NCBI GenBank assembly: GCA_028291985.1
Contig: JAQGNE010000070.1
Location: 124,001-188,000, forward strand
From: Polaromonas sp.
Lineage (GTDB): Bacteria; Pseudomonadota; Gammaproteobacteria; Burkholderiales; Burkholderiaceae_C
DNA length: 64,000 bases
Direction of reading: 5' to 3'
Shown one piece after another: positions 1 to 64,000 of the stretch. Both the position numbers and the translations under genes were made by a program. The number at the start of each line of letters is the position of its first letter. The stretch's first letter is position 1. The notes beneath the pieces were generated by a model. The model ran no database searches. It was given only the letters and a program-made list of their open reading frames with translations, and had not been told where the DNA came from.

Positions 1-1091
1 ACCATCGTCAACGCTGCATATTCGTCGGGCGCGAGACCGAGTTCGCCCCGACCGTGCAGGCAAAGGCTGTAGAGGAGCTGGGTTTCGTCGGCAGGCATCA
101 GCTGCGCCAGCCGGGCGGTTTCCGAAGCCTCGGGATCCGCGTCATCGCTTGCGTTACCGGACGCTGGGGCCAGCATGTCAGGCACTGCCTGCAGAACCGC
201 CATACGCTGCAGGACCGTTGTCATTTCTTCAAGCGTGGACCCAGCGCTCAGGCCATGCAGGCGCAGAGCTTCGGAGGTCTCCACAACCGTTTTTCCATCG
301 CCCCGCGCCAGTGCATCAAGCAGCCTGAAGACATAGCTGCGGTCAACACTGCCCAGCATCAGCCGCACGCTGGCTTCCAGCAGCTCTCCGGAGCCGAAAG
401 CTATCGCCTGATCGGTCAATGACAGCGCATCGCGCATCGACCCGCGGGCCGCCCGTGCCAGCAAGCGAAGTGCCTGCGGCTCGGCGGGGACGCTTTCAAC
501 CGCCAGCACCTGCTTCAGGTGCTCCATGACGGTTTCGGGTGCCATGGGGCGGAGGTTGAACTGCAGGCAACGCGACAGGACCGTGGCAGGCACCTTCTGC
601 GGATCGGTGGTGGCCAGGACAAACTTAAGGTATTCCGGCGGCTCTTCTAGCGTCTTGAGCATGGCGTTGAAAGCCGTGTTCGTGAGCATGTGGACCTCAT
701 CAATCATGAAGACCTTGAACCGCCCCACCACCGGCTTGTAGACCGCTTGCTCGAGCAACTGCGCAATTTCATCCACGCCGCGGTTGGAGGCGGCGTCGAG
801 CTCGGTGTAGTCAACGAAACGGCCGCTGTCGATATCGGTGCAGGCCTGACACACGCCGCAGGGCGCTGCCGTGATGCCGCCCTGCCCGTCAATGCCCACG
901 CAGTTGAGTGATTTGGCAAGAATGCGCGATATCGTCGTCTTGCCTACACCGCGCGTTCCGGTAAACAGGTACGCATGGTGCAAACGCTGCGTCGTCAAGG
1001 CGTTACCCAGAGCCTGCACCACATGCGACTGGCCCACCATTTCAGCGAAATTTCGAGGGCGGTATTTGCGGGCTAGGACAAGGTAGGACAT
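1..1091 (-). CDS. dnaX: DNA polymerase III subunit gamma/tau (5' part, runs off the left edge)
   Basis: Clamp-loader ATPase of the replicative polymerase. About 363 N-terminal residues are visible; the gene continues beyond base 1. It opens MSYLVLARKYRP. Walker A GTRGVGKTT lies at about residues 45-53, the zinc-binding cysteines at about 64, 78, 81 and 84 (APCGVCQAC), Walker B with DEVHML at about 131-136, and the sensor/SRC region TTDPQKVPATVLSRC at about 161-175. All are hallmarks of DnaX domains I-II. The start is the ATG at 1091, because the family begins a few residues before the ARKYRP motif. The SRP RNA gene ffs lies upstream, an arrangement seen in other proteobacteria. The tau C-terminal region is outside the window. 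Confidence 0.96.
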   Translation of the reverse strand, partial: MSYLVLARKYRPRNFAEMVGQSHVVQALGNALTTQRLHHAYLFTGTRGVGKTTISRILAKSLNCVGIDGQGGITAAPCGVCQACTDIDSGRFVDYTELDAASNRGVDEIAQLLEQAVYKPVVGRFKVFMIDEVHMLTNTAFNAMLKTLEEPPEYLKFVLATTDPQKVPATVLSRCLQFNLRPMAPETVMEHLKQVLAVESVPAEPQALRLLARAARGSMRDALSLTDQAIAFGSGELLEASVRLMLGSVDRSYVFRLLDALARGDGKTVVETSEALRLHGLSAGSTLEEMTTVLQRMAVLQAVPDMLAPASGNASDDADPEASETARLAQLMPADETQLLYSLCLHGRGELGLAPDEYAALTM

Positions 1092-1159
1092 CGAATGATT
1101 TTAGATTGAGGAGGAATGCGCAAATGCCGTCGGGCTGGTCGGCAGACTGCCGCGGCCGG

Positions 1160-1565
1160 TTTACCGTGCCGGCCGATCGGCATCCCAGAGAATGTCCTTC
1201 GTTGAGTCGATGACCTTGCAATGCATGTCGGTCATGCCGATCCAGGCATGGTAAGGATAGGTACGCTGCAGCGCATCAAGTTCTCGCCGATGCGGATCCC
1301 CCCAGTTGCTCAGGCTGGTCGGATGTGCTGATTGGTTCGGCCATCAGTTGCGCTTTCTGGTAACGCACCGGTACCGACATGTCCAGCCAGTTGGACATGG
1401 TGGCAGCCAGCAGCAAGGTTTTTGCCGATGCCCGCCGGGTCTGTCCGGCGACTGACAGTTCCACGATTCGCAGCACGATAATTGTGGGCAAGATGGACGC
1501 GAGCATAAGCACAGAACGAGATAGGGCTCAGGCTTCTTCCAGCGTACAGGTGTTATCAAGTTCAT
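1160..1565 (-). pseudogene. Decayed N-terminus of a membrane sensor (dCache-type kinase or diguanylate cyclase)
   Basis: Three pieces in different frames read as the start of a membrane sensor. A short leader (MNLITPVRWKK) is followed, after a frameshift near 1512, by a transmembrane stretch (LASILPTIIVLRIVELSVAG) and a juxtamembrane part with SNWLDMSVPVRYQKAQL. A second shift near 1290 leads to RTYPYHAWIGMTDMHCKVID, which matches the extracellular part of dCache domains where 'YPYYAWIGLTD' is common. The frame then stops and no cytoplasmic domain follows. I infer a truncated, frameshifted relic. The family assignment is from motif memory only. Confidence 0.6.
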
Positions 1566-1671
1566 ATAGGCCCAGGGTAGCTCATCATCAACCTGTTACA
1601 TCGACCGATGATGAATCCTCCTCCAGGCTGGCTTGCTTCCTGAGGGTCGGTGACAAGTCTCGTACAATCGC

Positions 1672-1776
1672 AGGTGACGGGCCTTCCCGCATGGTGAAGC
1701 GGCCAACCGGGTCAGGTGGGGAACCAAGCAGCCCTAACTGTGGAGCCAGTGCCGGGGTCAAGGCTCGTCACCTTAT
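1672..1776 (+). ncRNA. ffs: Signal recognition particle 4.5S RNA (small bacterial type)
   Basis: RNA core of the signal recognition particle, binding Ffh. The conserved domain IV is seen at 1709-1733: GGGTCAGG, then GGGGAACC (a GGAA tetraloop closed by GG/CC instead of the common CC/GG, a compensated change), then AAGCAGCC. The ends pair: AGGTGACGGGCC at 1672-1683 with GGCTCGTCACCT at 1762-1773. Length of about 100 nt fits the Alu-less Gram-negative form. A TACAAT -10 box at 1663-1668 suggests transcription from about 1674; no good -35 was found. It lies next to dnaX, a common location. Exact ends are estimates. Confidence 0.88.
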
Positions 1777-1877
1777 CTTTAAACATTCGGAACTGCAGTT
1801 CGCCTGCACCATGGTTTCAAGCAACCAATGCTTGGCGACCTTTCCATGTTCAGCTTGTTACCGCATACGTACGACGA

Positions 1878-2591
1878 CTACGCCAATAAAAGCGACTGCT
1901 GGGCATCGGGCTGAGGCTCCGGCGTGGCCAGCAGTTTCTCGGCTGGAAACTGACGCATGAAATCCATGCTCTCGTGGGGCGTGGCGTCAAGCCAGGCTTG
2001 GTAAGCGTCTTCGTTCAGCACCACCACCATTCGCTTGTCCTGCTCGTCGCTTGGCCGCCTCAGGTCGGGCTTGTGAAGTTCCTTGAACAGGGAGTGGTTG
2101 TCGGCGTTGATGGTCAGCATCGTGAAGCTGTTGGTCCATTGCCCTGCTGGCGACTTCCATGGGCTCCAGAGTCCTGCAACGCCCAGGGGCGCTCCATCTG
2201 TCCTGCTGATGCGGGTGGGAACGAATTTACCGGTTCGCCAGTCGGGCTCGTAAATGGCATCTGCTGGAATGATGCAATGCCTGGACTTTGCCCATGCGTT
2301 TTTGAAACTGGCTAGCTCCGCTACCGTCTCGCTGCGGGCGTTATAGGTGCGCTTTCCATACTGGATGTCTTTGGCAAAAGCGGGAAGAAGCCCGAAGCTT
2401 GCCTTTACGGCTTCCATGGCCGGGACTGCGTCATCGCCTGAATCGTGTGCGGCAGGACGCCGAATGATGACGGCCTGCTGCGTCGGGTAGACATGCAGCC
2501 CACCGGACGGCGCAATCCAGTCTTCCGGCAGATAAACCCCCATCCGGGCCAGCCTGGCTTTGGAAACTGTGCCTACGTAATGGCTACACAT
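1878..2591 (-). CDS. SRAP-family DNA-protein crosslink protein (YedK/HMCES-like)
   Basis: SOS-response-associated protein that covalently traps abasic sites in single-stranded DNA through the N-terminal cysteine. The frame is open 35 codons further upstream, but the start at 2591 gives MCSHY and so places the catalytic Cys at position 2, which the chemistry needs. The family landmarks are visible: NARSET at about 84-89 (active-site Asn), CIIPADAIYEP at about 106-116 (active-site Glu) and a His near 173 ahead of KRMVVVL, which replaces the usual HxRMPVIL spacing. The product is 237 residues, normal for the family. It stands alone between the SRP RNA and a small membrane protein gene. Confidence 0.9.
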   Translation of the reverse strand: MCSHYVGTVSKARLARMGVYLPEDWIAPSGGLHVYPTQQAVIIRRPAAHDSGDDAVPAMEAVKASFGLLPAFAKDIQYGKRTYNARSETVAELASFKNAWAKSRHCIIPADAIYEPDWRTGKFVPTRISRTDGAPLGVAGLWSPWKSPAGQWTNSFTMLTINADNHSLFKELHKPDLRRPSDEQDKRMVVVLNEDAYQAWLDATPHESMDFMRQFPAEKLLATPEPQPDAQQSLLLA

Positions 2592-2822
2592 CGTGGCATT
2601 CTCAGTCAAATCCCGCGGCCGCGCCTGCTGGCGGGTCAAGGCGCCATGACGTTGCCAGGTCAGCGAATGACATCTTCTGTAAGTCAGATCCCACATCAGC
2701 GCAAGAGCTTATCCGGTGTATCAGTGTGTAATCAATCGTTAGCATCTGATTGAAATTGTTGTCAGAGATTGGCAGCTTCTTCGTGTTTGCTGTCGTGCTT
2801 GCCGTCATACCCAGGAGGTGAT

Positions 2823-3071
2823 GTGTCCCGCTATTACAAACCTAACTGGCTCTACGAAAGCCTGCCTTATCTGTATGTCCTTGCGGGTTGCGCGACGCTT
2901 TACCTGCTGCCGCCACCCTGGTCGATAGTCAGCGGTGGCCTGTTGCTCCTGTCCGGGGCTCACGTCCTGGCCATGCGCCAGCTGGAGCGGCGTCGAATCA
3001 GGGCAGAGCAGCTTGAAAGACACTCCCGCCGCATGCCTGCCAGAACCGTTGACTGGGGCGATGCGCGCTAG
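2823..3071 (+). CDS. Small two-helix membrane protein, function unknown
   Basis: An 83-residue protein. The start chosen is a GTG at 2823 because a strong ribosome site AGGAGG lies at 2813-2818; the frame is open back to 2769, but no signal supports that. Residues about 11-27 (LPYLYVLAGCATLYLL) and 29-47 (PWSIVSGGLLLLSGAHVLA) look like two transmembrane helices. A charged tail follows (QLERRRIRAEQLERHSRR), predicted cytoplasmic and perhaps helical. I do not recognise a named family. Its neighbours are a SRAP gene and the relic of a two-component gene, so it may be a leftover partner of that system; this is speculation. Confidence 0.6.
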   Translation: MSRYYKPNWLYESLPYLYVLAGCATLYLLPPPWSIVSGGLLLLSGAHVLAMRQLERRRIRAEQLERHSRRMPARTVDWGDAR

Positions 3072-3106
3072 CACTTAGACGCCACCTATCCGACAGCTGC
3101 CTCAAG

Positions 3107-3860
3107 CTAAGTCTCAGGCTGCAGAATGACCCCCACCGTAAGCCAGTAGCCCGCCAGTTGTCCGATGGCTTTGACAAAGCTGTCAAAATCGACCGGCTTC
3201 GTGATGTACGAATTGCAGCGCAATCCGTACATCTTGCGAATATCAGCCGCCTCGAATGATGTGGTGAGCACAACCACCGGAAGATGACAGAGCGCACCTC
3301 GTGGCCATCCATGATCGGCATGTGCATGTCAAGCAGGATGAGGTCCGGGCTGGTCGCGTCTTGATACGGCGGCTCTTTCGCGAAAACGCAGGCATTGCAA
3401 GCCATTTTCCACATGATGCATGTTGACCTCAGGCTGGCCGCCTCGAAAGCCTCGCGCGTCAGGAAAACATCATTCTCATTGTTTTGCACCTGTACCTGAT
3501 CACTGCGAGCGACGCAAACGGCTTGCCCGTGACCGGCACCGCAATGGACGCCAGCGGAACCTTGATGGCATCGCCGGTGGCCAGGTCTGACAGGACCGGA
3601 AGCCCCGTCTCCATGGCCTGCCTTGCCTGCGCTGGCACATTTGCGGCACTCAGCGGAATTCCTTGCAGCATGGAGGTTTTCATCAACTGCTGGCCGTCCG
3701 AGCCAACCAGCACGATGCTGTTGATGAAGCTGCCGCTCGGTACCTGCTCTGTCAGCGCCTGGAACTCAGGAAGTTGTACGCCAGGAAAACACCCTTGCAA
3801 CCGCAACCGGAATCACACACGCCACCACCAGCTAGGTCAGGCGAGAGCGGATCGACGGTA
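3107..3860 (-). pseudogene. Relic of a hybrid sensor fused by deletion to a response-regulator domain
   Basis: Reading right to left: a transmembrane-like stretch (LVVACVIPVAVA, near 3830) and, in another frame, an extracellular sensor part with NSIVLVGSDGQQLMKTSM (about 3700), VLSDLATG and VPVTGKPFASLAV (about 3520). Directly joined near 3490 is a response-regulator receiver: NENDVFLTREAFEAA, then out of frame MHHVENGLQCLRF, then PDLILLDMHMPIMDGHEV (phospho-acceptor Asp), then out of frame LPVVVLTTSFEAADI and YITKPVDFDSFVKAIGQL, with a stop at 3107-3109. At least three frameshifts are needed. The kinase core is missing. The sensor part resembles that of the intact hybrid kinase at 54402-56663. 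I infer internal deletion plus frame decay. Confidence 0.75.
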
Positions 3861-4073
3861 GATGTCTATTTTTCAAGGGCCGTGAACACCGATGCTGACG
3901 ACGCAGAAGATCGGCCGTGAAAGCCACTGACCGAAGCTTACGCCTCATCAGTAAGATTGCCGAGCCCGTCAGGCCTTGCGGCCTCATCAGCTTTTGACAT
4001 TTGCCCGTTCGCAGCAGGAAACCGGTAGCGGCGCAGCGCTTCCAGATGTGTTGCCGCGCTCCCCCGGACAGCG

Positions 4074-4355
4074 CTAGCGCCAGGCGTCTTCAATCGCCTC
4101 GGTGGTCTGCACCGCATGTTGGGCGATCTGCGCGGAAACCAGCGCCAGCGATGCCAGCGCATAAGTGCCGCTGATGATGCCCTTGTAGGCCACCTCGGCT
4201 GCGACCGCGTCCTGGCCCAGGCCTTCGGTTGCCGCCACCACACAGGCCTCAATGCTGTCCAGTCCGCTGTCGTCGTAAAGCGCCTCGCCCTCATGGGAAA
4301 CGCGGTACTCGTACTGGCCTTCGCCAGCGGGATCAATATGAAAACGAACAATCAC
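4074..4355 (-). CDS. Conserved-looking small hypothetical protein
   Basis: A 93-residue protein that I cannot name. A GTG start at 4355 is preferred because GAAGGA lies eight bases before it; an in-frame ATG at 4388 lacks such a site. The N-terminal half is polar with alternating hydrophobic residues (VIVRFHIDP, YEYRVSHEGE), suggesting a small beta-sheet fold. The C-terminal half is Ala-rich and probably helical (YALASLALVSAQIAQHAV). No signal peptide is evident. It is followed by the relic described at 3107-3860 and preceded by the flavoprotein gene on the same strand. Confidence 0.6.
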   Translation of the reverse strand: MIVRFHIDPAGEGQYEYRVSHEGEALYDDSGLDSIEACVVAATEGLGQDAVAAEVAYKGIISGTYALASLALVSAQIAQHAVQTTEAIEDAWR

Positions 4356-4390
4356 GGTGTCATTCCTTCGGCGCGTCAAGCAGGCCATTT

Positions 4391-4439
4391 GCTATTTTAT
4401 TAATAGCTACAGGCTAACGTCTTTATTGGTCAATAAACC
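4391..4439 (+). repeat. Dispersed 49-nt element, copy A
   Basis: Core GCTATTTTATTAATAGC (4391-4407, perfect 6-bp arms), 20-nt linker, then box GGTCAATAAACC (4428-4439). It overlaps the end of the flavoprotein gene and supplies its stop codon and last residues (NKDVSL). See the finding on the eleven-copy family. Confidence 0.8.
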
Positions 4440-5810
4440 TAAATGGCTTAAAACACCCTGCCCTGCGGCATGGCCGGTGGCAAAGCAGGCCGTCATCAGG
4501 TAGCCGCCAGTGGGCGCTTCCCAATCCAGCATCTCCCCGGCGCAATACACCGCGTGCGGCAGGTTCACGGTTTCGACCTGCCTGACCTGCAGAGTGGTGT
4601 CGTCCAGCGCTTCAAACAGCACGCCGCCAGCACTGCTGATGGCTTCGTCAATCGGCCGCGGCGCGGTCAGTGTGATCGGCAATGCCTTGATGGCATGCGC
4701 CAGCCTGACCGGGTCGTTAACGGCGGGCTTGTCGAGCATCTCGTGCAGAACGGCCGCCTTTATGCCGTCCAGGCCGAGACGGCTTTTGAGATGACTGGAC
4801 AACGAACGCGAGCCGCGTGGATGCCGCACCTCGACCAGCACCTGTTCCAGCGTCTTGCCGGGCAGTAAATCAAGCATGAAAGTGGCCTGCCCGCTGCGCT
4901 CGATTTCATCGCGCAGCAGGCTGGACGCCGCATATACCAGGCTACCCTCGACGCCGGTGGCTGTAGCCACGAATTCGCCCTTGCGGCTGAAGCTTTCCCC
5001 GCCGGAATTGGTGAAACTGACGCCAACCGATTTGAAAGGCTGGCCTGCAAACCGGCTTGAGAAATGTTCGGTCCAGCCGCTGGCCGGCGCGTCACCGCGT
5101 CCGAGCAGGTCCTTGAGAAATTCGCGCCGCGTTTCGCCCGCGCCTTCGCTGGCGCCTTCGATGGCTGCCAGGCGGGTGGGCGCAATGTCAAAACCGCAGT
5201 TTGAGGGGCGCAGCCTGGCTACTGGCACGCCTCGCGCCTGCAGCAACGGCACCCAGGCGCCGTCTGATCCCAGGCGCGCCCAGCTGGCACCACCGAGTGC
5301 CAGCACCACCGCGTCGGCTTCTACCAGCACCTCGCCCGCCGGGCCGGCAAATGCCAGCTCGCTGTCCTCGCTCCAGCCTGTCCAGCGGTGGCGCATCCGG
5401 AACTGAACGCCAGCGGTGCGCAGGCGGTGCAGCCAGGCGCGCAGCAGCGGCGCGGCCTTCATGTCTTTGGGAAACACCAGCCCTGAGCTGCCGACAAAGG
5501 TTTCGATGCCCAGTTCGGCCGCCCAGTCACGCAGCTGCTGCGGGCCAAAACCGGCCAGCAGCGCCTGCAGGCTGGCCTTGCGCGAGCCATAACGTCCGGC
5601 AAACCAGGCTGCGTCTTCCGAATGGGTAAGGTTGAGCCCGCCCCTGCCGGCCAGCAGAAACTTGCGGCCCACCGAGGGCATGGCGTCAAACACCTGCACC
5701 GACACGGCCGGGCCTGCTGCGGCGATCACCTCTGCGGCCATCAGGCCGGCTGGCCCACCGCCGATGATGGCGATGCGCCATGGCTGCTTGAGCCCTGCGT
5801 TTTCTGTCAT
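4407..5810 (-). CDS. FAD-dependent flavoprotein of the HI0933/TIGR03862 type
   Basis: A predicted flavin-dependent oxidoreductase of about 467 residues; the family (BaiN/YhiN/HI0933) binds FAD, but the substrate of this subgroup is not known. The dinucleotide-binding motif IIGGGPAGLMAAE sits near the N-terminus, followed by VGRKFLLAGRGGLNLTHSE, characteristic of the family. A second FAD contact is the C-terminal GGVLFEALDDTT / YCAGEMLDWEAPTGGYLM segment. The ATG at 5810 is chosen over an upstream TTG at 5846 because it lies close to the Rossmann motif. The last residues and stop codon come from a repeat element (copy A). No clear operon partner. Confidence 0.85.
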   Translation of the reverse strand: MTENAGLKQPWRIAIIGGGPAGLMAAEVIAAAGPAVSVQVFDAMPSVGRKFLLAGRGGLNLTHSEDAAWFAGRYGSRKASLQALLAGFGPQQLRDWAAELGIETFVGSSGLVFPKDMKAAPLLRAWLHRLRTAGVQFRMRHRWTGWSEDSELAFAGPAGEVLVEADAVVLALGGASWARLGSDGAWVPLLQARGVPVARLRPSNCGFDIAPTRLAAIEGASEGAGETRREFLKDLLGRGDAPASGWTEHFSSRFAGQPFKSVGVSFTNSGGESFSRKGEFVATATGVEGSLVYAASSLLRDEIERSGQATFMLDLLPGKTLEQVLVEVRHPRGSRSLSSHLKSRLGLDGIKAAVLHEMLDKPAVNDPVRLAHAIKALPITLTAPRPIDEAISSAGGVLFEALDDTTLQVRQVETVNLPHAVYCAGEMLDWEAPTGGYLMTACFATGHAAGQGVLSHLGLLTNKDVSL

Positions 5811-5857
5811 TGAGTCCACTGCGAATCCGTTCTGCAAAGCATTCAAGGCGGCATAAC

Positions 5858-5906
5858 GCTCTTGTTTTGATAGCTACATGCCAAGGCTGTATAAGGTCTA
5901 GTGCAT
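5858..5906 (+). repeat. Dispersed 49-nt element, copy B
   Basis: Core GCTCTTGTTTTGATAGC (5858-5874), 20-nt linker, box GGTCTAGTGCAT (5895-5906). It lies between the flavoprotein gene and the addA-like gene. Confidence 0.75.
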
Positions 5907-5983
5907 CAAATGGCTCATAAATACCAAACTGGCGATGCTCGGCCAGCACCGAGTATCCCAGACCGATGCGCCTGAGCGGCTGC

Positions 5984-8900
5984 TCAAACCACCTCCACCA
6001 GCGATCCCTGCGCGGTCAAAAACGCTGCCCTGATGTCGTCGCCAGGGTAGATCGCCCGTAGCGCGTCGCGGTAGGCCTGGATTTGCGCCACCAGTTCGGG
6101 TTTGTCTTGTGGGCGGCCAGGTGACTTGTAGTCCAGCACCCACCACTGGCCCACGTGTCCGGCGTCCTTGCGCCTGACCAGCCGGTCCAGCCGCCGTGTC
6201 TGGCCGCCGTACACCAGCTCAACCTCATTGCCCTGCCAGTCGATCACCGACGAATCCCAGGCCCAGGCTGCCTCGCCGCGCTGGATGCGCGATGCCGCGG
6301 CTGCCGCATCGGCGGCCTGCTCCGGGGAGAGATCAAACTCCCGCTGCACTGCACGCACGGCCCGGGCTCTCCTGTCGTCGGCCCAGTCCGCGGCACCTGC
6401 GCCCCATTCCAGCAAGCGGTGCATGGCCCTGCCAAGCACCGCTGGGGCCGAAACCTCAACGCTGGCGCTGGCATCTGCCGGAAATGCCACGACAACACCG
6501 GGGCTTTCGCGTCGGGCCAGCGGCGGGAGATCAGGCAGAACAAAAAAATCGTCCGCTTTCGCCGCTTTACCAGGCTCGAAAATGCTGGCTGCCTGGGCAC
6601 GAGGCTCTGCCGCTTCAGCATGGCCGCCCGCTTCGTGCATGCCGGGCTGCGCCAGTGTGTACAGCCGCTGCCACCAGCTTGAGGTGGTGGGCCGATGCGG
6701 CACGATGGACGAGATCGCCAGCGTGTTGCAGGCGCGTGTGAGGGCGACATACAGCGCATTGAGCTCTTCCCGCGCGCGGGCACGGCGCTCCAGCTCGAGC
6801 GCATCCAGCGCGCAGGCGGGCGGCCGGCTTTCGCTGACCAGAAACACAAAGCGTGTCGGCGCAGCCGCCTCGCCCGGCCATTCAATCAGCACGCTCATGC
6901 TGTCTGCCGCGCGCTCGGGGGTGTCAGCGTCCAGGATGAGCACTGCCTGCGCTTCCAGGCCTTTTGCACCATGCACCGTCAGCAGCCGCACAGCGTCAGG
7001 ATTCAGTGCAGCGGGGGCCAGCAGGCCGCCGGCTTTCAGGGCGCGAACAAAGGCATAGGGCGTTGCATAGCGGCCGCCATCCAGTTGCAAGGCGGCACCC
7101 GGCAAGGCATTGAGATTGGACAGCACCGCGCTTCGGCTGGCGGGCGGCGCGGCTGCGGCAAAGCGTGCAAGCACATCACCATGCTGATAGATGGCCTGCA
7201 GCGCATCATGCGGCGGCAGGCGGTCCACCCAGGTCTTGTATTGCATCAAAACAGGTCCCAGCCCAATCAAACCTCGGGGCCCTAGCTCTTCATTTTGTAG
7301 CAAATCAAACCACGCCTCGCCAGTAGCTGCCTTCAACAGGGCCAGCTCCACCAACGACTGGCTGTCCACACCAAAAAGGGGTGAACGCAGTACCCGGGCC
7401 ATCGACAGGTCATGCTGCGGCGACACCAGCACATCGAACAGCGCCACGATGTCCTGCACCTCGCAGCAGTCGATAAGGCTGGTTTTCTCGCCGATCTGCG
7501 CGGCAACACCACAGGCGCGCAGTTCGTCCTGCAGCGGCATCAGACAGGCGCGCTTGCGCGACAGCGCCATCACATCCCTGGGTTTGAGGCCGGCGGCGAC
7601 CTGCGCCGCAACCCACGCTGCCGCCTGCCGGGCTTCCAGCGTGCGCAGGGTGTCTTCTGGCAACTCGCGTGGTGTGACCAGGCTGTCGCGCCATGCTGTG
7701 GGTTCGGCGGCATCGCTGTCGAGGCGGGCGCCCGCTGTATTGCGCGGTATGGCGGGCAGACGGACGACGCGCCCCGCGTCGGCAGACGCACTGGTATGCG
7801 TGCGAAAGTCGGTGTAGCCGTCGTTGTCTCGGGCGTTGCCCATCACCGCATTGACCGTCGCCATCACTGCGCGGCTGTTGCGGCGTGTGTGGTCGCAGGC
7901 GAGCAGATCGCCGTCCAGCACGGTCTGCACGAATGCCTGGGCAGCGATGAAAACCTGCGGCTCGGCACGGCGAAACCGGTAGATGCTTTGCTTCGGGTCG
8001 CCCACAATGAAGACGCTGGGTGCACGGCCTGCCCCGCCGTAGCTGGACAGCCAGCTGGAGAGCGCCTGCCACTGCAAGGGGTTGGTGTCCTGGAACTCGT
8101 CGATGAGCAAATGCCTCACGCGGGCGTCCAGCCGCTCCTGCACCCAGCCGGCCAGAACCGGATCGCCCAGCATGACCAGCGCCGCGCGCTCGACATCATT
8201 CATGTCCACCCAGCTGCGCTCGCGTTTGAGCGATGTGTACTCGGCCAGCAGCAGCCGGCTCAAGCGCGCCATGCGCTGCTGGTAGTCCCAGGCTTCATGC
8301 TGCGCCCGGGCATCGGCCATGGCCAGCGCCAGGTCTTGCGCGTCCCGCACGGTAGCGATACCCGCCAGCTTGTCGCCGAACTTGCGTGCGGTCCCCTTGT
8401 CGGTCAGCAAGGCGGCGAGCATGGCGCCAACGTCAGCATTGCTCACCGCCCGTTCAAGCTCAACACCTTTGGCTGAAAAGGTGGGTGCCGACGCCCTGCC
8501 AAGTGCCTGCGCAGCCTGGAGAAAAAGTGCCCGATGCACGGGCTCGGCATCGAGCAGCTGATCAGGATGCGCAAGCCCCGCGAACAGCGGAAACTGCTCG
8601 CCAAAAGCCCTGACCGATGCATCGACCACGCCTTGCGCGTCGGCAAGCATGAATTCGGTCCGCTTGTCCAGCGCACCCTGCAGGGCCTTGTCGGCCTGGA
8701 ACCGGCCATGCATCTGCACGACCGTCTCAAAGTCGGCGCGGGCTGGGGCATCGTCCGCCAGGGCCGCGTAAAAGCGCCGCCAGACCAAGGCCTTGGCCGG
8801 GCCGTCGTCCTCCAGCAGGTCGTAGTTGAGCGGCAGGCCCAGCTGCTGCAGCGCCTCCAGCGGCGCACTGCGCAGCAAGGCGGCGAACCAGCTGTGAAAG

Positions 8901-9337
8901 GTGCGAATCTGTACCGGGCGGCCGCTGGCCAGTATCTTTTGGTACAGCGTTGAAAGCCGCTCGCGCGGCAGCGGCGAGGCATCAGGCCTGGCCTGGCTTG
9001 TCACCCCGCGTATGACGAGTTCCTGCCGCAAGGTGGCGTCATCGGCGTGGGCAAACTTTTCGAGCCATTCGTGAAGGCGCTCCCGCATCTCGCCTGCCGC
9101 TTTTTTGGTGAAGGTGATGGCCAGCACTTCATGGGGCAGGATGTCTGCAGCCTTGCCATCAGCTCCGGTGCCCTCGCCGCCTTCCAGCAAGGCACGCAGC
9201 ACACGCGAGACCAGCATCCAGGTCTTGCCTGCGCCGGCGCAGGCCTCGACCGCCACATTGCGGCGCGGGTCGCAGGCAATTGCATAGAACGCTTCGGCAG
9301 AAACCGGCTGGCCGTTATGAAAATACGCAGGATTCAT
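5984..9337 (-). CDS. addA: UvrD/RecB-type helicase-nuclease, AddA-like
   Basis: ATP-dependent helicase with a C-terminal nuclease, expected to process double-strand breaks for recombination together with the protein encoded just upstream. About 1117 residues from the ATG at 9337. Superfamily 1 helicase motifs are in order: Walker A EACAGAGKTW (about 32-41), motif Ia AITFTKKAAGEMRERL, motif II DEFQDTNPLQW (about 411), motif III GDPKQSIYRFRRAEP, motif V LLTVHGAKGLEAQAV and motif VI YVALTRAC. The PD-(D/E)XK nuclease is at the C-terminus: LGRAMHRLLEWG, RRLDRLVRR and VLDYKS (about 1067), then IQAYRDAL. A dispersed repeat (7253-7301) lies in frame within the gene. RecB is the alternative, but the partner's cysteine pattern favours AddA. 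Confidence 0.85.
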   Translation of the reverse strand: MNPAYFHNGQPVSAEAFYAIACDPRRNVAVEACAGAGKTWMLVSRVLRALLEGGEGTGADGKAADILPHEVLAITFTKKAAGEMRERLHEWLEKFAHADDATLRQELVIRGVTSQARPDASPLPRERLSTLYQKILASGRPVQIRTFHSWFAALLRSAPLEALQQLGLPLNYDLLEDDGPAKALVWRRFYAALADDAPARADFETVVQMHGRFQADKALQGALDKRTEFMLADAQGVVDASVRAFGEQFPLFAGLAHPDQLLDAEPVHRALFLQAAQALGRASAPTFSAKGVELERAVSNADVGAMLAALLTDKGTARKFGDKLAGIATVRDAQDLALAMADARAQHEAWDYQQRMARLSRLLLAEYTSLKRERSWVDMNDVERAALVMLGDPVLAGWVQERLDARVRHLLIDEFQDTNPLQWQALSSWLSSYGGAGRAPSVFIVGDPKQSIYRFRRAEPQVFIAAQAFVQTVLDGDLLACDHTRRNSRAVMATVNAVMGNARDNDGYTDFRTHTSASADAGRVVRLPAIPRNTAGARLDSDAAEPTAWRDSLVTPRELPEDTLRTLEARQAAAWVAAQVAAGLKPRDVMALSRKRACLMPLQDELRACGVAAQIGEKTSLIDCCEVQDIVALFDVLVSPQHDLSMARVLRSPLFGVDSQSLVELALLKAATGEAWFDLLQNEELGPRGLIGLGPVLMQYKTWVDRLPPHDALQAIYQHGDVLARFAAAAPPASRSAVLSNLNALPGAALQLDGGRYATPYAFVRALKAGGLLAPAALNPDAVRLLTVHGAKGLEAQAVLILDADTPERAADSMSVLIEWPGEAAAPTRFVFLVSESRPPACALDALELERRARAREELNALYVALTRACNTLAISSIVPHRPTTSSWWQRLYTLAQPGMHEAGGHAEAAEPRAQAASIFEPGKAAKADDFFVLPDLPPLARRESPGVVVAFPADASASVEVSAPAVLGRAMHRLLEWGAGAADWADDRRARAVRAVQREFDLSPEQAADAAAAASRIQRGEAAWAWDSSVIDWQGNEVELVYGGQTRRLDRLVRRKDAGHVGQWWVLDYKSPGRPQDKPELVAQIQAYRDALRAIYPGDDIRAAFLTAQGSLVEVV
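7253..7301 (-). repeat. Dispersed 49-nt element, copy I (inside the addA-like gene)
   Basis: On the minus strand: core GCTACAAAATGAAGAGC (7301-7285), 20-nt linker, box GGGCTGGGACCT (7264-7253). Its box matches that of copy C. It is translated in frame as part of LLQNEELGPRGLIGLGPVL. The core is diverged, so this copy is less certain than others. Confidence 0.55.
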
Positions 9338-9411
9338 GGGGCAGTTGTCATCCGGTTCAAGCCGCTGTGGACGCGGGGCGGGGCGGGGCGATCGAACGTA
9401 AGGGCACGCCG

Positions 9412-11949
9412 TCACCAGAAGTCCTTGCGGCACAAGCCGCGCGCCGCGCAATAGGCGCATGCGGTACCTTCGCCCAACGCCGGCAACGGTGCAGCATGCT
9501 CAATGCGCGCCATGTCGGCCAGGATGCTGTCGATCAGCTGGTCGCGAAGCGCCACGATGTCGTCCTGGGCAAAGGTCTTGGTAGGCTCCTTCTCGCCCAG
9601 GTTGATATAGGCGGCAGTCAGCGTGTCGTCTTCCAGCAAAGCGGCATAAAAGGCCAGCTGGGTGTCTTCCTGAGCGTCCTTGATGCGCGCCTGCGTGACG
9701 GTGCGGCCTTCGGTCTTGTAGTCCATCAGCAGGTGGCTGCCGTCGGCGCAGCGGTCAATGCGGTCGATTTTTCCAACCAGCGAGAGCGTACCCAAAGGCA
9801 TTTCTTTCCAGACCTCGCCCTCATGAAACTGCGCGCCTGCCGCTTCATGCGCTGCCAGCCACTCCAGATAGCCGGCCCTGGTGCGGGGCCAGATGGCCGC
9901 GAAAGGCAAAAACTCGCTATCGGTTAGGCCCAGCTCGGCCTTCGCTTCATCAGCTGCTATGTTAATCATAGCTATACGCCCTTGCATCGACTGGGCTGGC
10001 ACCGCTTTCAGTGCTTCATGAAAGCGGTAGAGCAGCTGATGCAGCCAGTTGCCGAACTCGCGTTTGCCCAACTCGCTTTCCAGCTCTTCCGATGCCTGCA
10101 GGCCGAGCTGGCGCAAGGCAAAAAAACGGTAGGGGCAGCGCCGCAGGTCTTCATAAGCGCTGGCAGACAGTCGCTTGACCGGCACCGCCTCGCCCGTCGG
10201 TGCCGGAAACAGCGTGGCTTTCAAGGCAACGCTGCGGCCAATGCGGGGATCGCATGCGTGGTCGGGCGAATGCTGCAGGCGCACCTCCTGCACAAAGCCG
10301 CTCGGCATCAGGCGCTCCCCGGCTTCGCTGGTGCGCCAGAGCACATCGATATGCGGCAGGCACAAGGCGTAGTTCCAGGCTGCGCGCTGGGCGCTGGCGG
10401 TTTCCTCACGGGACGGCAGCCCCAACACTGCCCGCTGCGCAGGTGTCCAGCCGCCCGGCGGCTCTGGCGATACCGCCAGCCGCACTTCATCTGCGCCGGG
10501 AAGCACCACTGCCTGCATGGGCCGGCCCAGGAGCTGGCTGAGCGGCAGGATGATGACCTGGGGCGCATCGGCATGGTCGGGCGAAAAATTCGCGGCCTCC
10601 AGCGTGTGATTGACCCAGCTGGTGAAGTCCTGCAGCGTCATGCGGACCTCGGGCAGCGGCGGCGACCCATCAGGCGTATCGGCCTGCCCTGCCCAGCCCA
10701 GCCGCAGCGCTTCAATGACCTTTGCGCCCGCGGTATCGGCCTCCAGCGGCGCCCACTGGCCAGCCAACTCAAGGGCGGCGCGCAGACCCGTCAGCCAGCT
10801 GGCCAGCGTTCGCGTCTTTTGCAGGCCATCACGCACGCCAGCCACCAATGCAACAGTCTGTCGGGTGCCTTCGTCTGCCACCAGCATGCGCCAGTACCGA
10901 AGGCCAGCCTTGCGCAGCGCCACCTCGACCGCCCGGGTCTGGCGGGCATCGCAGGCCGGTGCATTTTTCAGCCAGTCAAGCACGGCATCAGAAGATGCAT
11001 CCCAGGGCAATGCGCGCAGCAGGCTCATCACAGCAGCAGCAGCGCGAGTGGTCGACAACTTCCAGCCGGTTTCATCGCGCAGCGCCACCTGCTGCTCTGC
11101 CAGGATGGCATGCACGCGGCGCGTGAGCAGCCGGTCTTGCGCAATCAGCGCAACCGGGCTTCGCTGAGCGGCCAGGTGGGCCATGACGCATGCGGCTGCG
11201 CGGTGCGCCTCGTCTTCGGTGTCAATCGCCTCATGCAGCGCCAGCAGGCCGGTCGATGCAGGCGGCAAAAGTTCCAGCAGCAGCGCGCGCGGGCCAAAAT
11301 GAGCCTTCAGCGCCTTGACCAATGGCTCCGACTGGAAGCCTTCCATCAGAACGAGCATATCCAGGTGATCAGCCGCCTCGGGGGTGAACAGGACATCGGA
11401 CGGGTAAGCGGATGTCGCCGCCCATATCAGCGCGATTCGGCCCAGGGCCAGTTCGAGCGCAAGCGCCGGGGCCTGCAATCCGGCGTTGAGTTCTGCAGCC
11501 AGGCGGCTGCCCCAGGCCAGCCGGTCGGCTGGCGCCTGTGCAGCTGCCACCCGGGCCAGCGACCAGGCTGATTCCAGCAGGCGCCCGGCCAGCGTGTGCT
11601 GCTGGGCGCCAAGGCCGGCACGGGCCAGCAGGGATGATGCGGTGAGTATGTCGATCGCCGCGTCCATACGCATGTCATCGCCCGTCGCGGGCATGGCGCC
11701 GCCACTGGCAAGCAGGCCGGCTGCCCAGGTCATGCTGGTTTGGAACTGGGGAACAAAAGTGGCGGTCGCGCCTTTTTGTTCAATGCACAGCGACCACGCA
11801 GCGCGGGCATGCGGGATCAGCTGCGCATACGGCACCAGAACCATCGTGCGCGAAGGATGCGCGCCGTCATGCGCCAGCATGTCGGCCAGGCGGTGCATGG
11901 CCTGGCACCAGTGTTCTTTTTCGGTCTCGTCAGTCATCGGGGAGCGCAT
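9412..11949 (-). CDS. addB: AddB-like nuclease with inactive-type helicase fold and Fe-S cluster cysteines
   Basis: Partner of the helicase-nuclease encoded 74 bases downstream. About 845 residues (or 841 from the second ATG at 11937). The C-terminal third is a PD-(D/E)XK nuclease: LSASAYEDLRRCPYRFF (Cys about 603), KIDRIDRCADG, LLMDYKTEGR (about 739) and EDTQLAFYAALL. Three more cysteines close the protein (C831, C834, C840, in CAYCAARGLC). One Cys before and three after the nuclease is the 4Fe-4S arrangement known for AddB. No intact Walker A is visible at the N-terminus. The order addB-addA is the common one. A repeat element (9956-10004) sits in frame. Confidence 0.82.
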   Translation of the reverse strand: MRSPMTDETEKEHWCQAMHRLADMLAHDGAHPSRTMVLVPYAQLIPHARAAWSLCIEQKGATATFVPQFQTSMTWAAGLLASGGAMPATGDDMRMDAAIDILTASSLLARAGLGAQQHTLAGRLLESAWSLARVAAAQAPADRLAWGSRLAAELNAGLQAPALALELALGRIALIWAATSAYPSDVLFTPEAADHLDMLVLMEGFQSEPLVKALKAHFGPRALLLELLPPASTGLLALHEAIDTEDEAHRAAACVMAHLAAQRSPVALIAQDRLLTRRVHAILAEQQVALRDETGWKLSTTRAAAAVMSLLRALPWDASSDAVLDWLKNAPACDARQTRAVEVALRKAGLRYWRMLVADEGTRQTVALVAGVRDGLQKTRTLASWLTGLRAALELAGQWAPLEADTAGAKVIEALRLGWAGQADTPDGSPPLPEVRMTLQDFTSWVNHTLEAANFSPDHADAPQVIILPLSQLLGRPMQAVVLPGADEVRLAVSPEPPGGWTPAQRAVLGLPSREETASAQRAAWNYALCLPHIDVLWRTSEAGERLMPSGFVQEVRLQHSPDHACDPRIGRSVALKATLFPAPTGEAVPVKRLSASAYEDLRRCPYRFFALRQLGLQASEELESELGKREFGNWLHQLLYRFHEALKAVPAQSMQGRIAMINIAADEAKAELGLTDSEFLPFAAIWPRTRAGYLEWLAAHEAAGAQFHEGEVWKEMPLGTLSLVGKIDRIDRCADGSHLLMDYKTEGRTVTQARIKDAQEDTQLAFYAALLEDDTLTAAYINLGEKEPTKTFAQDDIVALRDQLIDSILADMARIEHAAPLPALGEGTACAYCAARGLCRKDFW
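9956..10004 (+). repeat. Dispersed 49-nt element, copy C (inside the addB-like gene)
   Basis: Core GCTATGTTAATCATAGC (9956-9972, perfect 6-bp arms with G/C in place of T/A), 20-nt linker, box GGGCTGGCACCG (9993-10004). On the gene's strand the core encodes the run AMINIAA. Confidence 0.75.
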
Positions 11950-11984
11950 AAAAATCGGTAAAAAGCCATGGTGCGACGCTTGAC

Positions 11985-12033
11985 GCTATCGGTGCGATAG
12001 CTGCTGTGCCGGTCAAACCTGCTTTGGGTGGCG
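11985..12033 (+). repeat. Dispersed 49-nt element, copy J
   Basis: Core GCTATCGGTGCGATAGC (11985-12001, perfect arms GCTATC/GATAGC). The linker and 3' box are poorly conserved. It lies between the divergent addB-like gene and trxA. Confidence 0.55.
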
Positions 12034-12105
12034 GCCGGGCACACTTGCTTTCTGACAAAATACCCAAAACTTTAGCCGTCTCAGCACACTTCTCAAGGAA
12101 TCGTC

Positions 12106-12438
12106 ATGGCCAGCGAACTGATTAAACATACCACCGATGCAACATTTGAAGCCGATGTGATCAAGTCGGGGCAACCTGTGCTGGTCGACTACTGGGCTGA
12201 ATGGTGCGGCCCTTGCAAGATGATCGCACCGATTCTGGACGACATCGCCACCACCTACGACGGCAAGCTCCAGGTCGCCAAGATGAATGTGGACGAAAAC
12301 CGCGATATTCCTGCCAAGTTTGGCATTCGCGGCATACCTACACTGATGCTGTTCAAAAACGGTGAACTTGCCGCCACCAAGGTTGGCGCCATGAGCAAGG
12401 CTCAACTCACCGCTTTCATTGACCAGCAACTGGTTTGA
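12106..12438 (+). CDS. trxA: Thioredoxin 1
   Basis: Cytoplasmic disulfide reductase of 110 residues, reduced by thioredoxin reductase. The active site WCGPC is at residues 33-37, followed by [11 protein letters not shown]. The cis-proline segment [15 protein letters not shown] and the C-terminal [12 protein letters not shown] helix are typical. The start at 12106 is preceded by AAGGAATC. It stands directly before rho, the same order as in Escherichia coli. No oddities. Confidence 0.97.
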
Positions 12439-12463
12439 AACTCTCGGCCGCCGCGGGCTTGAA

Positions 12464-12505
12464 GGTCTGGAGGCGGCAATCGGCTGACAGCCGGGCCTCC
12501 AGACC
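12464..12505. terminator. Nested hairpin between trxA and rho
   Basis: Perfect 11-bp arms GGTCTGGAGGC (12464-12474) and GCCTCCAGACC (12495-12505), with an inner GGCT/AGCC pair (12482-12492). No T-run follows, so it may act as a 3' end protector of trxA mRNA or a Rho-assisted stop rather than as an intrinsic terminator. Confidence 0.55.
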
Positions 12506-12619
12506 AGTGCGGTAGCCGAAACGCGTCCCCACAAAAAATCTGCCCCTATCGGCCATTGGCTCCTTTGTACTTGCCAATTGGCCCGGCGGACGGCAACCCG
12601 GGAAACGCTGATTTCCTGT

Positions 12620-12625
12620 CATAAT
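12620..12625 (+). promoter_or_regulatory. Possible extended -10 promoter of rho
   Basis: CATAAT preceded by TGT (extended -10 pattern), about 170 bases before the rho start. No convincing -35 is visible. The 359-base gap between trxA and rho otherwise holds the hairpin at 12464-12505 and a long leader. rho mRNAs in other bacteria have long leaders used for autoregulation. Confidence 0.35.
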
Positions 12626-12797
12626 CCAAAAACTCACCGTCAGGCCACCCGCCAGGCGGTTCGAGTTACCGGTTTGTTTTGCCCACCTTCACCGTGGCAT
12701 CCGTTCAAACCTCCCCCGTTTTGTCGAATGAACTCCGCACGGAGTCGCTTTCTCGCAATCTCGCACCCCTCTTTCTGTCATCCAAGCAGGTATACCC

Positions 12798-14060
12798 ATG
12801 CATTTAAACGAGCTCAAGGCACTGCATGTGTCTGAAGTCCTCAAGCAGGCCGAGGCCCTTGAGATCGAAAACGTCGGCCGGATGCGCAAACAGGAGCTGA
12901 TGTTTGCCATCATCAAGAAGCGCTCCAAGACTGGCGAAACCATCGTGGCCGATGGCGTGCTGGAAGTGCTGCCTGACGGATTCGGTTTTCTGCGCGCACC
13001 AGACTCCAGCTACACCGCCAGCACGGACGACATCTACATCAGCCCGAGCCAGATTCGCCGCTTCAACCTGCACACCGGCGACATGATTGAAGGTGAAGTG
13101 CGCACACCGAAAGACGGTGAGCGCTACTTTGCCCTGAACAAGCTGGACAAGGTCAATGACGGCGCGCCCGAGGCGAACAAGCACAAGGTGATGTTCGAGA
13201 ACCTGACGCCGCTGTTTCCGCGCGAGCAGTTCAAGCTCGAACGCGACATCAAGGGCGAGGAAAACCTGACCAGCCGGATCATTGACATTGTTGCGCCTAT
13301 CGGAAAAGGTCAGCGCGCCTTGCTGGTTGCGCCGCCGAAATCCGGCAAGACGGTGATGATGCAGAACATCGCCCACGCCATCACCGCCAACTACCCCGAA
13401 GTGGTCATGATGGTGCTGCTGGTCGATGAGCGCCCCGAAGAAGTGACAGAGATGCAGCGCAGTGTGCGCGGCGAGGTGATTTCATCCACCTTCGATGAAC
13501 CCGCAGCCCGCCATGTGCATGTGGCTGAAATGGTGATCGAGCGTGCCAAGCGCCTGGTGGAATTGGGCAAGGACGTGGTGATTTTGCTGGACTCCATCAC
13601 ACGGTTGGCTCGCGCCTACAACAACGTGCTGCCATCCTCTGGAAAGGTGTTGACGGGCGGTGTGGATGCCAACGCCTTGCAGCGTCCCAAACGCTTTTTT
13701 GGTGCAGCCCGCAAGATCGAGGAAGGCGGCAGCCTCACGATCATCGGCACCGCGCTTGTTGATACCGGTAGCCGCATGGACGAGGTGATCTTTGAAGAAT
13801 TCAAAGGCACCGGTAATTGCGAGATTCACCTGGATCGCCGCCTGTATGAAAAGCGCGTGTTTCCGGCCATTCACCTGAACCGCAGCGGCACCCGCAAGGA
13901 AGAATTGCTGCTGGCCCCCGAGATCCTGCAGAAGTCACGGATTTTGCGGCAGTTTATGTACAACATGGACGAGATCGAATCGATGGAGCTGATGTTGAAA
14001 AACATGAAGGCCACCAAAAACAACCACGAGTTCTTCGACATGATGCGGCGCGGGGGCTGA
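12798..14060 (+). CDS. rho: Transcription termination factor Rho
   Basis: Hexameric RNA-dependent ATPase that ends transcription. 420 residues, the usual length without insertions. N-terminal helix bundle [19 protein letters not shown], the cold-shock-type RNA-binding domain with [15 protein letters not shown] (about 58-72) and [13 protein letters not shown], Walker [12 protein letters not shown] (about 177-187), Walker [17 protein letters not shown] and the Q/R-loop residues are all present. It is followed by rpmE2 after 89 bases. No unusual features. Confidence 0.98.
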
Positions 14061-14075
14061 TCGCAAGTTGCACGC

Positions 14076-14081
14076 TATAAT
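14076..14081 (+). promoter_or_regulatory. -10 box of the rpmE2 promoter
   Basis: Perfect TATAAT 69 bases before the rpmE2 start and just after the rho stop. No good -35 at 17 bases. It implies that rpmE2 can be transcribed separately from rho. Confidence 0.5.
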
Positions 14082-14101
14082 CATAGGCTTTACGGAAAGT
14101 G

Positions 14102-14118
14102 CTCAAAACGGTTTTGAG
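14102..14118. promoter_or_regulatory. Perfect 17-bp palindrome in the rpmE2 leader
   Basis: CTCAAAACGGTTTTGAG: 8-bp arms around one base, located between the -10 box (14076-14081) and the ribosome site of rpmE2. It may be a repressor operator or, as RNA, a small hairpin for feedback by L31. Zinc-free L31 genes are often under Zur in other bacteria, but this is not the usual Zur sequence. Confidence 0.45.
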
Positions 14119-14149
14119 TGGCTGCCGACATTGACATCAAAGGAAGATC

Positions 14150-14428
14150 ATGAAAGACGGCATTCACCCCAATTACCGCGAAGTTTGTTTTCTGGATTTG
14201 TCCAACAACTTCAAGTTCGTCACCCGCTCATGCGTGAACACCAAAGAAATGGTGAAGATGGACGACGGCCGCGAGCTGCCCCTGTACAAGCTCGATACTT
14301 CCAGCGAATCGCATCCTTTCTACACCGGCACACAGAAGTCGGTCGACAACATGGGTGGCCGCGTCGAGCGCTTCCGTAACCGCTTCGGCAAGACAGCTGC
14401 CAAAGACGCAGCACCGGCTGCAGAATAA
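14150..14428 (+). CDS. rpmE2: 50S ribosomal protein L31 type B
   Basis: Large-subunit ribosomal protein bL31 of 92 residues. It begins MKDGIHPNYREVCFLDLS and has the type-B region HPFYTGTQKSVDNMGGRVERF. It lacks the CxxC zinc pairs of the A type: the two cysteines, C13 and C28, are not in that arrangement, so it is the zinc-independent form. The C-terminal tail AAKDAAPAAE is low-complexity. AAAGGAAG precedes the ATG. It is ended by a strong intrinsic terminator. Confidence 0.95.
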   Translation: MKDGIHPNYREVCFLDLSNNFKFVTRSCVNTKEMVKMDDGRELPLYKLDTSSESHPFYTGTQKSVDNMGGRVERFRNRFGKTAAKDAAPAAE

Positions 14429-14476
14429 GCAGCACTTGGCAGCGCCGGCTCCAGTAGCCGGCATGCCAGCGCATCC

Positions 14477-14510
14477 AAAAAGCAGCCTGAGATTCAGGCT
14501 GCTTTTTTTT
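14477..14510 (+). terminator. Intrinsic terminator after rpmE2
   Basis: AGCAGCCTGA (14481-14490), loop GAT, TCAGGCTGCT (14494-14503), then a run of T to 14510. A-rich sequence lies before the stem, so it could also act weakly in the opposite direction. Confidence 0.95.
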
Positions 14511-14577
14511 GCGCACAAAATGCCGGTTGGATGGCACGCCGTGCCTGCAACCGCTACCAACATCTTCCACGACCGCC

Positions 14578-16422
14578 TTGAACAATCCTTCGCCCGCACT
14601 CATTGCCCAGTCAGCTGTTCGCCGCTTGCCGCGGTTGGCACTGTTGCTGTTTTGCGTTGCTTATGTGTTGCCGGGATTTTTTGGGCGAGCCCCCTGGAGA
14701 AGTGAGGACATCACCAGTTTCGGTGTGATGCAGGAGCTGGCGTCTGGCGGCAGCAACTGGCTGGCGCCTGAACTGCTGGGCCAGACCACCGGCTTTGATG
14801 CGCTGGTGCCGTACTGGATTGGTGCCGTCGCGATACGTGTCTTGCCGTTTTTCGACCCGGCATTGGCGGTGCGGGTTCCGTTTGGATTGATGCTCGCAGC
14901 CACACTGCTGTCTACCTGGTACGCCATCTACTATCTGGCGCGCAGTCCGCAGGCTCAGCCGGTGGCATTTGCTTTTGGCGGGGAGGCAGAGCCTGTCGAC
15001 TATGCGCGGGCCATTGCAGATGCCGGTCTGCTGGCCTTGATTGCAAGCCTCGGGCTGGCGCAGTTGTCGCACGAGACCACCCCGGCACTGGCACAACTCG
15101 TGTTCGTGGCCCTGAGCTTCTACGCCATGTCGGCCAGCCCTTACCGCAAGGCAAGCCGCCTTGTGGGGCCTGCGATGGGGCTGGCCATCGGCCTGGTGGG
15201 GCTCAGTCTGAGCGGGGCGCCGACCCTGGCGTTACTGCTGGGCGCGGGTGGAACCATGGTCGAATGGTCTCGTCAGCGCATGGCGGCCAACGATGACGCG
15301 GGCACTAAACTGCTTGCGGGAACCCTGCAACGTGACGCGCGGCATTGGGTTTACCTCATCGCTACGCTCACGTGTGTCGCTGGCGTGCTTGCCTACGGAC
15401 TTGACCTCTGGACATGGCGGATCCAGTTGCCCGGCACGGACGAGCAGACGCTTCTGAACGATGTCCGTCGTCTGGGGCGTCTGCTGCTCTGGTTTACCTG
15501 GCCTGCCTGGCCTCTGGCCCTATGGACGCTGTGGCGCTGGCGCAGGCAACTCGTTAGTCGACATGTGGCGCTGCCGCTGTGGTTTGCGTCAGTTGCCATA
15601 GGCGCCACGCTGACCACCGATGCATCAGACCGTAGCCTGTTGCTGAGCCTGCCGCCGCTTGCCGCCCTGGCAGCATTTGCATTGCCCACGCTCAAGCGCA
15701 GCGTGGCTTCACTGATAGACTGGTTCACGCTGCTGTTTTTCAGCGGCTGCGCCATCATCATCTGGGTGATATGGATTGCGATGCAAACCGGCGTGCCGCG
15801 CCAGCCTGCCGCCAACGTTGCCAAGCTGGCACCAGGGTTTGAGCCCAGCTTCGCATGGTTTCCCTTTGTGGCAGCTTTGGCGGCAACCATCGCCTGGGCC
15901 TGGCTGGTCAAATGGCGCGCCAGCGCCAACCGCTCGGCCGTGTGGAAATCGCTGGTGCTGCCCGCCGGCGGCACTACCTTGTGCTGGATGTTGCTGATGA
16001 CCCTGTGGTTGCCGCTGCTTGACTATGCACGCAGCTACGCACCCATATCGCGGCAACTCGCCAGCCTGGTGGACCCGCAGGACTGCGTCGAATTTTATGG
16101 CATCAGTAGCGCCCAGGCGACAGCTCTGCGCTACCACGGGAAACTCAAGCTGCAGCAGGCCGGCGCACGCGCAAGTTGCCCTTTCCTGATCGTCGATCTC
16201 AATGCGCAGGCTAACTTGAGCAGCCGTGTAAACCTGCCTGATTGGGCCTTTAAAGCAACCATCAGGCGCGCAGATCGAAAGGAAAACATCCTGTTGTTCC
16301 AGCGGGTAAGTTCCGTCTTGCAGCAGGGACGGTCAGTGCCTGAAAACGAAGTCTGGCTTGTGGCAGCCAGCGCAAGTGCCGACCCGGGTTTGCACCCGGT
16401 GCTGCCGCTCACAAACCCGTGA
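14578..16422 (+). CDS. Integral membrane glycosyltransferase-like protein (GT-C/ArnT type)
   Basis: About 614 residues with some twelve hydrophobic helices. The first helix (LPRLALLLFCVAYVLPGFFG) is followed by an extracytoplasmic loop RAPWRSEDITSFGVMQEL, resembling the acidic first loop of ArnT/PMT-like transferases that move sugars from lipid carriers. A soluble C-terminal part has CVEFYGISSAQATALRYHGK. The start is uncertain: the frame is open from 14509, but that TTG overlaps the rpmE2 terminator, so the TTG at 14578 is preferred. The stop overlaps the next gene by four bases, showing translational coupling with the MATE transporter. The substrate is unknown. Confidence 0.7.
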   Translation: MNNPSPALIAQSAVRRLPRLALLLFCVAYVLPGFFGRAPWRSEDITSFGVMQELASGGSNWLAPELLGQTTGFDALVPYWIGAVAIRVLPFFDPALAVRVPFGLMLAATLLSTWYAIYYLARSPQAQPVAFAFGGEAEPVDYARAIADAGLLALIASLGLAQLSHETTPALAQLVFVALSFYAMSASPYRKASRLVGPAMGLAIGLVGLSLSGAPTLALLLGAGGTMVEWSRQRMAANDDAGTKLLAGTLQRDARHWVYLIATLTCVAGVLAYGLDLWTWRIQLPGTDEQTLLNDVRRLGRLLLWFTWPAWPLALWTLWRWRRQLVSRHVALPLWFASVAIGATLTTDASDRSLLLSLPPLAALAAFALPTLKRSVASLIDWFTLLFFSGCAIIIWVIWIAMQTGVPRQPAANVAKLAPGFEPSFAWFPFVAALAATIAWAWLVKWRASANRSAVWKSLVLPAGGTTLCWMLLMTLWLPLLDYARSYAPISRQLASLVDPQDCVEFYGISSAQATALRYHGKLKLQQAGARASCPFLIVDLNAQANLSSRVNLPDWAFKATIRRADRKENILLFQRVSSVLQQGRSVPENEVWLVAASASADPGLHPVLPLTNP

Positions 16423-17801
16423 GTCCCGCAAAACCAGTGAGCGAAATCAAGCTCATCGGCCGGCATGCCGGCACCGTGCTCATCGGTCAGCTTGCGGTCA
16501 TGGCGTTCGGGGTCGCCGATACCGTCATCGCCGGACGCTACAGCGATGCCGCGCTGGCGGCGCTATCGGTGGGGTCAGCACTCTACGTCAGCGTCTATAT
16601 CGGCCTGATGGGCATTGTCCAGGCCCTGCTCCCCATCTGGTCCGAGATGCTGGGCTCGGCCAGGCATGAAGCCATGGGGAGGTCGTTGCGGCAAAGCCTT
16701 TACCTGTGCATTCCACTGACGGCGGTCGGTATGTCGGCCCTGCTGTTTCCGGCCCCCCTGCTGCGCTGGGCGGACGTGCCTGATGCCATGCGGCAAGAGG
16801 TGACGCACTATCTGGCCGTGCTGGCCTTCGCTTTCGCACCGTCGCTGCTGTTTCGCATCTACAGCAGTTTCAACCAGTCGCTGGGCAAGCCCTTGCTGGT
16901 GACCTGGCTTCAGGTTCTGGCGCTCATGGTGAAGATACCGCTGTCTATCTGGTTTGTGGCGGGTGGGGCCGGCTTGCACCCAATGGGCGCCGTCGGTTGC
17001 GCATGGGCCACGCTGGCAGTCAACGTCATGCTCATGGTTATGGCCCTGGCCATGCTTCGTTCGCAGGCCATCTACAAGCCCTTTGCCCTGTGGCAGCAGA
17101 TGGAAGCCCCGGATTGGCGGCAAATCCGGGATTTCCTGCGGCTCGGCGTACCTGCCGGCCTGGCCTATATGGTCGAGGTCACGTCATTCACCCTGATGGC
17201 GCTCTTCATTGCCCGATTGGGCACGGAAGCGTCGGCCAGCCACCAGATAGCTGCGAGCGTGGCCGCGCTGCTCTACATGATGCCCTTGTCGATCTCGATT
17301 GCGAGCAGCAGCCGGGTGTCGTTCTGGCTGGGCGCTGGCCGGCCAGACGCCGCCCGCGCGGTAGTTTTAATGTCTTTAAGGCTTCTAGCCCTTATCTCTA
17401 TTGGACTAGCAGCTACGCTTTTCATAGCAAAAAGCCTTATCGCCGGCGTCTATTCAGAAAATCCGGATATTGTGCTGATCGGCTCCAGCCTGCTGGTCTG
17501 GGTGGCTGTTTACCACCTGGCCGATGCCTTGCAGGCTCTGTGTGCGTTTTTGCTCCGCTGCTATCGCATCACCCTGGCACCGCTGCTGTTGTACGGTGTG
17601 CTGATGTGGGGACTGGGGCTTTACGGCGGCTATCAGCTGACCTACGCCGGAATCGCAGGCTGGCCGCCCACTGGCTCACCGGGAAGCTTCTGGATTGCCA
17701 GCACAGTGGCCATCGTGATGGTTGCCGCCTGCTTGCTGGTGCTGTTGCGCCAAACGATGCGGCGCAGTCTGAAAGGCGCCTGCGCGCTGACAGCGGCATG
17801 A
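16419..17801 (+). CDS. MATE-family efflux transporter
   Basis: Multidrug/toxin extrusion protein of 460 residues with twelve predicted helices in two halves, cation-coupled. It begins with a GTG that overlaps the upstream stop (GTGA). Family features include GQLAVMAFGVADTVIAGRYS near the N-terminus, with a similar second half around GVPAGLAYMVEVTSFTLMALFIARLG. One transmembrane helix (about residues 321-340, MSLRLLALISIGLAATLFIA) is encoded by an inserted dispersed repeat (copy D). Being coupled to a membrane glycosyltransferase-like gene, it might act on that product; this is only inference. Confidence 0.88.
   Translation: MSPAKPVSEIKLIGRHAGTVLIGQLAVMAFGVADTVIAGRYSDAALAALSVGSALYVSVYIGLMGIVQALLPIWSEMLGSARHEAMGRSLRQSLYLCIPLTAVGMSALLFPAPLLRWADVPDAMRQEVTHYLAVLAFAFAPSLLFRIYSSFNQSLGKPLLVTWLQVLALMVKIPLSIWFVAGGAGLHPMGAVGCAWATLAVNVMLMVMALAMLRSQAIYKPFALWQQMEAPDWRQIRDFLRLGVPAGLAYMVEVTSFTLMALFIARLGTEASASHQIAASVAALLYMMPLSISIASSSRVSFWLGAGRPDAARAVVLMSLRLLALISIGLAATLFIAKSLIAGVYSENPDIVLIGSSLLVWVAVYHLADALQALCAFLLRCYRITLAPLLLYGVLMWGLGLYGGYQLTYAGIAGWPPTGSPGSFWIASTVAIVMVAACLLVLLRQTMRRSLKGACALTAA
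17380..17428 (-). repeat. Dispersed 49-nt element, copy D (inside the MATE gene)
   Basis: On the minus strand: core GCTATGAAAAGCGTAGC (17428-17412), 20-nt linker, box GGGCTAGAAGCC (17391-17380). It lies in frame in the transporter and encodes a hydrophobic helix. Confidence 0.75.
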
Positions 17802-17826
17802 CCTTCGCAACCTGCAAGCATCGGCT

Positions 17827-19194
17827 TCAGGTGGCGCGCTGACCCGCCGCCACCAGCAAACTTGAGCGCCGCACCCGCGCTGCCGGAAACAACAAGGAAA
17901 AGCTGGACCCCTGCCCCGGCTGGCTTTTGATCCGCAGCTCGGCGCCATGCCGCTGCGCCACATGCTTGACGATTGCCAGGCCCAGGCCGGTGCCACCCGT
18001 CTCGCGCGAGCGACTGCGGTCGATGCGGTAGAAGCGTTCGGTCAGGCGTGGCAGATGCTCAGAAGCAATGCCAGGCCCGCTGTCCTGCACCGTGAACACC
18101 CCTTGACCGTTGGCCAGCACCGACCATGTGACGCGTATCAAGCCTTTCTCAGGGGTGTAGCGCACAGCGTTTGTCACCAGGTTGGACATCGCACTGTGAA
18201 TTTCGGTTTGCACGCCTGCCAGCTCGCTCGGCTCGCCGGCGTCGAATTCGAGGCGATGCCCCTGCGGCGCCAGCACAGCCGACAGCGCCCTCGCTTCCTG
18301 CTCGCACTGCGCAAAAAGCGCATCGGTTGTATTCCAGTCGGCAATACCGGGGGAAGGACTGCCTTCCAGGCGCGACAGCGTCAGCAGATCGTTTACCAGT
18401 GTCTGCATGCGCAGTGACTGCTGGGCCATCAATGTCAGATAACGGGAGCGCTCTTCATCGTTGAGCGGCAACGTCTGCAGGGTTTCAATGAAGCCGGACA
18501 ACACTGTCAGGGGGGTTCGGATCTCGTGGGACACGTTCGCGACGAAATCTCTTCGCATGGCTTCCGCAAGCTCTATCGCGGTGATGTCGCGTGACAGCAG
18601 CAGCTTGCGGTCCTTGCCATAGGAATGCACATGCACCGACAATTTCACCGGCCGCGACGGTGTGCTTGACCTGCCTGGCACCAGAACATCGTGGGCAAAA
18701 TCTCCGGCGGCCATATACGCCTTGAAGACAGGCTCCCGCACCAGATTCGCAATGTGCTGCAGGAGGTCACGCTGCGCATCAAAGCCAAAATGCTCGGTAG
18801 CCGTCTGGTTGCACCATTCGATGCGCCCCTGCGCATCCAGCAGCACCACACCGCTCGGCGAAGCCTGAATCGCTGCCAGAAACTCGTCGAGCCTGGCCTG
18901 GCTGTCGATCAAGCCCTGCTCCCTGCTTTTGAGCAGCCGTCGCGTTCTTCCCACCACCTCGCCCCACATGCCAGGCAAGCCTGGAACAGCACTTGCCACC
19001 AGTTGGGTGGCCTCGCTGGCCTGCTCGGAGCGAAGCCAGCGCAACAGTCGCGTCATGTAAATGCTGTCGATCGCAAGCCAGGCAAATGCAGCGGTCATCC
19101 CACCAGCCAGCAGCCCGCTGAGCGAGCCGGCAAGCCAGCCCACCGCGCCGCCGGCCAGCAAGCTGGCGGCAAACAAAAACCAGCGACCGATCAT
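17827..19194 (-). CDS. phoR: Phosphate regulon sensor histidine kinase PhoR
   Basis: Membrane kinase that phosphorylates PhoB on phosphate starvation. 455 residues: two N-terminal helices (about 1-45) with a very short periplasmic part, a PAS domain (LDEFLAAIQASPSGVVLLDAQG and following), HisKA with FVANVSHEIRTPLTVL (His about 221), then the N box SNLVTNAVRYTPEKG and G boxes VQDSGPGIASEHL and GGTGLGLAIVKH. The short sensor is typical of PhoR, which senses through the Pst complex and PhoU. The start overlaps the phoB stop by four bases (ATGA). Confidence 0.94.
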   Translation of the reverse strand: MIGRWFLFAASLLAGGAVGWLAGSLSGLLAGGMTAAFAWLAIDSIYMTRLLRWLRSEQASEATQLVASAVPGLPGMWGEVVGRTRRLLKSREQGLIDSQARLDEFLAAIQASPSGVVLLDAQGRIEWCNQTATEHFGFDAQRDLLQHIANLVREPVFKAYMAAGDFAHDVLVPGRSSTPSRPVKLSVHVHSYGKDRKLLLSRDITAIELAEAMRRDFVANVSHEIRTPLTVLSGFIETLQTLPLNDEERSRYLTLMAQQSLRMQTLVNDLLTLSRLEGSPSPGIADWNTTDALFAQCEQEARALSAVLAPQGHRLEFDAGEPSELAGVQTEIHSAMSNLVTNAVRYTPEKGLIRVTWSVLANGQGVFTVQDSGPGIASEHLPRLTERFYRIDRSRSRETGGTGLGLAIVKHVAQRHGAELRIKSQPGQGSSFSLLFPAARVRRSSLLVAAGQRAT

Positions 19195-19931
19195 GCCTGC
19201 GATTGTGCAGTGCCAGTCTTGTGCGTAGCGCCGGTTGACAGCACGACCTGTGCCGTCAACCGGTAGCCGGCGCCCCTGACGGTCTCGACCATGGCGCCCG
19301 CCTCGCCCAGCGCTTCACGCAGCCGCTTGACATGCACATCCACCGTACGTTCCTCAATAAACACATGGTCGCCCCATACCTTGTCGAGCAAGGCACTGCG
19401 GCTGTGCACGCGCTCGGCATGCTTCATCAGGTAGTGCAGCAGCTTGAATTCGGTGGGGCCGAGCTTCAGGTTTTGCTGGCGGTAGGAGATACGGTGCGTT
19501 GCAGCGTCCAGCACCAGTTGCCCCACGGTCACAGTGTCGCTCGCCGACTCGGGCGTACGCCTGCGCAGCACGGCTCGGATGCGCGCCAGCAACTCCTGTG
19601 TGGAGAAAGGCTTGGTGACATAGTCGTCCGCGCCAGCATCCAGCCCCGCAACCTTGTCAGGCTCGTCGCCGCGGGCGGTCAGCATCAGGATGGGAATAAC
19701 TTTGGTGCGGGAATGCTTGCGCCACTGGCGCGCCAGGGAGATACCGCTTTGGCCGGGCAGCATCCAGTCAAGCAGGATGACGTCCGGCAGGACAGCATCA
19801 AGCTCCCGTTGCGCTGTGACGCTGTCTTGCGCCAGCACCACTTCAAAACCGCCATGCCGCAGGTTCACGGCAATAAGTTCGGCAATCGCAGGCTCGTCCT
19901 CGACGACCAATACACGCGGTAAATGCTTCAT
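19191..19931 (-). CDS. phoB: Phosphate regulon response regulator PhoB
   Basis: OmpR-type activator that binds Pho boxes. 246 residues from the ATG at 19931; an upstream in-frame start at 19940 would overlap the phoU stop. The receiver domain has VVEDEP, phospho-acceptor VILLDWMLPG (Asp about 54), LTARGDEPDK and YVTKPF. The winged-helix output domain has LKLGPTEFKLLHYLM, VWGDHVFIEERTVDVHVKRL and GAGYRL. It sits between phoU and phoR in one operon-like run with the pst genes. Confidence 0.96.
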   Translation of the reverse strand: MKHLPRVLVVEDEPAIAELIAVNLRHGGFEVVLAQDSVTAQRELDAVLPDVILLDWMLPGQSGISLARQWRKHSRTKVIPILMLTARGDEPDKVAGLDAGADDYVTKPFSTQELLARIRAVLRRRTPESASDTVTVGQLVLDAATHRISYRQQNLKLGPTEFKLLHYLMKHAERVHSRSALLDKVWGDHVFIEERTVDVHVKRLREALGEAGAMVETVRGAGYRLTAQVVLSTGATHKTGTAQSQA

Positions 19932-19939
19932 CAACACCA

Positions 19940-20641
19940 CTACCTGACGGCGGATTCGATTTGGGCCATGGGCGTATGCCTCACATCAGCTCCCTTGACC
20001 ACATAGATGATGAATTCGGCAATATTTTTGGCATGGTCGCCAACGCGCTCAATCGCTTTTGCCACAAAAAGAAGATCAAGACTGGCAGAAATGGTCCGCG
20101 GGTCTTCCATCATGTAGGTGATGAGCTTGCGGACAAAACCATCGAACTCCTGGTCGATCTGGTCGTCCTCTTTGAGGATGGTCACCGCAACCGCGGTATC
20201 GAGCCGCGCAAACGCATCCAGTGCCTTGCGAAGCAGTCCGGACGCCAGTTCTGCTGCCACACGCAAGTCGGAAGAGGGCAAGGCGCGGGCCGAGCCGCTC
20301 TCAATGATTGACTTGACCATTCGGGCTATCTTTTCTGCCTCATCGCCCACCCGCTCAAGGTTGGCGGTGGTCTTGGAGATCGCCATCAAGAGCCGCAAAT
20401 CACGCGCGGTGGGCTGTCGGCGCGCAATGATGGACGATAGCTCGCGATCGATTTCCACCTCCATGGCATTGACGCGGGACTCGGTCTGAATCACCTGGTT
20501 GGCCGACTCTGCATTGAACTGCGACAGCGCGTAGATGGCCAGTCGAATTTGTGATTCCACCAGGCCGCCAAGCTCCATGACGCGGGAAGAAACACCATTG
20601 AGCTCGCTGTCGAACTGTGTGGATAAATGTTTATCAGGCAT
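19940..20641 (-). CDS. phoU: Phosphate signalling regulator PhoU
   Basis: Negative regulator linking the Pst importer to PhoR. 233 residues from the ATG at 20641 (MPDKHLSTQFDSELNGV), all helical, with two PhoU repeats and metal-binding type motifs (MEVEIDRELSSIIARRQP in the first half, ERVGDHAKNIAEFIIYV in the second). It lies 56 bases after pstB and 8 before phoB. The gene order matches phoU-phoB-phoR in other Burkholderiales. Confidence 0.95.
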   Translation of the reverse strand: MPDKHLSTQFDSELNGVSSRVMELGGLVESQIRLAIYALSQFNAESANQVIQTESRVNAMEVEIDRELSSIIARRQPTARDLRLLMAISKTTANLERVGDEAEKIARMVKSIIESGSARALPSSDLRVAAELASGLLRKALDAFARLDTAVAVTILKEDDQIDQEFDGFVRKLITYMMEDPRTISASLDLLFVAKAIERVGDHAKNIAEFIIYVVKGADVRHTPMAQIESAVR

Positions 20642-20697
20642 GTGTGCTTTCAGGGCAGCCAATGATGGCAATGAAATGTCTGTCGGAACCCATCGCT

Positions 20698-21486
20698 TCA
20701 GCCAAAACGGCCGGTGATGTAGTCCTCGGTTGCCTTGCGCTTGGGCTTGAAGAAGAGTTCTTCGGTAACGCCAAATTCCACCAGGTCTCCCAGGTACATA
20801 TACGCGGTGTAATCGCTGCAGCGCGCTGCCTGCTGCATGTTGTGCGTGACGATGACCACGGTGTAATCGTTCTTCAGCTCGGTAATAAGTTCTTCAATCT
20901 TTGCCGTCGATATGGGGTCAAGAGCCGAACACGGCTCGTCCAGGAGCAGCACCTCGGGCTTGATCGCGATACCGCGGGCAATGCAAAGCCGCTGCTGCTG
21001 TCCACCCGACAGGCTGGATCCATTCTGGTTGAGCTTGTCCTTGACTTCCGTCCACAAGGCAGCCTTGCGCAAGGCCCATTCAACCCGCTCGTCCATGTCG
21101 GTGGCATTGAGGCTTTCAAACAGCTTCACACCGAAGGCAATGTTGTCGTAAATCGACATCGGAAAGGGCGTCGGTTTTTGAAAGACCATGCCAACCTTCG
21201 AGCGTATCAAGGCCACGTCTTTTTTGGACGTGAGCAGATTCTCGCCCTCAAAAATGATTTCCCCTTCGGCGCGCTGCTCGGGGTAGAGCTCATACATGCG
21301 GTTGAAGATACGAAGCAGGGTCGACTTTCCGCAACCGGAAGGCCCGATGAAGGCCGTAACCTTTTTTTCCGGTATTTCAAGATTGATGTTCTTGAGGGCG
21401 TGGAACTTGCCATAGTAAAAATCAAGATTTTTTACCGATATCTTGGACGCTGTCTTGAGCGGTTCACGGGGCGATAGGACTTGCAT
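20698..21486 (-). CDS. pstB: Phosphate ABC transporter ATP-binding protein
   Basis: ATPase of the high-affinity phosphate importer. 262 residues. Walker [10 protein letters not shown], the PstB-typical [18 protein letters not shown]-loop [17 protein letters not shown], signature [15 protein letters not shown], Walker [14 protein letters not shown] and H-loop [15 protein letters not shown] are all present. It follows pstA on the same strand. Confidence 0.98.
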
Positions 21487-21543
21487 GTGGTTCTCTCAAT
21501 AATCGGGTCTGGAAGCGGCTGCACTCGACCGAATCGCGGTCAA

Positions 21544-22422
21544 TTACAACTTGTTCCGGGTAATGACACGGGCAAGAATATTGAGCCCCAGCACTGCCAT
21601 CGTTATCAGGAATACGCCTGCCCAGGCTAGCTTTTGCCAGTTCTCATAAGGGCTCATGGCAAACTTGAAAATGGTCACTGGCAGGCTTGCCATCGGCTCG
21701 GTCAGGCTGGACGTCCAGAACTGATTGCTAAGGGCCGTGAACAGAAGCGGTGCGGTTTCACCCGCTACCCGTGCCACCGCCAGCATCACGCCGGTTACCA
21801 CCCCGGCCCTGGCCGCCTTCAAGGTGATGCTCGATATGACCTTCCACTTTGGAGCGCCGAGCGCATAGGCTGCTTCCCGAAGTCCTGACGGAACGAGCTG
21901 CAACATGTTTTCGGTGGTCCGGATAACCACGGGAATCACAATGATCGCCAGTGCGACGACACCGGCCCAGCCAGAAAAACTCTTGAACCTGGCCACCACA
22001 ACGGCGTACACAAACAGGCCGATCACGATGGAAGGCGCAGCCAGCAGAATATCGTTGACGAACCGGGTCGTGGTGGCGAGCCAGCCTTTGGAGTCGAACT
22101 CCGCCAGATAGATGCCGGCCATGATGCCGATAGGCGTACCGACCAAAGCCGACAGCATCACCATCAGGAAAGATCCATAAATGGCGTTTGCCAGGCCGCC
22201 CACCTCATTGGGCGGCGGTGTGGATTGCGTCAGCGTCGCAATGGTCAGTCCATCCACACCCAGGCGAATGGTTTCGAACAGTATCCAGAACAGCCAGAAC
22301 AAACCGAATGCCATGGCCATCATTGCCAGTGCAATGGCGATGCGATTGACGAGCTTGCGGCGGGCATAACGCGCCTCGCGGGTTTTATTTCTGGCGTCGC
22401 TGACGGTCGTACCCGGGCTCAT
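21544..22422 (-). CDS. pstA: Phosphate ABC transporter permease PstA
   Basis: Inner-membrane subunit of the Pst importer, 292 residues with about six helices. The coupling-helix region [18 protein letters not shown] is the EAA loop that meets PstB. FASVVIGL-like [15 protein letters not shown] and the C-terminal [13 protein letters not shown] are typical. Its start overlaps the pstC stop (ATGA). Confidence 0.97.
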
Positions 22423-23450
22423 GTTCTGGCCCCCTCATTCTTTTGCAAGCGGGCAAGCAAAATCTTCGACAGTGCCAGCACGATGAACGTGATGAAAAAC
22501 AGCACCAGGCCAAGGTACATCAGGGCACCCTGATGCAGCCCTTCCCCCGCTTCCGCAAACTCGTTGGCCAGCGCCGAGGTGATGCTGTTTGCCGCCTCGA
22601 AAAGACTCAGGGAGTCGAGCTGGTTGAAGTTGCCAATGACAAAGGTAATCGCCATCGTCTCGCCAATGGCTCGGCCCAGTCCCAGCATGATGCCGCCGAT
22701 GACTCCCGCACGGGTATAGGGCAGCACGACGGTTGACACGACTTCCCAGGTCGTCGCGCCCAGCGCATAGGCAGACTCCTTGAGCAGCACAGGCGTCACC
22801 TCAAAAACATCACGCATGACCGCAGCAATGAACGGGATGATCATGATGGCCAGAATGATGCCCGCCGAGAGGATGCCGATGCCTACCGGGGCGCCTGAAA
22901 ACAACGTTCCGAGAAAAGGAACATCGCCAAGAACCTTTTGCAGCGGCTGCTGCACGTAAGTCGAGAGCACCGGGCTGAACACCAGCAGACCCCACATGCC
23001 ATACACGATGGATGGCACGGCGGCCAGCAGCTCGACCGCGGTTCCTAATGGGCGCTTGAGCCAGGCGGGCGACAGTTCGGTCAAGAAAAGCGCAATGCCG
23101 AAACTGACCGGAACCGCGATCAACAGTGCGATCAGCGAGGTCATCACGGTTCCATAGATCATGACCAGGCCGCCAAACTCCTCCTTGACCGGATCCCAGG
23201 TGGTGCTGACCAAAAACCCGAGCCCGAACTTTTCAATAGCGGGCCATGCGCTGATGGTCAATGACACCAGGATGGCGACCAGCACCAGCAGGGTAAAGAG
23301 TGCCGCCCCCTTGGCCACCCAGCCAAAGATACGGTCAGCCAGCGGCCCCGTGCGGGGCACTTTGGCAGGCGGTGGATTGGTCATAACACGTCCGGTAGAC
23401 CCGAAGGTCTGGTTCAAGGGCAATTCGCTCGCCGGAAGTGTAGTGGACAC
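22419..23450 (-). CDS. pstC: Phosphate ABC transporter permease PstC
   Basis: Second permease subunit, up to 343 residues; an internal ATG at 23384 would give 321 and is also plausible, since the first 22 residues are polar and unlike the family. Six helices are predicted, with the EAA loop [40 protein letters not shown] is characteristic. It is between pstS and pstA. Confidence 0.96.
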
Positions 23451-23485
23451 CCTGTTGACTCCTGTTGCCGCTGATGGTGGTCGTG

Positions 23486-24529
23486 TTATTTCGAGGCTAC
23501 CGGCTTGCCGGAGGCGTCTGTCACCTGACCCCAGGCTTTCTGGATGGTGCCGATGACGGTGTCAGGAATCGGCACATAGTCCAGAGCAGCTGCGCTTTGG
23601 TCGCCGTTTTTAAAAGCCCAGTCAAAGAACTTGAAGACCTCTGCTGCGGCAGCAGGCTTGTCCTGTTTCAGCTGCATCAGGATGAAGGTTGCAGTGGAGA
23701 TCGGCCAGGCGTTTTTGCCGGGCTGGTCCGTGATCAACTGGTAGAAAGATTTGTTCCAGTCTGCACCCGCCGCAGCTGCTGCGAACGCGGCCTGGTCGGG
23801 TGCAACAAACACGCCGTCCCTGTTTTTCAGCAAGGTATAGGTCATCTTGTTTTGCTTGACATACGCGTACTCGACATAGCCGATCGAATTGGGCAGACGG
23901 TTCACGAAAGCGGCTACGCCTTCGTTGCCTTTCCCACCAGCGCCAACTGGCCAATTGACGGCGGTGCCCTCACCTACCTTGGCTTTCCATTCCGGATGGA
24001 CACGGCTCAGGTAGTTGGTGAAGTTGAAGGTGGTGCCTGATCCATCGGCGCGGCGCACTGGCGCAATAGCGGCGTCAGGCAATGTCAGGCCGGGGTTGAG
24101 CGCCTTGATGGCAGGGTCGCTCCATTTGGTGATCTTGCCGAGAAATATGTCACCAAGCACCTGACCGTCGAGTCTCATCTGCCCCGGTGCTACACCCTTG
24201 ACATTGATCACCGGCACTGTGCCACCGATCACCGCGGGAAACTGCATCTGGCCCTTTTTAGCGAGCACGTCGTCAGTTTGTGGCATGTCCGACGCGCCAA
24301 AATCAACTGTCTTGGAGTCGATCTGCTTGATGCCGGCGCCCGACCCGATCGACTGGTAGTTGACCTTCACGCCCGTCACCTTGTTGTAATCAGACGCCCA
24401 CTTGGCGTAGATAGGAGCCGGAAAGGTTGCGCCTGCGCCGGTGATTTCCTGCGCCACCGCGTTTTGCGACATCGGCAGCATTGCCGCGCCAATGGCAGCA
24501 GCAAAAGTCAGGTTGAAGCCAGATTTCAT
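23486..24529 (-). CDS. pstS: Periplasmic phosphate-binding protein PstS
   Basis: Phosphate receptor of the importer, 347 residues. A signal peptide is clear (about 1-26, ending QNAVAQ), and the mature protein starts [17 protein letters not shown], the usual PstS opening. Phosphate-contact segments include [20 protein letters not shown] and [16 protein letters not shown]. It is the first gene of the minus-strand pst-pho run and is preceded by a strong Pho box (24581-24599). Confidence 0.98.
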
Positions 24530-24580
24530 GAGATCGCCCTTCTGGGGTTGTGAAAAGATGGCTCGACTTTAGAAGCCTTA

Positions 24581-24599
24581 TATGACAGACCCGTGACAG
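24581..24599 (-). promoter_or_regulatory. Pho box upstream of pstS
   Basis: On the minus strand CTGTCACGGGTCTGTCATA: two CTGTCAY repeats 11 bases apart, near-perfect to the PhoB consensus. It lies 52 bases before the pstS start. A TAAAGT about ten bases downstream could be the -10. Confidence 0.9.
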
Positions 24600-24674
24600 C
24601 TCTGCTACCAGTCGACAGCTGCCGGAAACGAACGGCCTACAACAGATGCGCGGCGTCGCAAAACCGTCAAATTC

Positions 24675-24693
24675 CTGTCACCGTTGTGTCACC
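24675..24693 (+). promoter_or_regulatory. Pho box facing the broken fasciclin gene
   Basis: CTGTCACCGTTGTGTCACC on the plus strand, two TGTCAC repeats 11 bases apart. It points away from the pstS box, toward the gene at 24739. A TACGCT 11 bases later may be the -10. Confidence 0.75.
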
Positions 24694-24738
24694 GGCTGCA
24701 CCTACGCTCGCGCCGGTCTTCACAACAGGAATCAAAAA

Positions 24739-25738
24739 ATGAGTGAGCTTCAGGCCGCAATCGTCACCCCCGCCCTGCTGGTCCTTGCAGGGTGCGCCAC
24801 GCATCCGTCGCCGGTAACGCTTGTCGACACGCCACCTGCCGATCCAAAGCTCAGCACGCTGAACCAACTGGCTGGCGAGGCGGGTCTGGCCGATACCCTC
24901 AAGAGCGGCGGCCCCTACACCGTGCTCGCGCCCAGCAATGCAGCGTTTGCCAATGTGCCCCCCCAAAACCATGGAGGAACTCGGCAAGGACCCAGCCCAG
25001 TTGAAGGCTGTGCTGACCTCTCACGTGCTGCACGGAAAGCTCATGTCGGCCGACATCAAAAACAGCCCTGTCAAAACAGTCGACGGCGCGAGCGTGGCCG
25101 TGAAGACGCTGTCCGTCATGGGCATCCATGAAATCGGCGCGGTCTATGCCTCGCCACGAAACTACGTGTCCTACCGTCTGGAAACCAAGCGCATCGCCAC
25201 GCAGCTGGGCCTGAAGCTACAGGCCTTTCAAGCTAATGGCGAGCTCCGTTCGTTAGGCCAGAAGCTGGGTGCATCAACGCCGGCGGTGCTGCTGTTCGTG
25301 GGCGGCACGCCAGAGCTGGCGGAGTTCACCCAGGGGTTGGAAAAGCAGGCGCGCCAGCGCTACATCGTTGCACTTGCCGATGTCTGCAGACGATGGCGCA
25401 GATGGGCGCTGCCCGCAACACGCCAGTGATTGCGACCCAGCCGGTTCCCATGGTCAATACCAGCCTGCCAGTGGTCAGAAACTACCGGGAGGCGCTGGCT
25501 CGCCTTTTGACGAGCCGCCGACGACGCTGAGCCTGGCGGCTACATTGTCGCGCGCTATACCTATGACGTGTTGAACGACATGGACGGACCGCTAACAAGG
25601 CAAGGCGTTCTGGCAGCGTTTCAACATCGAACCTCACGCGATGTGGGCGGTTATCGGGTTCATTTCAACGCCGGCAACCGAAGCCGCAGTCATGTAACCC
25701 AGAGCATGCTGGGCCGGGATGGGCGCCTTATCGGCTGA
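24739..25738 (+). pseudogene. Broken chimera: lipoprotein fasciclin (FAS1) domain joined to an ABC solute-binding-type domain
   Basis: From the ATG at 24739 a lipoprotein-like signal (VTPALLVLAGCATHP) leads into FAS1 sequence (LSTLNQLAGEAGLADTLKSG, YTVLAPSNAAFANVP). A frameshift at a run of seven C (24958-24964) moves to KTMEELGKDPAQLKAVLTSH. After VKTVDGASVAVKTL the sequence changes to that of a periplasmic-binding protein: VMGIHEIGAVYASPRNY, LLFVGGTPELAEF, then further frameshifts to ARNTPVIATQPVPMVNTSLP and GYIVARYTYDVLNDMDGPLT, ending RDGRLIG at 25738. I infer fusion by deletion followed by decay. It still has a good Pho box. Confidence 0.75.
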
Positions 25739-25832
25739 CCGACGGCAATGCGGCCGCAAGTGCGAGAAGCGCAGCAGGCACGAATGCTATGCTGGACCGG
25801 ACACCCACAACCCGGCTCAAGATAAGGCAAGC

Positions 25833-27332
25833 ATGCAACACGGAACGCTACTGGCCGCGGTTGACCTCGGCTCCAACAGCTTCAGGCTTGAGATCGGCAG
25901 GCTCGACCATGGGCGCATTCACCGTATCGAGTACCTGAAGGAAACGGTTCGCCAGGGCAATGGCCTGGACGAAGAACGCAACCTCACCGACGAGGCCATG
26001 CAACGCGGCTGGGACTGCCTGGCCCGCTTTGCGGAACGGCTTGCCGGTTTCACAAAAAGCCAGGTCCGGGCCGTTGCCACGCAAACCCTACGTGAGGCCC
26101 GAAACCGCGATGTTTTCCTGTCAAAAGCACACAGGATTCTGGGCTTTCCGATCGATGTGATCCCGGGCCGTGAAGAAGCCAGGCTGATTTATCAGGGCGT
26201 CACGCATTCGCTACCGCAGTCCGATGAACGCAGGCTGGTGGTTGACATCGGCGGGCGATCGACCGAAATGATCATTGGCAAGGGTTTCGCTGCGTCGCTG
26301 ACCGAGTCTTACCGGGTTGGCAGCGTAGCCTGGTCCATGACGTATTTCCCGCAGGGTCAGTTCAGTGCGTCGGCATTCGAGTCAGCCGAAGTTGCCGCCA
26401 AGGCCGTGTTGGAAGAAGCCACCGAAAGCTACTGCGCCGGGGCTTGGGATGCGGCGTACGGTTCCTCCGGCACGATAGGCGCCGTCAGTGATGTACTGGG
26501 CGCTGCCGGCTTTGCCGCCGGCACGGTTTCACAGGAGGGCCTTGACTGGTTGCTTGACCGGCTTGTCAAGGCGCAAAGCGCAGACCGCCTGAAGCTTGAC
26601 GGCATCAAGGAGGACCGACGTGCCGTGATCGGTGGTGGCGTCAGCGTGCTGCGTGCGGTGTTCGCGCTGCTGGGCATCACCGAGATGCAAGCCGCGCAGG
26701 GTGCGCTGCGCCATGGCGTGCTTTATGACCTGCTCGACCGCGAGCAGGAAGTCACCGACTTGCGGTCTACCACGGTGCACCGGCTGTGCAGCAAGTTCAG
26801 CGCAGACCGCGACCAGGCCGGGCGCGTCAGCAAGGTGGCCTGTCATCTGTTTGCGATGCTCCGTGCTTCCGACGCGGCAAGCGAGCTGGAGCGCTTGAGG
26901 CGCAAGCTGGAGTGGGCCGCGCAGCTGCATGAGATTGGCAGCCATATTTCGCACAGTGACTATCACAAGCATGGCGCGTACATTCTGGACAACGCCGACG
27001 CCCCGGGCTTTGCGCAGCCCGAACAGCACCGCCTGAGCCAGCTCGTCCTGGGCCACCGCGGAAAGCTGCGCAAACTGGACTTGAGTCTGGATGATCCGAT
27101 TTTTATACAGCAATTGCTGTGCTTGCGGCTTGCCGTCATCCTGTGCCATGCGCGCCGCGAGCCTGACATGAAAGGCCTGCTGCTGCAGTCGGGCAAGGAT
27201 GCTGCAAAGACGTTTATCCTGCGCTGCAGATCGGGCTGGGCTGAAAGCTTTCCACAGTCGGCGCACCTGTTGCGAGAGGAAGTACTCGCCTGGCAGAAGA
27301 CGCCATGGAGCCTGCAAGTCCACGGCGTCTGA
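25833..27332 (+). CDS. ppx: Exopolyphosphatase
   Basis: Ppx/GppA family phosphatase that removes terminal phosphates from polyphosphate. 499 residues from the ATG at 25833, with AAGG nearby upstream; the frame is open further back, into the remnant region. Actin-like ATPase folds show AAVDLGSNSFRLEIG (phosphate 1), GREEARLIYQGV (active-site Glu), VVDIGGRSTEMIIG (phosphate 2) and AYGSSGTIGAV. A C-terminal HD-like part includes HEIGSHISHSDYHKHGAYIL. It converges with sixA-ppk1. GppA is the alternative, but the ppk1 neighbourhood favours Ppx. Confidence 0.93.
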   Translation: MQHGTLLAAVDLGSNSFRLEIGRLDHGRIHRIEYLKETVRQGNGLDEERNLTDEAMQRGWDCLARFAERLAGFTKSQVRAVATQTLREARNRDVFLSKAHRILGFPIDVIPGREEARLIYQGVTHSLPQSDERRLVVDIGGRSTEMIIGKGFAASLTESYRVGSVAWSMTYFPQGQFSASAFESAEVAAKAVLEEATESYCAGAWDAAYGSSGTIGAVSDVLGAAGFAAGTVSQEGLDWLLDRLVKAQSADRLKLDGIKEDRRAVIGGGVSVLRAVFALLGITEMQAAQGALRHGVLYDLLDREQEVTDLRSTTVHRLCSKFSADRDQAGRVSKVACHLFAMLRASDAASELERLRRKLEWAAQLHEIGSHISHSDYHKHGAYILDNADAPGFAQPEQHRLSQLVLGHRGKLRKLDLSLDDPIFIQQLLCLRLAVILCHARREPDMKGLLLQSGKDAAKTFILRCRSGWAESFPQSAHLLREEVLAWQKTPWSLQVHGV

Positions 27333-27364
27333 CGCCGCTGATTGGAAGGCCGCCGGCGGCAGCG

Positions 27365-27841
27365 CTATAAAACCTCTGGTGATTGCACGGTGACCACCAC
27401 CGTCTGGACAACGCCCTCACGCTCGCGGCTGCGCAGCCACCAGATGGCGCCTTTCTTGATTGCGCAGTCGCTTGCCTGCAAACCCAGCAGCTGGGCGATG
27501 GCCTGGCCCAGCACCGGTTGATGGCCGACCACGAGGATGGGTGATCCTCCATGCGGCCATTGCACCAGTTCCAGCAACTGCGCCGTCGTGGCGCCTGGCG
27601 CCAGTTCCGGCCTGACCTTGTACTTGCGACCCAGTGCGAGCGCTGTCTGCTCGCAGCGTCTGGCAGGGCTGACCACCATATGGCATCCCTCCGGCAGCTG
27701 CCGGTCAAGCCACGCCGCAATCCGGCTTGCCTGCTTTTCGCCGCGCCCTGTCAGCGGGCGGGCCAGGTCGGCACGCACATCATCCCTGATATCGGCCGGC
27801 AGACCGCCTGCCTCTGCATGACGCCACAGGATCAGGTCCAT
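27365..27841 (-). CDS. sixA: Phosphohistidine phosphatase SixA-type
   Basis: Histidine phosphatase family, 158 residues, without the usual larger cap. The RHG-type motif is LILWRHAEAG at the N-terminus (nucleophile His), with Arg in VVSPARRCEQTA and the second His in ILVVGHQPVLG. Family members dephosphorylate phosphohistidine proteins such as PTS or ArcB partners in E. coli. It lies 24 bases after ppk1 on the same strand, so co-transcription is likely and a role in phosphate metabolism is possible. Confidence 0.85.
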   Translation of the reverse strand: MDLILWRHAEAGGLPADIRDDVRADLARPLTGRGEKQASRIAAWLDRQLPEGCHMVVSPARRCEQTALALGRKYKVRPELAPGATTAQLLELVQWPHGGSPILVVGHQPVLGQAIAQLLGLQASDCAIKKGAIWWLRSREREGVVQTVVVTVQSPEVL

Positions 27842-27865
27842 GTTTTACACCCCTTGGTTGTGCGC

Positions 27866-29992
27866 CTACGACGCGATTGGCGCTTGTGCGGCATAGCGTT
27901 GCATCAGGGCGGTCTGTGCACTGTGGCCACCGGCGCTGACCACAGCGCCCACGCGGCGATAGGAACCGTCAGATTGCAGATCCCACGCATCCACGCCATC
28001 GTGCAGCGCTGCAACCAGGCACTCGTCGATGATGCGCTGGCGGATGACTGGGTCCGCCACCGGCCAGGCGAGCTCGATCCGGCGCAGCATGTTGCGGTTC
28101 ATCCAATCGGCGCTGGACAGCAGCAGCTCTTCGTCGTCGCCACACCGGAAATAAAACACACGTGTGTGTTCTAGAAATCTGCCAATAATGGAACGTACCC
28201 GGATGTTGTCGGTAAGGCCGGGCACCTGCGCCGCCAGCATGCAGGCGCCGCGCACGATGAGGTCAATCCTGACGCCGCGCTGCCCTGCCCTGATCAGCGC
28301 AAGCATCAGGTTTTCATCCGTCAGGGCATTCATCTTGGCCACGATCCGGGTGTCCTTGCCCTTCAACGCCGCCTGACCCAGCGCATCGATCCGGTCAATC
28401 AGCCGGCCATGCAACTGCAGGGGAGCGAGCAACAGGTGATGCAGCCTGGGCAATCGGCTCTGGCTTGCCAGGTGCACAAAGACGTTGTCCATATCCTGCG
28501 TCATCGTCGGCGATGCGGTGAGGTAGCTGATGTCGGTATAAAGCCGCGCGGTGCGCGGGTTGTAATTGCCGGTCGACAGATGTCCGTAGCGCACCAACCG
28601 GCGACCTTCGCGCCGGGTGACCAGCAGCATCTTGGCATGCGTCTTGAGCCCAACCACGCCATACACCACCTGGGCGCCGACGGACTCGAGCATTTCGGCC
28701 CAGTTGATGTTGGCCTCTTCATCGAACCGCGCTTTCAATTCCACGACGACAGTGACCTCTTTGCCGCGCCGCACCGCTTCGCGCAGCAGCAGCATCAGGG
28801 CTGAATCAGCACCAGTCCGGTAGATGGTCTGCTTGATCGCCAGTACCGCGGTGTCATTGACCGCCTCGCGCAAAAACTCAAGCACCCCATCGAAGCTTTC
28901 ATAAGGCTGGTGGATGGATACGTCCCCTTGCTTGAGCCGCTGGAAGAACGATTGCCCCGGCGTCAGCTGAACCGGGTAACAGGGCTGGTGGGCCCTGAAC
29001 AACAGCTTGGGGTCATTCACCAAATCAACCAGCTGGGTGAGCCTTACCAGGTTGACAGGGCCGTGGACACGGTAAAGCGCAAGCGCCGGCAAATCGAACT
29101 GCTTGAGCAGAAAGCTCGACAGATGCTCGGAGCACCCTGCGGAAACCTCCAGCCGCACCGCTTGGCCATAGTGCCGGTGTTCAAGCCCCTTGCGCAGGGC
29201 CTTGCGCAGGTTTTGCAGGTCGTCTTCATCGACCGCCAGATCGGAATGGCGCGTCACACGGAACTGTGAAAACTGCCCCACCTGACGCCCCGGAAACAGC
29301 TCATCAAGATGCGCACGTATCACGCTGGACAGCGAGACAAACAGACGCTGATTGACAGCTTTGGAAGCTTGACCCATCGACAGCACCGGCATGCGAATAA
29401 AGCGGGGCAGTACGCGCGGCACCTTGACGATGGCGATATCGTTTTCGCGGCCAAAAGCGTCCGGGCCGCCCAGCCTGACGATGAAGTTCAGCGACTTGTT
29501 GGCCACCTGCGGAAACGGATGCGAAGGATCGAGCCCCACCGGTACCAAAAGCGGCTGTACTTCGCGCCGGAAATAGCCTTTGACCCAGCGCCGCTGCGCG
29601 GCACTCCGCTCTCCGTGAGAGACGATGCGAATGCCCTCGTTCTCAAAGGCGGGCAACAACCCGTCGTTATAAAGCGCGTACTGCCGCGCCACCATGTCGT
29701 GCGCCGCGGCGGAAATGGCCGCGAAGGAGCGAACCGAGTACACGCCCTTTTTATCGCCAGCCTGCGCAGCGGTCAGGTGCGGTGCGGCGCGTACTTCGAA
29801 AAACTCGTCCAGGTTAGACGACACGATGCACAGGTAGCGCAGCCGCTCCAGCAGCGGCACATCGGCCCGCAAGGCCCAGTCCAGCACACGCTCGTTGAAA
29901 GCCAGAATGCTGTGGTCACGGTCGAGAAATTGAACAGGCAGTGCAGCAGGCATTGGCAACGGCAATGTTGGCGGTAAGGACAGGGAAGACAA
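27866..29992 (-). CDS. ppk1: Polyphosphate kinase 1
   Basis: Makes polyphosphate from ATP. 708 residues. N-terminal domain LDRDHSILAFNERVLDWA and LRYLCIVSSNLDEFFEVRA; phospholipase-D-like catalytic domains with GLKTHAKMLLVTRREG (catalytic His near 451), STGNYNPRTARLYTDIS, and IIGRFLEHTRVFYFRCGDDE (second His near 608). It carries a strong Pho box at 30055-30072, so it should be induced with pstS. Downstream is sixA. Length and motifs are standard. Confidence 0.97.
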   Translation of the reverse strand: MSSLSLPPTLPLPMPAALPVQFLDRDHSILAFNERVLDWALRADVPLLERLRYLCIVSSNLDEFFEVRAAPHLTAAQAGDKKGVYSVRSFAAISAAAHDMVARQYALYNDGLLPAFENEGIRIVSHGERSAAQRRWVKGYFRREVQPLLVPVGLDPSHPFPQVANKSLNFIVRLGGPDAFGRENDIAIVKVPRVLPRFIRMPVLSMGQASKAVNQRLFVSLSSVIRAHLDELFPGRQVGQFSQFRVTRHSDLAVDEDDLQNLRKALRKGLEHRHYGQAVRLEVSAGCSEHLSSFLLKQFDLPALALYRVHGPVNLVRLTQLVDLVNDPKLLFRAHQPCYPVQLTPGQSFFQRLKQGDVSIHQPYESFDGVLEFLREAVNDTAVLAIKQTIYRTGADSALMLLLREAVRRGKEVTVVVELKARFDEEANINWAEMLESVGAQVVYGVVGLKTHAKMLLVTRREGRRLVRYGHLSTGNYNPRTARLYTDISYLTASPTMTQDMDNVFVHLASQSRLPRLHHLLLAPLQLHGRLIDRIDALGQAALKGKDTRIVAKMNALTDENLMLALIRAGQRGVRIDLIVRGACMLAAQVPGLTDNIRVRSIIGRFLEHTRVFYFRCGDDEELLLSSADWMNRNMLRRIELAWPVADPVIRQRIIDECLVAALHDGVDAWDLQSDGSYRRVGAVVSAGGHSAQTALMQRYAAQAPIAS

Positions 29993-30054
29993 GAATGAAG
30001 GAGCCAGGCGGGCGACTGCTGTAATAAAAAGTTACGCCAGTGTTCACAACTTTG

Positions 30055-30072
30055 ATGACAGCTGTGTGACAG
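30055..30072 (-). promoter_or_regulatory. Pho box upstream of ppk1
   Basis: On the minus strand CTGTCACACAGCTGTCAT, two CTGTCAY repeats 11 bases apart, 63 bases before the ppk1 start. The region from here to arsB (about 480 bases) holds only a short tandem repeat and element copy K. Confidence 0.88.
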
Positions 30073-30293
30073 CGTCATTTTGTGCCGATGCCTGAGAACG
30101 CGCTGAAGTCAGTATCGCGGCGCAGGCGACGTGAAGGGGCTGGCGCGTGGCCGATCACATGGCGGCAAGGCACTCGGGCCCCCACGTTTTTATGATCGGT
30201 CCGACCGTGCGGTGGGCAGTCCTTCCAGCCAGACACGACTTCCGGCCTTGAAACGCAAACCCCGGCATATACGCCGCCCGAAAATACTGACGA

Positions 30294-30321
30294 GCCTGCC
30301 GCCTGCCGCCTGCCGCCTGCC
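30294..30321 (+). repeat. Four tandem copies of a 7-base unit
   Basis: GCCTGCC repeated four times without change in the ppk1-arsB gap. Probably slipped-strand expansion. No function seen. Confidence 0.85.
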
Positions 30322-30419
30322 GGTGTTGACCGGTTAATGCTGCAAACCTCGGCACGCCGTCTGGCTCAACTGTGATGCATAGTCGCTGAAATGTTGGAGC
30401 ATTATTTATAAACGAAAAT

Positions 30420-30468
30420 GGTCTCTAGACCAATCCCTGATTGGACCTATCGCTATTGATAAAGTAGC
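30420..30468 (-). repeat. Dispersed 49-nt element, copy K
   Basis: On the minus strand: core GCTACTTTATCAATAGC (30468-30452, one G-T pair), 20-nt linker, box GGTCTAGAGACC (30431-30420, self-complementary arms GGTC/GACC). It lies 80 bases before arsB. Confidence 0.75.
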
Positions 30469-30548
30469 ATACACAACGATGCAGAACGCCTCTTGATAGC
30501 GGCCGAATTGGCTGCTGGTCTGCTGAAAACCAAACCCACTGGATTGCC

Positions 30549-31835
30549 GTGCTTGTTGCGTTAGTCATTTTTATAGCTACCCTGGTCCTGGTCGTCTGGC
30601 AGCCGCGCGGTCTGGGCATTGGCTGGAGCGCATCGCTGGGCGCATCTGCCGCGCTGCTGGCCGGCGTCGTTCAGCTGTCGGACATTCCCGTTGTCTGGCA
30701 TATCGTGTGGAACGCCACGGCGACTTTCATCGCGATCATCATCACCAGCCTGCTGCTGGACGAAGCCGGTTTTTTCGAGTGGGCCGCCCTGCATGTGGCG
30801 CGCTGGGGCAAGGGCAACGGCCGCAGGCTTTTCGCCCTGATCGTGTTGCTGGGCGCGGCCATTTCTGCGCTGTTTTCCAATGACGGTGCGGCCTTGATAC
30901 TCACGCCCATCGTCATGGCCATGCTGATGGCACTCGGCTTTGGCAGCGGCGCCACGCTCGCTTTTGTGATGGCGGCGGGCTTCATTGCCGATACCGCCAG
31001 CCTACCGCTGGTCGTGTCAAACCTTGTCAATATCGTGTCGGCTGATTTTTTCGGCATTGGTTTTGGCCGTTATGCATCGGTCATGGTCTGGGTCAACCTG
31101 GCCAGCGTGGCGGCCAGCCTGCTGGTATTGCTGCTGTATTTCAAAGCCAGCATTCCTGCACGCTATGCAGTGGCCCAGGTACGGCTTCCTTCCGAGGCGA
31201 TTCGCGACCGCGCCACCTTCAACGCGGGGTGGGTCGTGGCGGTACTGCTGCTCGCAGGATTCTTTGTCCTCGAGCCACTTGGCGTTCCGGTCAGCGTGGT
31301 GGCGGCTGTCGGCAGCGTGGTCCTGTTGGTCGTTGCCGGCCGTGGCACTGCGATTTCCACCCGGAAGGTGCTGGCAGGCGCGCCCTGGCAAATCGTGATT
31401 TTTTCATTGGGTATGTACCTGGTGGTGTATGGTCTCAGGAACGCAGGCCTGACAACGCATATGGCAACGCTGCTGAATGTGTTTGCAGAGGGCGGTGTGT
31501 GGGGAGCGGCACTTGGCACGGGCATGTTGAGCGCCCTGCTGTCGTCGGTGCTGAACAACATGCCGGCGGTTCTGGTCGGCGCGTTATCGATTGATGCCAG
31601 CAGCGCACAAGGCGCGGTCAGAGAGGCGATGGTTTATGCCAACGTGATCGGCTGCGACCTGGGACCCAAGATCACGCCGATCGGCAGCCTTGCCACCTTG
31701 CTGTGGCTGCATGTGCTGGCAAGTAAAGGCATCAGGATCACCTGGGCCTACTACTTCCAGGTAGGTCTGCTGCTGACAGTGCCGGTGCTGCTGGTGGCGC
31801 TGGCGGCACTGGCTCTGCGCCTCAGCGTGGCATGA
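30549..31835 (+). CDS. arsB: Arsenite efflux transporter ArsB
   Basis: Inner-membrane As(III)/Sb(III) efflux carrier, 428 residues from a GTG. It is very close in sequence to plasmid Ars[94 protein letters not shown] and [20 protein letters not shown]. About twelve helices. No arsR, arsC or arsA lies next to it, which is unusual; the next gene on the same strand is an MFS transporter 56 bases away. With no regulator beside it, control must be distant or constitutive. Confidence 0.94.
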
Positions 31836-31891
31836 GCCTGGCCGGTACGGCGCGCACACCATCCGGAGGCTGCCAATAGACTGATAACCTC

Positions 31892-33151
31892 ATGCGCATG
31901 ACGCAAGGCCGCCGCTCCACCATCACCAGCCTCGGCATTGCCCAAACCCTGGCGTGGGCTTCCAGCTACTACCTGCCCGCCATTCTGGCGACGCCCATGG
32001 CGCGAGATGCAGGGGTCAGCAGTTCGCTGGTCTTTGGCGCGTTTTCGCTTGCGCTGGTGGTTTCGGCGGTGCTGGGCCCGGCAGCGGGCCAGGCGATTGA
32101 CCGACGTGGTGGCCAGCCTGTGCTGAGCGCCAACAGCTTGGTGTTTGCCGCCGGGCTGCTTGTACTCGCCTTCGCCCAGGGAGCTGTCGGCCTTTTCGCG
32201 GGCTGGGCTATTTTGGGAATCGCCATGTCAGCCGGCCTTTACGAAGCCGCATTTGCGGCGCTGGTGCATCTGTACGGCAAACAGGCGCGTGGCGCCATCA
32301 CCGGCATCACCCTGTTTGCGGGCTTTGCCAGCACGATTGGCTGGCCGCTTACCGCCTGGTTCGAGTCGCAGTGGGGTTGGCGCGGGGCCTGCATGGCCTG
32401 GGCCGCGATTCACCTGCTGATAGCGCTGCCCCTGAACTGGTGCCTGCCTTCGAAGGCGCCTCCCGTCGACGATCTCGTACCTCCCAACCCGGCGGACAAC
32501 GCCCCGGTCAACATCGATGTACATGGCATGGCAGAACAGCATCCGGCAGCAGGTTTGGGTGCCAGACCTCCGCCAAGATCCGAGAGCGGCGCGGTTCGCA
32601 CATCCGTGTTGCTGGCGCTTGTTTTTGCCGTAACCTGGTTCATCAGCACGGCTATGGCGGCGCATCTGCCGCGGCTTTTGCAGGCGCAGGGCATTCCCCT
32701 TGCAACCGCGCTGGTCTTCGCTGGCCTGGTCGGTCCAGCGCAGGTAGCGGGACGCCTGCTGGAATACGGCCTGCTGCGCAATGTGCATCCGTTGGTATCC
32801 GCCCGGGTCGCCGGCGCTATGCATACCTGCGGCGCAACCTTGTTTCTGCTGGTCGGGGTTCCTGCTGGTGCGCTGTTTACGCTGATGCATGGTGCGGGCA
32901 ACGGCGTTTTGACCATCGCCAAAGGTACCTTGCCGCTGGCGCTTTTCGGTGCCAAAAACTATGGCGCGCGGCAAGGGCTGCTGATGGTGCCAGCCCGGTT
33001 TGCCCAGGCATCGGCACCCTACCTCTTCGGCCTTGCGCTGGACCGCTTCGGTGGAGCAGCCTTGTGGTTTTCGGCAGCCGCAGGACTGCTCGGCTTTGCG
33101 GCCCTGATGCTGCTGGGCATGGAAAGCGAAGACCAGCGATCCGCAGCTTGA
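31892..33151 (+). CDS. MFS transporter
   Basis: Major facilitator protein of 419 residues with about twelve helices and a polar central loop (about residues 188-234) between the six-helix halves. The A motif is seen in degenerate form as GQAIDRRGGQPVL. It begins GIAQTLAWASSYYLPAILAT, resembling oxalate/formate- or cyanate-type MFS members, but I cannot assign a substrate. Because it follows arsB closely on the same strand, a link to arsenic or metalloid export is possible but unproven. Confidence 0.8.
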   Translation: MRMTQGRRSTITSLGIAQTLAWASSYYLPAILATPMARDAGVSSSLVFGAFSLALVVSAVLGPAAGQAIDRRGGQPVLSANSLVFAAGLLVLAFAQGAVGLFAGWAILGIAMSAGLYEAAFAALVHLYGKQARGAITGITLFAGFASTIGWPLTAWFESQWGWRGACMAWAAIHLLIALPLNWCLPSKAPPVDDLVPPNPADNAPVNIDVHGMAEQHPAAGLGARPPPRSESGAVRTSVLLALVFAVTWFISTAMAAHLPRLLQAQGIPLATALVFAGLVGPAQVAGRLLEYGLLRNVHPLVSARVAGAMHTCGATLFLLVGVPAGALFTLMHGAGNGVLTIAKGTLPLALFGAKNYGARQGLLMVPARFAQASAPYLFGLALDRFGGAALWFSAAAGLLGFAALMLLGMESEDQRSAA

Positions 33152-33225
33152 TTCTTCTGGCAGGCGGCAGGGCTGCTGCTCAGGCTTTTGTCATGGAAGC
33201 CAGGCAACCGCCGCCGGGTGGCCGG

Positions 33226-33735
33226 CTAGTCGAGCCACTTCTGTAGAAACTGGGCGGTGCCCATGGCAGGGTCGAGTTGATAGGCCGCAAAGCCCATGCG
33301 TTCATAGAGCCGAATCGCGCTTCGATTGCCCTGCAACACCTCAAGCGTCAGCTTGCAGGCGCCGCGCCTGACGGCGATGTCCTCTACCAGGTCAAGCATT
33401 TTTTCAGCCAGCCGCTGGCCCCGCTGGCTGGCGACCACCACCACGTCATGCACATTGATGAGCGGCTTGCACGCAAAGGTCGAAAAGCCCTCCATGCAGT
33501 TGACCAGGCCCACCGGCTCTTTGCCGATGAAGGCCAGAACGGTAAAGGCCTGCGGTCGGGCTGCCAGCGCACTGGCAAGATTGCTTTGCGTGAATTCGCC
33601 CAGCGGCTCGCCGCCTCCGCTGATGTCCCGGGCGTAAGCGTCCAGCAAGCTGAGCAATGCCGATGCGTGTTGTGGATTGGTGTAGTCCGCTTGCACTATA
33701 TGAACCGATGGGATGGGCGATGGAAGTTGTGGCAT
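33226..33735 (-). CDS. GNAT-family N-acetyltransferase
   Basis: Predicted acyl-CoA-dependent acetyltransferase of 169 residues. The start at 33735 (MPQLPSPIPSV) is preferred; the open frame runs on to 33873, but that part is unlike the fold. The core is NVHDVVVVASQRGQRLAEKM (acetyl-CoA loop with Q/RxxGxG/A-like pattern), followed by KLTLEVLQGNRSAIRLYERMGF, typical of GNAT motif B. The substrate is unknown. Convergent to the MFS gene. Confidence 0.87.
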   Translation of the reverse strand: MPQLPSPIPSVHIVQADYTNPQHASALLSLLDAYARDISGGGEPLGEFTQSNLASALAARPQAFTVLAFIGKEPVGLVNCMEGFSTFACKPLINVHDVVVVASQRGQRLAEKMLDLVEDIAVRRGACKLTLEVLQGNRSAIRLYERMGFAAYQLDPAMGTAQFLQKWLD

Positions 33736-33850
33736 GAACGCAATGGGGGTGGTTGCCGAAGGGTATTTCTGTCTCGGTTGCAAGCGACTCTGGGGGGCGG
33801 ACATGACGACTGAAAGCGGGGGCGTAGAGTCACAGTCTGACGCTGCGTGC

Positions 33851-33899
33851 GCTATCAAATAAATAGCTATCACGCCTGTTGGAAAGACCTTGTGGCGGA
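33851..33899 (+). repeat. Dispersed 49-nt element, copy E
   Basis: Core GCTATCAAATAAATAGC (33851-33867, five of six arm pairs). The linker and 3' box (33888-33899) are diverged. It lies in the gap before the GNAT gene. Confidence 0.55.
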
Positions 33900-34062
33900 C
33901 TGAATGATGGAATCTGTAACAACTGTGTCAGTGTGCGCCCACAAGAAGTTCATATGTTGACCGACTGCGGCGATCCGGTTTCCCAGAAAAATGACAGTGT
34001 CGCTGATAGTTCCCACAAGCTCAACAGCTTTACAGGTGAGCTACCACTAGACACATAACAAA

Positions 34063-34099
34063 CGCACCCTAGCGGAACCCTGTTTATGGTTAGGGTGCG
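34063..34099 (+). promoter_or_regulatory. Stem-loop in the leader of the sulfur-carrier operon
   Basis: CGCACCCTA (34063-34071) pairs with the 3' half of GGTTAGGGTGCG (34088-34099), and AACC inside can extend the stem. It ends 13 bases before the ribosome site GGAGAAG of the carrier gene. It could be an operator or an RNA control element. Confidence 0.45.
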
Positions 34100-34124
34100 A
34101 CATATTTCAACCGGAGAAGATGAC

Positions 34125-34394
34125 ATGGCTGTATTGGTAGTTCCTAGTTCGCTCAGGCGATACACAGATCAGCAAAGCCGCATTTCGATGAATGCGCAGA
34201 CCGTGGAGCAAGCCCTTGAGCTTTTTGCCGCCACATCTGCAGAGCTGAGAAACCACCTCTTCTCAGGCAAGGGCTTGCGGAATTTTGTCGTGGTGTGCAA
34301 AAACAACAAGGACATCAGGCTGCTCGACGGCATGTCCACGTTGATCGGCAACGACGACGAAGTCCGCATTGTCGCCAGCGTGGCGGGCGGTTGA
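34125..34394 (+). CDS. MoaD/ThiS/CysO-like sulfur carrier protein
   Basis: Small ubiquitin-fold protein of 89 residues that ends in the exposed Gly-Gly (VASVAGG) used for C-terminal thiocarboxylate. The ATG at 34125 follows GGAGAAG; an upstream in-frame ATG at 34086 lies in the leader hairpin. The pattern VVPSSLRRYTDQQ, FVVVCKNNKDIRLLDGMST and GDDEVRIVASVAGG is closest to CysO-type carriers rather than classical MoaD or ThiS. The next gene, one base away, encodes its likely activating enzyme. No cysM, moaE or thiG is adjacent, so the sulfur acceptor is unknown. Confidence 0.85.
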   Translation: MAVLVVPSSLRRYTDQQSRISMNAQTVEQALELFAATSAELRNHLFSGKGLRNFVVVCKNNKDIRLLDGMSTLIGNDDEVRIVASVAGG

Positions 34395-34395
34395 T

Positions 34396-35616
34396 ATGGG
34401 CGCTTCAGACATGCATCAGGTGGGCGATGACAGCCTGCCGCAACTGACTGCTGACGAACTGCGCCGATTTTCACGCCATCTGATTCTTCCGGAATTTGGC
34501 CTGACAGCGCAGCGCCGGCTCAAGGCGTCAAGTGTGCTGCTTATCGGGCTTGGCGGGCTGGGAAGTCCGGCGGCCCTGTACCTGGCAGCTGCCGGTGTTG
34601 GGCGGATCGGTCTTGTCGACGCGGATGTGGTCGAGGAGAGCAATCTTCAGCGCCAAATCATTCATGGCCACTCGGTTCTGGGCAAGCTGAAGGCTGAGAG
34701 CGCAGAGACACGGATGCTCGATCTCAACCCGAGCCTCGTCATTGAGCGCCACGATGTGCGGTTCAATCTTGAGAATGCGCTGGAGCTTATCGGCCAGTAT
34801 GACGTCGTCATTGACGGTACCGATAATTTTCCGACTCGCTACCTGGTCAATGACGCCTGCGTCAAGCTGGGCAAGCCGAACGTATTCGGCAGCGTGCTGC
34901 GTTTTGATGGACAGCTCAGCGTGTTTGACGCGCGTTTCGGGCCCTGTTATCGCTGTCTGTTTCCAGAACCACCACCGGCCGAGCTTTCAATGAACTGCTC
35001 TGAAGCAGGGGTGCTGGGCGTCCTTCCTGGCGTCATTGGTTCGCTGCAAGCGACCGAAGCCATCAAGATCCTGAGCGGCGTCGGTACACCTCTTGTTGGC
35101 CGCATGTTGATTTATGACGGCCTGGATATGAGCTTTGACACCATCGACATTCTCAAGTCGGCGGATTGCCCGGCCTGCAGCCTCAAGGGTATGGGCGCAC
35201 CCTTGAAAGAAACCTTGATGGTTTGCGCGGCCCCGGTTGGGCAATCCCTATCGTGCGACGCTTTGCTGCGCCGGTTGAATGAGGCAGACGACCTGCTGGT
35301 GGTCGATGTTCGTAATCCAGTCGAATGGGCGCAAGGGATGATCGGCGGAGCCATCGGCCTGCCGAAGCCAAGACTGGAACAAATGCTGGCCGAGCCTGGC
35401 GCGCGGCCGTTGCCGCAAGGCCAGGACATCGTTGTCGTGTGTCAGTCGGGCATGCGCAGCAGCGCTGTAATCAGAGCGCTGCAGGCGGCGGGCTATGACG
35501 CCAAGCGCCTGTACAACCTTGAGCGCGGAATGGCGGCCTGGACCGGACCCTCCGAGCCACCAGACAGCGCAGATACGGCTTTGCGACAGGACGCCCCTGC
35601 GATTCAACCGCATTGA
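34396..35616 (+). CDS. ThiF/MoeB-like E1 enzyme fused to rhodanese (MoeZ type)
   Basis: Adenylates and sulfurylates the C-terminus of a ubiquitin-like sulfur carrier. 406 residues. The N-terminal domain has the ATP site LIGLGGLGSPAALYLAAAG (about 50-68), DADVVEESNLQRQIIH, DGTDNFPTRYLVND, zinc cysteines PCYRC (about 183-187) and CPAC (about 257-260), and the catalytic region MNCSEAGVLGVLPGVIG. The C-terminal rhodanese domain (about 280-395) has VVDVRNPVEWAQGMI and the active-site loop VVCQSGMRSS with its Cys. Both activities look intact. It starts one base after the carrier gene stop. Confidence 0.92.
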   Translation: MGASDMHQVGDDSLPQLTADELRRFSRHLILPEFGLTAQRRLKASSVLLIGLGGLGSPAALYLAAAGVGRIGLVDADVVEESNLQRQIIHGHSVLGKLKAESAETRMLDLNPSLVIERHDVRFNLENALELIGQYDVVIDGTDNFPTRYLVNDACVKLGKPNVFGSVLRFDGQLSVFDARFGPCYRCLFPEPPPAELSMNCSEAGVLGVLPGVIGSLQATEAIKILSGVGTPLVGRMLIYDGLDMSFDTIDILKSADCPACSLKGMGAPLKETLMVCAAPVGQSLSCDALLRRLNEADDLLVVDVRNPVEWAQGMIGGAIGLPKPRLEQMLAEPGARPLPQGQDIVVVCQSGMRSSAVIRALQAAGYDAKRLYNLERGMAAWTGPSEPPDSADTALRQDAPAIQPH

Positions 35617-35696
35617 CAGGCGCATAAAGGTATCTGAAGCACATTCCTATCCGCGCATCGTTGGCCTGATCAACAACTCCTTTAAAAAATACGCCC

Positions 35697-37280
35697 ATGA
35701 CCCTCCATCAGTCCAGCCCAGCCAGTGACGCCATCGTCAGGCGTATAGCCAGTCTGTCGCCTGCGGGAACCCTATTGACGCCCACGTTTCTTGGGCAACT
35801 TGAAGAAGCAACACGCGAACTCATTGCTCTTTTCAAGGAGCAAGGCAAGCTTGAAGAAAATCCGGCTGCGCTCGCCCTGAATCGAACGGTGGATTTGCAT
35901 CGCGAGGCTGCACAGGCATGCCTGGCCGGAAAACGGGTGCTGTTGACGGGAGGCCTGGGCTGTGTGGGTTCTCGCCTGATTCCCCTGCTGACGGAACTCG
36001 GTGCGGTGCAGATTGTCATCGTGGACATTGCGGTTCCCGACGAGTCCGACAGCGGCCGCCCCAACGCATTTCAAGACGACAAGTTGCCACAGCTTCTGTT
36101 CAAGGTAGATGTGCGGCATGCTGACGCGCTGGGTGAGGTTTTTGCCAGAGTTCGCCCCGACATTGTGTTCCATCTCGCCAGTATTCGTGAGCCAGGACGG
36201 GCCGAGGCAGTGGTGCGTGAGGCCATTGAAACCAATGTTTTCGGCACCCGCAATGTCATCAACGCCTGCCTCCAGCATGGCGTGAAGGACGCAATTTACT
36301 CGTCGACAGGCAAATGCTTTGCTTATCTGTCTGACCATGTCTACACTGGCAGCAAGAAGCTGGCGGAAGCCCAATGGGTCGCGGCAGGCCGGCGCCATCC
36401 GGTGACGCGTTTTCGCTTCACCCGTTTTACCCACATCATGGAAAACGGCGTCATTGCACAAGACATCGCAGATGGCATCGCCAATGGGCTGGTCGGCCTG
36501 CATGGGCCAGACAGAAACTTCAACATTCAGAATCTTCGCCAAGCCTGCCACCTGCTGGTCAATGCCCTGGCGCTTGCTGACCAGACGCCGGCGGATGGCT
36601 TTTGGGCAGCCGTGGACCTGGGCTGGCCGGTCAACACGCTGGAGCTCGCGCTTTACAAGATCTACCGCTCCGAGAAGCCCGTCGCTATTCATTTCCTGGG
36701 CGTTCCCAAAGGATATGACGAGGTGTTTTTCCGCGGCCAGTTTTCATGGAGCGGTGAGACGGAATACCACCCGCTGATCAATGCGCTGGAGGCGCCTGAT
36801 GGTTTTGGAGACAGCACCGGCACGATGGTGGGCGCGCGCGTTCAGCCATTCAGCGAACAAGCGCTTGCCAACGAACTGGATACGCTAGAAAGTGCCCTGG
36901 CAGATACGAGCCTGGATGTCGTGGAGGTAAAAAGCGCACTGAATGCAGCCGGCTTGGGCATGGCGCGCGCGATGTTCGCCAAGGCCGACCTGTCGCGCCT
37001 AATCGACATCCTGTGGTGGGGCGCGGCTCCTCCCTGGGCTGGTAAAAACGCTGTGGAAGCGGCGCGATTCCAGAAGGTCATCGATCTGCTTGCGGACAAC
37101 ATCACAGACCGCCTCAAGCGGGATTCAAGCACGCTGGATGACCAAACGCGGCAGATGCTGCTTGACGTGGCTGAAACCCTGGCCCAGGTCGAAGCACTGA
37201 GTGGTCGCGCCGAGCGAATCCGGAATCTTGTGGAACCTGTTTCCGAGCCACAGGTAGCGTTGACAGCTGCCCACCAGTGA
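35697..37280 (+). CDS. NAD-dependent epimerase/dehydratase-like protein with long extra termini
   Basis: Extended short-chain dehydrogenase of 527 residues, much longer than the usual 300-350. An N-terminal helical part (about 1-75) precedes the Rossmann motif LLTGGLGCVGSRLIP (about 82-96). VFHLASIREPGRAEAVVREA, ETNVFGTRNVINACL, YSSTGKCFAY and the catalytic pair YTGSK (about 216-220) follow. The last 130 residues are helical and of no family I know (DILWWGAAPPWAGKNAVEAA and DVAETLAQVEALSGRAERIR). It lies 80 bases after the E1-rhodanese gene on the same strand. I infer a sugar-nucleotide or similar substrate, possibly one that receives sulfur. Confidence 0.75.
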   Translation: MTLHQSSPASDAIVRRIASLSPAGTLLTPTFLGQLEEATRELIALFKEQGKLEENPAALALNRTVDLHREAAQACLAGKRVLLTGGLGCVGSRLIPLLTELGAVQIVIVDIAVPDESDSGRPNAFQDDKLPQLLFKVDVRHADALGEVFARVRPDIVFHLASIREPGRAEAVVREAIETNVFGTRNVINACLQHGVKDAIYSSTGKCFAYLSDHVYTGSKKLAEAQWVAAGRRHPVTRFRFTRFTHIMENGVIAQDIADGIANGLVGLHGPDRNFNIQNLRQACHLLVNALALADQTPADGFWAAVDLGWPVNTLELALYKIYRSEKPVAIHFLGVPKGYDEVFFRGQFSWSGETEYHPLINALEAPDGFGDSTGTMVGARVQPFSEQALANELDTLESALADTSLDVVEVKSALNAAGLGMARAMFAKADLSRLIDILWWGAAPPWAGKNAVEAARFQKVIDLLADNITDRLKRDSSTLDDQTRQMLLDVAETLAQVEALSGRAERIRNLVEPVSEPQVALTAAHQ

Positions 37281-37303
37281 CCGTTTAGCAGTTAACGGAC
37301 AAG

Positions 37304-37338
37304 GACGGGCATTGGCCTTTGCAAGACCAATGCCTGTC
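37304..37338. terminator. Hairpin between the convergent epimerase-like gene and glmM
   Basis: GACGGGCATTGG (37304-37315) pairs with CCAATGCCTGTC (37327-37338) with one G-T pair. Short T-tracts only, so it is a modest terminator candidate for either gene. Confidence 0.55.
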
Positions 37339-37339
37339 T

Positions 37340-38668
37340 TCACCGCACGGTGTCAGCAATCCGTTCGGCCAAGGTTTCGGCGTGACGGGCATCAACGGCT
37401 TCTACCATTACCCTTAGCAACGGTTCGGTTCCACTGGCTCTGATCAACACCCGGCCGGTCTTCCCTAGCTCTGCCTCGGCCGCCTGGGTCTCATGCGCCA
37501 GCTGCGGGTTGTTCTTCCAGTCCTGCCCGGGCTTTAAACGGATGTTGACAAGGGTCTGGGGAAAGAGCACCACGTCTGCCAGCAACTGGCTCAGCGTTTT
37601 TCCACTGCGAACGCATGCCTGCAAGACCTGCAATGCACTGATGAGGCCATCTCCGGTTGTGTGTTTATCAAGCGCCAGCAGGTGGCCGGAACCTTCACCG
37701 CCAAGCAGCCAGCCGCGTTTTTCAAGTTCTTCGAGCACATACCGGTCACCCACCCGGGCTCGCACGAACTCGACGCCCTTTGCCTTCAAGGCGACCTCGA
37801 CCGCCATATTGGTCATCAACGTACCAACGGTGCCCGGCACCGGCTCACCACGCGCCAGCCGCTCATTGACCATGAGGAACAGCACCTCGTCGCCATTGAA
37901 CAGCCGGCCGTCTGCATCCACCAGCTGCAAGCGGTCAGCGTCGCCGTCGAGTGCCACGCCGTAGTGCGCTTTGTGCAGCTTGACAGCTTCAATCAGCGCT
38001 TCAGGATGGGTAGCACCCACGCCGCTGTTGATATTCATGCCGTCTGGCGAGCATCCGATGGCGATGACCTCTGCACCCAGCTCATGAAACACTTTGGGCG
38101 CAATCTGGTACGCCGCTCCATGGGCGCCATCGACCACAATTTTCAGGCCCTTCAAGGTCAGGTCGTTGGCGAACGTGCTTTTGCAAAACTCGATATAGCG
38201 CCCCGCCGCGTCATCGAGCCGGCGCGCTTTTCCCAGCGAAGCCGACTCGGCCCAGGCTGGCGCCTGTTCAAGGGCCGCTTCCACCATCAACTCCCAGCTG
38301 TCGCCCAGCTTGGTGCCCTGGGCACTGAAAAACTTGATGCCGTTATCGGCATACGCGTTATGGCTGGCACTGATGACCACACCCAGGCTCGCACGTTGCG
38401 CGCGCGTCAAGTAGGCAACGCCAGGTGTTGGCAAGGGCCCCAGCAACACGACGTCCACGCCAGCAGAGTTGAAGCCGGACTCCAGCGCACTTTCAAGCAT
38501 ATAGCCTGAGATGCGGGTGTCCTTGCCGATGAGAACGGTCGGGCGGGATTCGCCTTGTTTCAGCACCCGCCCGACGGCATGCGCCAGCCGAAGCACGAAG
38601 TCGGGAGTGATGGGTGCCTGGCCTACCGTACCTCGGATGCCGTCGGTGCCAAAGTACTTCTGTGTCAT
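37340..38668 (-). CDS. glmM: Phosphoglucosamine mutase
   Basis: Turns glucosamine-6-phosphate into glucosamine-1-phosphate for peptidoglycan and LPS. 442 residues from the ATG at 38668 ([16 protein letters not shown]). The phosphoserine loop [18 protein letters not shown] (Ser about 101), metal loop [13 protein letters not shown], sugar loop [12 protein letters not shown] and phosphate loop [15 protein letters not shown] are intact. It is the last gene of the conserved ftsH-folP-glmM order. Confidence 0.97.
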
Positions 38669-38752
38669 GCGGTCCTTCAAATTGCGATCAGGTTGCATTG
38701 TTGTATGTCTACAAAATAGATGCCTCACATTTTAGTGAGGGTCGTTACGGCA

Positions 38753-39628
38753 TCAGCGTGCCGCGGACCACACCTTGAGAGCCTGCACAGTGTGGCGCAC
38801 GTCATGCACTCGCACAATTCTGGCACCCCGCTCTACCGCCAGCAACGCAGCTGCCAGGCTGGGCGCTAGCCGGTCGGCAATGTTCATCTGCGCAGCACCA
38901 TCCGGCAACGCACTGGCGACAGCCGCCAGCGAAGACTTTCGCGACCACCCCGCCAGCAAGGGATAACCGCAAGCGAGTAGTTCGTTCTGCCGCGCCAGCA
39001 GTGAAAAATTCTGTGCAACCGTCTTGCCGAAACCGATACCGGGATCGAGCACGATACGGCGCGCATCAACGCCCAGGCCTTCCAGCGCGCCCGCCTGATC
39101 GATCAGAAAGGTTTTGACCGACGCCAGCACATCGCCATCGGGAGGCGATACCTGCATCGTCAGCGGCTCCTTGTGCATATGCATCAGGCACACACCGCAG
39201 CTGGCGTGCCTGGCGACGATGTGCCGGGCGCCCGGCTGGCGCAGGGACCAGATGTCATTGATGATGTCGGCGCCAAGGTCTAGAGCAGCCTGCATCACCT
39301 GCGGTTTGTAGGTATCGACTGATATTGGCACACCCAGTTGAACCGCATGCCGTACCACCGGCAACACACGCACCAGCTCTTCATCAAGCGCCAGCGGAAT
39401 GGCACCGGGGCGTGTGGATTCGCCCCCGATGTCCAGGATATCGGCACCTTCCCGGAGCAACTGGTCGCAATGGTCGAGAACGGCCTTGAGGCCAGCAGAA
39501 GTACCCACTTGGCGGCCCCCATCCGAGAACGAGTCGGGTGTGGCATTCACAATGCCCATCACGCGTGGCGAAGCAAGATCAATGGCAAATCGCGAGGTTT
39601 GCCAGATGGCATGATAGTCAGGATGCAT
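38753..39628 (-). CDS. folP: Dihydropteroate synthase
   Basis: Folate biosynthesis enzyme and sulfonamide target. 291 residues from the ATG at 39628. Signatures are RVMGIVNATPDSFSDGGR (pterin/phosphate site), ADILDIGGESTRPGA, DIINDIWSLR, CLMHMHKEP and LDPGIGFGKTVAQNFSLL, and the C-terminal RVHDVRHTVQAL. It lies between ftsH, from which an intrinsic terminator separates it, and glmM. Confidence 0.97.
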   Translation of the reverse strand: MHPDYHAIWQTSRFAIDLASPRVMGIVNATPDSFSDGGRQVGTSAGLKAVLDHCDQLLREGADILDIGGESTRPGAIPLALDEELVRVLPVVRHAVQLGVPISVDTYKPQVMQAALDLGADIINDIWSLRQPGARHIVARHASCGVCLMHMHKEPLTMQVSPPDGDVLASVKTFLIDQAGALEGLGVDARRIVLDPGIGFGKTVAQNFSLLARQNELLACGYPLLAGWSRKSSLAAVASALPDGAAQMNIADRLAPSLAAALLAVERGARIVRVHDVRHTVQALKVWSAAR

Positions 39629-39649
39629 GAACGGTAACAATAGACGGCA

Positions 39650-39676
39650 AGAAAAAACCCGGTGTGAACCGGGTTT
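39650..39676 (-). terminator. Intrinsic terminator downstream of ftsH
   Basis: Read on the minus strand: AAACCCGG, loop TTCACA, CCGGGTTT, with the T-run continuing to 39652. It lies between the ftsH stop (39701) and the folP start (39628), so folP probably depends on read-through or its own promoter. Confidence 0.85.
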
Positions 39677-39700
39677 GATGATGGTTGCGATACCTGGTTA

Positions 39701-41623
39701 TCAGGCTGCGGTGGGTGCTGGTTCGGTAGCCACCGCAGGTGTACCACCGGTAGGGCCGCTGCCACCGCCCACTGATGGGTTACGCGGCGTCCAGTCTTTT
39801 GGCGGCCGCGGATCACGGCCGGCCATGATGTCATCGATCTGCTCGATATCGATGGTTTCCCATTCCAGCAAAGCCTTGGCCATGGCGTGAATCTTGTCCT
39901 GGTTGCCTTCGATCAGGTTGCGGGCCAGCGCATACTGCTGGTCAATGATCCGGCGCACTTCGCCATCGACTTTTTGCAGCGTTGATTCACTCATGTTGTT
40001 GGTCTTGGTGACTGACCGCCCCAGGAAAACCTCGCCCTCGTTTTCAGCGTAGACCATGGGCCCCAGCGCCTCGGTCATACCGTAGCGGGTCACCATGTCA
40101 CGGGCCAGGGAAGTGGCACGCTCGAAGTCGTTGCTGGCGCCAGTGGTCATCTGGTTCATGAAGACTTCTTCAGCGATACGTCCGCCAAACAGCATGCTGA
40201 TCTGGCTGAGCATGTATTCACGGTCGTAGCTGTATCGATCCTGCGCCGGCAAGCTCATCGTCACACCTAGCGCACGGCCGCGAGGAATGATGGTGACCTT
40301 GTGCACCGGGTCGCACTTGGGCAGCATCTTGCCCAGTAATGCGTGGCCCGACTCGTGGTAGGCGGTATTACGGCGCTCTTCCTCGGGCATCACCATGCTC
40401 TTGCGCTCGGGGCCCATCAATATCTTGTCCTTGGCTTTCTCGAAATCCTGCATTTCAACAGTACGGGCGCTACGACGCGCAGCCATAAGCGCAGCCTCGT
40501 TGCACAGGTTTGCCAGGTCTGCCCCCGACATGCCTGGCGTACCACGAGCGATCACGCTCGGGCTGACATCCTGGCCCAGCGGCACCTTGCGCATATGCAC
40601 GTTCAGAATCTGCTCTCGGCCGCGAATATCAGGAAGCGTCACATACACCTGCCGGTCAAAACGTCCCGGACGGAGCAATGCTGCGTCCAGAATGTCGGGC
40701 CGGTTGGTAGCCGCAACCACGATCACGCCAACATTGGTCTCAAAACCGTCCATTTCGACCAGCATCTGGTTGAGTGTCTGCTCCCGCTCGTCATTTCCGC
40801 CGCCGAGGCCGGCACCGCGCTGGCGTCCTACGGCATCGATCTCGTCGATGAAGATGATGCAAGGTGCGTTTTTCTTGGCGTTGTCGAACATGTCGCGAAC
40901 GCGCGAAGCGCCAACGCCGACAAACATTTCCACAAAGTCAGAGCCGGAAATCGAGAAGAAAGGTACCTTGGCTTCACCTGCAATACTTTTTGCGAGCAGG
41001 GTCTTGCCGGTGCCCGGAGGGCCAACCAGCAACAGCCCACGCGGAATGCGCCCGCCGAGCTTCTGGAATTTCTGCGGGTCTTTCAGAAAGTCCACGACTT
41101 CCTTGACCTCTTCCTTGGCTTCGTCGCAGCCTGCCACGTCCGCAAACGTCACGGGGTTTGTGGATTCATCAAGCAGACGCGCCTTGGATTTTCCGAAACT
41201 GAAGGCACCACCCTTTCCCCCGCCCTGCATTTGGCGCATGAAGTAGACCCACACACCGATCAGCAACAACATCGGGCCCCAGCTGACCAGCAAGGTCATC
41301 AAAAGCGAGCCTTCTTCGCGCGGCTTGACATCAAACTTGACATCGTTGGCAATCAGGTCGCCGACCAGCCCGCGATCCAGGTAGGTGGCGGTGGTCCGGA
41401 TCTTTCGGTCGTCATTGGTAACAGCGGCAATCTCGGTGCCACCCTGGCCCTCTGCAATGGTTGCCGTCTTGATACGTCTGCCGCGAACTTCCTCCAGGAA
41501 GTCGGAATAGCCCATGTAGTTGGACCCGGCGCCGCCTCGCGTGTCAAATTGCTTGAACACGGTGAAAAGCACCATGGCTATGACCAGCCAGACTGCAATT
41601 TTTGAAAACCACTGATTATTCAA
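39701..41623 (-). CDS. ftsH: ATP-dependent zinc metalloprotease FtsH
   Basis: Membrane-bound AAA protease for quality control and LpxC or sigma-32 turnover. The start is taken as the TTG at 41623, giving [17 protein letters not shown] and 640 residues, the normal form; an ATG at 41665 would add 14 residues not typical of the family. Two N-terminal helices (about 7-22 and 103-121), Walker [14 protein letters not shown] (about 196-208), Walker [16 protein letters not shown], pore loop [14 protein letters not shown], second region of homology [20 protein letters not shown], and zinc site HESGH (about 421) are intact. It follows rlmE after 134 bases. Confidence 0.97.
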
Positions 41624-41757
41624 GGAGGACTCCGATGTAAAAACCCAATGTTGCTGGGATGGCACATGCGCCTGATTTTAGGCCTTTCAAGGGGCCAAAC
41701 CCGACAACGCCAGCCTTACGCCCCTTGATGGGAAGCGGTTTTAGACAGTTTCAGCCC

Positions 41758-42516
41758 TTAATCTGGATCTGAATCGCGCTTTGCGGAAGCGCCGCCCGTC
41801 AATTTGAGACCAGTGCCCACCAGAAAAGTTTCAGACGAACCAGGCCGGGAGGCTTTCGGCTTGAACCGTTTCACAAGCTTGAAGGTGTCCTTGAACAGCT
41901 TGACCATGGGGTCGTATGCGCCACCGTGAAACAGCTTCACCACCAATGATCCGTCACGCTTGAGGTGCTGGCACGCAAAGTCCACGGCCAGTTCTACCAG
42001 GTCGCTGATGCGCGCAGCGTCTGCCGATTCAATGCCCGACAGGTTCGGCGCCATGTCGGAGACGACCACATCAACCTGCTTTCCGTCCGGCCCGGCTGCA
42101 AGCGTTTCTTCAAGCAACGCCAAAACCTCAGCCTCCCGAAAGTCGCCCTGGATGAAAACCACGCCTTCAATCGGCTCCATGGGCAGCATGTCCAGCGCCA
42201 CGATCCTTCCATTCAGTTCGCCCGCTGCAGCACCTGTGGGTGACATCTTGCGCCGTGCGTACTGGCTCCAGGCGCCCGGCGTGCTTCCCAGATCAACCAC
42301 AAGATAACCCGGACGGATCAGCCCCAGGCTCTCATCAATTTCCTTCAGCTTGTACGCCGCCCGCGCCCGATAGCCTTCTTTTTTGGCCAGCTTGACATAG
42401 GTGTCGTTGATATGGTCGTGCAGCCACGCCTTGTTGACCTTGCCGCCGGTTTTGGAAACGGCCTTGAGAACAGTCTTGCTTACAGGCTTGGCGGCAGGCT
42501 TCGTATTTGCTTTCAT
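41758..42516 (-). CDS. rlmE: 23S rRNA 2'-O-ribose U2552 methyltransferase
   Basis: FtsJ/RrmJ methyltransferase of the ribosomal A-loop, 252 residues from the ATG at 42516; the frame is open far upstream into yhbY antisense. It has a longer Lys-rich N-terminus ([20 protein letters not shown]) than E. coli RlmE. The core shows SRARAAYKL-like [13 protein letters not shown], the SAM site [25 protein letters not shown] and [12 protein letters not shown]. It is divergent from yhbY with a 54-base gap holding both start signals. Confidence 0.95.
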
Positions 42517-42570
42517 GGGGCCGATTGTCACCGGGCAGGAAAGCCAGCCAACTCCAACGATAATTGCCCC

Positions 42571-43044
42571 ATGGCTCATATACAACTCACACCTGCCCAG
42601 CGAAAAGGCCATCGCGCCGAGGCGCACCACCTGAACGCCGTCGTCATGATCGGCTCGGACGGCCTGACGGACGCTGTCAAAAAAGAAACCAATGCCGCCC
42701 TTGACGCGCACGGGCTGATCAAGGTGCGCGTCCAGTCGGACGACCGTGCCAGCCGGGAAGCGATTTTTCAGACGCTGGCCGATGAACTGAACGCAGCGCC
42801 AATCCAGCATATTGGCAAGCTGCTGGTGCTGTGGCGGCCCATGCCGGAGAAGGAAAAAAAGGTTAACGAAGACCGTATGCCGGGTCCGCGCGATGTGAAA
42901 GTGCTCAAAAACAGCGCACGTTATGGCCAGCGGCCAGAGGTCAAGACCCTTCGCGTGCTGGGCAATCAGCGCCTGACACCTGGCGGCACCGTCAAGCGCG
43001 CCAAACCCAAGCAGCGCAGCATCAAGAAAAGATCACAGGATTGA
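42571..43044 (+). CDS. yhbY: CRM-domain RNA-binding protein YhbY
   Basis: Ribosome-assembly-associated RNA-binding protein. 157 residues from the ATG at 42571; the CRM domain (about 1-97) has [31 protein letters not shown] and [21 protein letters not shown] basic C-terminal tail ([18 protein letters not shown]) extends beyond the 97-residue E. coli form and probably adds RNA contacts. It is divergent to rlmE-ftsH, as in many proteobacteria. Confidence 0.93.
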
Positions 43045-43165
43045 GTGCCAGGCGGTTCGCCGCCCGGTGCCACGCATGCTGGCTTGCTGGGTGTCCACGG
43101 CACGAACAAAGAGCAAATTCGCCGCAGCTCTTTATTTCCGACCCTGTAGACCAAAGGTAGATGCC

Positions 43166-45247
43166 ATGAACAATCCACTTCTCGATTTCTCAGACCTTCC
43201 GCTGTTCGACCGCATACAGCCCGAGCATGTAGGACCCGCTGTTGACAGCCTTCTGAACGAGGCAGACGCCGCACTGGAAAGCGTGACCGCTGCGGACTTC
43301 CCGGCAAGCTGGACCGCCATTGCCGCCAGCCTGGATGTATCAACCGAGCGCCTGAGCCGGGCCTGGGGCGCGGTCAGCCACCTCAACAGCGTGGCCGATG
43401 CGCCAGAGCTGCGCGCCGCGTACAACGCGGCGCTGCCCAGGGTCACCGAGTTCTGGACACGCCTGGGTGCAGACGAACGCCTGTATGCCAAATACAAGGC
43501 GATCGACCCCGCCACGCTGAATGCCGAGCAGCGCCAGGCGCATAAAAACGCAGTTCGCAATTTTGTGCTGTCCGGAGCGGAGTTGACCGGCCTTGCCAAG
43601 GAGCGCTTTGCCGCCATTCAGGAACGGCAGGCCGAACTCAGCCAGAAGTTCAGCGAGAACGCACTTGACGCCACCGACGCGTTTGCCTACTACGCCACCG
43701 CTGATGAGCTGGCGGGCGTTCCTGCCGATATCGTGCAAAGCGCGCGAGACCAGGCGCAGGCCGAAGGCAAGGACGGCCACAAGCTGACCCTGAAAATGCC
43801 CAGCTATCTGCCGGTGATGCAGTTTGCGCACAGCAGCGCGTTGCGCGAGATGCTCTACCGCGCCTATAGCACCCGCGCAAGCGACCAGGCGCCACAAGAA
43901 TTCAGCAAGTTCGACAACAGTGAAATCATTCAGGAAATCCTGTCCTTGCGGCGCGAGGAAGCCTGGCTGTTGGGGTACCAGAATTTTGGCGAGGTATCGG
44001 TCGTCGCAAAAATGGCCAAGTCACCCGACGAAGTGGTGGTTTTCCTTCGTGACCTGGCGAGACGCGCGCGGCCTTATGCAGAGCAGGATGTGGCGGACCT
44101 GCGCGCCTTTGCCGCCCGTTCGCTGGGGCTCACTGACCCGCAACCCTGGGACTACGCCTACATCGGCGAAAAGCTGAAAGAAGAGCGCTATTCCTTCAGC
44201 GAACAAGAGGTCAAGCAGTACTTCACCGCGCCCAAAGTGCTTGCCGGGCTTTTCAAGATCGTCGAAACGCTTTTCGAAGTGGACATCTGCAAGGATTCGG
44301 CGCCGGTATGGAAGCCGGGCGTCGACTTTTACCGTATCGAGCGTGCAGGCCAGTTGGTCGGCCAGTTCTATCTGGACCAGCCCGCGCGTGCGGGCAAGCG
44401 CGGGGGCGCCTGGATGGACGATGTGCGGGCGCGCTGGCTGCGGCCTGACACCGGCAAGCTGCAGACGCCGGTTGCACACCTGGTCTGCAATTTTGCTGAA
44501 GGCGTTGGCGAAAAACCCGCCCTGCTCACGCATGATGATGTCACCACCCTCTTTCATGAGTTCGGACACGGGCTGCACCACCTGCTGACGCAAATCAGTG
44601 AGCGCGACGTGTCGGGCATCAGCGGCGTCGAATGGGACGCAGTTGAATTGCCGAGCCAGTTCATGGAAAACTTTTGCTGGGAATGGGATGTCCTGAAGCA
44701 CATGACGGCGCATGTGGAAACCGGCGAAGCCCTGCCGCGTGCGCTGTTTGACAAGATGCTGGCTGCCAAGAACTTCCAGAGTGGCATGCAGACACTGCGC
44801 CAGGTGGAGTTCTCGTTGTTTGACATGCTGCTTCACACGGAGCATGACCCTGCCAATGGCTTGATGGACCTGCTCAATGAGGTACGCCGCGAAGTCGCCG
44901 TCATACAGGCGCCGCCCTATAGCCGCACCGCGCATACCTTCAGCCATATTTTCTCGGGCGGCTATGCGGCGGGCTATTACAGCTACAAATGGGCTGAAGT
45001 GCTGTCGGCCGATGCTTATGCGGCCTTTGAGGAACATGCGCGCCAGCAGCAGCCAGCGCCGGGTGCAGGTACAAACACGGATAGCGCGGCAGCACTGAGC
45101 ACCGTTAATGTAGAACCCGGCCGTAAATACCGCGAGGCGATTCTGGAGGCCGGCGGAAGCCGGCCGGCGATGGATTCGTTCAAGGCGTTCAGGGGCCGCG
45201 AGCCCTCATTGGACGCCCTTCTGCGCCACCAGGGCATGGGTGCATGA
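43166..45247 (+). CDS. prlC: Oligopeptidase A (M3 metallopeptidase)
   Basis: Cytoplasmic zinc peptidase that degrades signal peptides and short peptides. 693 residues from the ATG at 43166, preceded by AAAGGTAG. The zinc motif TLFHEFGHGLHH is near residue 465 with the third ligand Glu in ISGVEWDAVELPSQFMENF. Also typical are LLGYQNFGEVS and FSHIFSGGYAAGYYSYKWAE. It is followed by a glutaredoxin-like gene after 55 bases. Confidence 0.96.
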   Translation: MNNPLLDFSDLPLFDRIQPEHVGPAVDSLLNEADAALESVTAADFPASWTAIAASLDVSTERLSRAWGAVSHLNSVADAPELRAAYNAALPRVTEFWTRLGADERLYAKYKAIDPATLNAEQRQAHKNAVRNFVLSGAELTGLAKERFAAIQERQAELSQKFSENALDATDAFAYYATADELAGVPADIVQSARDQAQAEGKDGHKLTLKMPSYLPVMQFAHSSALREMLYRAYSTRASDQAPQEFSKFDNSEIIQEILSLRREEAWLLGYQNFGEVSVVAKMAKSPDEVVVFLRDLARRARPYAEQDVADLRAFAARSLGLTDPQPWDYAYIGEKLKEERYSFSEQEVKQYFTAPKVLAGLFKIVETLFEVDICKDSAPVWKPGVDFYRIERAGQLVGQFYLDQPARAGKRGGAWMDDVRARWLRPDTGKLQTPVAHLVCNFAEGVGEKPALLTHDDVTTLFHEFGHGLHHLLTQISERDVSGISGVEWDAVELPSQFMENFCWEWDVLKHMTAHVETGEALPRALFDKMLAAKNFQSGMQTLRQVEFSLFDMLLHTEHDPANGLMDLLNEVRREVAVIQAPPYSRTAHTFSHIFSGGYAAGYYSYKWAEVLSADAYAAFEEHARQQQPAPGAGTNTDSAAALSTVNVEPGRKYREAILEAGGSRPAMDSFKAFRGREPSLDALLRHQGMGA

Positions 45248-45302
45248 CGGGCGTAGCCGCTTTCGACCGCACATTGCATGTATTGCTAACGACGGGACAA
45301 TC

Positions 45303-45965
45303 ATGAAGACATACGCTGGCAGGCTTTGGACACCCATGACTGTGGCGGCGCTGCTGGTGGCCGCGGGCGGACTGGCTGCGCAGACCTCGCAGGCGCAGCA
45401 GGTCTACCGCATCGTCGGGCCTGATGGACGGGTGACGTTTTCGGACAAGCCGCCCACCGAGTTCAACGCCAAGGTCACGGCCGGCAGTGGTGGTCCGGCA
45501 GGTGCTGCCAATGGCCCTGCACTGCCCTTCGAGTTGCGCCAGATCGCGGCAAAGTATCCGGTGACGCTGTACACCAGCGATGCCTGCGGGCCTTGCGGCT
45601 CGGCTCGCACGCTGCTGCTGGCCAGGGGCGTTCCGTTCGCTGAAAAAACAGTCAACAACAATGATGACATTCAGGCCTTGCAGCGCTTGAGCGGCGAGAC
45701 ATCCTTGCCATTTGCGACGGTTGGCAGTCAGCAGCTCAAAGGATTCTCGGATGCGGAATGGACGCAGTTCCTGGACGCAGCCGGTTATCCCAAACAGTCG
45801 GTGCTGCCACCCAGTTATCGCCAGCCTGCTGCAGCGCCCCTGGTAGCCGTTGTACAAAAAGCGGCAGCACCGGCGAGTGCCGCTGGGGCGGACGCCCGGC
45901 CCGCTGCGCGGCCGGCGCCAGCACCTGCAGCGGCGCCCGCCAACCCGGCCGGCATTCGTTTTTGA
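45303..45965 (+). CDS. Exported DUF4124-glutaredoxin protein
   Basis: A 220-residue two-domain protein. A signal peptide (about 1-31, ending SQAQQ) is followed by a DUF4124 module (VYRIVGPDGRVTFSDKPP) and then a glutaredoxin fold with VTLYTSDACGPCGSARTLLL (active-site CGPC, about 94-97), GVPFAEKTVNNNDDI and LPFATVGSQQLKGF. The last 45 residues are Pro/Ala-rich and probably disordered. It may act in periplasmic thiol chemistry; its placement after prlC is seen in relatives, from memory. The start is the ATG at 45303. Confidence 0.87.
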   Translation: MKTYAGRLWTPMTVAALLVAAGGLAAQTSQAQQVYRIVGPDGRVTFSDKPPTEFNAKVTAGSGGPAGAANGPALPFELRQIAAKYPVTLYTSDACGPCGSARTLLLARGVPFAEKTVNNNDDIQALQRLSGETSLPFATVGSQQLKGFSDAEWTQFLDAAGYPKQSVLPPSYRQPAAAPLVAVVQKAAAPASAAGADARPAARPAPAPAAAPANPAGIRF

Positions 45966-45990
45966 AGCGGGTGAAGCCGGTGAAGCGGGT
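45964..45990 (+). repeat. Three tandem copies of a 9-base unit
   Basis: GAAGCGGGT, GAAGCCGGT, GAAGCGGGT, starting within the stop codon of the glutaredoxin-like gene. If the stop were read through it would add more EAG-type residues, so the gene's tail may have been longer. Confidence 0.7.
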
Positions 45991-46047
45991 TATGCGAACG
46001 AAGCTTTCGCGGCACTAACTTTTGCTTGTCGGCGCGCCGTTGGCGTG

Positions 46048-46066
46048 CCACCGGACACACCGGTGG
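46048..46066. terminator. Hairpin between the convergent glutaredoxin-like and otnI genes
   Basis: CCACCGG (46048-46054), loop ACACA, CCGGTGG (46060-46066): perfect arms, no T-run. Probable bidirectional 3' end structure. Confidence 0.5.
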
Positions 46067-46118
46067 ACAGCTGAAGCGCCCGGATGTGAGGGCCGCGGCA
46101 TTCCAGAACTTCAGACGT

Positions 46119-46961
46119 TCAACCTCGCGAACCTTTTAGCCATCCCAGTCCGCCTGACGTGCCTCCGGGCTTGCTGGCGTTTCTGGGCCGGTACTCGCAA
46201 CCTACCCAGCCCTGCCAGCCGCAACTAGCCGACACCTCGTCGATGACGCCCAGCAGGTAGTCGTAGTTGAGCTCCCCGACATCGGGCTCATGGCGCTCTG
46301 GAACGCCGGCAATCTGAAAATGCCCGACCGTGCCGCCTGGCAGGTATCTGCGGATTTTCATCGCCACATCGCCTTCGACAATCTGGCAGTGGTACAGGTC
46401 CATCTGCACCTTCACATTGGGCGCGGCCACCTCCCGGATGATTTCATGTGCATGGTCCTGGCGGTTTAGAAAAAAGAGCGGAATGTCGCGGGTGTTGATC
46501 GGCTCGATCAGCACATCCCGCCCGGCCTTGGCGGCCTCAACGGCAGCCCAGCGCAGATTGGCGGTGTAGGTTGGCTGCAGGTCCTCCCGCTCATGACCGG
46601 CAGGAATCAAGCCCGCCATCAGGTGGATGCGCGGACAGTCCAGCGCGTCCGCGTATTGCAGCGCCAGCGCCACCCCGGCCCTGAATTCAGCCTCACGTCC
46701 TGGCAAGGCAGCGGTTCCGCGGTCGCCGGTCACGTCCCAGGCGTGGGCGATCGTGTCCTTGTCAGTGCCGCCCGGCGGTGCATTGAACAGCACCTGCTGC
46801 AGGCCGTTGCCCTTCAGGCGGGCGCCAATCTCTTGCGGGCTGAACGCGTAGGGAAACAGGTACTCGACCCCGGTGAACCCGTCTCTGGCCGCTGCTTCAA
46901 AGCGGTCCAGAAACGGCAGGTCGGTGTACATCATTGACAGGTTGGCGGCAAAACGAGGCAT
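46119..46961 (-). CDS. otnI: 2-oxo-tetronate isomerase
   Basis: TIM-barrel isomerase of the hydroxypyruvate isomerase family that converts 2-oxo- to 3-oxo-tetronate in acid-sugar breakdown. 280 residues starting [21 protein letters not shown]. Metal and substrate residues are seen in [15 protein letters not shown] (Glu), [14 protein letters not shown] (Asp/His), [14 protein letters not shown] and WVGCEYRP. It is the last gene of the ltnD-otnK-otnC-otnI run; 126 bases containing repeat copy F separate it from otnC. Hydroxypyruvate isomerase (Hyi) is the alternative, but the neighbours favour OtnI. Confidence 0.9.
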
Positions 46962-47009
46962 GTCTGGTTCCCAGTAGATGATCGGTTGAAGGCGTGGACG
47001 GTGCCGTTT

Positions 47010-47058
47010 GCTCTTACTTTAATAGCTACAATGCCACGTATTTGATGGGCCGGAGCCC
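47010..47058 (+). repeat. Dispersed 49-nt element, copy F
   Basis: Core GCTCTTACTTTAATAGC (47010-47026), 20-nt linker, box GGGCCGGAGCCC (47047-47058, perfect arms GGGC/GCCC). It lies within the otn operon, between otnC and otnI. Confidence 0.75.
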
Positions 47059-47087
47059 GATTTAATCATTATTTTTCTCATCAGCGG

Positions 47088-47759
47088 CTACCAGCGCGCG
47101 CCAAAAACCTGGCGCAATTCCTCAACCTGCGTTTCCTCCAGCGCAGCGAGCGCGCTGCCGTGACCCAGCGCCAGGCTCGCAGTTTCTTCGAGTTCTTCCA
47201 GCGTGGCCATCGCCGCAGACGGGCTTTCATGCCAGACATTCGGGCCAAGGCGGGCCAGCATCACCGCGCGTAGCGGCGTGCCGAGTTGGCCGTAGCGGGT
47301 GATCACCTCACCCACCGCCTGGGCCCCCACCGGGTCGCCAGGGCGGCAATAGGCGACCACCGGCACGCGGCCGACCTTCATCACGAAATAGGGCGTCAAG
47401 GCAGGCAACAATTCGCTGCCATGGGCACGAAGCGTCAGCTGCACGCATGACCTGCTGTGGGTGTGGATCACGCAGCTGGTTTTGGCATCAAAAGGCCTGC
47501 TAGCCGAATAGATACGCTGGTGAAGCGCTATGGTTTTACTGGCACGATCGCCGCTGGTCTGCGCCCCATTAGCATCCAGCCGTGCCAGTCGGGCGGGGTC
47601 CAGAAAGCCCAGGCAGGCATCGCTTGGTGTAATCAAGACGCCGCCGTCATCCAGCCTGACACTGATATTGCCGGCCGTGGCATGCACATACCCCCGGTCA
47701 AACAGGCTTTTGCCAACCCGGCAAATCTCGTCGCGCGCCTGGTTTTCGCTGCTGATCAT
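47088..47759 (-). CDS. otnC: 3-oxo-tetronate 4-phosphate decarboxylase (class II aldolase family)
   Basis: Decarboxylates the phosphorylated keto acid to dihydroxyacetone phosphate. 223 residues. The class II aldolase/adducin fold shows RGYVHATAGNISVRLDDGG (phosphate site), LITPSDACLGFL, zinc ligands CVIHTHSRSC (HxH) and the active-site region HESPSAAMATLEELEETA. Its start overlaps the otnK stop (ATGA). L-fuculose-phosphate aldolase is the general family, but context gives OtnC. Confidence 0.92.
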   Translation of the reverse strand: MISSENQARDEICRVGKSLFDRGYVHATAGNISVRLDDGGVLITPSDACLGFLDPARLARLDANGAQTSGDRASKTIALHQRIYSASRPFDAKTSCVIHTHSRSCVQLTLRAHGSELLPALTPYFVMKVGRVPVVAYCRPGDPVGAQAVGEVITRYGQLGTPLRAVMLARLGPNVWHESPSAAMATLEELEETASLALGHGSALAALEETQVEELRQVFGARW

Positions 47760-49168
47760 GCGGGTGTAGCGTTTGCCACGGTTGATTGGGCCAATGCCTT
47801 GAAAGCCTTGATGAAAAAATCATCGGTGCCGAAGTTGCCTGACTTCAGGGCCAGGTGCAGGCCCGCCGGCGCAGCGCCACACCGCGCGTGGCACCACGGC
47901 ACGCCAGGGTCGATCTGGGGCCCGATCTGCAGTTGCGCAATGCCCAGCGCCTGCACACAGGCGCCCGAGGTCTCGCCGCCCGCCACCACCAACTGCCCGA
48001 CACCCAGCCTGACCAGGCCCAGCGCGACAGCTGCGAGTACCTGCTCGACCAGGGTGCCCGCTTGTTCCACGCCAAGCTCGCCCTGCACAGCCTGGATGCC
48101 CTGACTGTCGTCAGTTGAATACACCAGCAACGGGCCGCTGGCCAGCAGTGGTTGTGCCCAGGCCAGCACTTCAGCAGCGACATCGACACCCGCCGCAATC
48201 CGCAACGGGTCAATCGCGCGCGCGGGCCGGCCTTGCGCCATGAAGGTTTGAACCTGGCGATTGGTTGCCAGCGAGCAGCTGCCCGACACCACCGCCTGAA
48301 AGCCAGCGTGTTCCGGCAAGCCCGCCGCTGCCGGCGACGGCAAAATCCCGAAATTGGCAGGCAGGCCGATGGCCACGCCTGAACCTGCGGTCACCAGCGG
48401 CATGTCTTTCAGGGCCGGGCCGAGTCGCATCAGGTCGTCATTGGACACCGCGTCAACGACTGCAATGCCGACACCTTGCGCCTTCAGCTCCCCCATGCGC
48501 TGCCGGATAACGGCCTCGCCCCTGGCAACGACAGCATGACCGAGCAGGCCCACCGGGCGGCGGGTTTGCGACTGCATGAGGCGCACCAGGTTCGGGTCGG
48601 TCATTGGCGTCAACGGGTGGTTCTGCATCCCGCTCTCATTGAGCAAGACATCGCCGACAAAAAGATAGCCCTTGAACACAGTGCGCTGGTTGTCCGGGAA
48701 CGCGGGCGTGGCGATGGTGAAATCGGTGCCCACCGCGTCCATCAGGGCTTCCGTCACCGGGCCGATATTGCCTTCGGCCGTGCTGTCAAAGGTGGAGCAA
48801 TACTTGAAGTAGATCTGCTGCGCGCCTTGCTGCCGCAACCAGGCCAGCGCCTGCAGCGACTGCGCCACCGCCTCCGGCACTGCAATGGTGCGCGACTTCA
48901 GCGCGACCACCACCGCATCAACCTCGGCACTCAGGGGATCGGCGGGTACGCCAATGGTCTGCACCACCCGCATGCCGGCGCGAACCAGGTTGTTGGCCAG
49001 ATCTGTCGCGCCGGTGAAGTCATCGGCAATGCAGCCGAGCAGAATTCCCCGGCCGCCTGCTCCACCCACGCTATCCGGGCTACCGGGCGGGCCATCCGCC
49101 GGTCTGAGAAATCCCTTCGGCGCGTCTGAATCGTTTCGCGGTGGTCCGCTACGCCGCTCGGCGGTCAT
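47756..49168 (-). CDS. otnK: 3-oxo-tetronate kinase
   Basis: Four-carbon acid-sugar kinase (former DUF1537) that phosphorylates 3-oxo-tetronate. 470 residues. GCIADDFTGATDLANNLVRAG opens the conserved part, with KYCSTFDSTAEGNIGPVTEA, TPAFPDNQRTVFKGYLFVG and the C-terminal nucleotide site VVAGGETSGACVQALG. About 40 residues precede the conserved start; they are Pro/Gly/Ser-rich and unlike the family. The ATG at 49168 overlaps the ltnD stop, arguing for translation from there, but a GTG at 49069 would give a normal-length protein. Confidence 0.93.
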   Translation of the reverse strand: MTAERRSGPPRNDSDAPKGFLRPADGPPGSPDSVGGAGGRGILLGCIADDFTGATDLANNLVRAGMRVVQTIGVPADPLSAEVDAVVVALKSRTIAVPEAVAQSLQALAWLRQQGAQQIYFKYCSTFDSTAEGNIGPVTEALMDAVGTDFTIATPAFPDNQRTVFKGYLFVGDVLLNESGMQNHPLTPMTDPNLVRLMQSQTRRPVGLLGHAVVARGEAVIRQRMGELKAQGVGIAVVDAVSNDDLMRLGPALKDMPLVTAGSGVAIGLPANFGILPSPAAAGLPEHAGFQAVVSGSCSLATNRQVQTFMAQGRPARAIDPLRIAAGVDVAAEVLAWAQPLLASGPLLVYSTDDSQGIQAVQGELGVEQAGTLVEQVLAAVALGLVRLGVGQLVVAGGETSGACVQALGIAQLQIGPQIDPGVPWCHARCGAAPAGLHLALKSGNFGTDDFFIKAFKALAQSTVANATPA

Positions 49169-50091
49169 GGCTTCTGCGGCAGGTCAATGCCAGGAAATAT
49201 CTTGATGACAGCGCTGTCATCCTCACGCCCGAAACCGGCCGTCGAAGCCTGCATGAACATCTGATGCGCGGTGGACGACAGCGGCAGCGGAAACTTGCTG
49301 CTGCGCGCCATGTCCAGCACCAGTCCCAGGTCTTTGACAAAAATATCTACCGCCGAAAGTGGTGTGTAGTCAGCCGCCAGCACATGGGCCATGCGGTTTT
49401 CGAACATCCAGCTGTTGCCGGCGCTGTGCGTGATGACGTCGTAAAGAGCGGCAGGGTCGACGCCTTCACGCAGGCCCAGCGCCATGGCTTCCGCCGCGGC
49501 TGCAATATGCACACCGGCCAGCAGCTGGTTGATGATCTTGACCTTGCTGGCAGGCCCTGCCGTGTTGCCCAGCTTGTAGACCTTGGCTGCCATGGCGTGC
49601 AGCAGGGGCTCTGCCACCGCATAAGCGGCAGCCGATCCTGAGGTCATCATCGTCATCTGGCCGCTGGCGGCCTTCGCGGCGCCACCTGAAATCGGCGCGT
49701 CGAGGTAAAGAATGCCAAGCTCAGCCAGGCGCTTTTCAAGCGCTACCGACCAGGCCGGCTCGACGGTGGAGCACATCACGAACACGCTGCCCGGCTTCAT
49801 GCCCGCCGCGCAGCCCTTGTCGCCGAAAAGGACGCTTTCGGTCTGGGCGGCGTTGACCACCACCGACACCACAACATCACAACCATCAGCAAGCCCTGCT
49901 GGAGATTCGCAAGCCGTGCCTCCTTGCGCAGCAAATGAATGGGCCGCTTCCAGCCGAACATCGAAAACCCGCAAGGCATAACCCGCGCGGCGCAGTGATT
50001 GCGCCATGCCGCTTCCCATGGCGCCAAGGCCGATCAGGCCAGGGATCAAACCCTCTTGGAGGTCGGGATGGAGTCCCGCAGCTGCAGTCAT
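49165..50091 (-). CDS. ltnD: L-threonate dehydrogenase
   Basis: NAD-dependent beta-hydroxyacid dehydrogenase that oxidises L-threonate to 2-oxo-tetronate. 308 residues. GLIGLGAMGSGMAQSL is the NAD site, LDAPISGGAAKAASGQMTMM the substrate-binding segment, and KIINQLLAGVHIAAAAEAMA holds the catalytic Lys/Asn of the family. It begins the ltnD-otnK-otnC-otnI run described for L-threonate use in Cupriavidus. 3-Hydroxyisobutyrate dehydrogenase is the wider family. rpiA lies 136 bases upstream on the same strand. Confidence 0.92.
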   Translation of the reverse strand: MTAAAGLHPDLQEGLIPGLIGLGAMGSGMAQSLRRAGYALRVFDVRLEAAHSFAAQGGTACESPAGLADGCDVVVSVVVNAAQTESVLFGDKGCAAGMKPGSVFVMCSTVEPAWSVALEKRLAELGILYLDAPISGGAAKAASGQMTMMTSGSAAAYAVAEPLLHAMAAKVYKLGNTAGPASKVKIINQLLAGVHIAAAAEAMALGLREGVDPAALYDVITHSAGNSWMFENRMAHVLAADYTPLSAVDIFVKDLGLVLDMARSSKFPLPLSSTAHQMFMQASTAGFGREDDSAVIKIFPGIDLPQKP

Positions 50092-50227
50092 GTGATGTTC
50101 CTTGAGGGTTGCCGGTAGCGTCGCGAAAGTCTGCCACAGCCCACCGGTGAAGCGAGCCCATCAGCTTGCGGGCGGGTCGGGACTAACCCGTAGCGACCGT
50201 GCACTGACGGTACGTGGCAGGGTGGCG

Positions 50228-50899
50228 TTAAAACACCAGCGTCTTGACGCCACCAGATGCACCCAGCAGGCATACATTGGCCTTTTGCAGGGCAAACACG
50301 CCTACCGTCACCACACCCGGCCACTGGCTCACCTGCAGTTCAAAAGCTTGCGGATCCTGGACCTGCAAACCCGCAACATCCAGAATATGCTGGCCGTTGT
50401 CGGTGACGAGCGGCGCGCCATTTTTGCTCCGCAGCGTGGCTGTGCCACCCATCTGCGCAAACTGCCGCGCGATGCGGCTCGCTGACATGGGAATGACTTC
50501 TACCGGCACCGGAAAACGGCCCAGGGTCGTGACCAGCTTGCTCTCGTCGGCAATGCAGACAAAGTGCCGCGATTGGGCCGCCACAATTTTCTCGCGCGTG
50601 AGGGCTGCTCCGCCGCCCTTGACCATGTGGCCCGCATGGTCTATCTCGTCGGCACCATCGATATAGACCGCCAGCTCGTCGACCTCACTGGCCTCAAACA
50701 CCCGTATGCCCAACGCCTGCAAACGTTCGGTCGATGCCAGCGAGCTCGATACCGCGCCGGCAATGCTGCCCTTCATCGTGGCCAGCGCGTCGATGAACTT
50801 GTTGACGGTGGAGCCGGTGCCGACACCGACGATGCTGCCGGGCTCTATGTAATGCAGGGCCGCCTGGCCGACCAGGGTTTTCAATGCGTCTTGGTTCAT
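50228..50899 (-). CDS. rpiA: Ribose-5-phosphate isomerase A
   Basis: Interconverts ribose-5-phosphate and ribulose-5-phosphate. 223 residues from the ATG at 50899 ([15 protein letters not shown]); the frame is open much further upstream, over pyrD antisense. Motifs: [17 protein letters not shown] (phosphate site), [20 protein letters not shown] (catalytic Asp/Lys), ALTREKIVA (catalytic Glu) and [11 protein letters not shown]. It is divergent from pyrD with a 107-base gap. Confidence 0.97.
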
Positions 50900-51006
50900 A
50901 TGCGGCTCGTGTGCCTTGGTGTGGGGTGGGGTTGGGGTTGAAGTGCGGATGACGGCCGGTAGCGTTTGCGACAATACACATCCGCACCGAACCCGCAAAT
51001 TATCCA

Positions 51007-52086
51007 ATGCCCCTGCTTCCCTACGCCCTGGCCCGCCCTTTCCTGTTTGGCCTTGATGCCGAAACCGCGCATGAGCTGACGATGGCATCACTGGCGCGAA
51101 CGCAGGGCACACCGCTGTCGCTGGCGTATTGCGCAGGCCGTGTTGACGACCCCATCGAGCTGGCCGGCCTGCGGTTTCCAAACCGTGTCGGTCTGGCGGC
51201 CGGACTCGACAAGAACGCGCGCTGCATCGACGGTCTGTCGGGCATGGGTTTCGGTTTTGTCGAGGTAGGAACGGTAACGCCCGAGGCGCAGTCAGGCAAC
51301 CCCAAGCCGCGCATGTTCCGGCTGCCGGAGGCCAATGCACTGATCAACCGCCTGGGCTTCAACAACGATGGCCTGGATGCCTTTCTTGCGAATGTGCAGA
51401 AGTCGTCAGTTCGCCGGCAGGCCGCGGGGCGCGCCACCGACAAGACACCGCGGCTGATCCTGGGCTTGAACATTGGCAAGAATGCCGCAACCCCCATCGA
51501 GAACGCGGCTGACGATTACCTGCAGTGCCTGTCGGGCGTTTATACGCATGCGGATTACGTCACAGTCAATATTTCCAGCCCCAACACCGAGAACCTGCGC
51601 GCCCTGCAAAGCGACAAGGCGCTGGATGACCTGCTCGGCCGCATCGCGGAGCGGCGCGAGACACTGGCGACGCAGCATGGCAAGCGCGTGCCGGTCTTCG
51701 TGAAGATCGCGCCCGACCTGGATGCCGGCCAAATCGAGGTTGTTGCAGCCACGCTCAGACGCCACGCAATGGACGGCGTGGTGGCCACCAACACCACGCT
51801 TGGTCGCAATGCTGTCAAAGGCATGCGCCACGCCGAAGAAGCCGGCGGACTGAGCGGTGCACCCGTGCTTGAAGCCAGCAACAGGGTGATCAGCCAGCTG
51901 CGCAGCGCCCTGGGCACCGGCTTTCCGATCATCGGCGTCGGCGGCATCATCAGCGCCGGCGATGCATTGTCGAAAATTCGCGCTGGCGCGGATGTGGTGC
52001 AGATTTACACCGGACTGATCTACCGCGGACCGGCACTGGTCACCGAAGCCGCCCGGGCTATTGCGCAGCACCACGCAGGCAAATAA
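51007..52086 (+). CDS. pyrD: Dihydroorotate dehydrogenase (quinone), class 2
   Basis: Membrane-associated flavoenzyme of pyrimidine synthesis. 359 residues. The N-terminal helices [19 protein letters not shown] bind quinone and are class 2 specific. [53 protein letters not shown] (catalytic Ser in the ISSPNT loop), VFVKIAPDL, and the FMN-phosphate part [14 protein letters not shown] are present. The 217 bases after it hold no gene. Confidence 0.97.
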
Positions 52087-52303
52087 GCGTTGCGCTCAGC
52101 AGCGCAGATGTCGGTGCATGCGCAGCTGACAAACCTGCTCGCGCTTGTCCATCGAAAGTCGTCCGTCTGTCGATGAGTTTTTACTCTCGTTGACGGTTCG
52201 GCATCATGCGGGATGGCTTGGCAATCTGCCGGGTATTTACCTAGCCGCAACGGCGACTGAGGCCATACCATAAGTACGCTTATCAGTTTTGAGAGACAAA
52301 CTC

Positions 52304-53293
52304 ATGCGTAGAAATGTGTTGCGACTGGTTGGGGCCGCGTTGTGCCTGCCGTGCCTGAGCCTGAGCCTGCCTTTTCCAGCGTTTTCCCAAGCTGCTGACT
52401 ACCCGAACAAACCCATCCGGCTCGTCATTCCGTACCCGCCCGGCGGCGGTAATGACACGCTGGGCCGTATCGTGGCGCAGCGGCTGTCAACAGCGCTGGG
52501 CCAGCAGGTTTTTGTGGACAACAAGGCAGGTGCCGGCGGCAACCTGGGCACCGAACAGGTGGCGCATGCCAAGCCTGACGGCTACACGCTGACCCTGGGT
52601 TTCGTGGCCAACATGGCCATGACGCCGCACCTCGGCAAACTCAACTATGACCCGATCAAGGACTTTGCGCCGATCAGCATGGTGGCGCAGGGCTACCAGA
52701 TTCTGGTGGTGAACCCTTCCTTTCCCGCTAAGACCGTGCCCGAACTGGTGACGATGGCAAAGGCAAAGCCCGGCACGCTCAACTTTGCATCGGGCGGCAA
52801 TGGCTCGCCGTTGCATCTGGTAGCCGAGCTTTTCAAGCTGTCCGCCGGTGTTGACATGATGCACATTCCGTACAAGGGCAGCACCCCCGCCGCAGCCGCG
52901 GTGATTTCCGGCGAGACACAAATGGTGTTTGGCGGCGTGGTGTCGAGCCTGCCTTTCGTCAAGTCGGGCCGACTGCGCGCGCTGGCCGTGACATCGCCCA
53001 CGCGGATTGACGCCGCGCCTGACGTGCCCACCATGGTCGAGCTCGGCTACAAAGGCGTTGAGGCCAGTTCCTGGTACGGCCTGTTCGCACCGGCAGGCAC
53101 GCCGCCCGCCATCATTGCGCGGCTGAACCGGGAGATGGTTGCCCTGGGCAAGAACCCCGAACACCGTGAGCAGCTCGACAAGCAAGGCCAGGAAGCGGTG
53201 CACAGCACGCCGGAAGAACTCGCAGCTTACGTGAAGTCCGAGTTTGACAAATGGGGCAACGTCATCAAGACAGCCAAGATTCAGGCGGACTGA
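52304..53293 (+). CDS. Bug-family periplasmic substrate-binding protein
   Basis: Extracytoplasmic receptor of the tripartite tricarboxylate transporter type. 329 residues from the ATG at 52304; a TTG at 52289 is less likely. A signal peptide (about 1-30, ending AFSQAAD) is followed by YPNKPIRLVIPYPPGGGNDT, the Bug signature, then DNKAGAGGNLGTEQVAHAKPDGYT and the second lobe with VPTMVELGYKGVEASSWYGLFAP. No TctA/TctB membrane genes are adjacent, a common situation in Burkholderiales. The next gene starts one base after its stop. Confidence 0.92.
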   Translation: MRRNVLRLVGAALCLPCLSLSLPFPAFSQAADYPNKPIRLVIPYPPGGGNDTLGRIVAQRLSTALGQQVFVDNKAGAGGNLGTEQVAHAKPDGYTLTLGFVANMAMTPHLGKLNYDPIKDFAPISMVAQGYQILVVNPSFPAKTVPELVTMAKAKPGTLNFASGGNGSPLHLVAELFKLSAGVDMMHIPYKGSTPAAAAVISGETQMVFGGVVSSLPFVKSGRLRALAVTSPTRIDAAPDVPTMVELGYKGVEASSWYGLFAPAGTPPAIIARLNREMVALGKNPEHREQLDKQGQEAVHSTPEELAAYVKSEFDKWGNVIKTAKIQAD

Positions 53294-53294
53294 C

Positions 53295-54293
53295 GTGAAC
53301 CCCCTGTCATTGACCCTGGCGCTTGGCGCCTATGACCACACCCGGGATGTGACCGACGGCACGCTTCGGGTTGAAGGCGTACAACTGCGCACACTCGACT
53401 TGCCGATTGAAGAGATTTTCTACCGCTTCACGCTGCACCGTGAATGGGACATTTCCGAGATGTCGATGGCCAAGTACATCGCACTGCGCTCGCAGAACGA
53501 CGACAGCATCGTGGCCCTGCCGGTGTTTATCTCGCGCGCGTTTCGCCACTCGATGTTCTATGTGCGGGACGGCAGCGCCATCACCCGCGCGCAAGACCTT
53601 GCCGGAAAACGAATTGGCATACCCGAGTGGGCGCAGACGGCAGGCGTTTACGGCCGCGGGTACCTCACGGACTATGTCGGCCTCAAGCTGCCCGATATCG
53701 AATGGGTGCAGGCCGGGGTGAACGAGCCGGGTCGCAAGGAAAAGGTGTCGCTCAAGCTGCCTGATGGCGTGCGCTACAGCAGCGTGCCCGACAGGAGCCT
53801 GAACGACATGCTGCTGGCGGGCGAGTTGGACGCCGTCATGTCGGCGCGGCCACCACTGGGTTTGGGGCGAGGCATTTCGCGCCTGACACCCGAATCGCAG
53901 GCCGCCGAAGAACAGTATTTCAAGGACACCAGCATCTTTCCGATCATGCATGCGCTGGTGGTTCGCCAACCGGTGCTGGACGCGCACCCCTGGGTGGCCA
54001 TGAACCTGTACAAGGCTTTTCTGCAGGCCAAGAACCGGTCGATGGAGCGCCTGTCTGATGTCACCGCCTCGCATGCGCCGCTGCCCTGGATGGCTGACTA
54101 CACCCAGCGGATGCGCAGTCTCTTTGGCGACGATTTCTACCCCTACGGCCTTGGCGCTGGCCGCGGCGGCGATATCAACCGCGCCACCTTGCAGGCTTTC
54201 CTGAAGTTCGGTTTTGAGCAGGGTGTCTGCCAGCGGCAGCTTTCGGTTGACGAGCTGTTTGCCGCGCAGGTGCTGGGCTCCTACAAGGTGTAG
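53295..54293 (+). CDS. 4,5-dihydroxyphthalate decarboxylase-like / solute-binding fold protein
   Basis: A 332-residue protein starting with GTG one base after the Bug receptor stop, so likely co-translated. SLTLALGAYDHTRDVTDGTL and FYRFTLHREWDISEMSMAKY resemble the family annotated as 4,5-dihydroxyphthalate decarboxylase, which has a periplasmic-binding-protein fold. It has no signal peptide, so it is probably cytoplasmic. Further typical segments are LAGKRIGIPEWAQTAGVYGR and DDFYPYGLGAGRGGDINRAT. The substrate is unknown; an aromatic carboxylate is plausible given the linked receptor. Confidence 0.78.
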   Translation: MNPLSLTLALGAYDHTRDVTDGTLRVEGVQLRTLDLPIEEIFYRFTLHREWDISEMSMAKYIALRSQNDDSIVALPVFISRAFRHSMFYVRDGSAITRAQDLAGKRIGIPEWAQTAGVYGRGYLTDYVGLKLPDIEWVQAGVNEPGRKEKVSLKLPDGVRYSSVPDRSLNDMLLAGELDAVMSARPPLGLGRGISRLTPESQAAEEQYFKDTSIFPIMHALVVRQPVLDAHPWVAMNLYKAFLQAKNRSMERLSDVTASHAPLPWMADYTQRMRSLFGDDFYPYGLGAGRGGDINRATLQAFLKFGFEQGVCQRQLSVDELFAAQVLGSYKV

Positions 54294-54302
54294 CCACCGT
54301 TC

Positions 54303-54351
54303 GCTATTTTTTCAATAGCTAGATCCCCTTTACTTATATCGGCCGGAGGCC
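54303..54351 (+). repeat. Dispersed 49-nt element, copy G
   Basis: Core GCTATTTTTTCAATAGC (54303-54319, perfect arms), 20-nt linker, box CGGCCGGAGGCC (54340-54351, arms GGCC/GGCC). The box is followed by TTTTTCCTT, so this copy could also serve as an intrinsic terminator for the upstream pair of genes. Confidence 0.8.
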
Positions 54352-54401
54352 TTTTTCCTTAATATTTCAGGCAACTGCCGAGCAAAATCCGGCGCCGGGC
54401 T

Positions 54402-56663
54402 TCACGCGCTGCCGCCAGCGGCAGCAGGGCTGAAGCTGTCTGCGCCAGCCTTGGAAGGCCTGGCTCCCCTGACCACCGCGTCGATGGTGCGCATCAGCAC
54501 ATCAGGGTCAACCGGCTTGACCAAATGCGCATCAAAACCAGCCGCTGTAGCGGCCATCCTGTCGCTCATCTGGCCGTAACCCGTCAGCGCAATGAGCGGA
54601 ATGCCGCGCACCAGCGGTTCGGCGCGCAAGCGGCGGGCAACTTCATAACCGCTGATGTCGGGCAGGCCGATATCCATCAGCACCACGTCGGGTTGCGCCG
54701 CCAGAACTGCAGGCAGCGTGCTGCCGCCGTCTTCAATCTCGATCACGTCGCAGCCCGAAAAACGCAGAAGCTCGCCAAGGGCCATGCGTGCGTCCTGGTT
54801 GTCTTCTACATATACCAGCTTGAGCTGGCCGCTGAAAGGAGCCGCCTCATCGGCATCAGCAGCAGGCTGGGCCGCCACGCTGGGCAACCAGAAAGAGAAC
54901 ACGCTGCCGCGGTTTGCACCTTCGCTGAAGGCAGATACATCGCCGCCATGCAGCTGCACCAGGCGCCGGACCAGCGCCAGCCCTATGCCCAGCCCGCTTT
55001 GCAGGCGGTTCAGCGGTGCAGGCCCTTGCACGAAGGGCTCAAAAACAGACTCCAGCAAATCTGCCGCCATACCAATGCCGGCGTCCGTCACCGACACCAC
55101 CGCCCTGCCAGCTTGCTCACCTACCGCCACCCGGATTTCTGCGCCTGGCGGCGAGAACTTCAGCGCATTCGTCAACAGGTTGTTGAGGATCTGGTCCAGG
55201 CGCACCCGGTCGGCCGCGACCCATACCGGGCTGGCGTCCACCGCGATCCCATGCGCGCTAGCACGCTCGGTCAGGCGTAGCGCGTCGATGCAGCGCATGG
55301 CGGTTTCGGCCAGTTCAAGCGGTGCCTTGTCCAGCGTGATTTTTCCAGCCATCAGCCGGCTGACATCCAACAGGTCATTGACGATATGGCTCAAATGCTG
55401 GTTCTGCCGGCTGATGATCGCCACGCAGCGTGCTGACAGGCCCTGGTCGTGCCCCTTTTTTTGCAGCAGCTGGGTTGCGCCCGCGATGGCCGCCAGCGGG
55501 TTTCTGAGCTCATGCCCCAGCATCGCGAGGAACTCGTCCTTGGCAATATTTTGCGCCTGGGCCGCTTCACGCGCCGAGGTTTCGTTGGCCAGCAGTTGCT
55601 CACGCTCGGTCTCGGCGGCCTGGCGCGACTGGCGCTCGATCTGCAACAGATGGCTTGCATCCTGCAGCGAGCGGTTCAGCTCACCGATTTCGTCAATCGA
55701 GGTCTTGACCAGCACCGGCCGGTGTCCGTGCCCCAACAGGCGCGCAGAGCGGCTGGCGCTCTCGATGGCGCGGATGAAGCTTCGTCCGAAAACCAGCACC
55801 GCAATCGCTGCGATGCCCATCGCCGCGACCATGCCCGCCAGCGCCACCCGCATCGCACGCTCGGCCGCCGCTTCAATCGTGGCGACTGGGGCGGCGATGG
55901 CAACCGTCCAGCCGGTGAGCGAGGAATGCGCAAACGCATCGTAGGAGTCAACGCCCTCGATTGTGCTGTGACGAATCAGCCCATCGCGGGCTTGTGCCGC
56001 TGCCGCCACCAACTCGGCGCGGGCGGGCTTGCCCAGAAGTTCATTGGAGCGGTGGCTGCGGGATATGAAGTTTCCCTGACGGTCGATGACTGCCACCACC
56101 CAGTCTGCCGGCAGATCGCGCTGCAAGGCCTTGCGCTTCCAGTAATCAACCGAGAAGGCTTGCGCCACTACAAACTTCTTGCCGCCGCGTGCGCTTACCG
56201 GCGCATACAGCGTGGTCAGCATCCGGCCGGTAACCGGACCTGCAAAAACATCGGTCACCAGCGGGGCCTGCGTACGGATGACTTTTTGCACGTGCTCGCG
56301 TGCTACGACAACTGGAGGTGGCGTTCCGAAAGGAACCACCGTGTTCAATACCTGCCTGCCGGTGTCATCCAGCAAAAGCGTCCAGACGTCAGGCAGCTGG
56401 TTCATGACTTCGGCCTGCAGGTAGAAAGCCGCAAAGTCACCGGTTTCAAGATGTCGTGAGTGCCCGACAACCTTGAGGCCGGTGATCGAGCCCTGCACTT
56501 CACGGTCAACGATCAGCGCTGTGGCCCTGACGGTTTCACGCAATCCGCGCAGAGCAGCCTGGCGCTCGCCTTCCCGGATTTTCTCAAGCCCCCAGCTGGT
56601 GGCGGCAATAACCGGAAGCAGGACGGCAGTTGCCATCACCAGCAGCTGGGTACGAATCTTCAT
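54402..56663 (-). CDS. Hybrid sensor histidine kinase/response regulator
   Basis: A 753-residue membrane kinase. TM1 (about 5-24), a periplasmic Cache-like sensor (about 25-270, with QLPDVWTLLLDDTGRQVLNT), TM2 (VALAGMVAAMGIAAIAVLVF, about 275-295), HAMP, a coiled coil, HisKA FLAMLGHELRNPLAAI (His about 374), HATPase with LNNLLTNALKFSPPG, DAGIGM and GLGIGLALVRRL, and a C-terminal receiver with VVLMDIGLPDISG (Asp about 658) and HLVKPVDPD. No partner regulator lies nearby, so the output is unknown. The relic at 3107-3860 looks like a decayed relative. Confidence 0.9.
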   Translation of the reverse strand: MKIRTQLLVMATAVLLPVIAATSWGLEKIREGERQAALRGLRETVRATALIVDREVQGSITGLKVVGHSRHLETGDFAAFYLQAEVMNQLPDVWTLLLDDTGRQVLNTVVPFGTPPPVVVAREHVQKVIRTQAPLVTDVFAGPVTGRMLTTLYAPVSARGGKKFVVAQAFSVDYWKRKALQRDLPADWVVAVIDRQGNFISRSHRSNELLGKPARAELVAAAAQARDGLIRHSTIEGVDSYDAFAHSSLTGWTVAIAAPVATIEAAAERAMRVALAGMVAAMGIAAIAVLVFGRSFIRAIESASRSARLLGHGHRPVLVKTSIDEIGELNRSLQDASHLLQIERQSRQAAETEREQLLANETSAREAAQAQNIAKDEFLAMLGHELRNPLAAIAGATQLLQKKGHDQGLSARCVAIISRQNQHLSHIVNDLLDVSRLMAGKITLDKAPLELAETAMRCIDALRLTERASAHGIAVDASPVWVAADRVRLDQILNNLLTNALKFSPPGAEIRVAVGEQAGRAVVSVTDAGIGMAADLLESVFEPFVQGPAPLNRLQSGLGIGLALVRRLVQLHGGDVSAFSEGANRGSVFSFWLPSVAAQPAADADEAAPFSGQLKLVYVEDNQDARMALGELLRFSGCDVIEIEDGGSTLPAVLAAQPDVVLMDIGLPDISGYEVARRLRAEPLVRGIPLIALTGYGQMSDRMAATAAGFDAHLVKPVDPDVLMRTIDAVVRGARPSKAGADSFSPAAAGGSA

Positions 56664-56896
56664 TCGCGGAATTTTTACATGAACTGCTGCCCACGCGGCT
56701 TCGGTCGGCCTGCTGGTGTCGGGTCAGTGACAATTTGACACGCCAGAAGTGATGGCGCTGTGTGGCTGCGGCTGTTAGAGCCGGCAGCGCATCGACGGCA
56801 GATGCTCTCGCATCCTTCATTTCTACGCTTTTGATACCTACCCCTTTATTTTCCTAGCCCTTCATCACTTTCGTTCTGAATTTTTCACCTGCATCG

Positions 56897-58525
56897 TCAG
56901 GATGCTCTCCAGGCTTCCATACGCGGTGCGCCCGCCTCGCCCGCTGCATCAGGCAGCCAGTGCCGGGTGACGCCGTTGGTCCAGCCGAAGCCGTCCTGCA
57001 AGGGATATTCACCGCCACCGCCGCCGCATGGCTGCTCACTAAGCGACTCACGCAGATTGTATTTTTCAACCAGACGACCTTCGTGCGCATAGACCGCACA
57101 AACCGCCTGCATCCATCGGCTACGTATCTCGCTGGCGATAACAGCAAGGCCGTAATCGTGGAATCCCTTTGCAGCCATGTACTGCAGCGGCGCCCAGCCA
57201 TTGGGCCGGTCCCACTGCTGGCCGCTGGCGCATTCGGTGGTGGCCAGCCCGCCCGGCACCAGCAGGCGGCGGCGCACCGTATCCGCTAGCCGGCTTGCAT
57301 GGTCGCTGCTGGCCATACCGGCAAAGAGCGGCGCCACCGTGGCCGCGGTAAGACACCGGCGCTGGGTGCCGCGCATCCAGTCATGGTCAAAGTAAGCGCC
57401 TTCGCTCTCGTTCCACATCAGCTGGTCAACCGCTTCGCGGCGCAATGCTGCACGATGCGCAAAATCGCCGGCCAGGGCATGGTCGCCGCCCTCTTCGCTC
57501 AGGCGGGCAATGGTCGTTTCAAGCCGGTACATCAATGCGTTGAGGTCAACCGGCAGGATACGGGTGGTGCATATCTGTGGCAGTGACAGGCTTTCAGGCC
57601 TTGCCGGGTCGGGCTCATGCAGCCATCGGGTGCTGAAGTCCCAGCCGGATTCGGCCGCGGCGCGCAGGTCGCGGTAAACCTCGCTGGCCGGCCTGTTGGC
57701 CAGGGCGGCGGTGGCCACGTCTTCACGCCATGATTCCTCACGCGGCGTGTCGCGGTCGTCCCAGTAGCGGTTAAGCAGCTGCCCGCCGGGCAGTCGCACC
57801 GCCCGGCGAAAACACCGGCCGGCTTTCAGGGCGTCGGCACCATCCATCCACCAGGCATGCTCTTGCCGGAGTTGCGGCAGGTACATCCGCGCGGCCTGCC
57901 CGCCGCAGGCCTCGCACAACTCCACCATCAGCGAAAACACAGGCGGCTGCGAGCGGCTCAGGTAATAGGTGCGGTTGCCGTTGGGCACGTGCCCATAGGT
58001 GTCGATCAGGTAAGCAAAGTTGTCGGTTATCGCGTGCACCAAGGGGTCGCAGCGCCCGGCTAGGCCCAGCACGGTGAAGTACGAGTCCCAGTAGTACAGC
58101 TCGACAAAGCGGCCGCCTGGCACCAGGTAGGCATGTGGCAGGGCCAGCAACGAGCCGCCTGCGGGATGGGCAACCGGCTCACGCGTGAGCACGGGCCATA
58201 ACTGATCGATATGCACCGCCAGCGGCTGGTCAGTTTTGGACACGTAGCCGCCGGGTTCAGCATAGGGGGGCGTGAAATGTCGGTGTACGAAAGCGGCGAG
58301 GTCAAAACCGGGCTGCAGCCGCTCGGCGCGGTAGGCAGCCAGTATCTGGGCCGGCGGCATGCGCGGTGCGCAGTCGACAAAAGTCTTGGAGTCCTGAAAG
58401 ACCCAGGCGCGCTGCACATCGACAAACAGCTCCTGATAGCGGTCAGCCGGTGTGTAGATGTCGGGCGGCGGGCAGACATCTGCCTGCTGGCGGCGCGCGC
58501 CCGGCTCGGCATTGAAAGCGCTCAT
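56897..58525 (-). CDS. treF: Cytoplasmic-type trehalase (GH37)
   Basis: Hydrolyses trehalose to two glucoses. 542 residues without a signal peptide, which argues for TreF rather than periplasmic TreA. Both GH37 signatures are present: PGGRFVELYYWDSYF (about 132-146) and QWDRPNGWAPLQY (about 436-448), plus the glycine-rich GGGGGEYPLQDGFGWTNGV near 498. DTYGHVPNGNRTYYLSRSQP is also typical. Its start overlaps the stop of the upstream SDR gene by four bases, showing an operon. Confidence 0.94.
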   Translation of the reverse strand: MSAFNAEPGARRQQADVCPPPDIYTPADRYQELFVDVQRAWVFQDSKTFVDCAPRMPPAQILAAYRAERLQPGFDLAAFVHRHFTPPYAEPGGYVSKTDQPLAVHIDQLWPVLTREPVAHPAGGSLLALPHAYLVPGGRFVELYYWDSYFTVLGLAGRCDPLVHAITDNFAYLIDTYGHVPNGNRTYYLSRSQPPVFSLMVELCEACGGQAARMYLPQLRQEHAWWMDGADALKAGRCFRRAVRLPGGQLLNRYWDDRDTPREESWREDVATAALANRPASEVYRDLRAAAESGWDFSTRWLHEPDPARPESLSLPQICTTRILPVDLNALMYRLETTIARLSEEGGDHALAGDFAHRAALRREAVDQLMWNESEGAYFDHDWMRGTQRRCLTAATVAPLFAGMASSDHASRLADTVRRRLLVPGGLATTECASGQQWDRPNGWAPLQYMAAKGFHDYGLAVIASEIRSRWMQAVCAVYAHEGRLVEKYNLRESLSEQPCGGGGGEYPLQDGFGWTNGVTRHWLPDAAGEAGAPRMEAWRAS

Positions 58526-59289
58526 TGTTCGCTGTAGTTCCAGAGCAGCCCGCCGTCCACCACGCTGGTGGAGCCGGTCATGTAATCGGCATCGGTTGAC
58601 GCCAGAAACGCCACCAGTCCGGCAACGTCGGATGCAGCCCCGAGACGGCCGAGCGGTATCTGCGCCTTCAGGGCCCCCAGCTTCTGCTCATCCTGCAGCA
58701 GCGACGCGTTGATCGGCGTGCGAATCGCCCCTGGCGCGACATTGTTGACGGTGATGCCCAGCGGCGCCAGCTCGATGGCAAGGTTGCGCATCAAGAGCTT
58801 CAGCCCGCCCTTGCTGGCGCAGTACGGCGCAAAGTTCGGAAAGGGCAGCTCTTCATGCACCGAGCTGATGTTGATGACCTTGCCCGGCCTGCCTGCCTTT
58901 CGCAGCGCCCGTGCAAAAGCCTGTGTCAGGAAAAATGGGCCTTTGAGGTTGACATCCAGCACCTGGTCATAGGCCTTTTCCTCCACCTCCAGAAATGGCG
59001 TGTGGTGCTCGATCCCGGCGTTGTTGACGAGGATGTCAAGGTGAGGGAAGAGCCCGCAGGCCTGCTCGACCAGCGTACGGACGGCTTCCACCCGGGAGAC
59101 ATCTGCCTGCAGCACCTCGCAGCGCCGTCCGCATGCGCGGATGGCTTCGGCAACAGCACGTGCCCGCTCATCGTCATGCAACACGTTCAGGGCGATGTCA
59201 GCGCCTTCTGCGGCCAGCCGCCGGGCGATGGCTTCGCCGATACCTTGTCCTGCGCCGGTGATGAGCGCTACCTTGTCGGTGAGTTTCAT
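58522..59289 (-). CDS. SDR-family oxidoreductase, glucose 1-dehydrogenase-like
   Basis: Classical short-chain dehydrogenase of 255 residues from the ATG at 59289 (MKLTDKVALITGAGQGIG). NAD(P) site TGAGQGIG, NNAGIEHHTPFLEVEEKA, and the catalytic Ser-Tyr-Lys in INISSVHEELPFPNFAPYCASKGG. VNNVAPGAIRTPIN and the C-terminal YMTGSTSVVDGGLL match glucose 1-dehydrogenases. Being translationally coupled to trehalase, oxidation of the released glucose is a sensible guess; the specificity is not provable from sequence. Confidence 0.88.
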   Translation of the reverse strand: MKLTDKVALITGAGQGIGEAIARRLAAEGADIALNVLHDDERARAVAEAIRACGRRCEVLQADVSRVEAVRTLVEQACGLFPHLDILVNNAGIEHHTPFLEVEEKAYDQVLDVNLKGPFFLTQAFARALRKAGRPGKVINISSVHEELPFPNFAPYCASKGGLKLLMRNLAIELAPLGITVNNVAPGAIRTPINASLLQDEQKLGALKAQIPLGRLGAASDVAGLVAFLASTDADYMTGSTSVVDGGLLWNYSEQ

Positions 59290-59439
59290 CACCGGTGGAC
59301 GGCGATTGGGGCAGCGAGTTCCCGCGGCATGCACCGTACGGGGCATATCAGGCCAACTGCCGTCCGCGTCCTACACGCAGCCTCTGGGCTGACCGCACAG
59401 GCAGCCCATCAACGAGCCCATCAACAGATGCCCAAGTTT

Positions 59440-59488
59440 GCTCATTATTTAATAGCTAACCGTCCATGTACCTGCTGGTCTAGAGGCT
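59440..59488 (+). repeat. Dispersed 49-nt element, copy H
   Basis: Core GCTCATTATTTAATAGC (59440-59456), 20-nt linker, box GGTCTAGAGGCT (59477-59488). It lies in the 259-base gap between the SDR gene start and the ygiQ stop. Confidence 0.75.
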
Positions 59489-59548
59489 TATTTTGCTTAA
59501 AAGCTTAATGCAGTGCGGCGCAGGGTTGCGTCAAGACGCCAGCTTCGG

Positions 59549-61936
59549 CTAGCGTGGTTTGCGCAAGCCCGGCTTCACCGCTTTCATGCCAGGCTTGCCG
59601 GCGCCGTTGTCGCGCGGTGGCAGGCCGGTGTGCTGGGTCAGCAGGCGGCCCTTCACCGGCGTTGCCGGCTTCAATGCGACCGTGGTTGAATTTTTGCGAC
59701 GGGCGCTCTGGTAGCTGCCGTCGGTCATCGGCTGAAAGGTCGGAATCAAATGATGCTTGCCATTGCCGATCAGGTCAGCCCGGCCCATCGCCTTGAGCGC
59801 CTCGCGCAGCACCGGCCAGTTGTTGGGGTCGTGGTAGCGCAAGAAGGCCTTGTGCAGGCGGCGGCGTTTTTCACCCCGCACGATATCCACCGTTTCGCTG
59901 TCGCGCGTTATTTTTCGCAGCGGATTTTTGCGGGTGTGGTACATCGTCGTGGCGGTGGCCATGGGCGACGGGTAGAAGGTCTGCACCTGATCGGCCCTGA
60001 AGCTGTTTTTCTTCAGCCACAACGCCAGGTTCATCATGTCTTCGTCACTGGTGCCCGGGTGCGCAGCGATAAAGTACGGAATCAGAAACTGCTTCTTGCC
60101 GGCTTCCAGGCTGTACTTCTCAAAGAGCTGTTTGAACTTGTCGTAGCTGCCGATGCCCGGCTTCATCATCTTGGTGAGCGGACCCTGCTCGGTGTGCTCG
60201 GGCGCAATCTTGAGGTAGCCGCCCACATGGTGCGTGACCAGCTCTTTCACATACTCGGGGCTTTGCACCGCCAGGTCATAGCGCAGCCCGGAGCTGATCA
60301 AAATTTTCTTCACGCCCTTCAATGCCCGCGCGCGGCGGTACATCTTGATGAGCGGGTTGTGGTCTGTGTTGAGGTTCGAGCAGATGCCGGGGTACACGCA
60401 GCTCGGCTTTCGGCAGGCGGCTTCAATCTCGGGCGATTTGCAGCCGATGCGGTACATGTTGGCCGTTGGCCCGCCCAGGTCGCTGATCGCGCCAGTGAAG
60501 CCTTTGACGGTGTCGCGGATCGCCTCGATCTCGCGGATCACAGAATCTTCGGACCGGCTCTGGATGATGCGGCCTTCATGCTCGGTGATGGAGCAGAAAG
60601 TACAGCCTCCGAAACAGCCCCGCATGATGTTGACGCTAAAGCGGATCATCTCCCAGGCCGGGATCTTGGTCTCGCCATCGTGGCTGCCGTTCTCGTCAGC
60701 GTAGCTGGGATGCGGCGACCGCGCGTACGGCAAGTCGAACACGTAGTCCATCTCGGCAGTGGTCAGCGGAATCGGCGGCGGTGTAATCCACACATCACGC
60801 GCGGTGGCGCCCTCGCCGTGCGCCTGCACCAGCGCGCGCGCATTGCCGGGGTTGGTTTCCAGGTGCAGCACCCGGTTGGCATGGGCATAGAGCACAGGGT
60901 CGCTCTTGACCTGCTCATAGGACGGCAGACGAATCACCGAACGGTCACGCGGCGGGACCTTGATCTTGCCCTGCATATGGGGCAAAGCCGGATTGGGCAC
61001 AAAAGTCAGGGGCTTGATGGCCGGGTTGGGCTGCGCAGCACGCGCTGCGAGCACAGCACTTGCAGACTCGGCCTCAACGGCCACGGCAGCCGCTTCATCC
61101 TCGCGGGCGCAGGTCGCGCCCTGCTCTTTGGCCACATCCGAAATCATCAGATACGGGTTGACATGCGCCTCGACACGGCCCGGCGCATCGACGCTGGTGG
61201 AGTCGATCTCGAACCAGCCCTGCGCGCTTTCGTCGCCAGTACGCCGGATGAATGCCGTACCGCGTACATCGGTGATGCTGGCCACCGGCTCCTTGGCGGC
61301 CAGCCGATGGGCAATTTCGACAATTGCGCGTTCGGCATTGCCGTACAGCAGCAGATCGCATTTGGAATCGACCACCACGCTGCGGCGCACCTTGTCGGAC
61401 CAGTAGTCGTAATGCGCGATGCGGCGCAGTGAACCTTCAATGCCGCCCAGCACGATGGGCACGTCCTTGTAGGCCTCGCGGCAACGCTGCGAATAAACCA
61501 GCGCAGCGCGATCGGGGCGCTTGCCACCAATGTCACCGGGGGTGTAGGCGTCATCGCTGCGGATCTTGTGATCAGCCGTATAACGGTTGATCATGGAATC
61601 CATGTTGCCGGCAGTGACACCAAAAAACAGATTCGGCTTGCCCAGCAGCTTGAAGGGCTCGGCACTTTGCCAGTCAGGCTGGGCAAGGATGCCGACCCGA
61701 AAGCCCTGCGCTTCCAGCATGCGGCCAATCACCGCCATGCCGAAGCTCGGGTGGTCTACATACGCATCGCCGGTGACGATGATGATGTCGCAACTGTCCC
61801 ATCCCAGCGCGTCCATCTCGCCTCGGGTGGTGGGCAAAAATTTGGCCGTGCCAAAGCGTGCCGCCCAGTATTTGCGGTAACTGGTGAGCGGCTTGGCGGC
61901 GCGTGTGAAAAAGGAGACGTCTAGAGGAGCGTTCAT
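59549..61936 (-). CDS. ygiQ: YgiQ-family radical SAM protein
   Basis: Radical S-adenosylmethionine enzyme of unknown reaction, 795 residues. The N-terminal domain (UPF0313-type) has [20 protein letters not shown]. The Fe-S motif [20 protein letters not shown] (CxxxCxxC, about 430) is followed by [14 protein letters not shown] and [10 protein letters not shown], and then the C-terminal YgiQ region [20 protein letters not shown] basic tail closes the protein. Alone between repeat copy H and the divergent exeA-like gene. Confidence 0.93.
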
Positions 61937-62060
61937 GGCAGGCTGGGTAACCCTCTAGTGTAAGGTTTGGGGCTTTCGCGGTTCCCGAAAGGGGCATAGC
62001 CGCTTTTGGCGCAGATTGCGCTGCTTTCAGACGCCAAGCGGTTTAACTTATCCTCAACCC

Positions 62061-63908
62061 ATGTACGCCCCCTTTTTCGGCCTGAGCCAGGAACCGTTTT
62101 CGATAGCGCCAGACCCGCGTTACCTGTTTATGAGCGACCGGCATCGCGAAGCGCTGGCGCACCTGCTCTATGGGCTTCGCGGTGGCGGCGGCTTTGTGCT
62201 GCTCAGCGGTGAAGTCGGCACCGGCAAGACGACGGTTTGCCGCTGTTTTCTGGAGCAGGTGCCGCCCAACTGCAATGTGGCTTATATCTTCAACCCCAAG
62301 CTGTCCTCGCGCGAACTGCTGCGCACGATTTGCGACGAGTTTCATATCGAGTTGCCGGCATCGGCTGCCAGCGCCAAAGACTTCATCGACCCGCTGAACC
62401 AGTTTCTGTTGCGCGAGCATGCCGCCGGAAAAAGCAATGTGCTGGTTATTGACGAGGCGCAGAACCTGTCTGCCAGCGTGCTGGAGCAGCTGCGCTTGCT
62501 GACCAATCTTGAAACCAATGAGCGCAAGCTGCTGCAGATTGTGCTGATCGGCCAGCCCGAGCTGCGCCAGATGCTGGCGCTGCCGCAACTGGAGCAACTG
62601 GCGCAGCGCGTGACTGCACGTTTTCACCTGGACGCGCTGTCGCTGCCGGAAACCGCGCACTATATTGCGCACCGGCTGGCAGTTGCCGGCTTGAAAGGCG
62701 CTTCGCCGTTCGACAGCAAGGCGGTGGCGCGGGTACACAAGCTGTCGCGAGGCGTGCCGCGCCGCATCAACCTGCTCTGCGACCGTGCCATGCTGGGCGC
62801 TTATGCAGCGTCCACCGCGCACATAAGTCGACGCATCGTGGACAAGGCCGCGCTAGAGGTTTTTGGGCCCGTCATCAAAACCGCTTTCGGCTCTGCAGGC
62901 ACCGTGAGCGGCATCGAGCCGCGTCCGGCCCGCGTCTTTGCCCGCCTGCAAGCGAAATTGGCCGGGAAGACCGAGCCAAGGGGACAGGCCGCCACGGGCT
63001 CGGCGGGCGCAAGATGGGCGGTTGCAGTCACGGGGTTGCTGGTGGTGTCGGCGCTGGTGTGGCTGGTGCAAACACAGGCGGGCAAAAGCGAAAAAGACAC
63101 GTCAGCAGCGGACAAAAGCACGCCTGCGGCCGGCGCGGCAGTCGACGCGGGCCCTGCGACAGCGGCCTCGTCGTCATCGGCCCGCACGGCAGCTGCACCG
63201 TCGGCAGACCCGGCTCCTGCAGCTGTGGCCGGGCCGGCAGTGTCTGCGGTACCTGCCCTGTCCGCTGATGTGCTGGCCGCGCTTGCCCGTGCGCCTGCCG
63301 ACAAGAATTCCGCCTGGCAGACCGTCGGTGAGGCATGGGGCCTGACGCTGGTCAGGGACGAGCCCTGTGAAGCAGCACGCCAGCAGCGGGTCTATTGCTT
63401 TTCCGCGGACAACATGCCGATGTCCCTGATACGCGAGCTGGACCGGCCCGGCATCATTACCCTGGCAACCAAAGGCCAGCCCGGCGGTTTTGCCGTGCTG
63501 ACAGGCCTTGCCGGTCAGCAGGCGGTGCTCCGGATCGGCAGCGAAACCCATACCGTATCGCTCGGGACGCTGGCCGACCTGTGGCAGGGAGACTTTTCGA
63601 CCCTGCGACGCGCGCCTGAAGACATGGTTGACCACTCTGTCAATGCGTCCGGGCGCCCATCGCCAGCCTGGCTCGCCGCCCGCCTCGAAAAAATCCCGGG
63701 CACGCCGCCTGTGAAACCATTGCCGGGGGACATGAGCAGCCAGCAGCCCCTTCAGTCAGCGCTTCGTCATCGAATCAACAGCTTTCAAATGGCCCACGGC
63801 CTGGCTGCCGATGGCGTGGCAGGCCCGCTGACCCTAATGCAGCTCAACCGCGCCACTGGTGTGGCTGAGCCCCGCCTGAGCTCACCTCCGGGTCGGGTGA
63901 ATCCTTGA
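62061..63908 (+). CDS. gspA: ExeA/GspA-type AAA ATPase with peptidoglycan-binding domain
   Basis: Works with GspB to place the type II secretion secretin in the envelope. 615 residues from the ATG at 62061 (MYAPFFGLSQEPFSIAPDPR). Walker A LLSGEVGTGKTTVCR (about 46-60), Walker B NVLVIDEAQNLS, then LSRGVPRRINLLCDRA. One transmembrane helix lies near 318-338 (WAVAVTGLLVVSALVWLVQ), followed by an Ala/Pro-rich linker and a C-terminal peptidoglycan-binding domain (INSFQMAHGLAADGVAGPLT). gspB begins 21 bases after its stop. Confidence 0.92.
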   Translation: MYAPFFGLSQEPFSIAPDPRYLFMSDRHREALAHLLYGLRGGGGFVLLSGEVGTGKTTVCRCFLEQVPPNCNVAYIFNPKLSSRELLRTICDEFHIELPASAASAKDFIDPLNQFLLREHAAGKSNVLVIDEAQNLSASVLEQLRLLTNLETNERKLLQIVLIGQPELRQMLALPQLEQLAQRVTARFHLDALSLPETAHYIAHRLAVAGLKGASPFDSKAVARVHKLSRGVPRRINLLCDRAMLGAYAASTAHISRRIVDKAALEVFGPVIKTAFGSAGTVSGIEPRPARVFARLQAKLAGKTEPRGQAATGSAGARWAVAVTGLLVVSALVWLVQTQAGKSEKDTSAADKSTPAAGAAVDAGPATAASSSSARTAAAPSADPAPAAVAGPAVSAVPALSADVLAALARAPADKNSAWQTVGEAWGLTLVRDEPCEAARQQRVYCFSADNMPMSLIRELDRPGIITLATKGQPGGFAVLTGLAGQQAVLRIGSETHTVSLGTLADLWQGDFSTLRRAPEDMVDHSVNASGRPSPAWLAARLEKIPGTPPVKPLPGDMSSQQPLQSALRHRINSFQMAHGLAADGVAGPLTLMQLNRATGVAEPRLSSPPGRVNP

Positions 63909-63929
63909 TCGACATCGCCCGCCATCCCC

Positions 63930-64000
63930 ATGTCCTACATTCTTGACGCCCTCAAAAAAGCAGATGCCGAGCGTGAGCGCGGACATGTGCCCGGCCTGCA
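63930..64000 (+). CDS. gspB: General secretion pathway protein GspB (5' end only)
   Basis: The first 23 codons of a gene that runs off the right edge: MSYILDALKKADAERERG then HVPGL. This opening is the hallmark of GspB/ExeB proteins in Burkholderiales, inner-membrane partners of ExeA. It follows the exeA-like gene at once on the same strand, as expected for the ExeAB pair. Confidence 0.88.
   Translation, partial: MSYILDALKKADAERERGHVPGL

What the first reader, a model, noticed from the sequence alone, without database searches (positions are those of the whole stretch)
4391..59488. An eleven-copy dispersed element with fixed architecture: 17-nt stem-loop, 20-nt linker, 12-nt box
Seen directly: copies at 4391-4439, 5858-5906, 7253-7301 (-), 9956-10004, 11985-12033, 17380-17428 (-), 30420-30468 (-), 33851-33899, 47010-47058, 54303-54351 and 59440-59488. 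Each has a 17-nt core of the form GCTxxx-5 nt-xxxAGC. After exactly 20 nt, most carry a 12-nt box such as GGTCTAGAGACC, GGGCCGGAGCCC or CGGCCGGAGGCC. Arms covary: GCTATT/AATAGC, GCTATG/CATAGC, GCTATC/GATAGC in the core, and GGTC/GACC, GGGC/GCCC, GGCC/GGCC in the box. This suggests selection on structure or recent spread of a folded unit. The 11985 and 33851 copies lack a clear box and 7253 has a diverged core. I recall similar AT-rich hairpins in other Comamonadaceae but cannot name a described family.
Basis: partly seen in the sequence, partly recalled or inferred. Interest (0 to 1): 0.85.

Follow-up and report, generated by a model that had tools for sequence, protein, structure and literature searches.

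The report
Genome-wide 66-bp DNA signal in Polaromonas
A DNA signal of about 66 bases is scattered hundreds of times over this Polaromonas-type chromosome, sometimes inside genes without changing protein length, and relatives keep it at the same places in the genes examined, which points to a genome-wide DNA mark of unknown purpose rather than a folded RNA or a recently jumping element.

Summary
The repeat is real. Nine of the 11 listed copies are confirmed with a profile built outside the window; two are not. The unit is larger than described: one ungapped block of about 69 bp with sharp edges. The own genome, in the genus of Polaromonas, has 361 matches to a fixed-spacing pattern against 21 for the reversed control, roughly 430 copies.

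The structural reading fails for the core and the box: core arms are nearly invariant and do not covary; one pair of the middle block does. The unit looks like a double-stranded DNA site: an A-tract switches strand (AAA or TTT), 20 of 85 copies lie in coding sequence in both orientations, and 21 of 21 tested genic copies beat synonymous recoding. In a MATE gene 30 of 92 homologous loci carry it at the same codons with no net length change. No pair of copies looks recently duplicated.

Within its order it exceeds control only in one family, patchily, with dialects. Fragments were printed in 2017 as unexplained motif pairs. Best guess: a site maintained in place, perhaps by uptake-type drive; its reader protein is unknown.

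The parts
4387..4455 (+). copy of the 66-69 bp site, overlapping the 3' end of an HI0933-like gene (4407-5810, minus)
   Evidence: 55.5 bits with a profile trained outside the window; gene, Pfam
5854..5922 (+). copy of the site, intergenic
   Evidence: 50.7 bits; gene
7237..7305 (-). weaker copy inside the UvrD/AddA-like gene (5984-9337, minus), sense
   Evidence: 32.3 bits; no synonymous recoding of 2000 reaches it; Pfam
9952..10020 (+). copy inside the AddB-like PDDEXK gene (9412-11937, minus), antisense; the domain match runs through it without room for an insert
   Evidence: 39.7 bits; PDDEXK_1 residues 593-841 against profile 1-247
17364..17432 (-). copy inside the MATE transporter gene (16437-17801, plus), antisense, in place
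   Evidence: 52.5 bits; 92 of 92 homologous loci have no net length difference here
30404..30472 (-). copy between the polyphosphate kinase and arsB genes (divergent)
   Evidence: 43.7 bits; Pfam
47006..47074 (+). copy, intergenic between two minus-strand genes
   Evidence: 45.4 bits; gene
54299..54367 (+). copy between convergent genes; best match in the window
   Evidence: 64.0 bits; gene
59436..59504 (+). copy 44 bp after the stop of a radical-SAM gene (59549-61936, minus)
   Evidence: 51.5 bits; Pfam; from the offsets, 7 of 19 relatives have a hit within about 140 bp of this gene's 3' end, two of them weak (13.8 and 16.9 bits)
   Evidence: not recovered; 6.2 bits
   Evidence: partial 16.1 bits; not recovered

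Best explanation
It is a composite double-stranded DNA recognition site of about 66 bp: a dyad core GCTAT-N7-ATAGCT, a CCC/GGGC block ending 20 nt on, TAGAGGC, then A/T tracts. It acts on the chromosome in either orientation and is kept where it stands, in intergenic gaps, loops and tolerant coding segments. Shown: copy number, fixed spacing, lack of core covariation, A-tract strand switching, presence inside coding sequence beyond what protein sequence explains, shared positions in three genes across the genus (without length change at the MATE site), dialects, and absence of recent duplicates. Inferred: a sequence-specific DNA-binding protein reads it. Inferred and least certain: it accumulated by the in-place, recombination-fed drive proposed for DNA uptake sequences, i.e. 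it marks own DNA for uptake or exchange.
For: 361 pattern hits against 21 control. 20 of 85 copies above 25 bits lie in CDS, 11 antisense and 9 sense. 21 of 21 tested CDS copies beat 2000 synonymous recodings. In ten synonymous permutations of all called genes the best score per set was 9.7-25.1, with 22 positions above 10 in the ten sets together, while one observed set has 21 hits above 10, 18 of them above 25.1. MATE site: 30 of 92 loci score 5.8-48.7, the other 62 score -13.5 to -119.2, with zero net length difference in all 92. MoeA: 14 of 26 relatives score 29.9-68.2 at the place; MnmE: 7 of 25 score 11.9-35.1 (places matched by offset). Columns 57-59 are AAA or TTT in 93 of 112 all-A/T copies against 45 expected. 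No recent copies. Information of about 60 bits in 89 selected copies far exceeds the roughly 14 bits that my arithmetic gives for placing 430 sites. Dialects. ComEC is present in 23 of 23 high-copy genomes tested, which is compatible only.
Against: No binding protein was found. ComEC is also present in 21 of 22 low-copy genomes, so it does not discriminate. 66 bp and 60 bits is far longer than any uptake sequence I know of (recalled). The middle block is an inverted repeat in several genera and its pair 30-44 covaries, which a hairpin would also give. Pairwise identities spread more widely than in any of 200 column shuffles (sd 0.069 against 0.054), so copies are not fully independent draws. 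The MoeA site sits in a loop that is shorter in several relatives without it, which fits insertion as well. Spacing is not significantly more even than random (P 0.095 and 0.36). Helical phasing of A/T content is weak (p about 0.04 at 10.5-11 bp, while 7.5-8 bp gives p 0.01).
Confidence: 0.4

Rival explanations
1. Binding site of a nucleoid or chromosome-organising protein that wraps about six turns of DNA; maintained by selection on chromosome structure rather than by uptake.
For: Same dsDNA features: invariant dyad core, A-tract switching, both orientations, about 430 copies spread over many contigs; avoidance of divergent gaps, 7 elements in 17.4 kb against 20 in 8.7 kb of convergent gaps.
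Against: Hits fall to zero in some members of genera whose other members have 162-264 (g72), odd for a housekeeping function; excess information.
Confidence: 0.27
2. Old REP-like or MITE-like mobile element, formerly moved by a RAYT (Y1 transposase), now fixed and decaying or co-opted.
For: The one Y1 gene of the own genome has a copy about 120 bp upstream; in G239 and G307 copies flank the Y1 gene on both sides; 71 of 81 genomes with at least 40 core hits have a Y1 match against 221 of 318 others (my hand count); sharp edges; loop insert in MoeA; inverted repeat in the middle block of several genera.
Against: In-place site without length change (MATE 92 of 92); genus g21 has 109-197 hits per genome while four of its five genomes have no Y1 match; no recent duplicates; only 3 of the 14 Y1 loci checked in element-bearing genomes have a copy within about 300 bp.
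Confidence: 0.23
3. Bidirectional transcription terminator or other RNA element at gene ends.
For: Median distance to 3' ends 39.5 bp against 81.5 bp to 5' ends; 20 elements in 41 convergent gaps of 66 bp or more; a T-tract often follows the box.
Against: Between tandem genes it lies antisense 25 times and sense 10 times; AAA replaces TTT in 22 of 122 copies; 20 of 85 lie inside genes; no core covariation.
Confidence: 0.07
4. Chance resemblance or compositional artefact.
For: Two of the 11 listed places are not supported.
Against: Controls.
Confidence: 0.01

Closest known systems
Spaced motif pairs of Tong et al. 2017 (PMC5217627): ATAGCT(N)22CAAAAG in Polaromonas naphthalenivorans CJ2 and GCTTAT(N)5AAGCG in Acidovorax ebreus TPSY
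   Same: ATAGCT falls at columns 18-23 of our frame and the second half at columns 46-51, where four of its six letters agree with our consensus CTAGAG; GCTTAT(N)5AAGCG falls at columns 30-45 of copy L310:10100 letter for letter. Similar mix of intergenic and genic copies and many convergent gaps (search passages and section 13 read).
   Different: Reported there as two unconnected unexplained pairs; the full unit, family range, dialects and in-place coding sites are added here. Their two genomes were not fetched here.
DNA uptake sequences (Neisseriaceae DUS, Pasteurellaceae USS)
   Same: Many copies, no strand rule, 65% (H. influenzae) or 35% (N. gonorrhoeae) inside reading frames, proposed to accumulate in place in tolerant regions (PMC1939737, passages read); dialects (PMC3630211, seen in a listing only).
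   Different: 10-12 bp (DUS) or a short core with A/T flanks (USS), lengths recalled, against 66 bp; uptake not tested.
REP / REPIN elements with RAYT
   Same: Hundreds of copies, partly palindromic, 3'-end preference, a RAYT-like gene near a copy in three genomes (general features recalled; listing).
   Different: In-place coding sites, no covarying stem in the core, genomes without a Y1 match.
BRE, Betaproteobacterial repeat element (Hot et al. 2011, PMC3110155)
   Same: Dispersed, mainly intergenic, also reported from Polaromonas, Rhodoferax and Acidovorax.
   Different: About 90 bp, Bordetella copies 69% GC on average, tandem arrays, at most 29 copies in a genome at their threshold (section 14 read); ours is A/T-rich and mostly solitary. 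The two were not aligned.

Membership tests
Motif pairs of Tong et al. 2017 | Two short words at the stated spacing | tested here: inconclusive
   Register agrees by inspection: the Acidovorax pair letter for letter in one g86 copy, the Polaromonas pair with 10 of 12 letters against our consensus; the two genomes themselves not fetched
DNA uptake sequence | Over-represented motif, part inside coding sequence, no strand rule | tested here: met
DNA uptake sequence | Copies arise in place, not by copying | tested here: inconclusive
   No recent duplicates and MATE in place, but the MoeA loop gains length and intergenic copies are not resolved
DNA uptake sequence | Enhances uptake or transformation; cognate receptor | not testable with these tools
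   ComEC present in high- and low-copy genomes alike
REP/REPIN-RAYT | RAYT present in genomes with the repeat | tested here: not met
   Four of five g21 genomes have no Y1 match but carry 109-197 hits; 71 of 81 high-copy genomes do have one
REP/REPIN-RAYT | Stem with compensatory changes | tested here: inconclusive
   Core and box do not covary; middle pair 30-44 does, and the middle block is an inverted repeat in several genera
REP/REPIN-RAYT | Extragenic | tested here: not met
   20 of 85 copies above 25 bits inside CDS
BRE | About 90 bp, GC-rich, tandem arrays | tested here: not met
   Length, composition and spacing differ; no direct alignment
Intrinsic terminator | GC-rich hairpin followed by a U-tract in the sense strand of the upstream gene | tested here: not met
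   25 antisense against 10 sense in tandem gaps; AAA and TTT interchange
Any Rfam family | Match above gathering score at a copy | tested here: not met
   The only match in the window is the small SRP RNA at 1676-1772

The most novel reading that the evidence does not exclude
A 66-bp self-DNA mark of Comamonadaceae: an uptake/exchange signal several times longer than any known one, with dialects among genera, that recurs in dozens of genera and has reshaped coding segments in place, at least in Polaromonas.
Probability: 0.25. Interest if true: 0.9.

Novelty: new variant of a known kind. Interest (0 to 1): 0.68.

Why it matters
It covers close to 1% of a chromosome by my estimate, constrains codon choice inside genes, and is abundant in 35 genera of one family, with differing dialects among the eight genera looked at. 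If it is an uptake signal it gives a further lineage in which self-recognition in transformation can be studied; if it is an architectural site it points to an unknown chromosome-organising protein. A pull-down with one duplex would be a direct first test.

Tried and rejected
RNA or ssDNA fold: RNAalifold found 3 invariant pairs and no covariation; per-pair shuffles and structure counts likewise for core and box. A swap test on the middle block gave 14 of 1000, and pair 30-44 held up with other genera, so a dyad or hairpin there is not excluded.

Simple insertion: rejected for the MATE site. TruB and AddB matches leave little or no room for an insert. MoeA, NAD synthetase and RsmJ matches show extra length and the aminopeptidase match breaks at the site, so insertion remains possible there and the family may have mixed origins. 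MnmE looked like an insertion from its profile matches but aligned in place with relatives apart from about four residues.

RAYT as driver: see rivals. Uptake through ComEC presence: uninformative. Even spacing and 10.5-bp phasing: not significant or weak.

Intergenic empty/filled sites could not be settled: genus members are too far apart for intergenic alignment. Papers opened without use: PMC2755013 (passages, only CRISPR repeats).

Rows dropped: from the 33-row alignment A3, L005 was dropped for A4 and the model; L004, L013, L014 and L017 (second readings of palindromic cores or unclear orientation) were never aligned; 2 of 91 hits dropped as duplicates from overlapping stretches; 2 of 23 CDS copies dropped for overlap under 60 bases. 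One search keeps only copies with set letters at columns 23 and 46-48. The stretches were chosen near known hits, so densities from them are too high; the window was not chosen so by me. The 92 MATE loci include genomes fetched in both (four such pairs among the 30 positives and further ones among the rest).

Full report
What was checked. The window is G000:C88:124001-188000 of a 3.58-Mb, 94-contig genome at 97% completeness. Its genus contains named Polaromonas: the MATE locus of same-genus genome G337 has the same site sequence, identity and contig length as the record of Polaromonas sp. CG_9.7. The pattern GCTATN7ATAGCT hits this genome 169 times against 2 for the reversed pattern. Aligning 33 copies gave an ungapped block, and a sequence-only model from 32 of them found 150 hits, the number that search scored.

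Copies in the window. With a profile trained only on copies outside the window, nine of the 11 listed places score 32-64 bits, the best of 20 shuffles 1.7 bits; 11985 and 33851 are not recovered. Three of the nine lie inside genes (AddA-like, AddB-like, MATE) and one overlaps a gene end.

How many. A fixed-spacing pattern (GCT N10 TAGC N20 GGNC) has 361 hits against 21 for its control and finds 66 of 85 copies known from the surveyed stretches, so about 430 copies, one per 8 kb. The base composition profile drops to background right outside columns 2-70, so the unit has sharp edges.

Not a folded core. In 134 copies from eight genera the outer core pairs are invariant and the inner ones pair no more than shuffled; the box shows no convincing covariation; pair 30-44, C-G in most copies and G-C in others, covaries. 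Counts on A4 give 72.8% paired cells against 72.0% shuffled. Direct tests of T-A to C-G at pair 10-18 give p 0.21 and 0.17. Columns 57-59 switch as a block between TTT and AAA, which is odd for an RNA signal but natural for an A-tract in duplex DNA. Against this, the middle block is a clear inverted repeat in copies of g86, g89, g5 and g21, so a dyad or hairpin there is possible.

Inside genes. I called genes on 463 kb with a simple codon model and found 89 distinct copies, 66 intergenic and 23 overlapping genes; above 25 bits these are 65 and 20. 21 of 21 testable genic copies beat every one of 2000 synonymous recodings. Ten synonymous permutations of all genes gave best scores of 9.7-25.1, while 18 of 21 observed hits above 10 exceed 25.1. 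In the MATE gene 92 homologous loci align with no net length difference at the site; 30 of them score 5.8-48.7 and the rest -13.5 or lower, a clean gap; some genomes occur twice in these numbers. So the motif lies over an old coding segment and is not an insert there. In MoeA the site fills a loop that is shorter in several relatives lacking it; 14 of 26 relatives score 29.9-68.2 at that place. In MnmE it sits in a variable loop; 7 of 25 relatives score 11.9-35.1, five of them above the permutation maximum. Profile matches suggest extra length around some other genic copies. Mixed origins cannot be excluded.

No recent copying. Among 122 copies of this genome the closest pair is 78% identical, inside the range of the best pair in column-shuffled sets (71-80%). 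The spread of identities is wider than in any of 200 shuffles (sd 0.069 against 0.054), so columns are not fully independent; the strongest links are between neighbouring columns.

Where. Convergent gaps are favoured (20 elements in 8.7 kb) and divergent ones avoided (7 in 17.4 kb); the element lies nearer to gene 3' ends. Between tandem genes it is antisense 25 times and sense 10 times, binomial p 0.017.

Range. In 399 genomes of the family 183 have at least one core hit; by my hand count of the table 81 genomes in 35 genera have 40 or more. Some genera hold both extremes: g72 has 162, 0, 232, 0 and 264. In an order-wide draw of 300 genomes, 291 of them outside the family, no outside genome has more than 6 hits, a level that the reversed control also reaches or exceeds in that draw; nothing beyond the order was searched this way. 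Copies from other genera keep the core, spacing and tail but change the middle block, for example GCGCTT...AAGCGC or AGGCAATAAATACGCCGG.

RAYT. The own genome has one Y1 transposase gene with a copy upstream, and two g32 genomes have copies on both sides. Elsewhere the link is loose: genus g21 has 109-197 hits per genome while four of five genomes have no Y1 match (three of these four are known only by their absence from the list of matching genomes).

Prior print. Tong et al. 2017 list two motif pairs that fall in register with this unit in Polaromonas naphthalenivorans and Acidovorax ebreus, without function and without linking them (search passages and section 13 of PMC5217627). Further searches showed no other description among the rows listed, in an open-licence library only. 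BRE (PMC3110155, section 14) differs in size, composition and arrangement. A text search of the REP survey PMC3733652 for six names of the family found none.

Judgement. The safest statement is a maintained double-stranded DNA site read by an unknown protein. Excess information (about 60 bits in selected copies), in-place coding sites, dialects and lack of recent copies fit uptake-type drive best, but nothing here tests uptake, and ComEC does not discriminate. An architectural site and an old RAYT-borne element remain live.

Noticed in passing
window 1676-1772 (+): Small SRP RNA, 59.7 bits, the only Rfam match above gathering score in the window.
   Followed up: no
L062:3982-4683 (+), G000:C48: Single Y1 transposase (RAYT-like, 233 aa) found in the own genome, with an element copy about 120 bp upstream on the other strand.
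   Followed up: partly
L444:5994-6064, inside ORF 4098-6131 (+): A phage contig carries the motif (50.9 bits) inside a gene that matches terminase large subunit (phrog_15), beside a portal gene: phages of such hosts may bear the site too.
   Followed up: partly
L154:2226-2296: The motif lies over the conserved TruB domain; the TIGR00431 match leaves only about four extra residues.
   Followed up: partly
MoeA loci such as L255:2276-2346 (-) and L260:2279-2349 (-): Several Polaromonas relatives have a second, opposite-strand hit (9-33 bits) elsewhere in the same moeA gene, where the own genome has none above 8 bits.
   Followed up: no
window 47478-47548 (-): Weak candidate (16-23 bits) inside a class II aldolase-type gene, below the best synonymous-permuted score; not claimed.
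   Followed up: no
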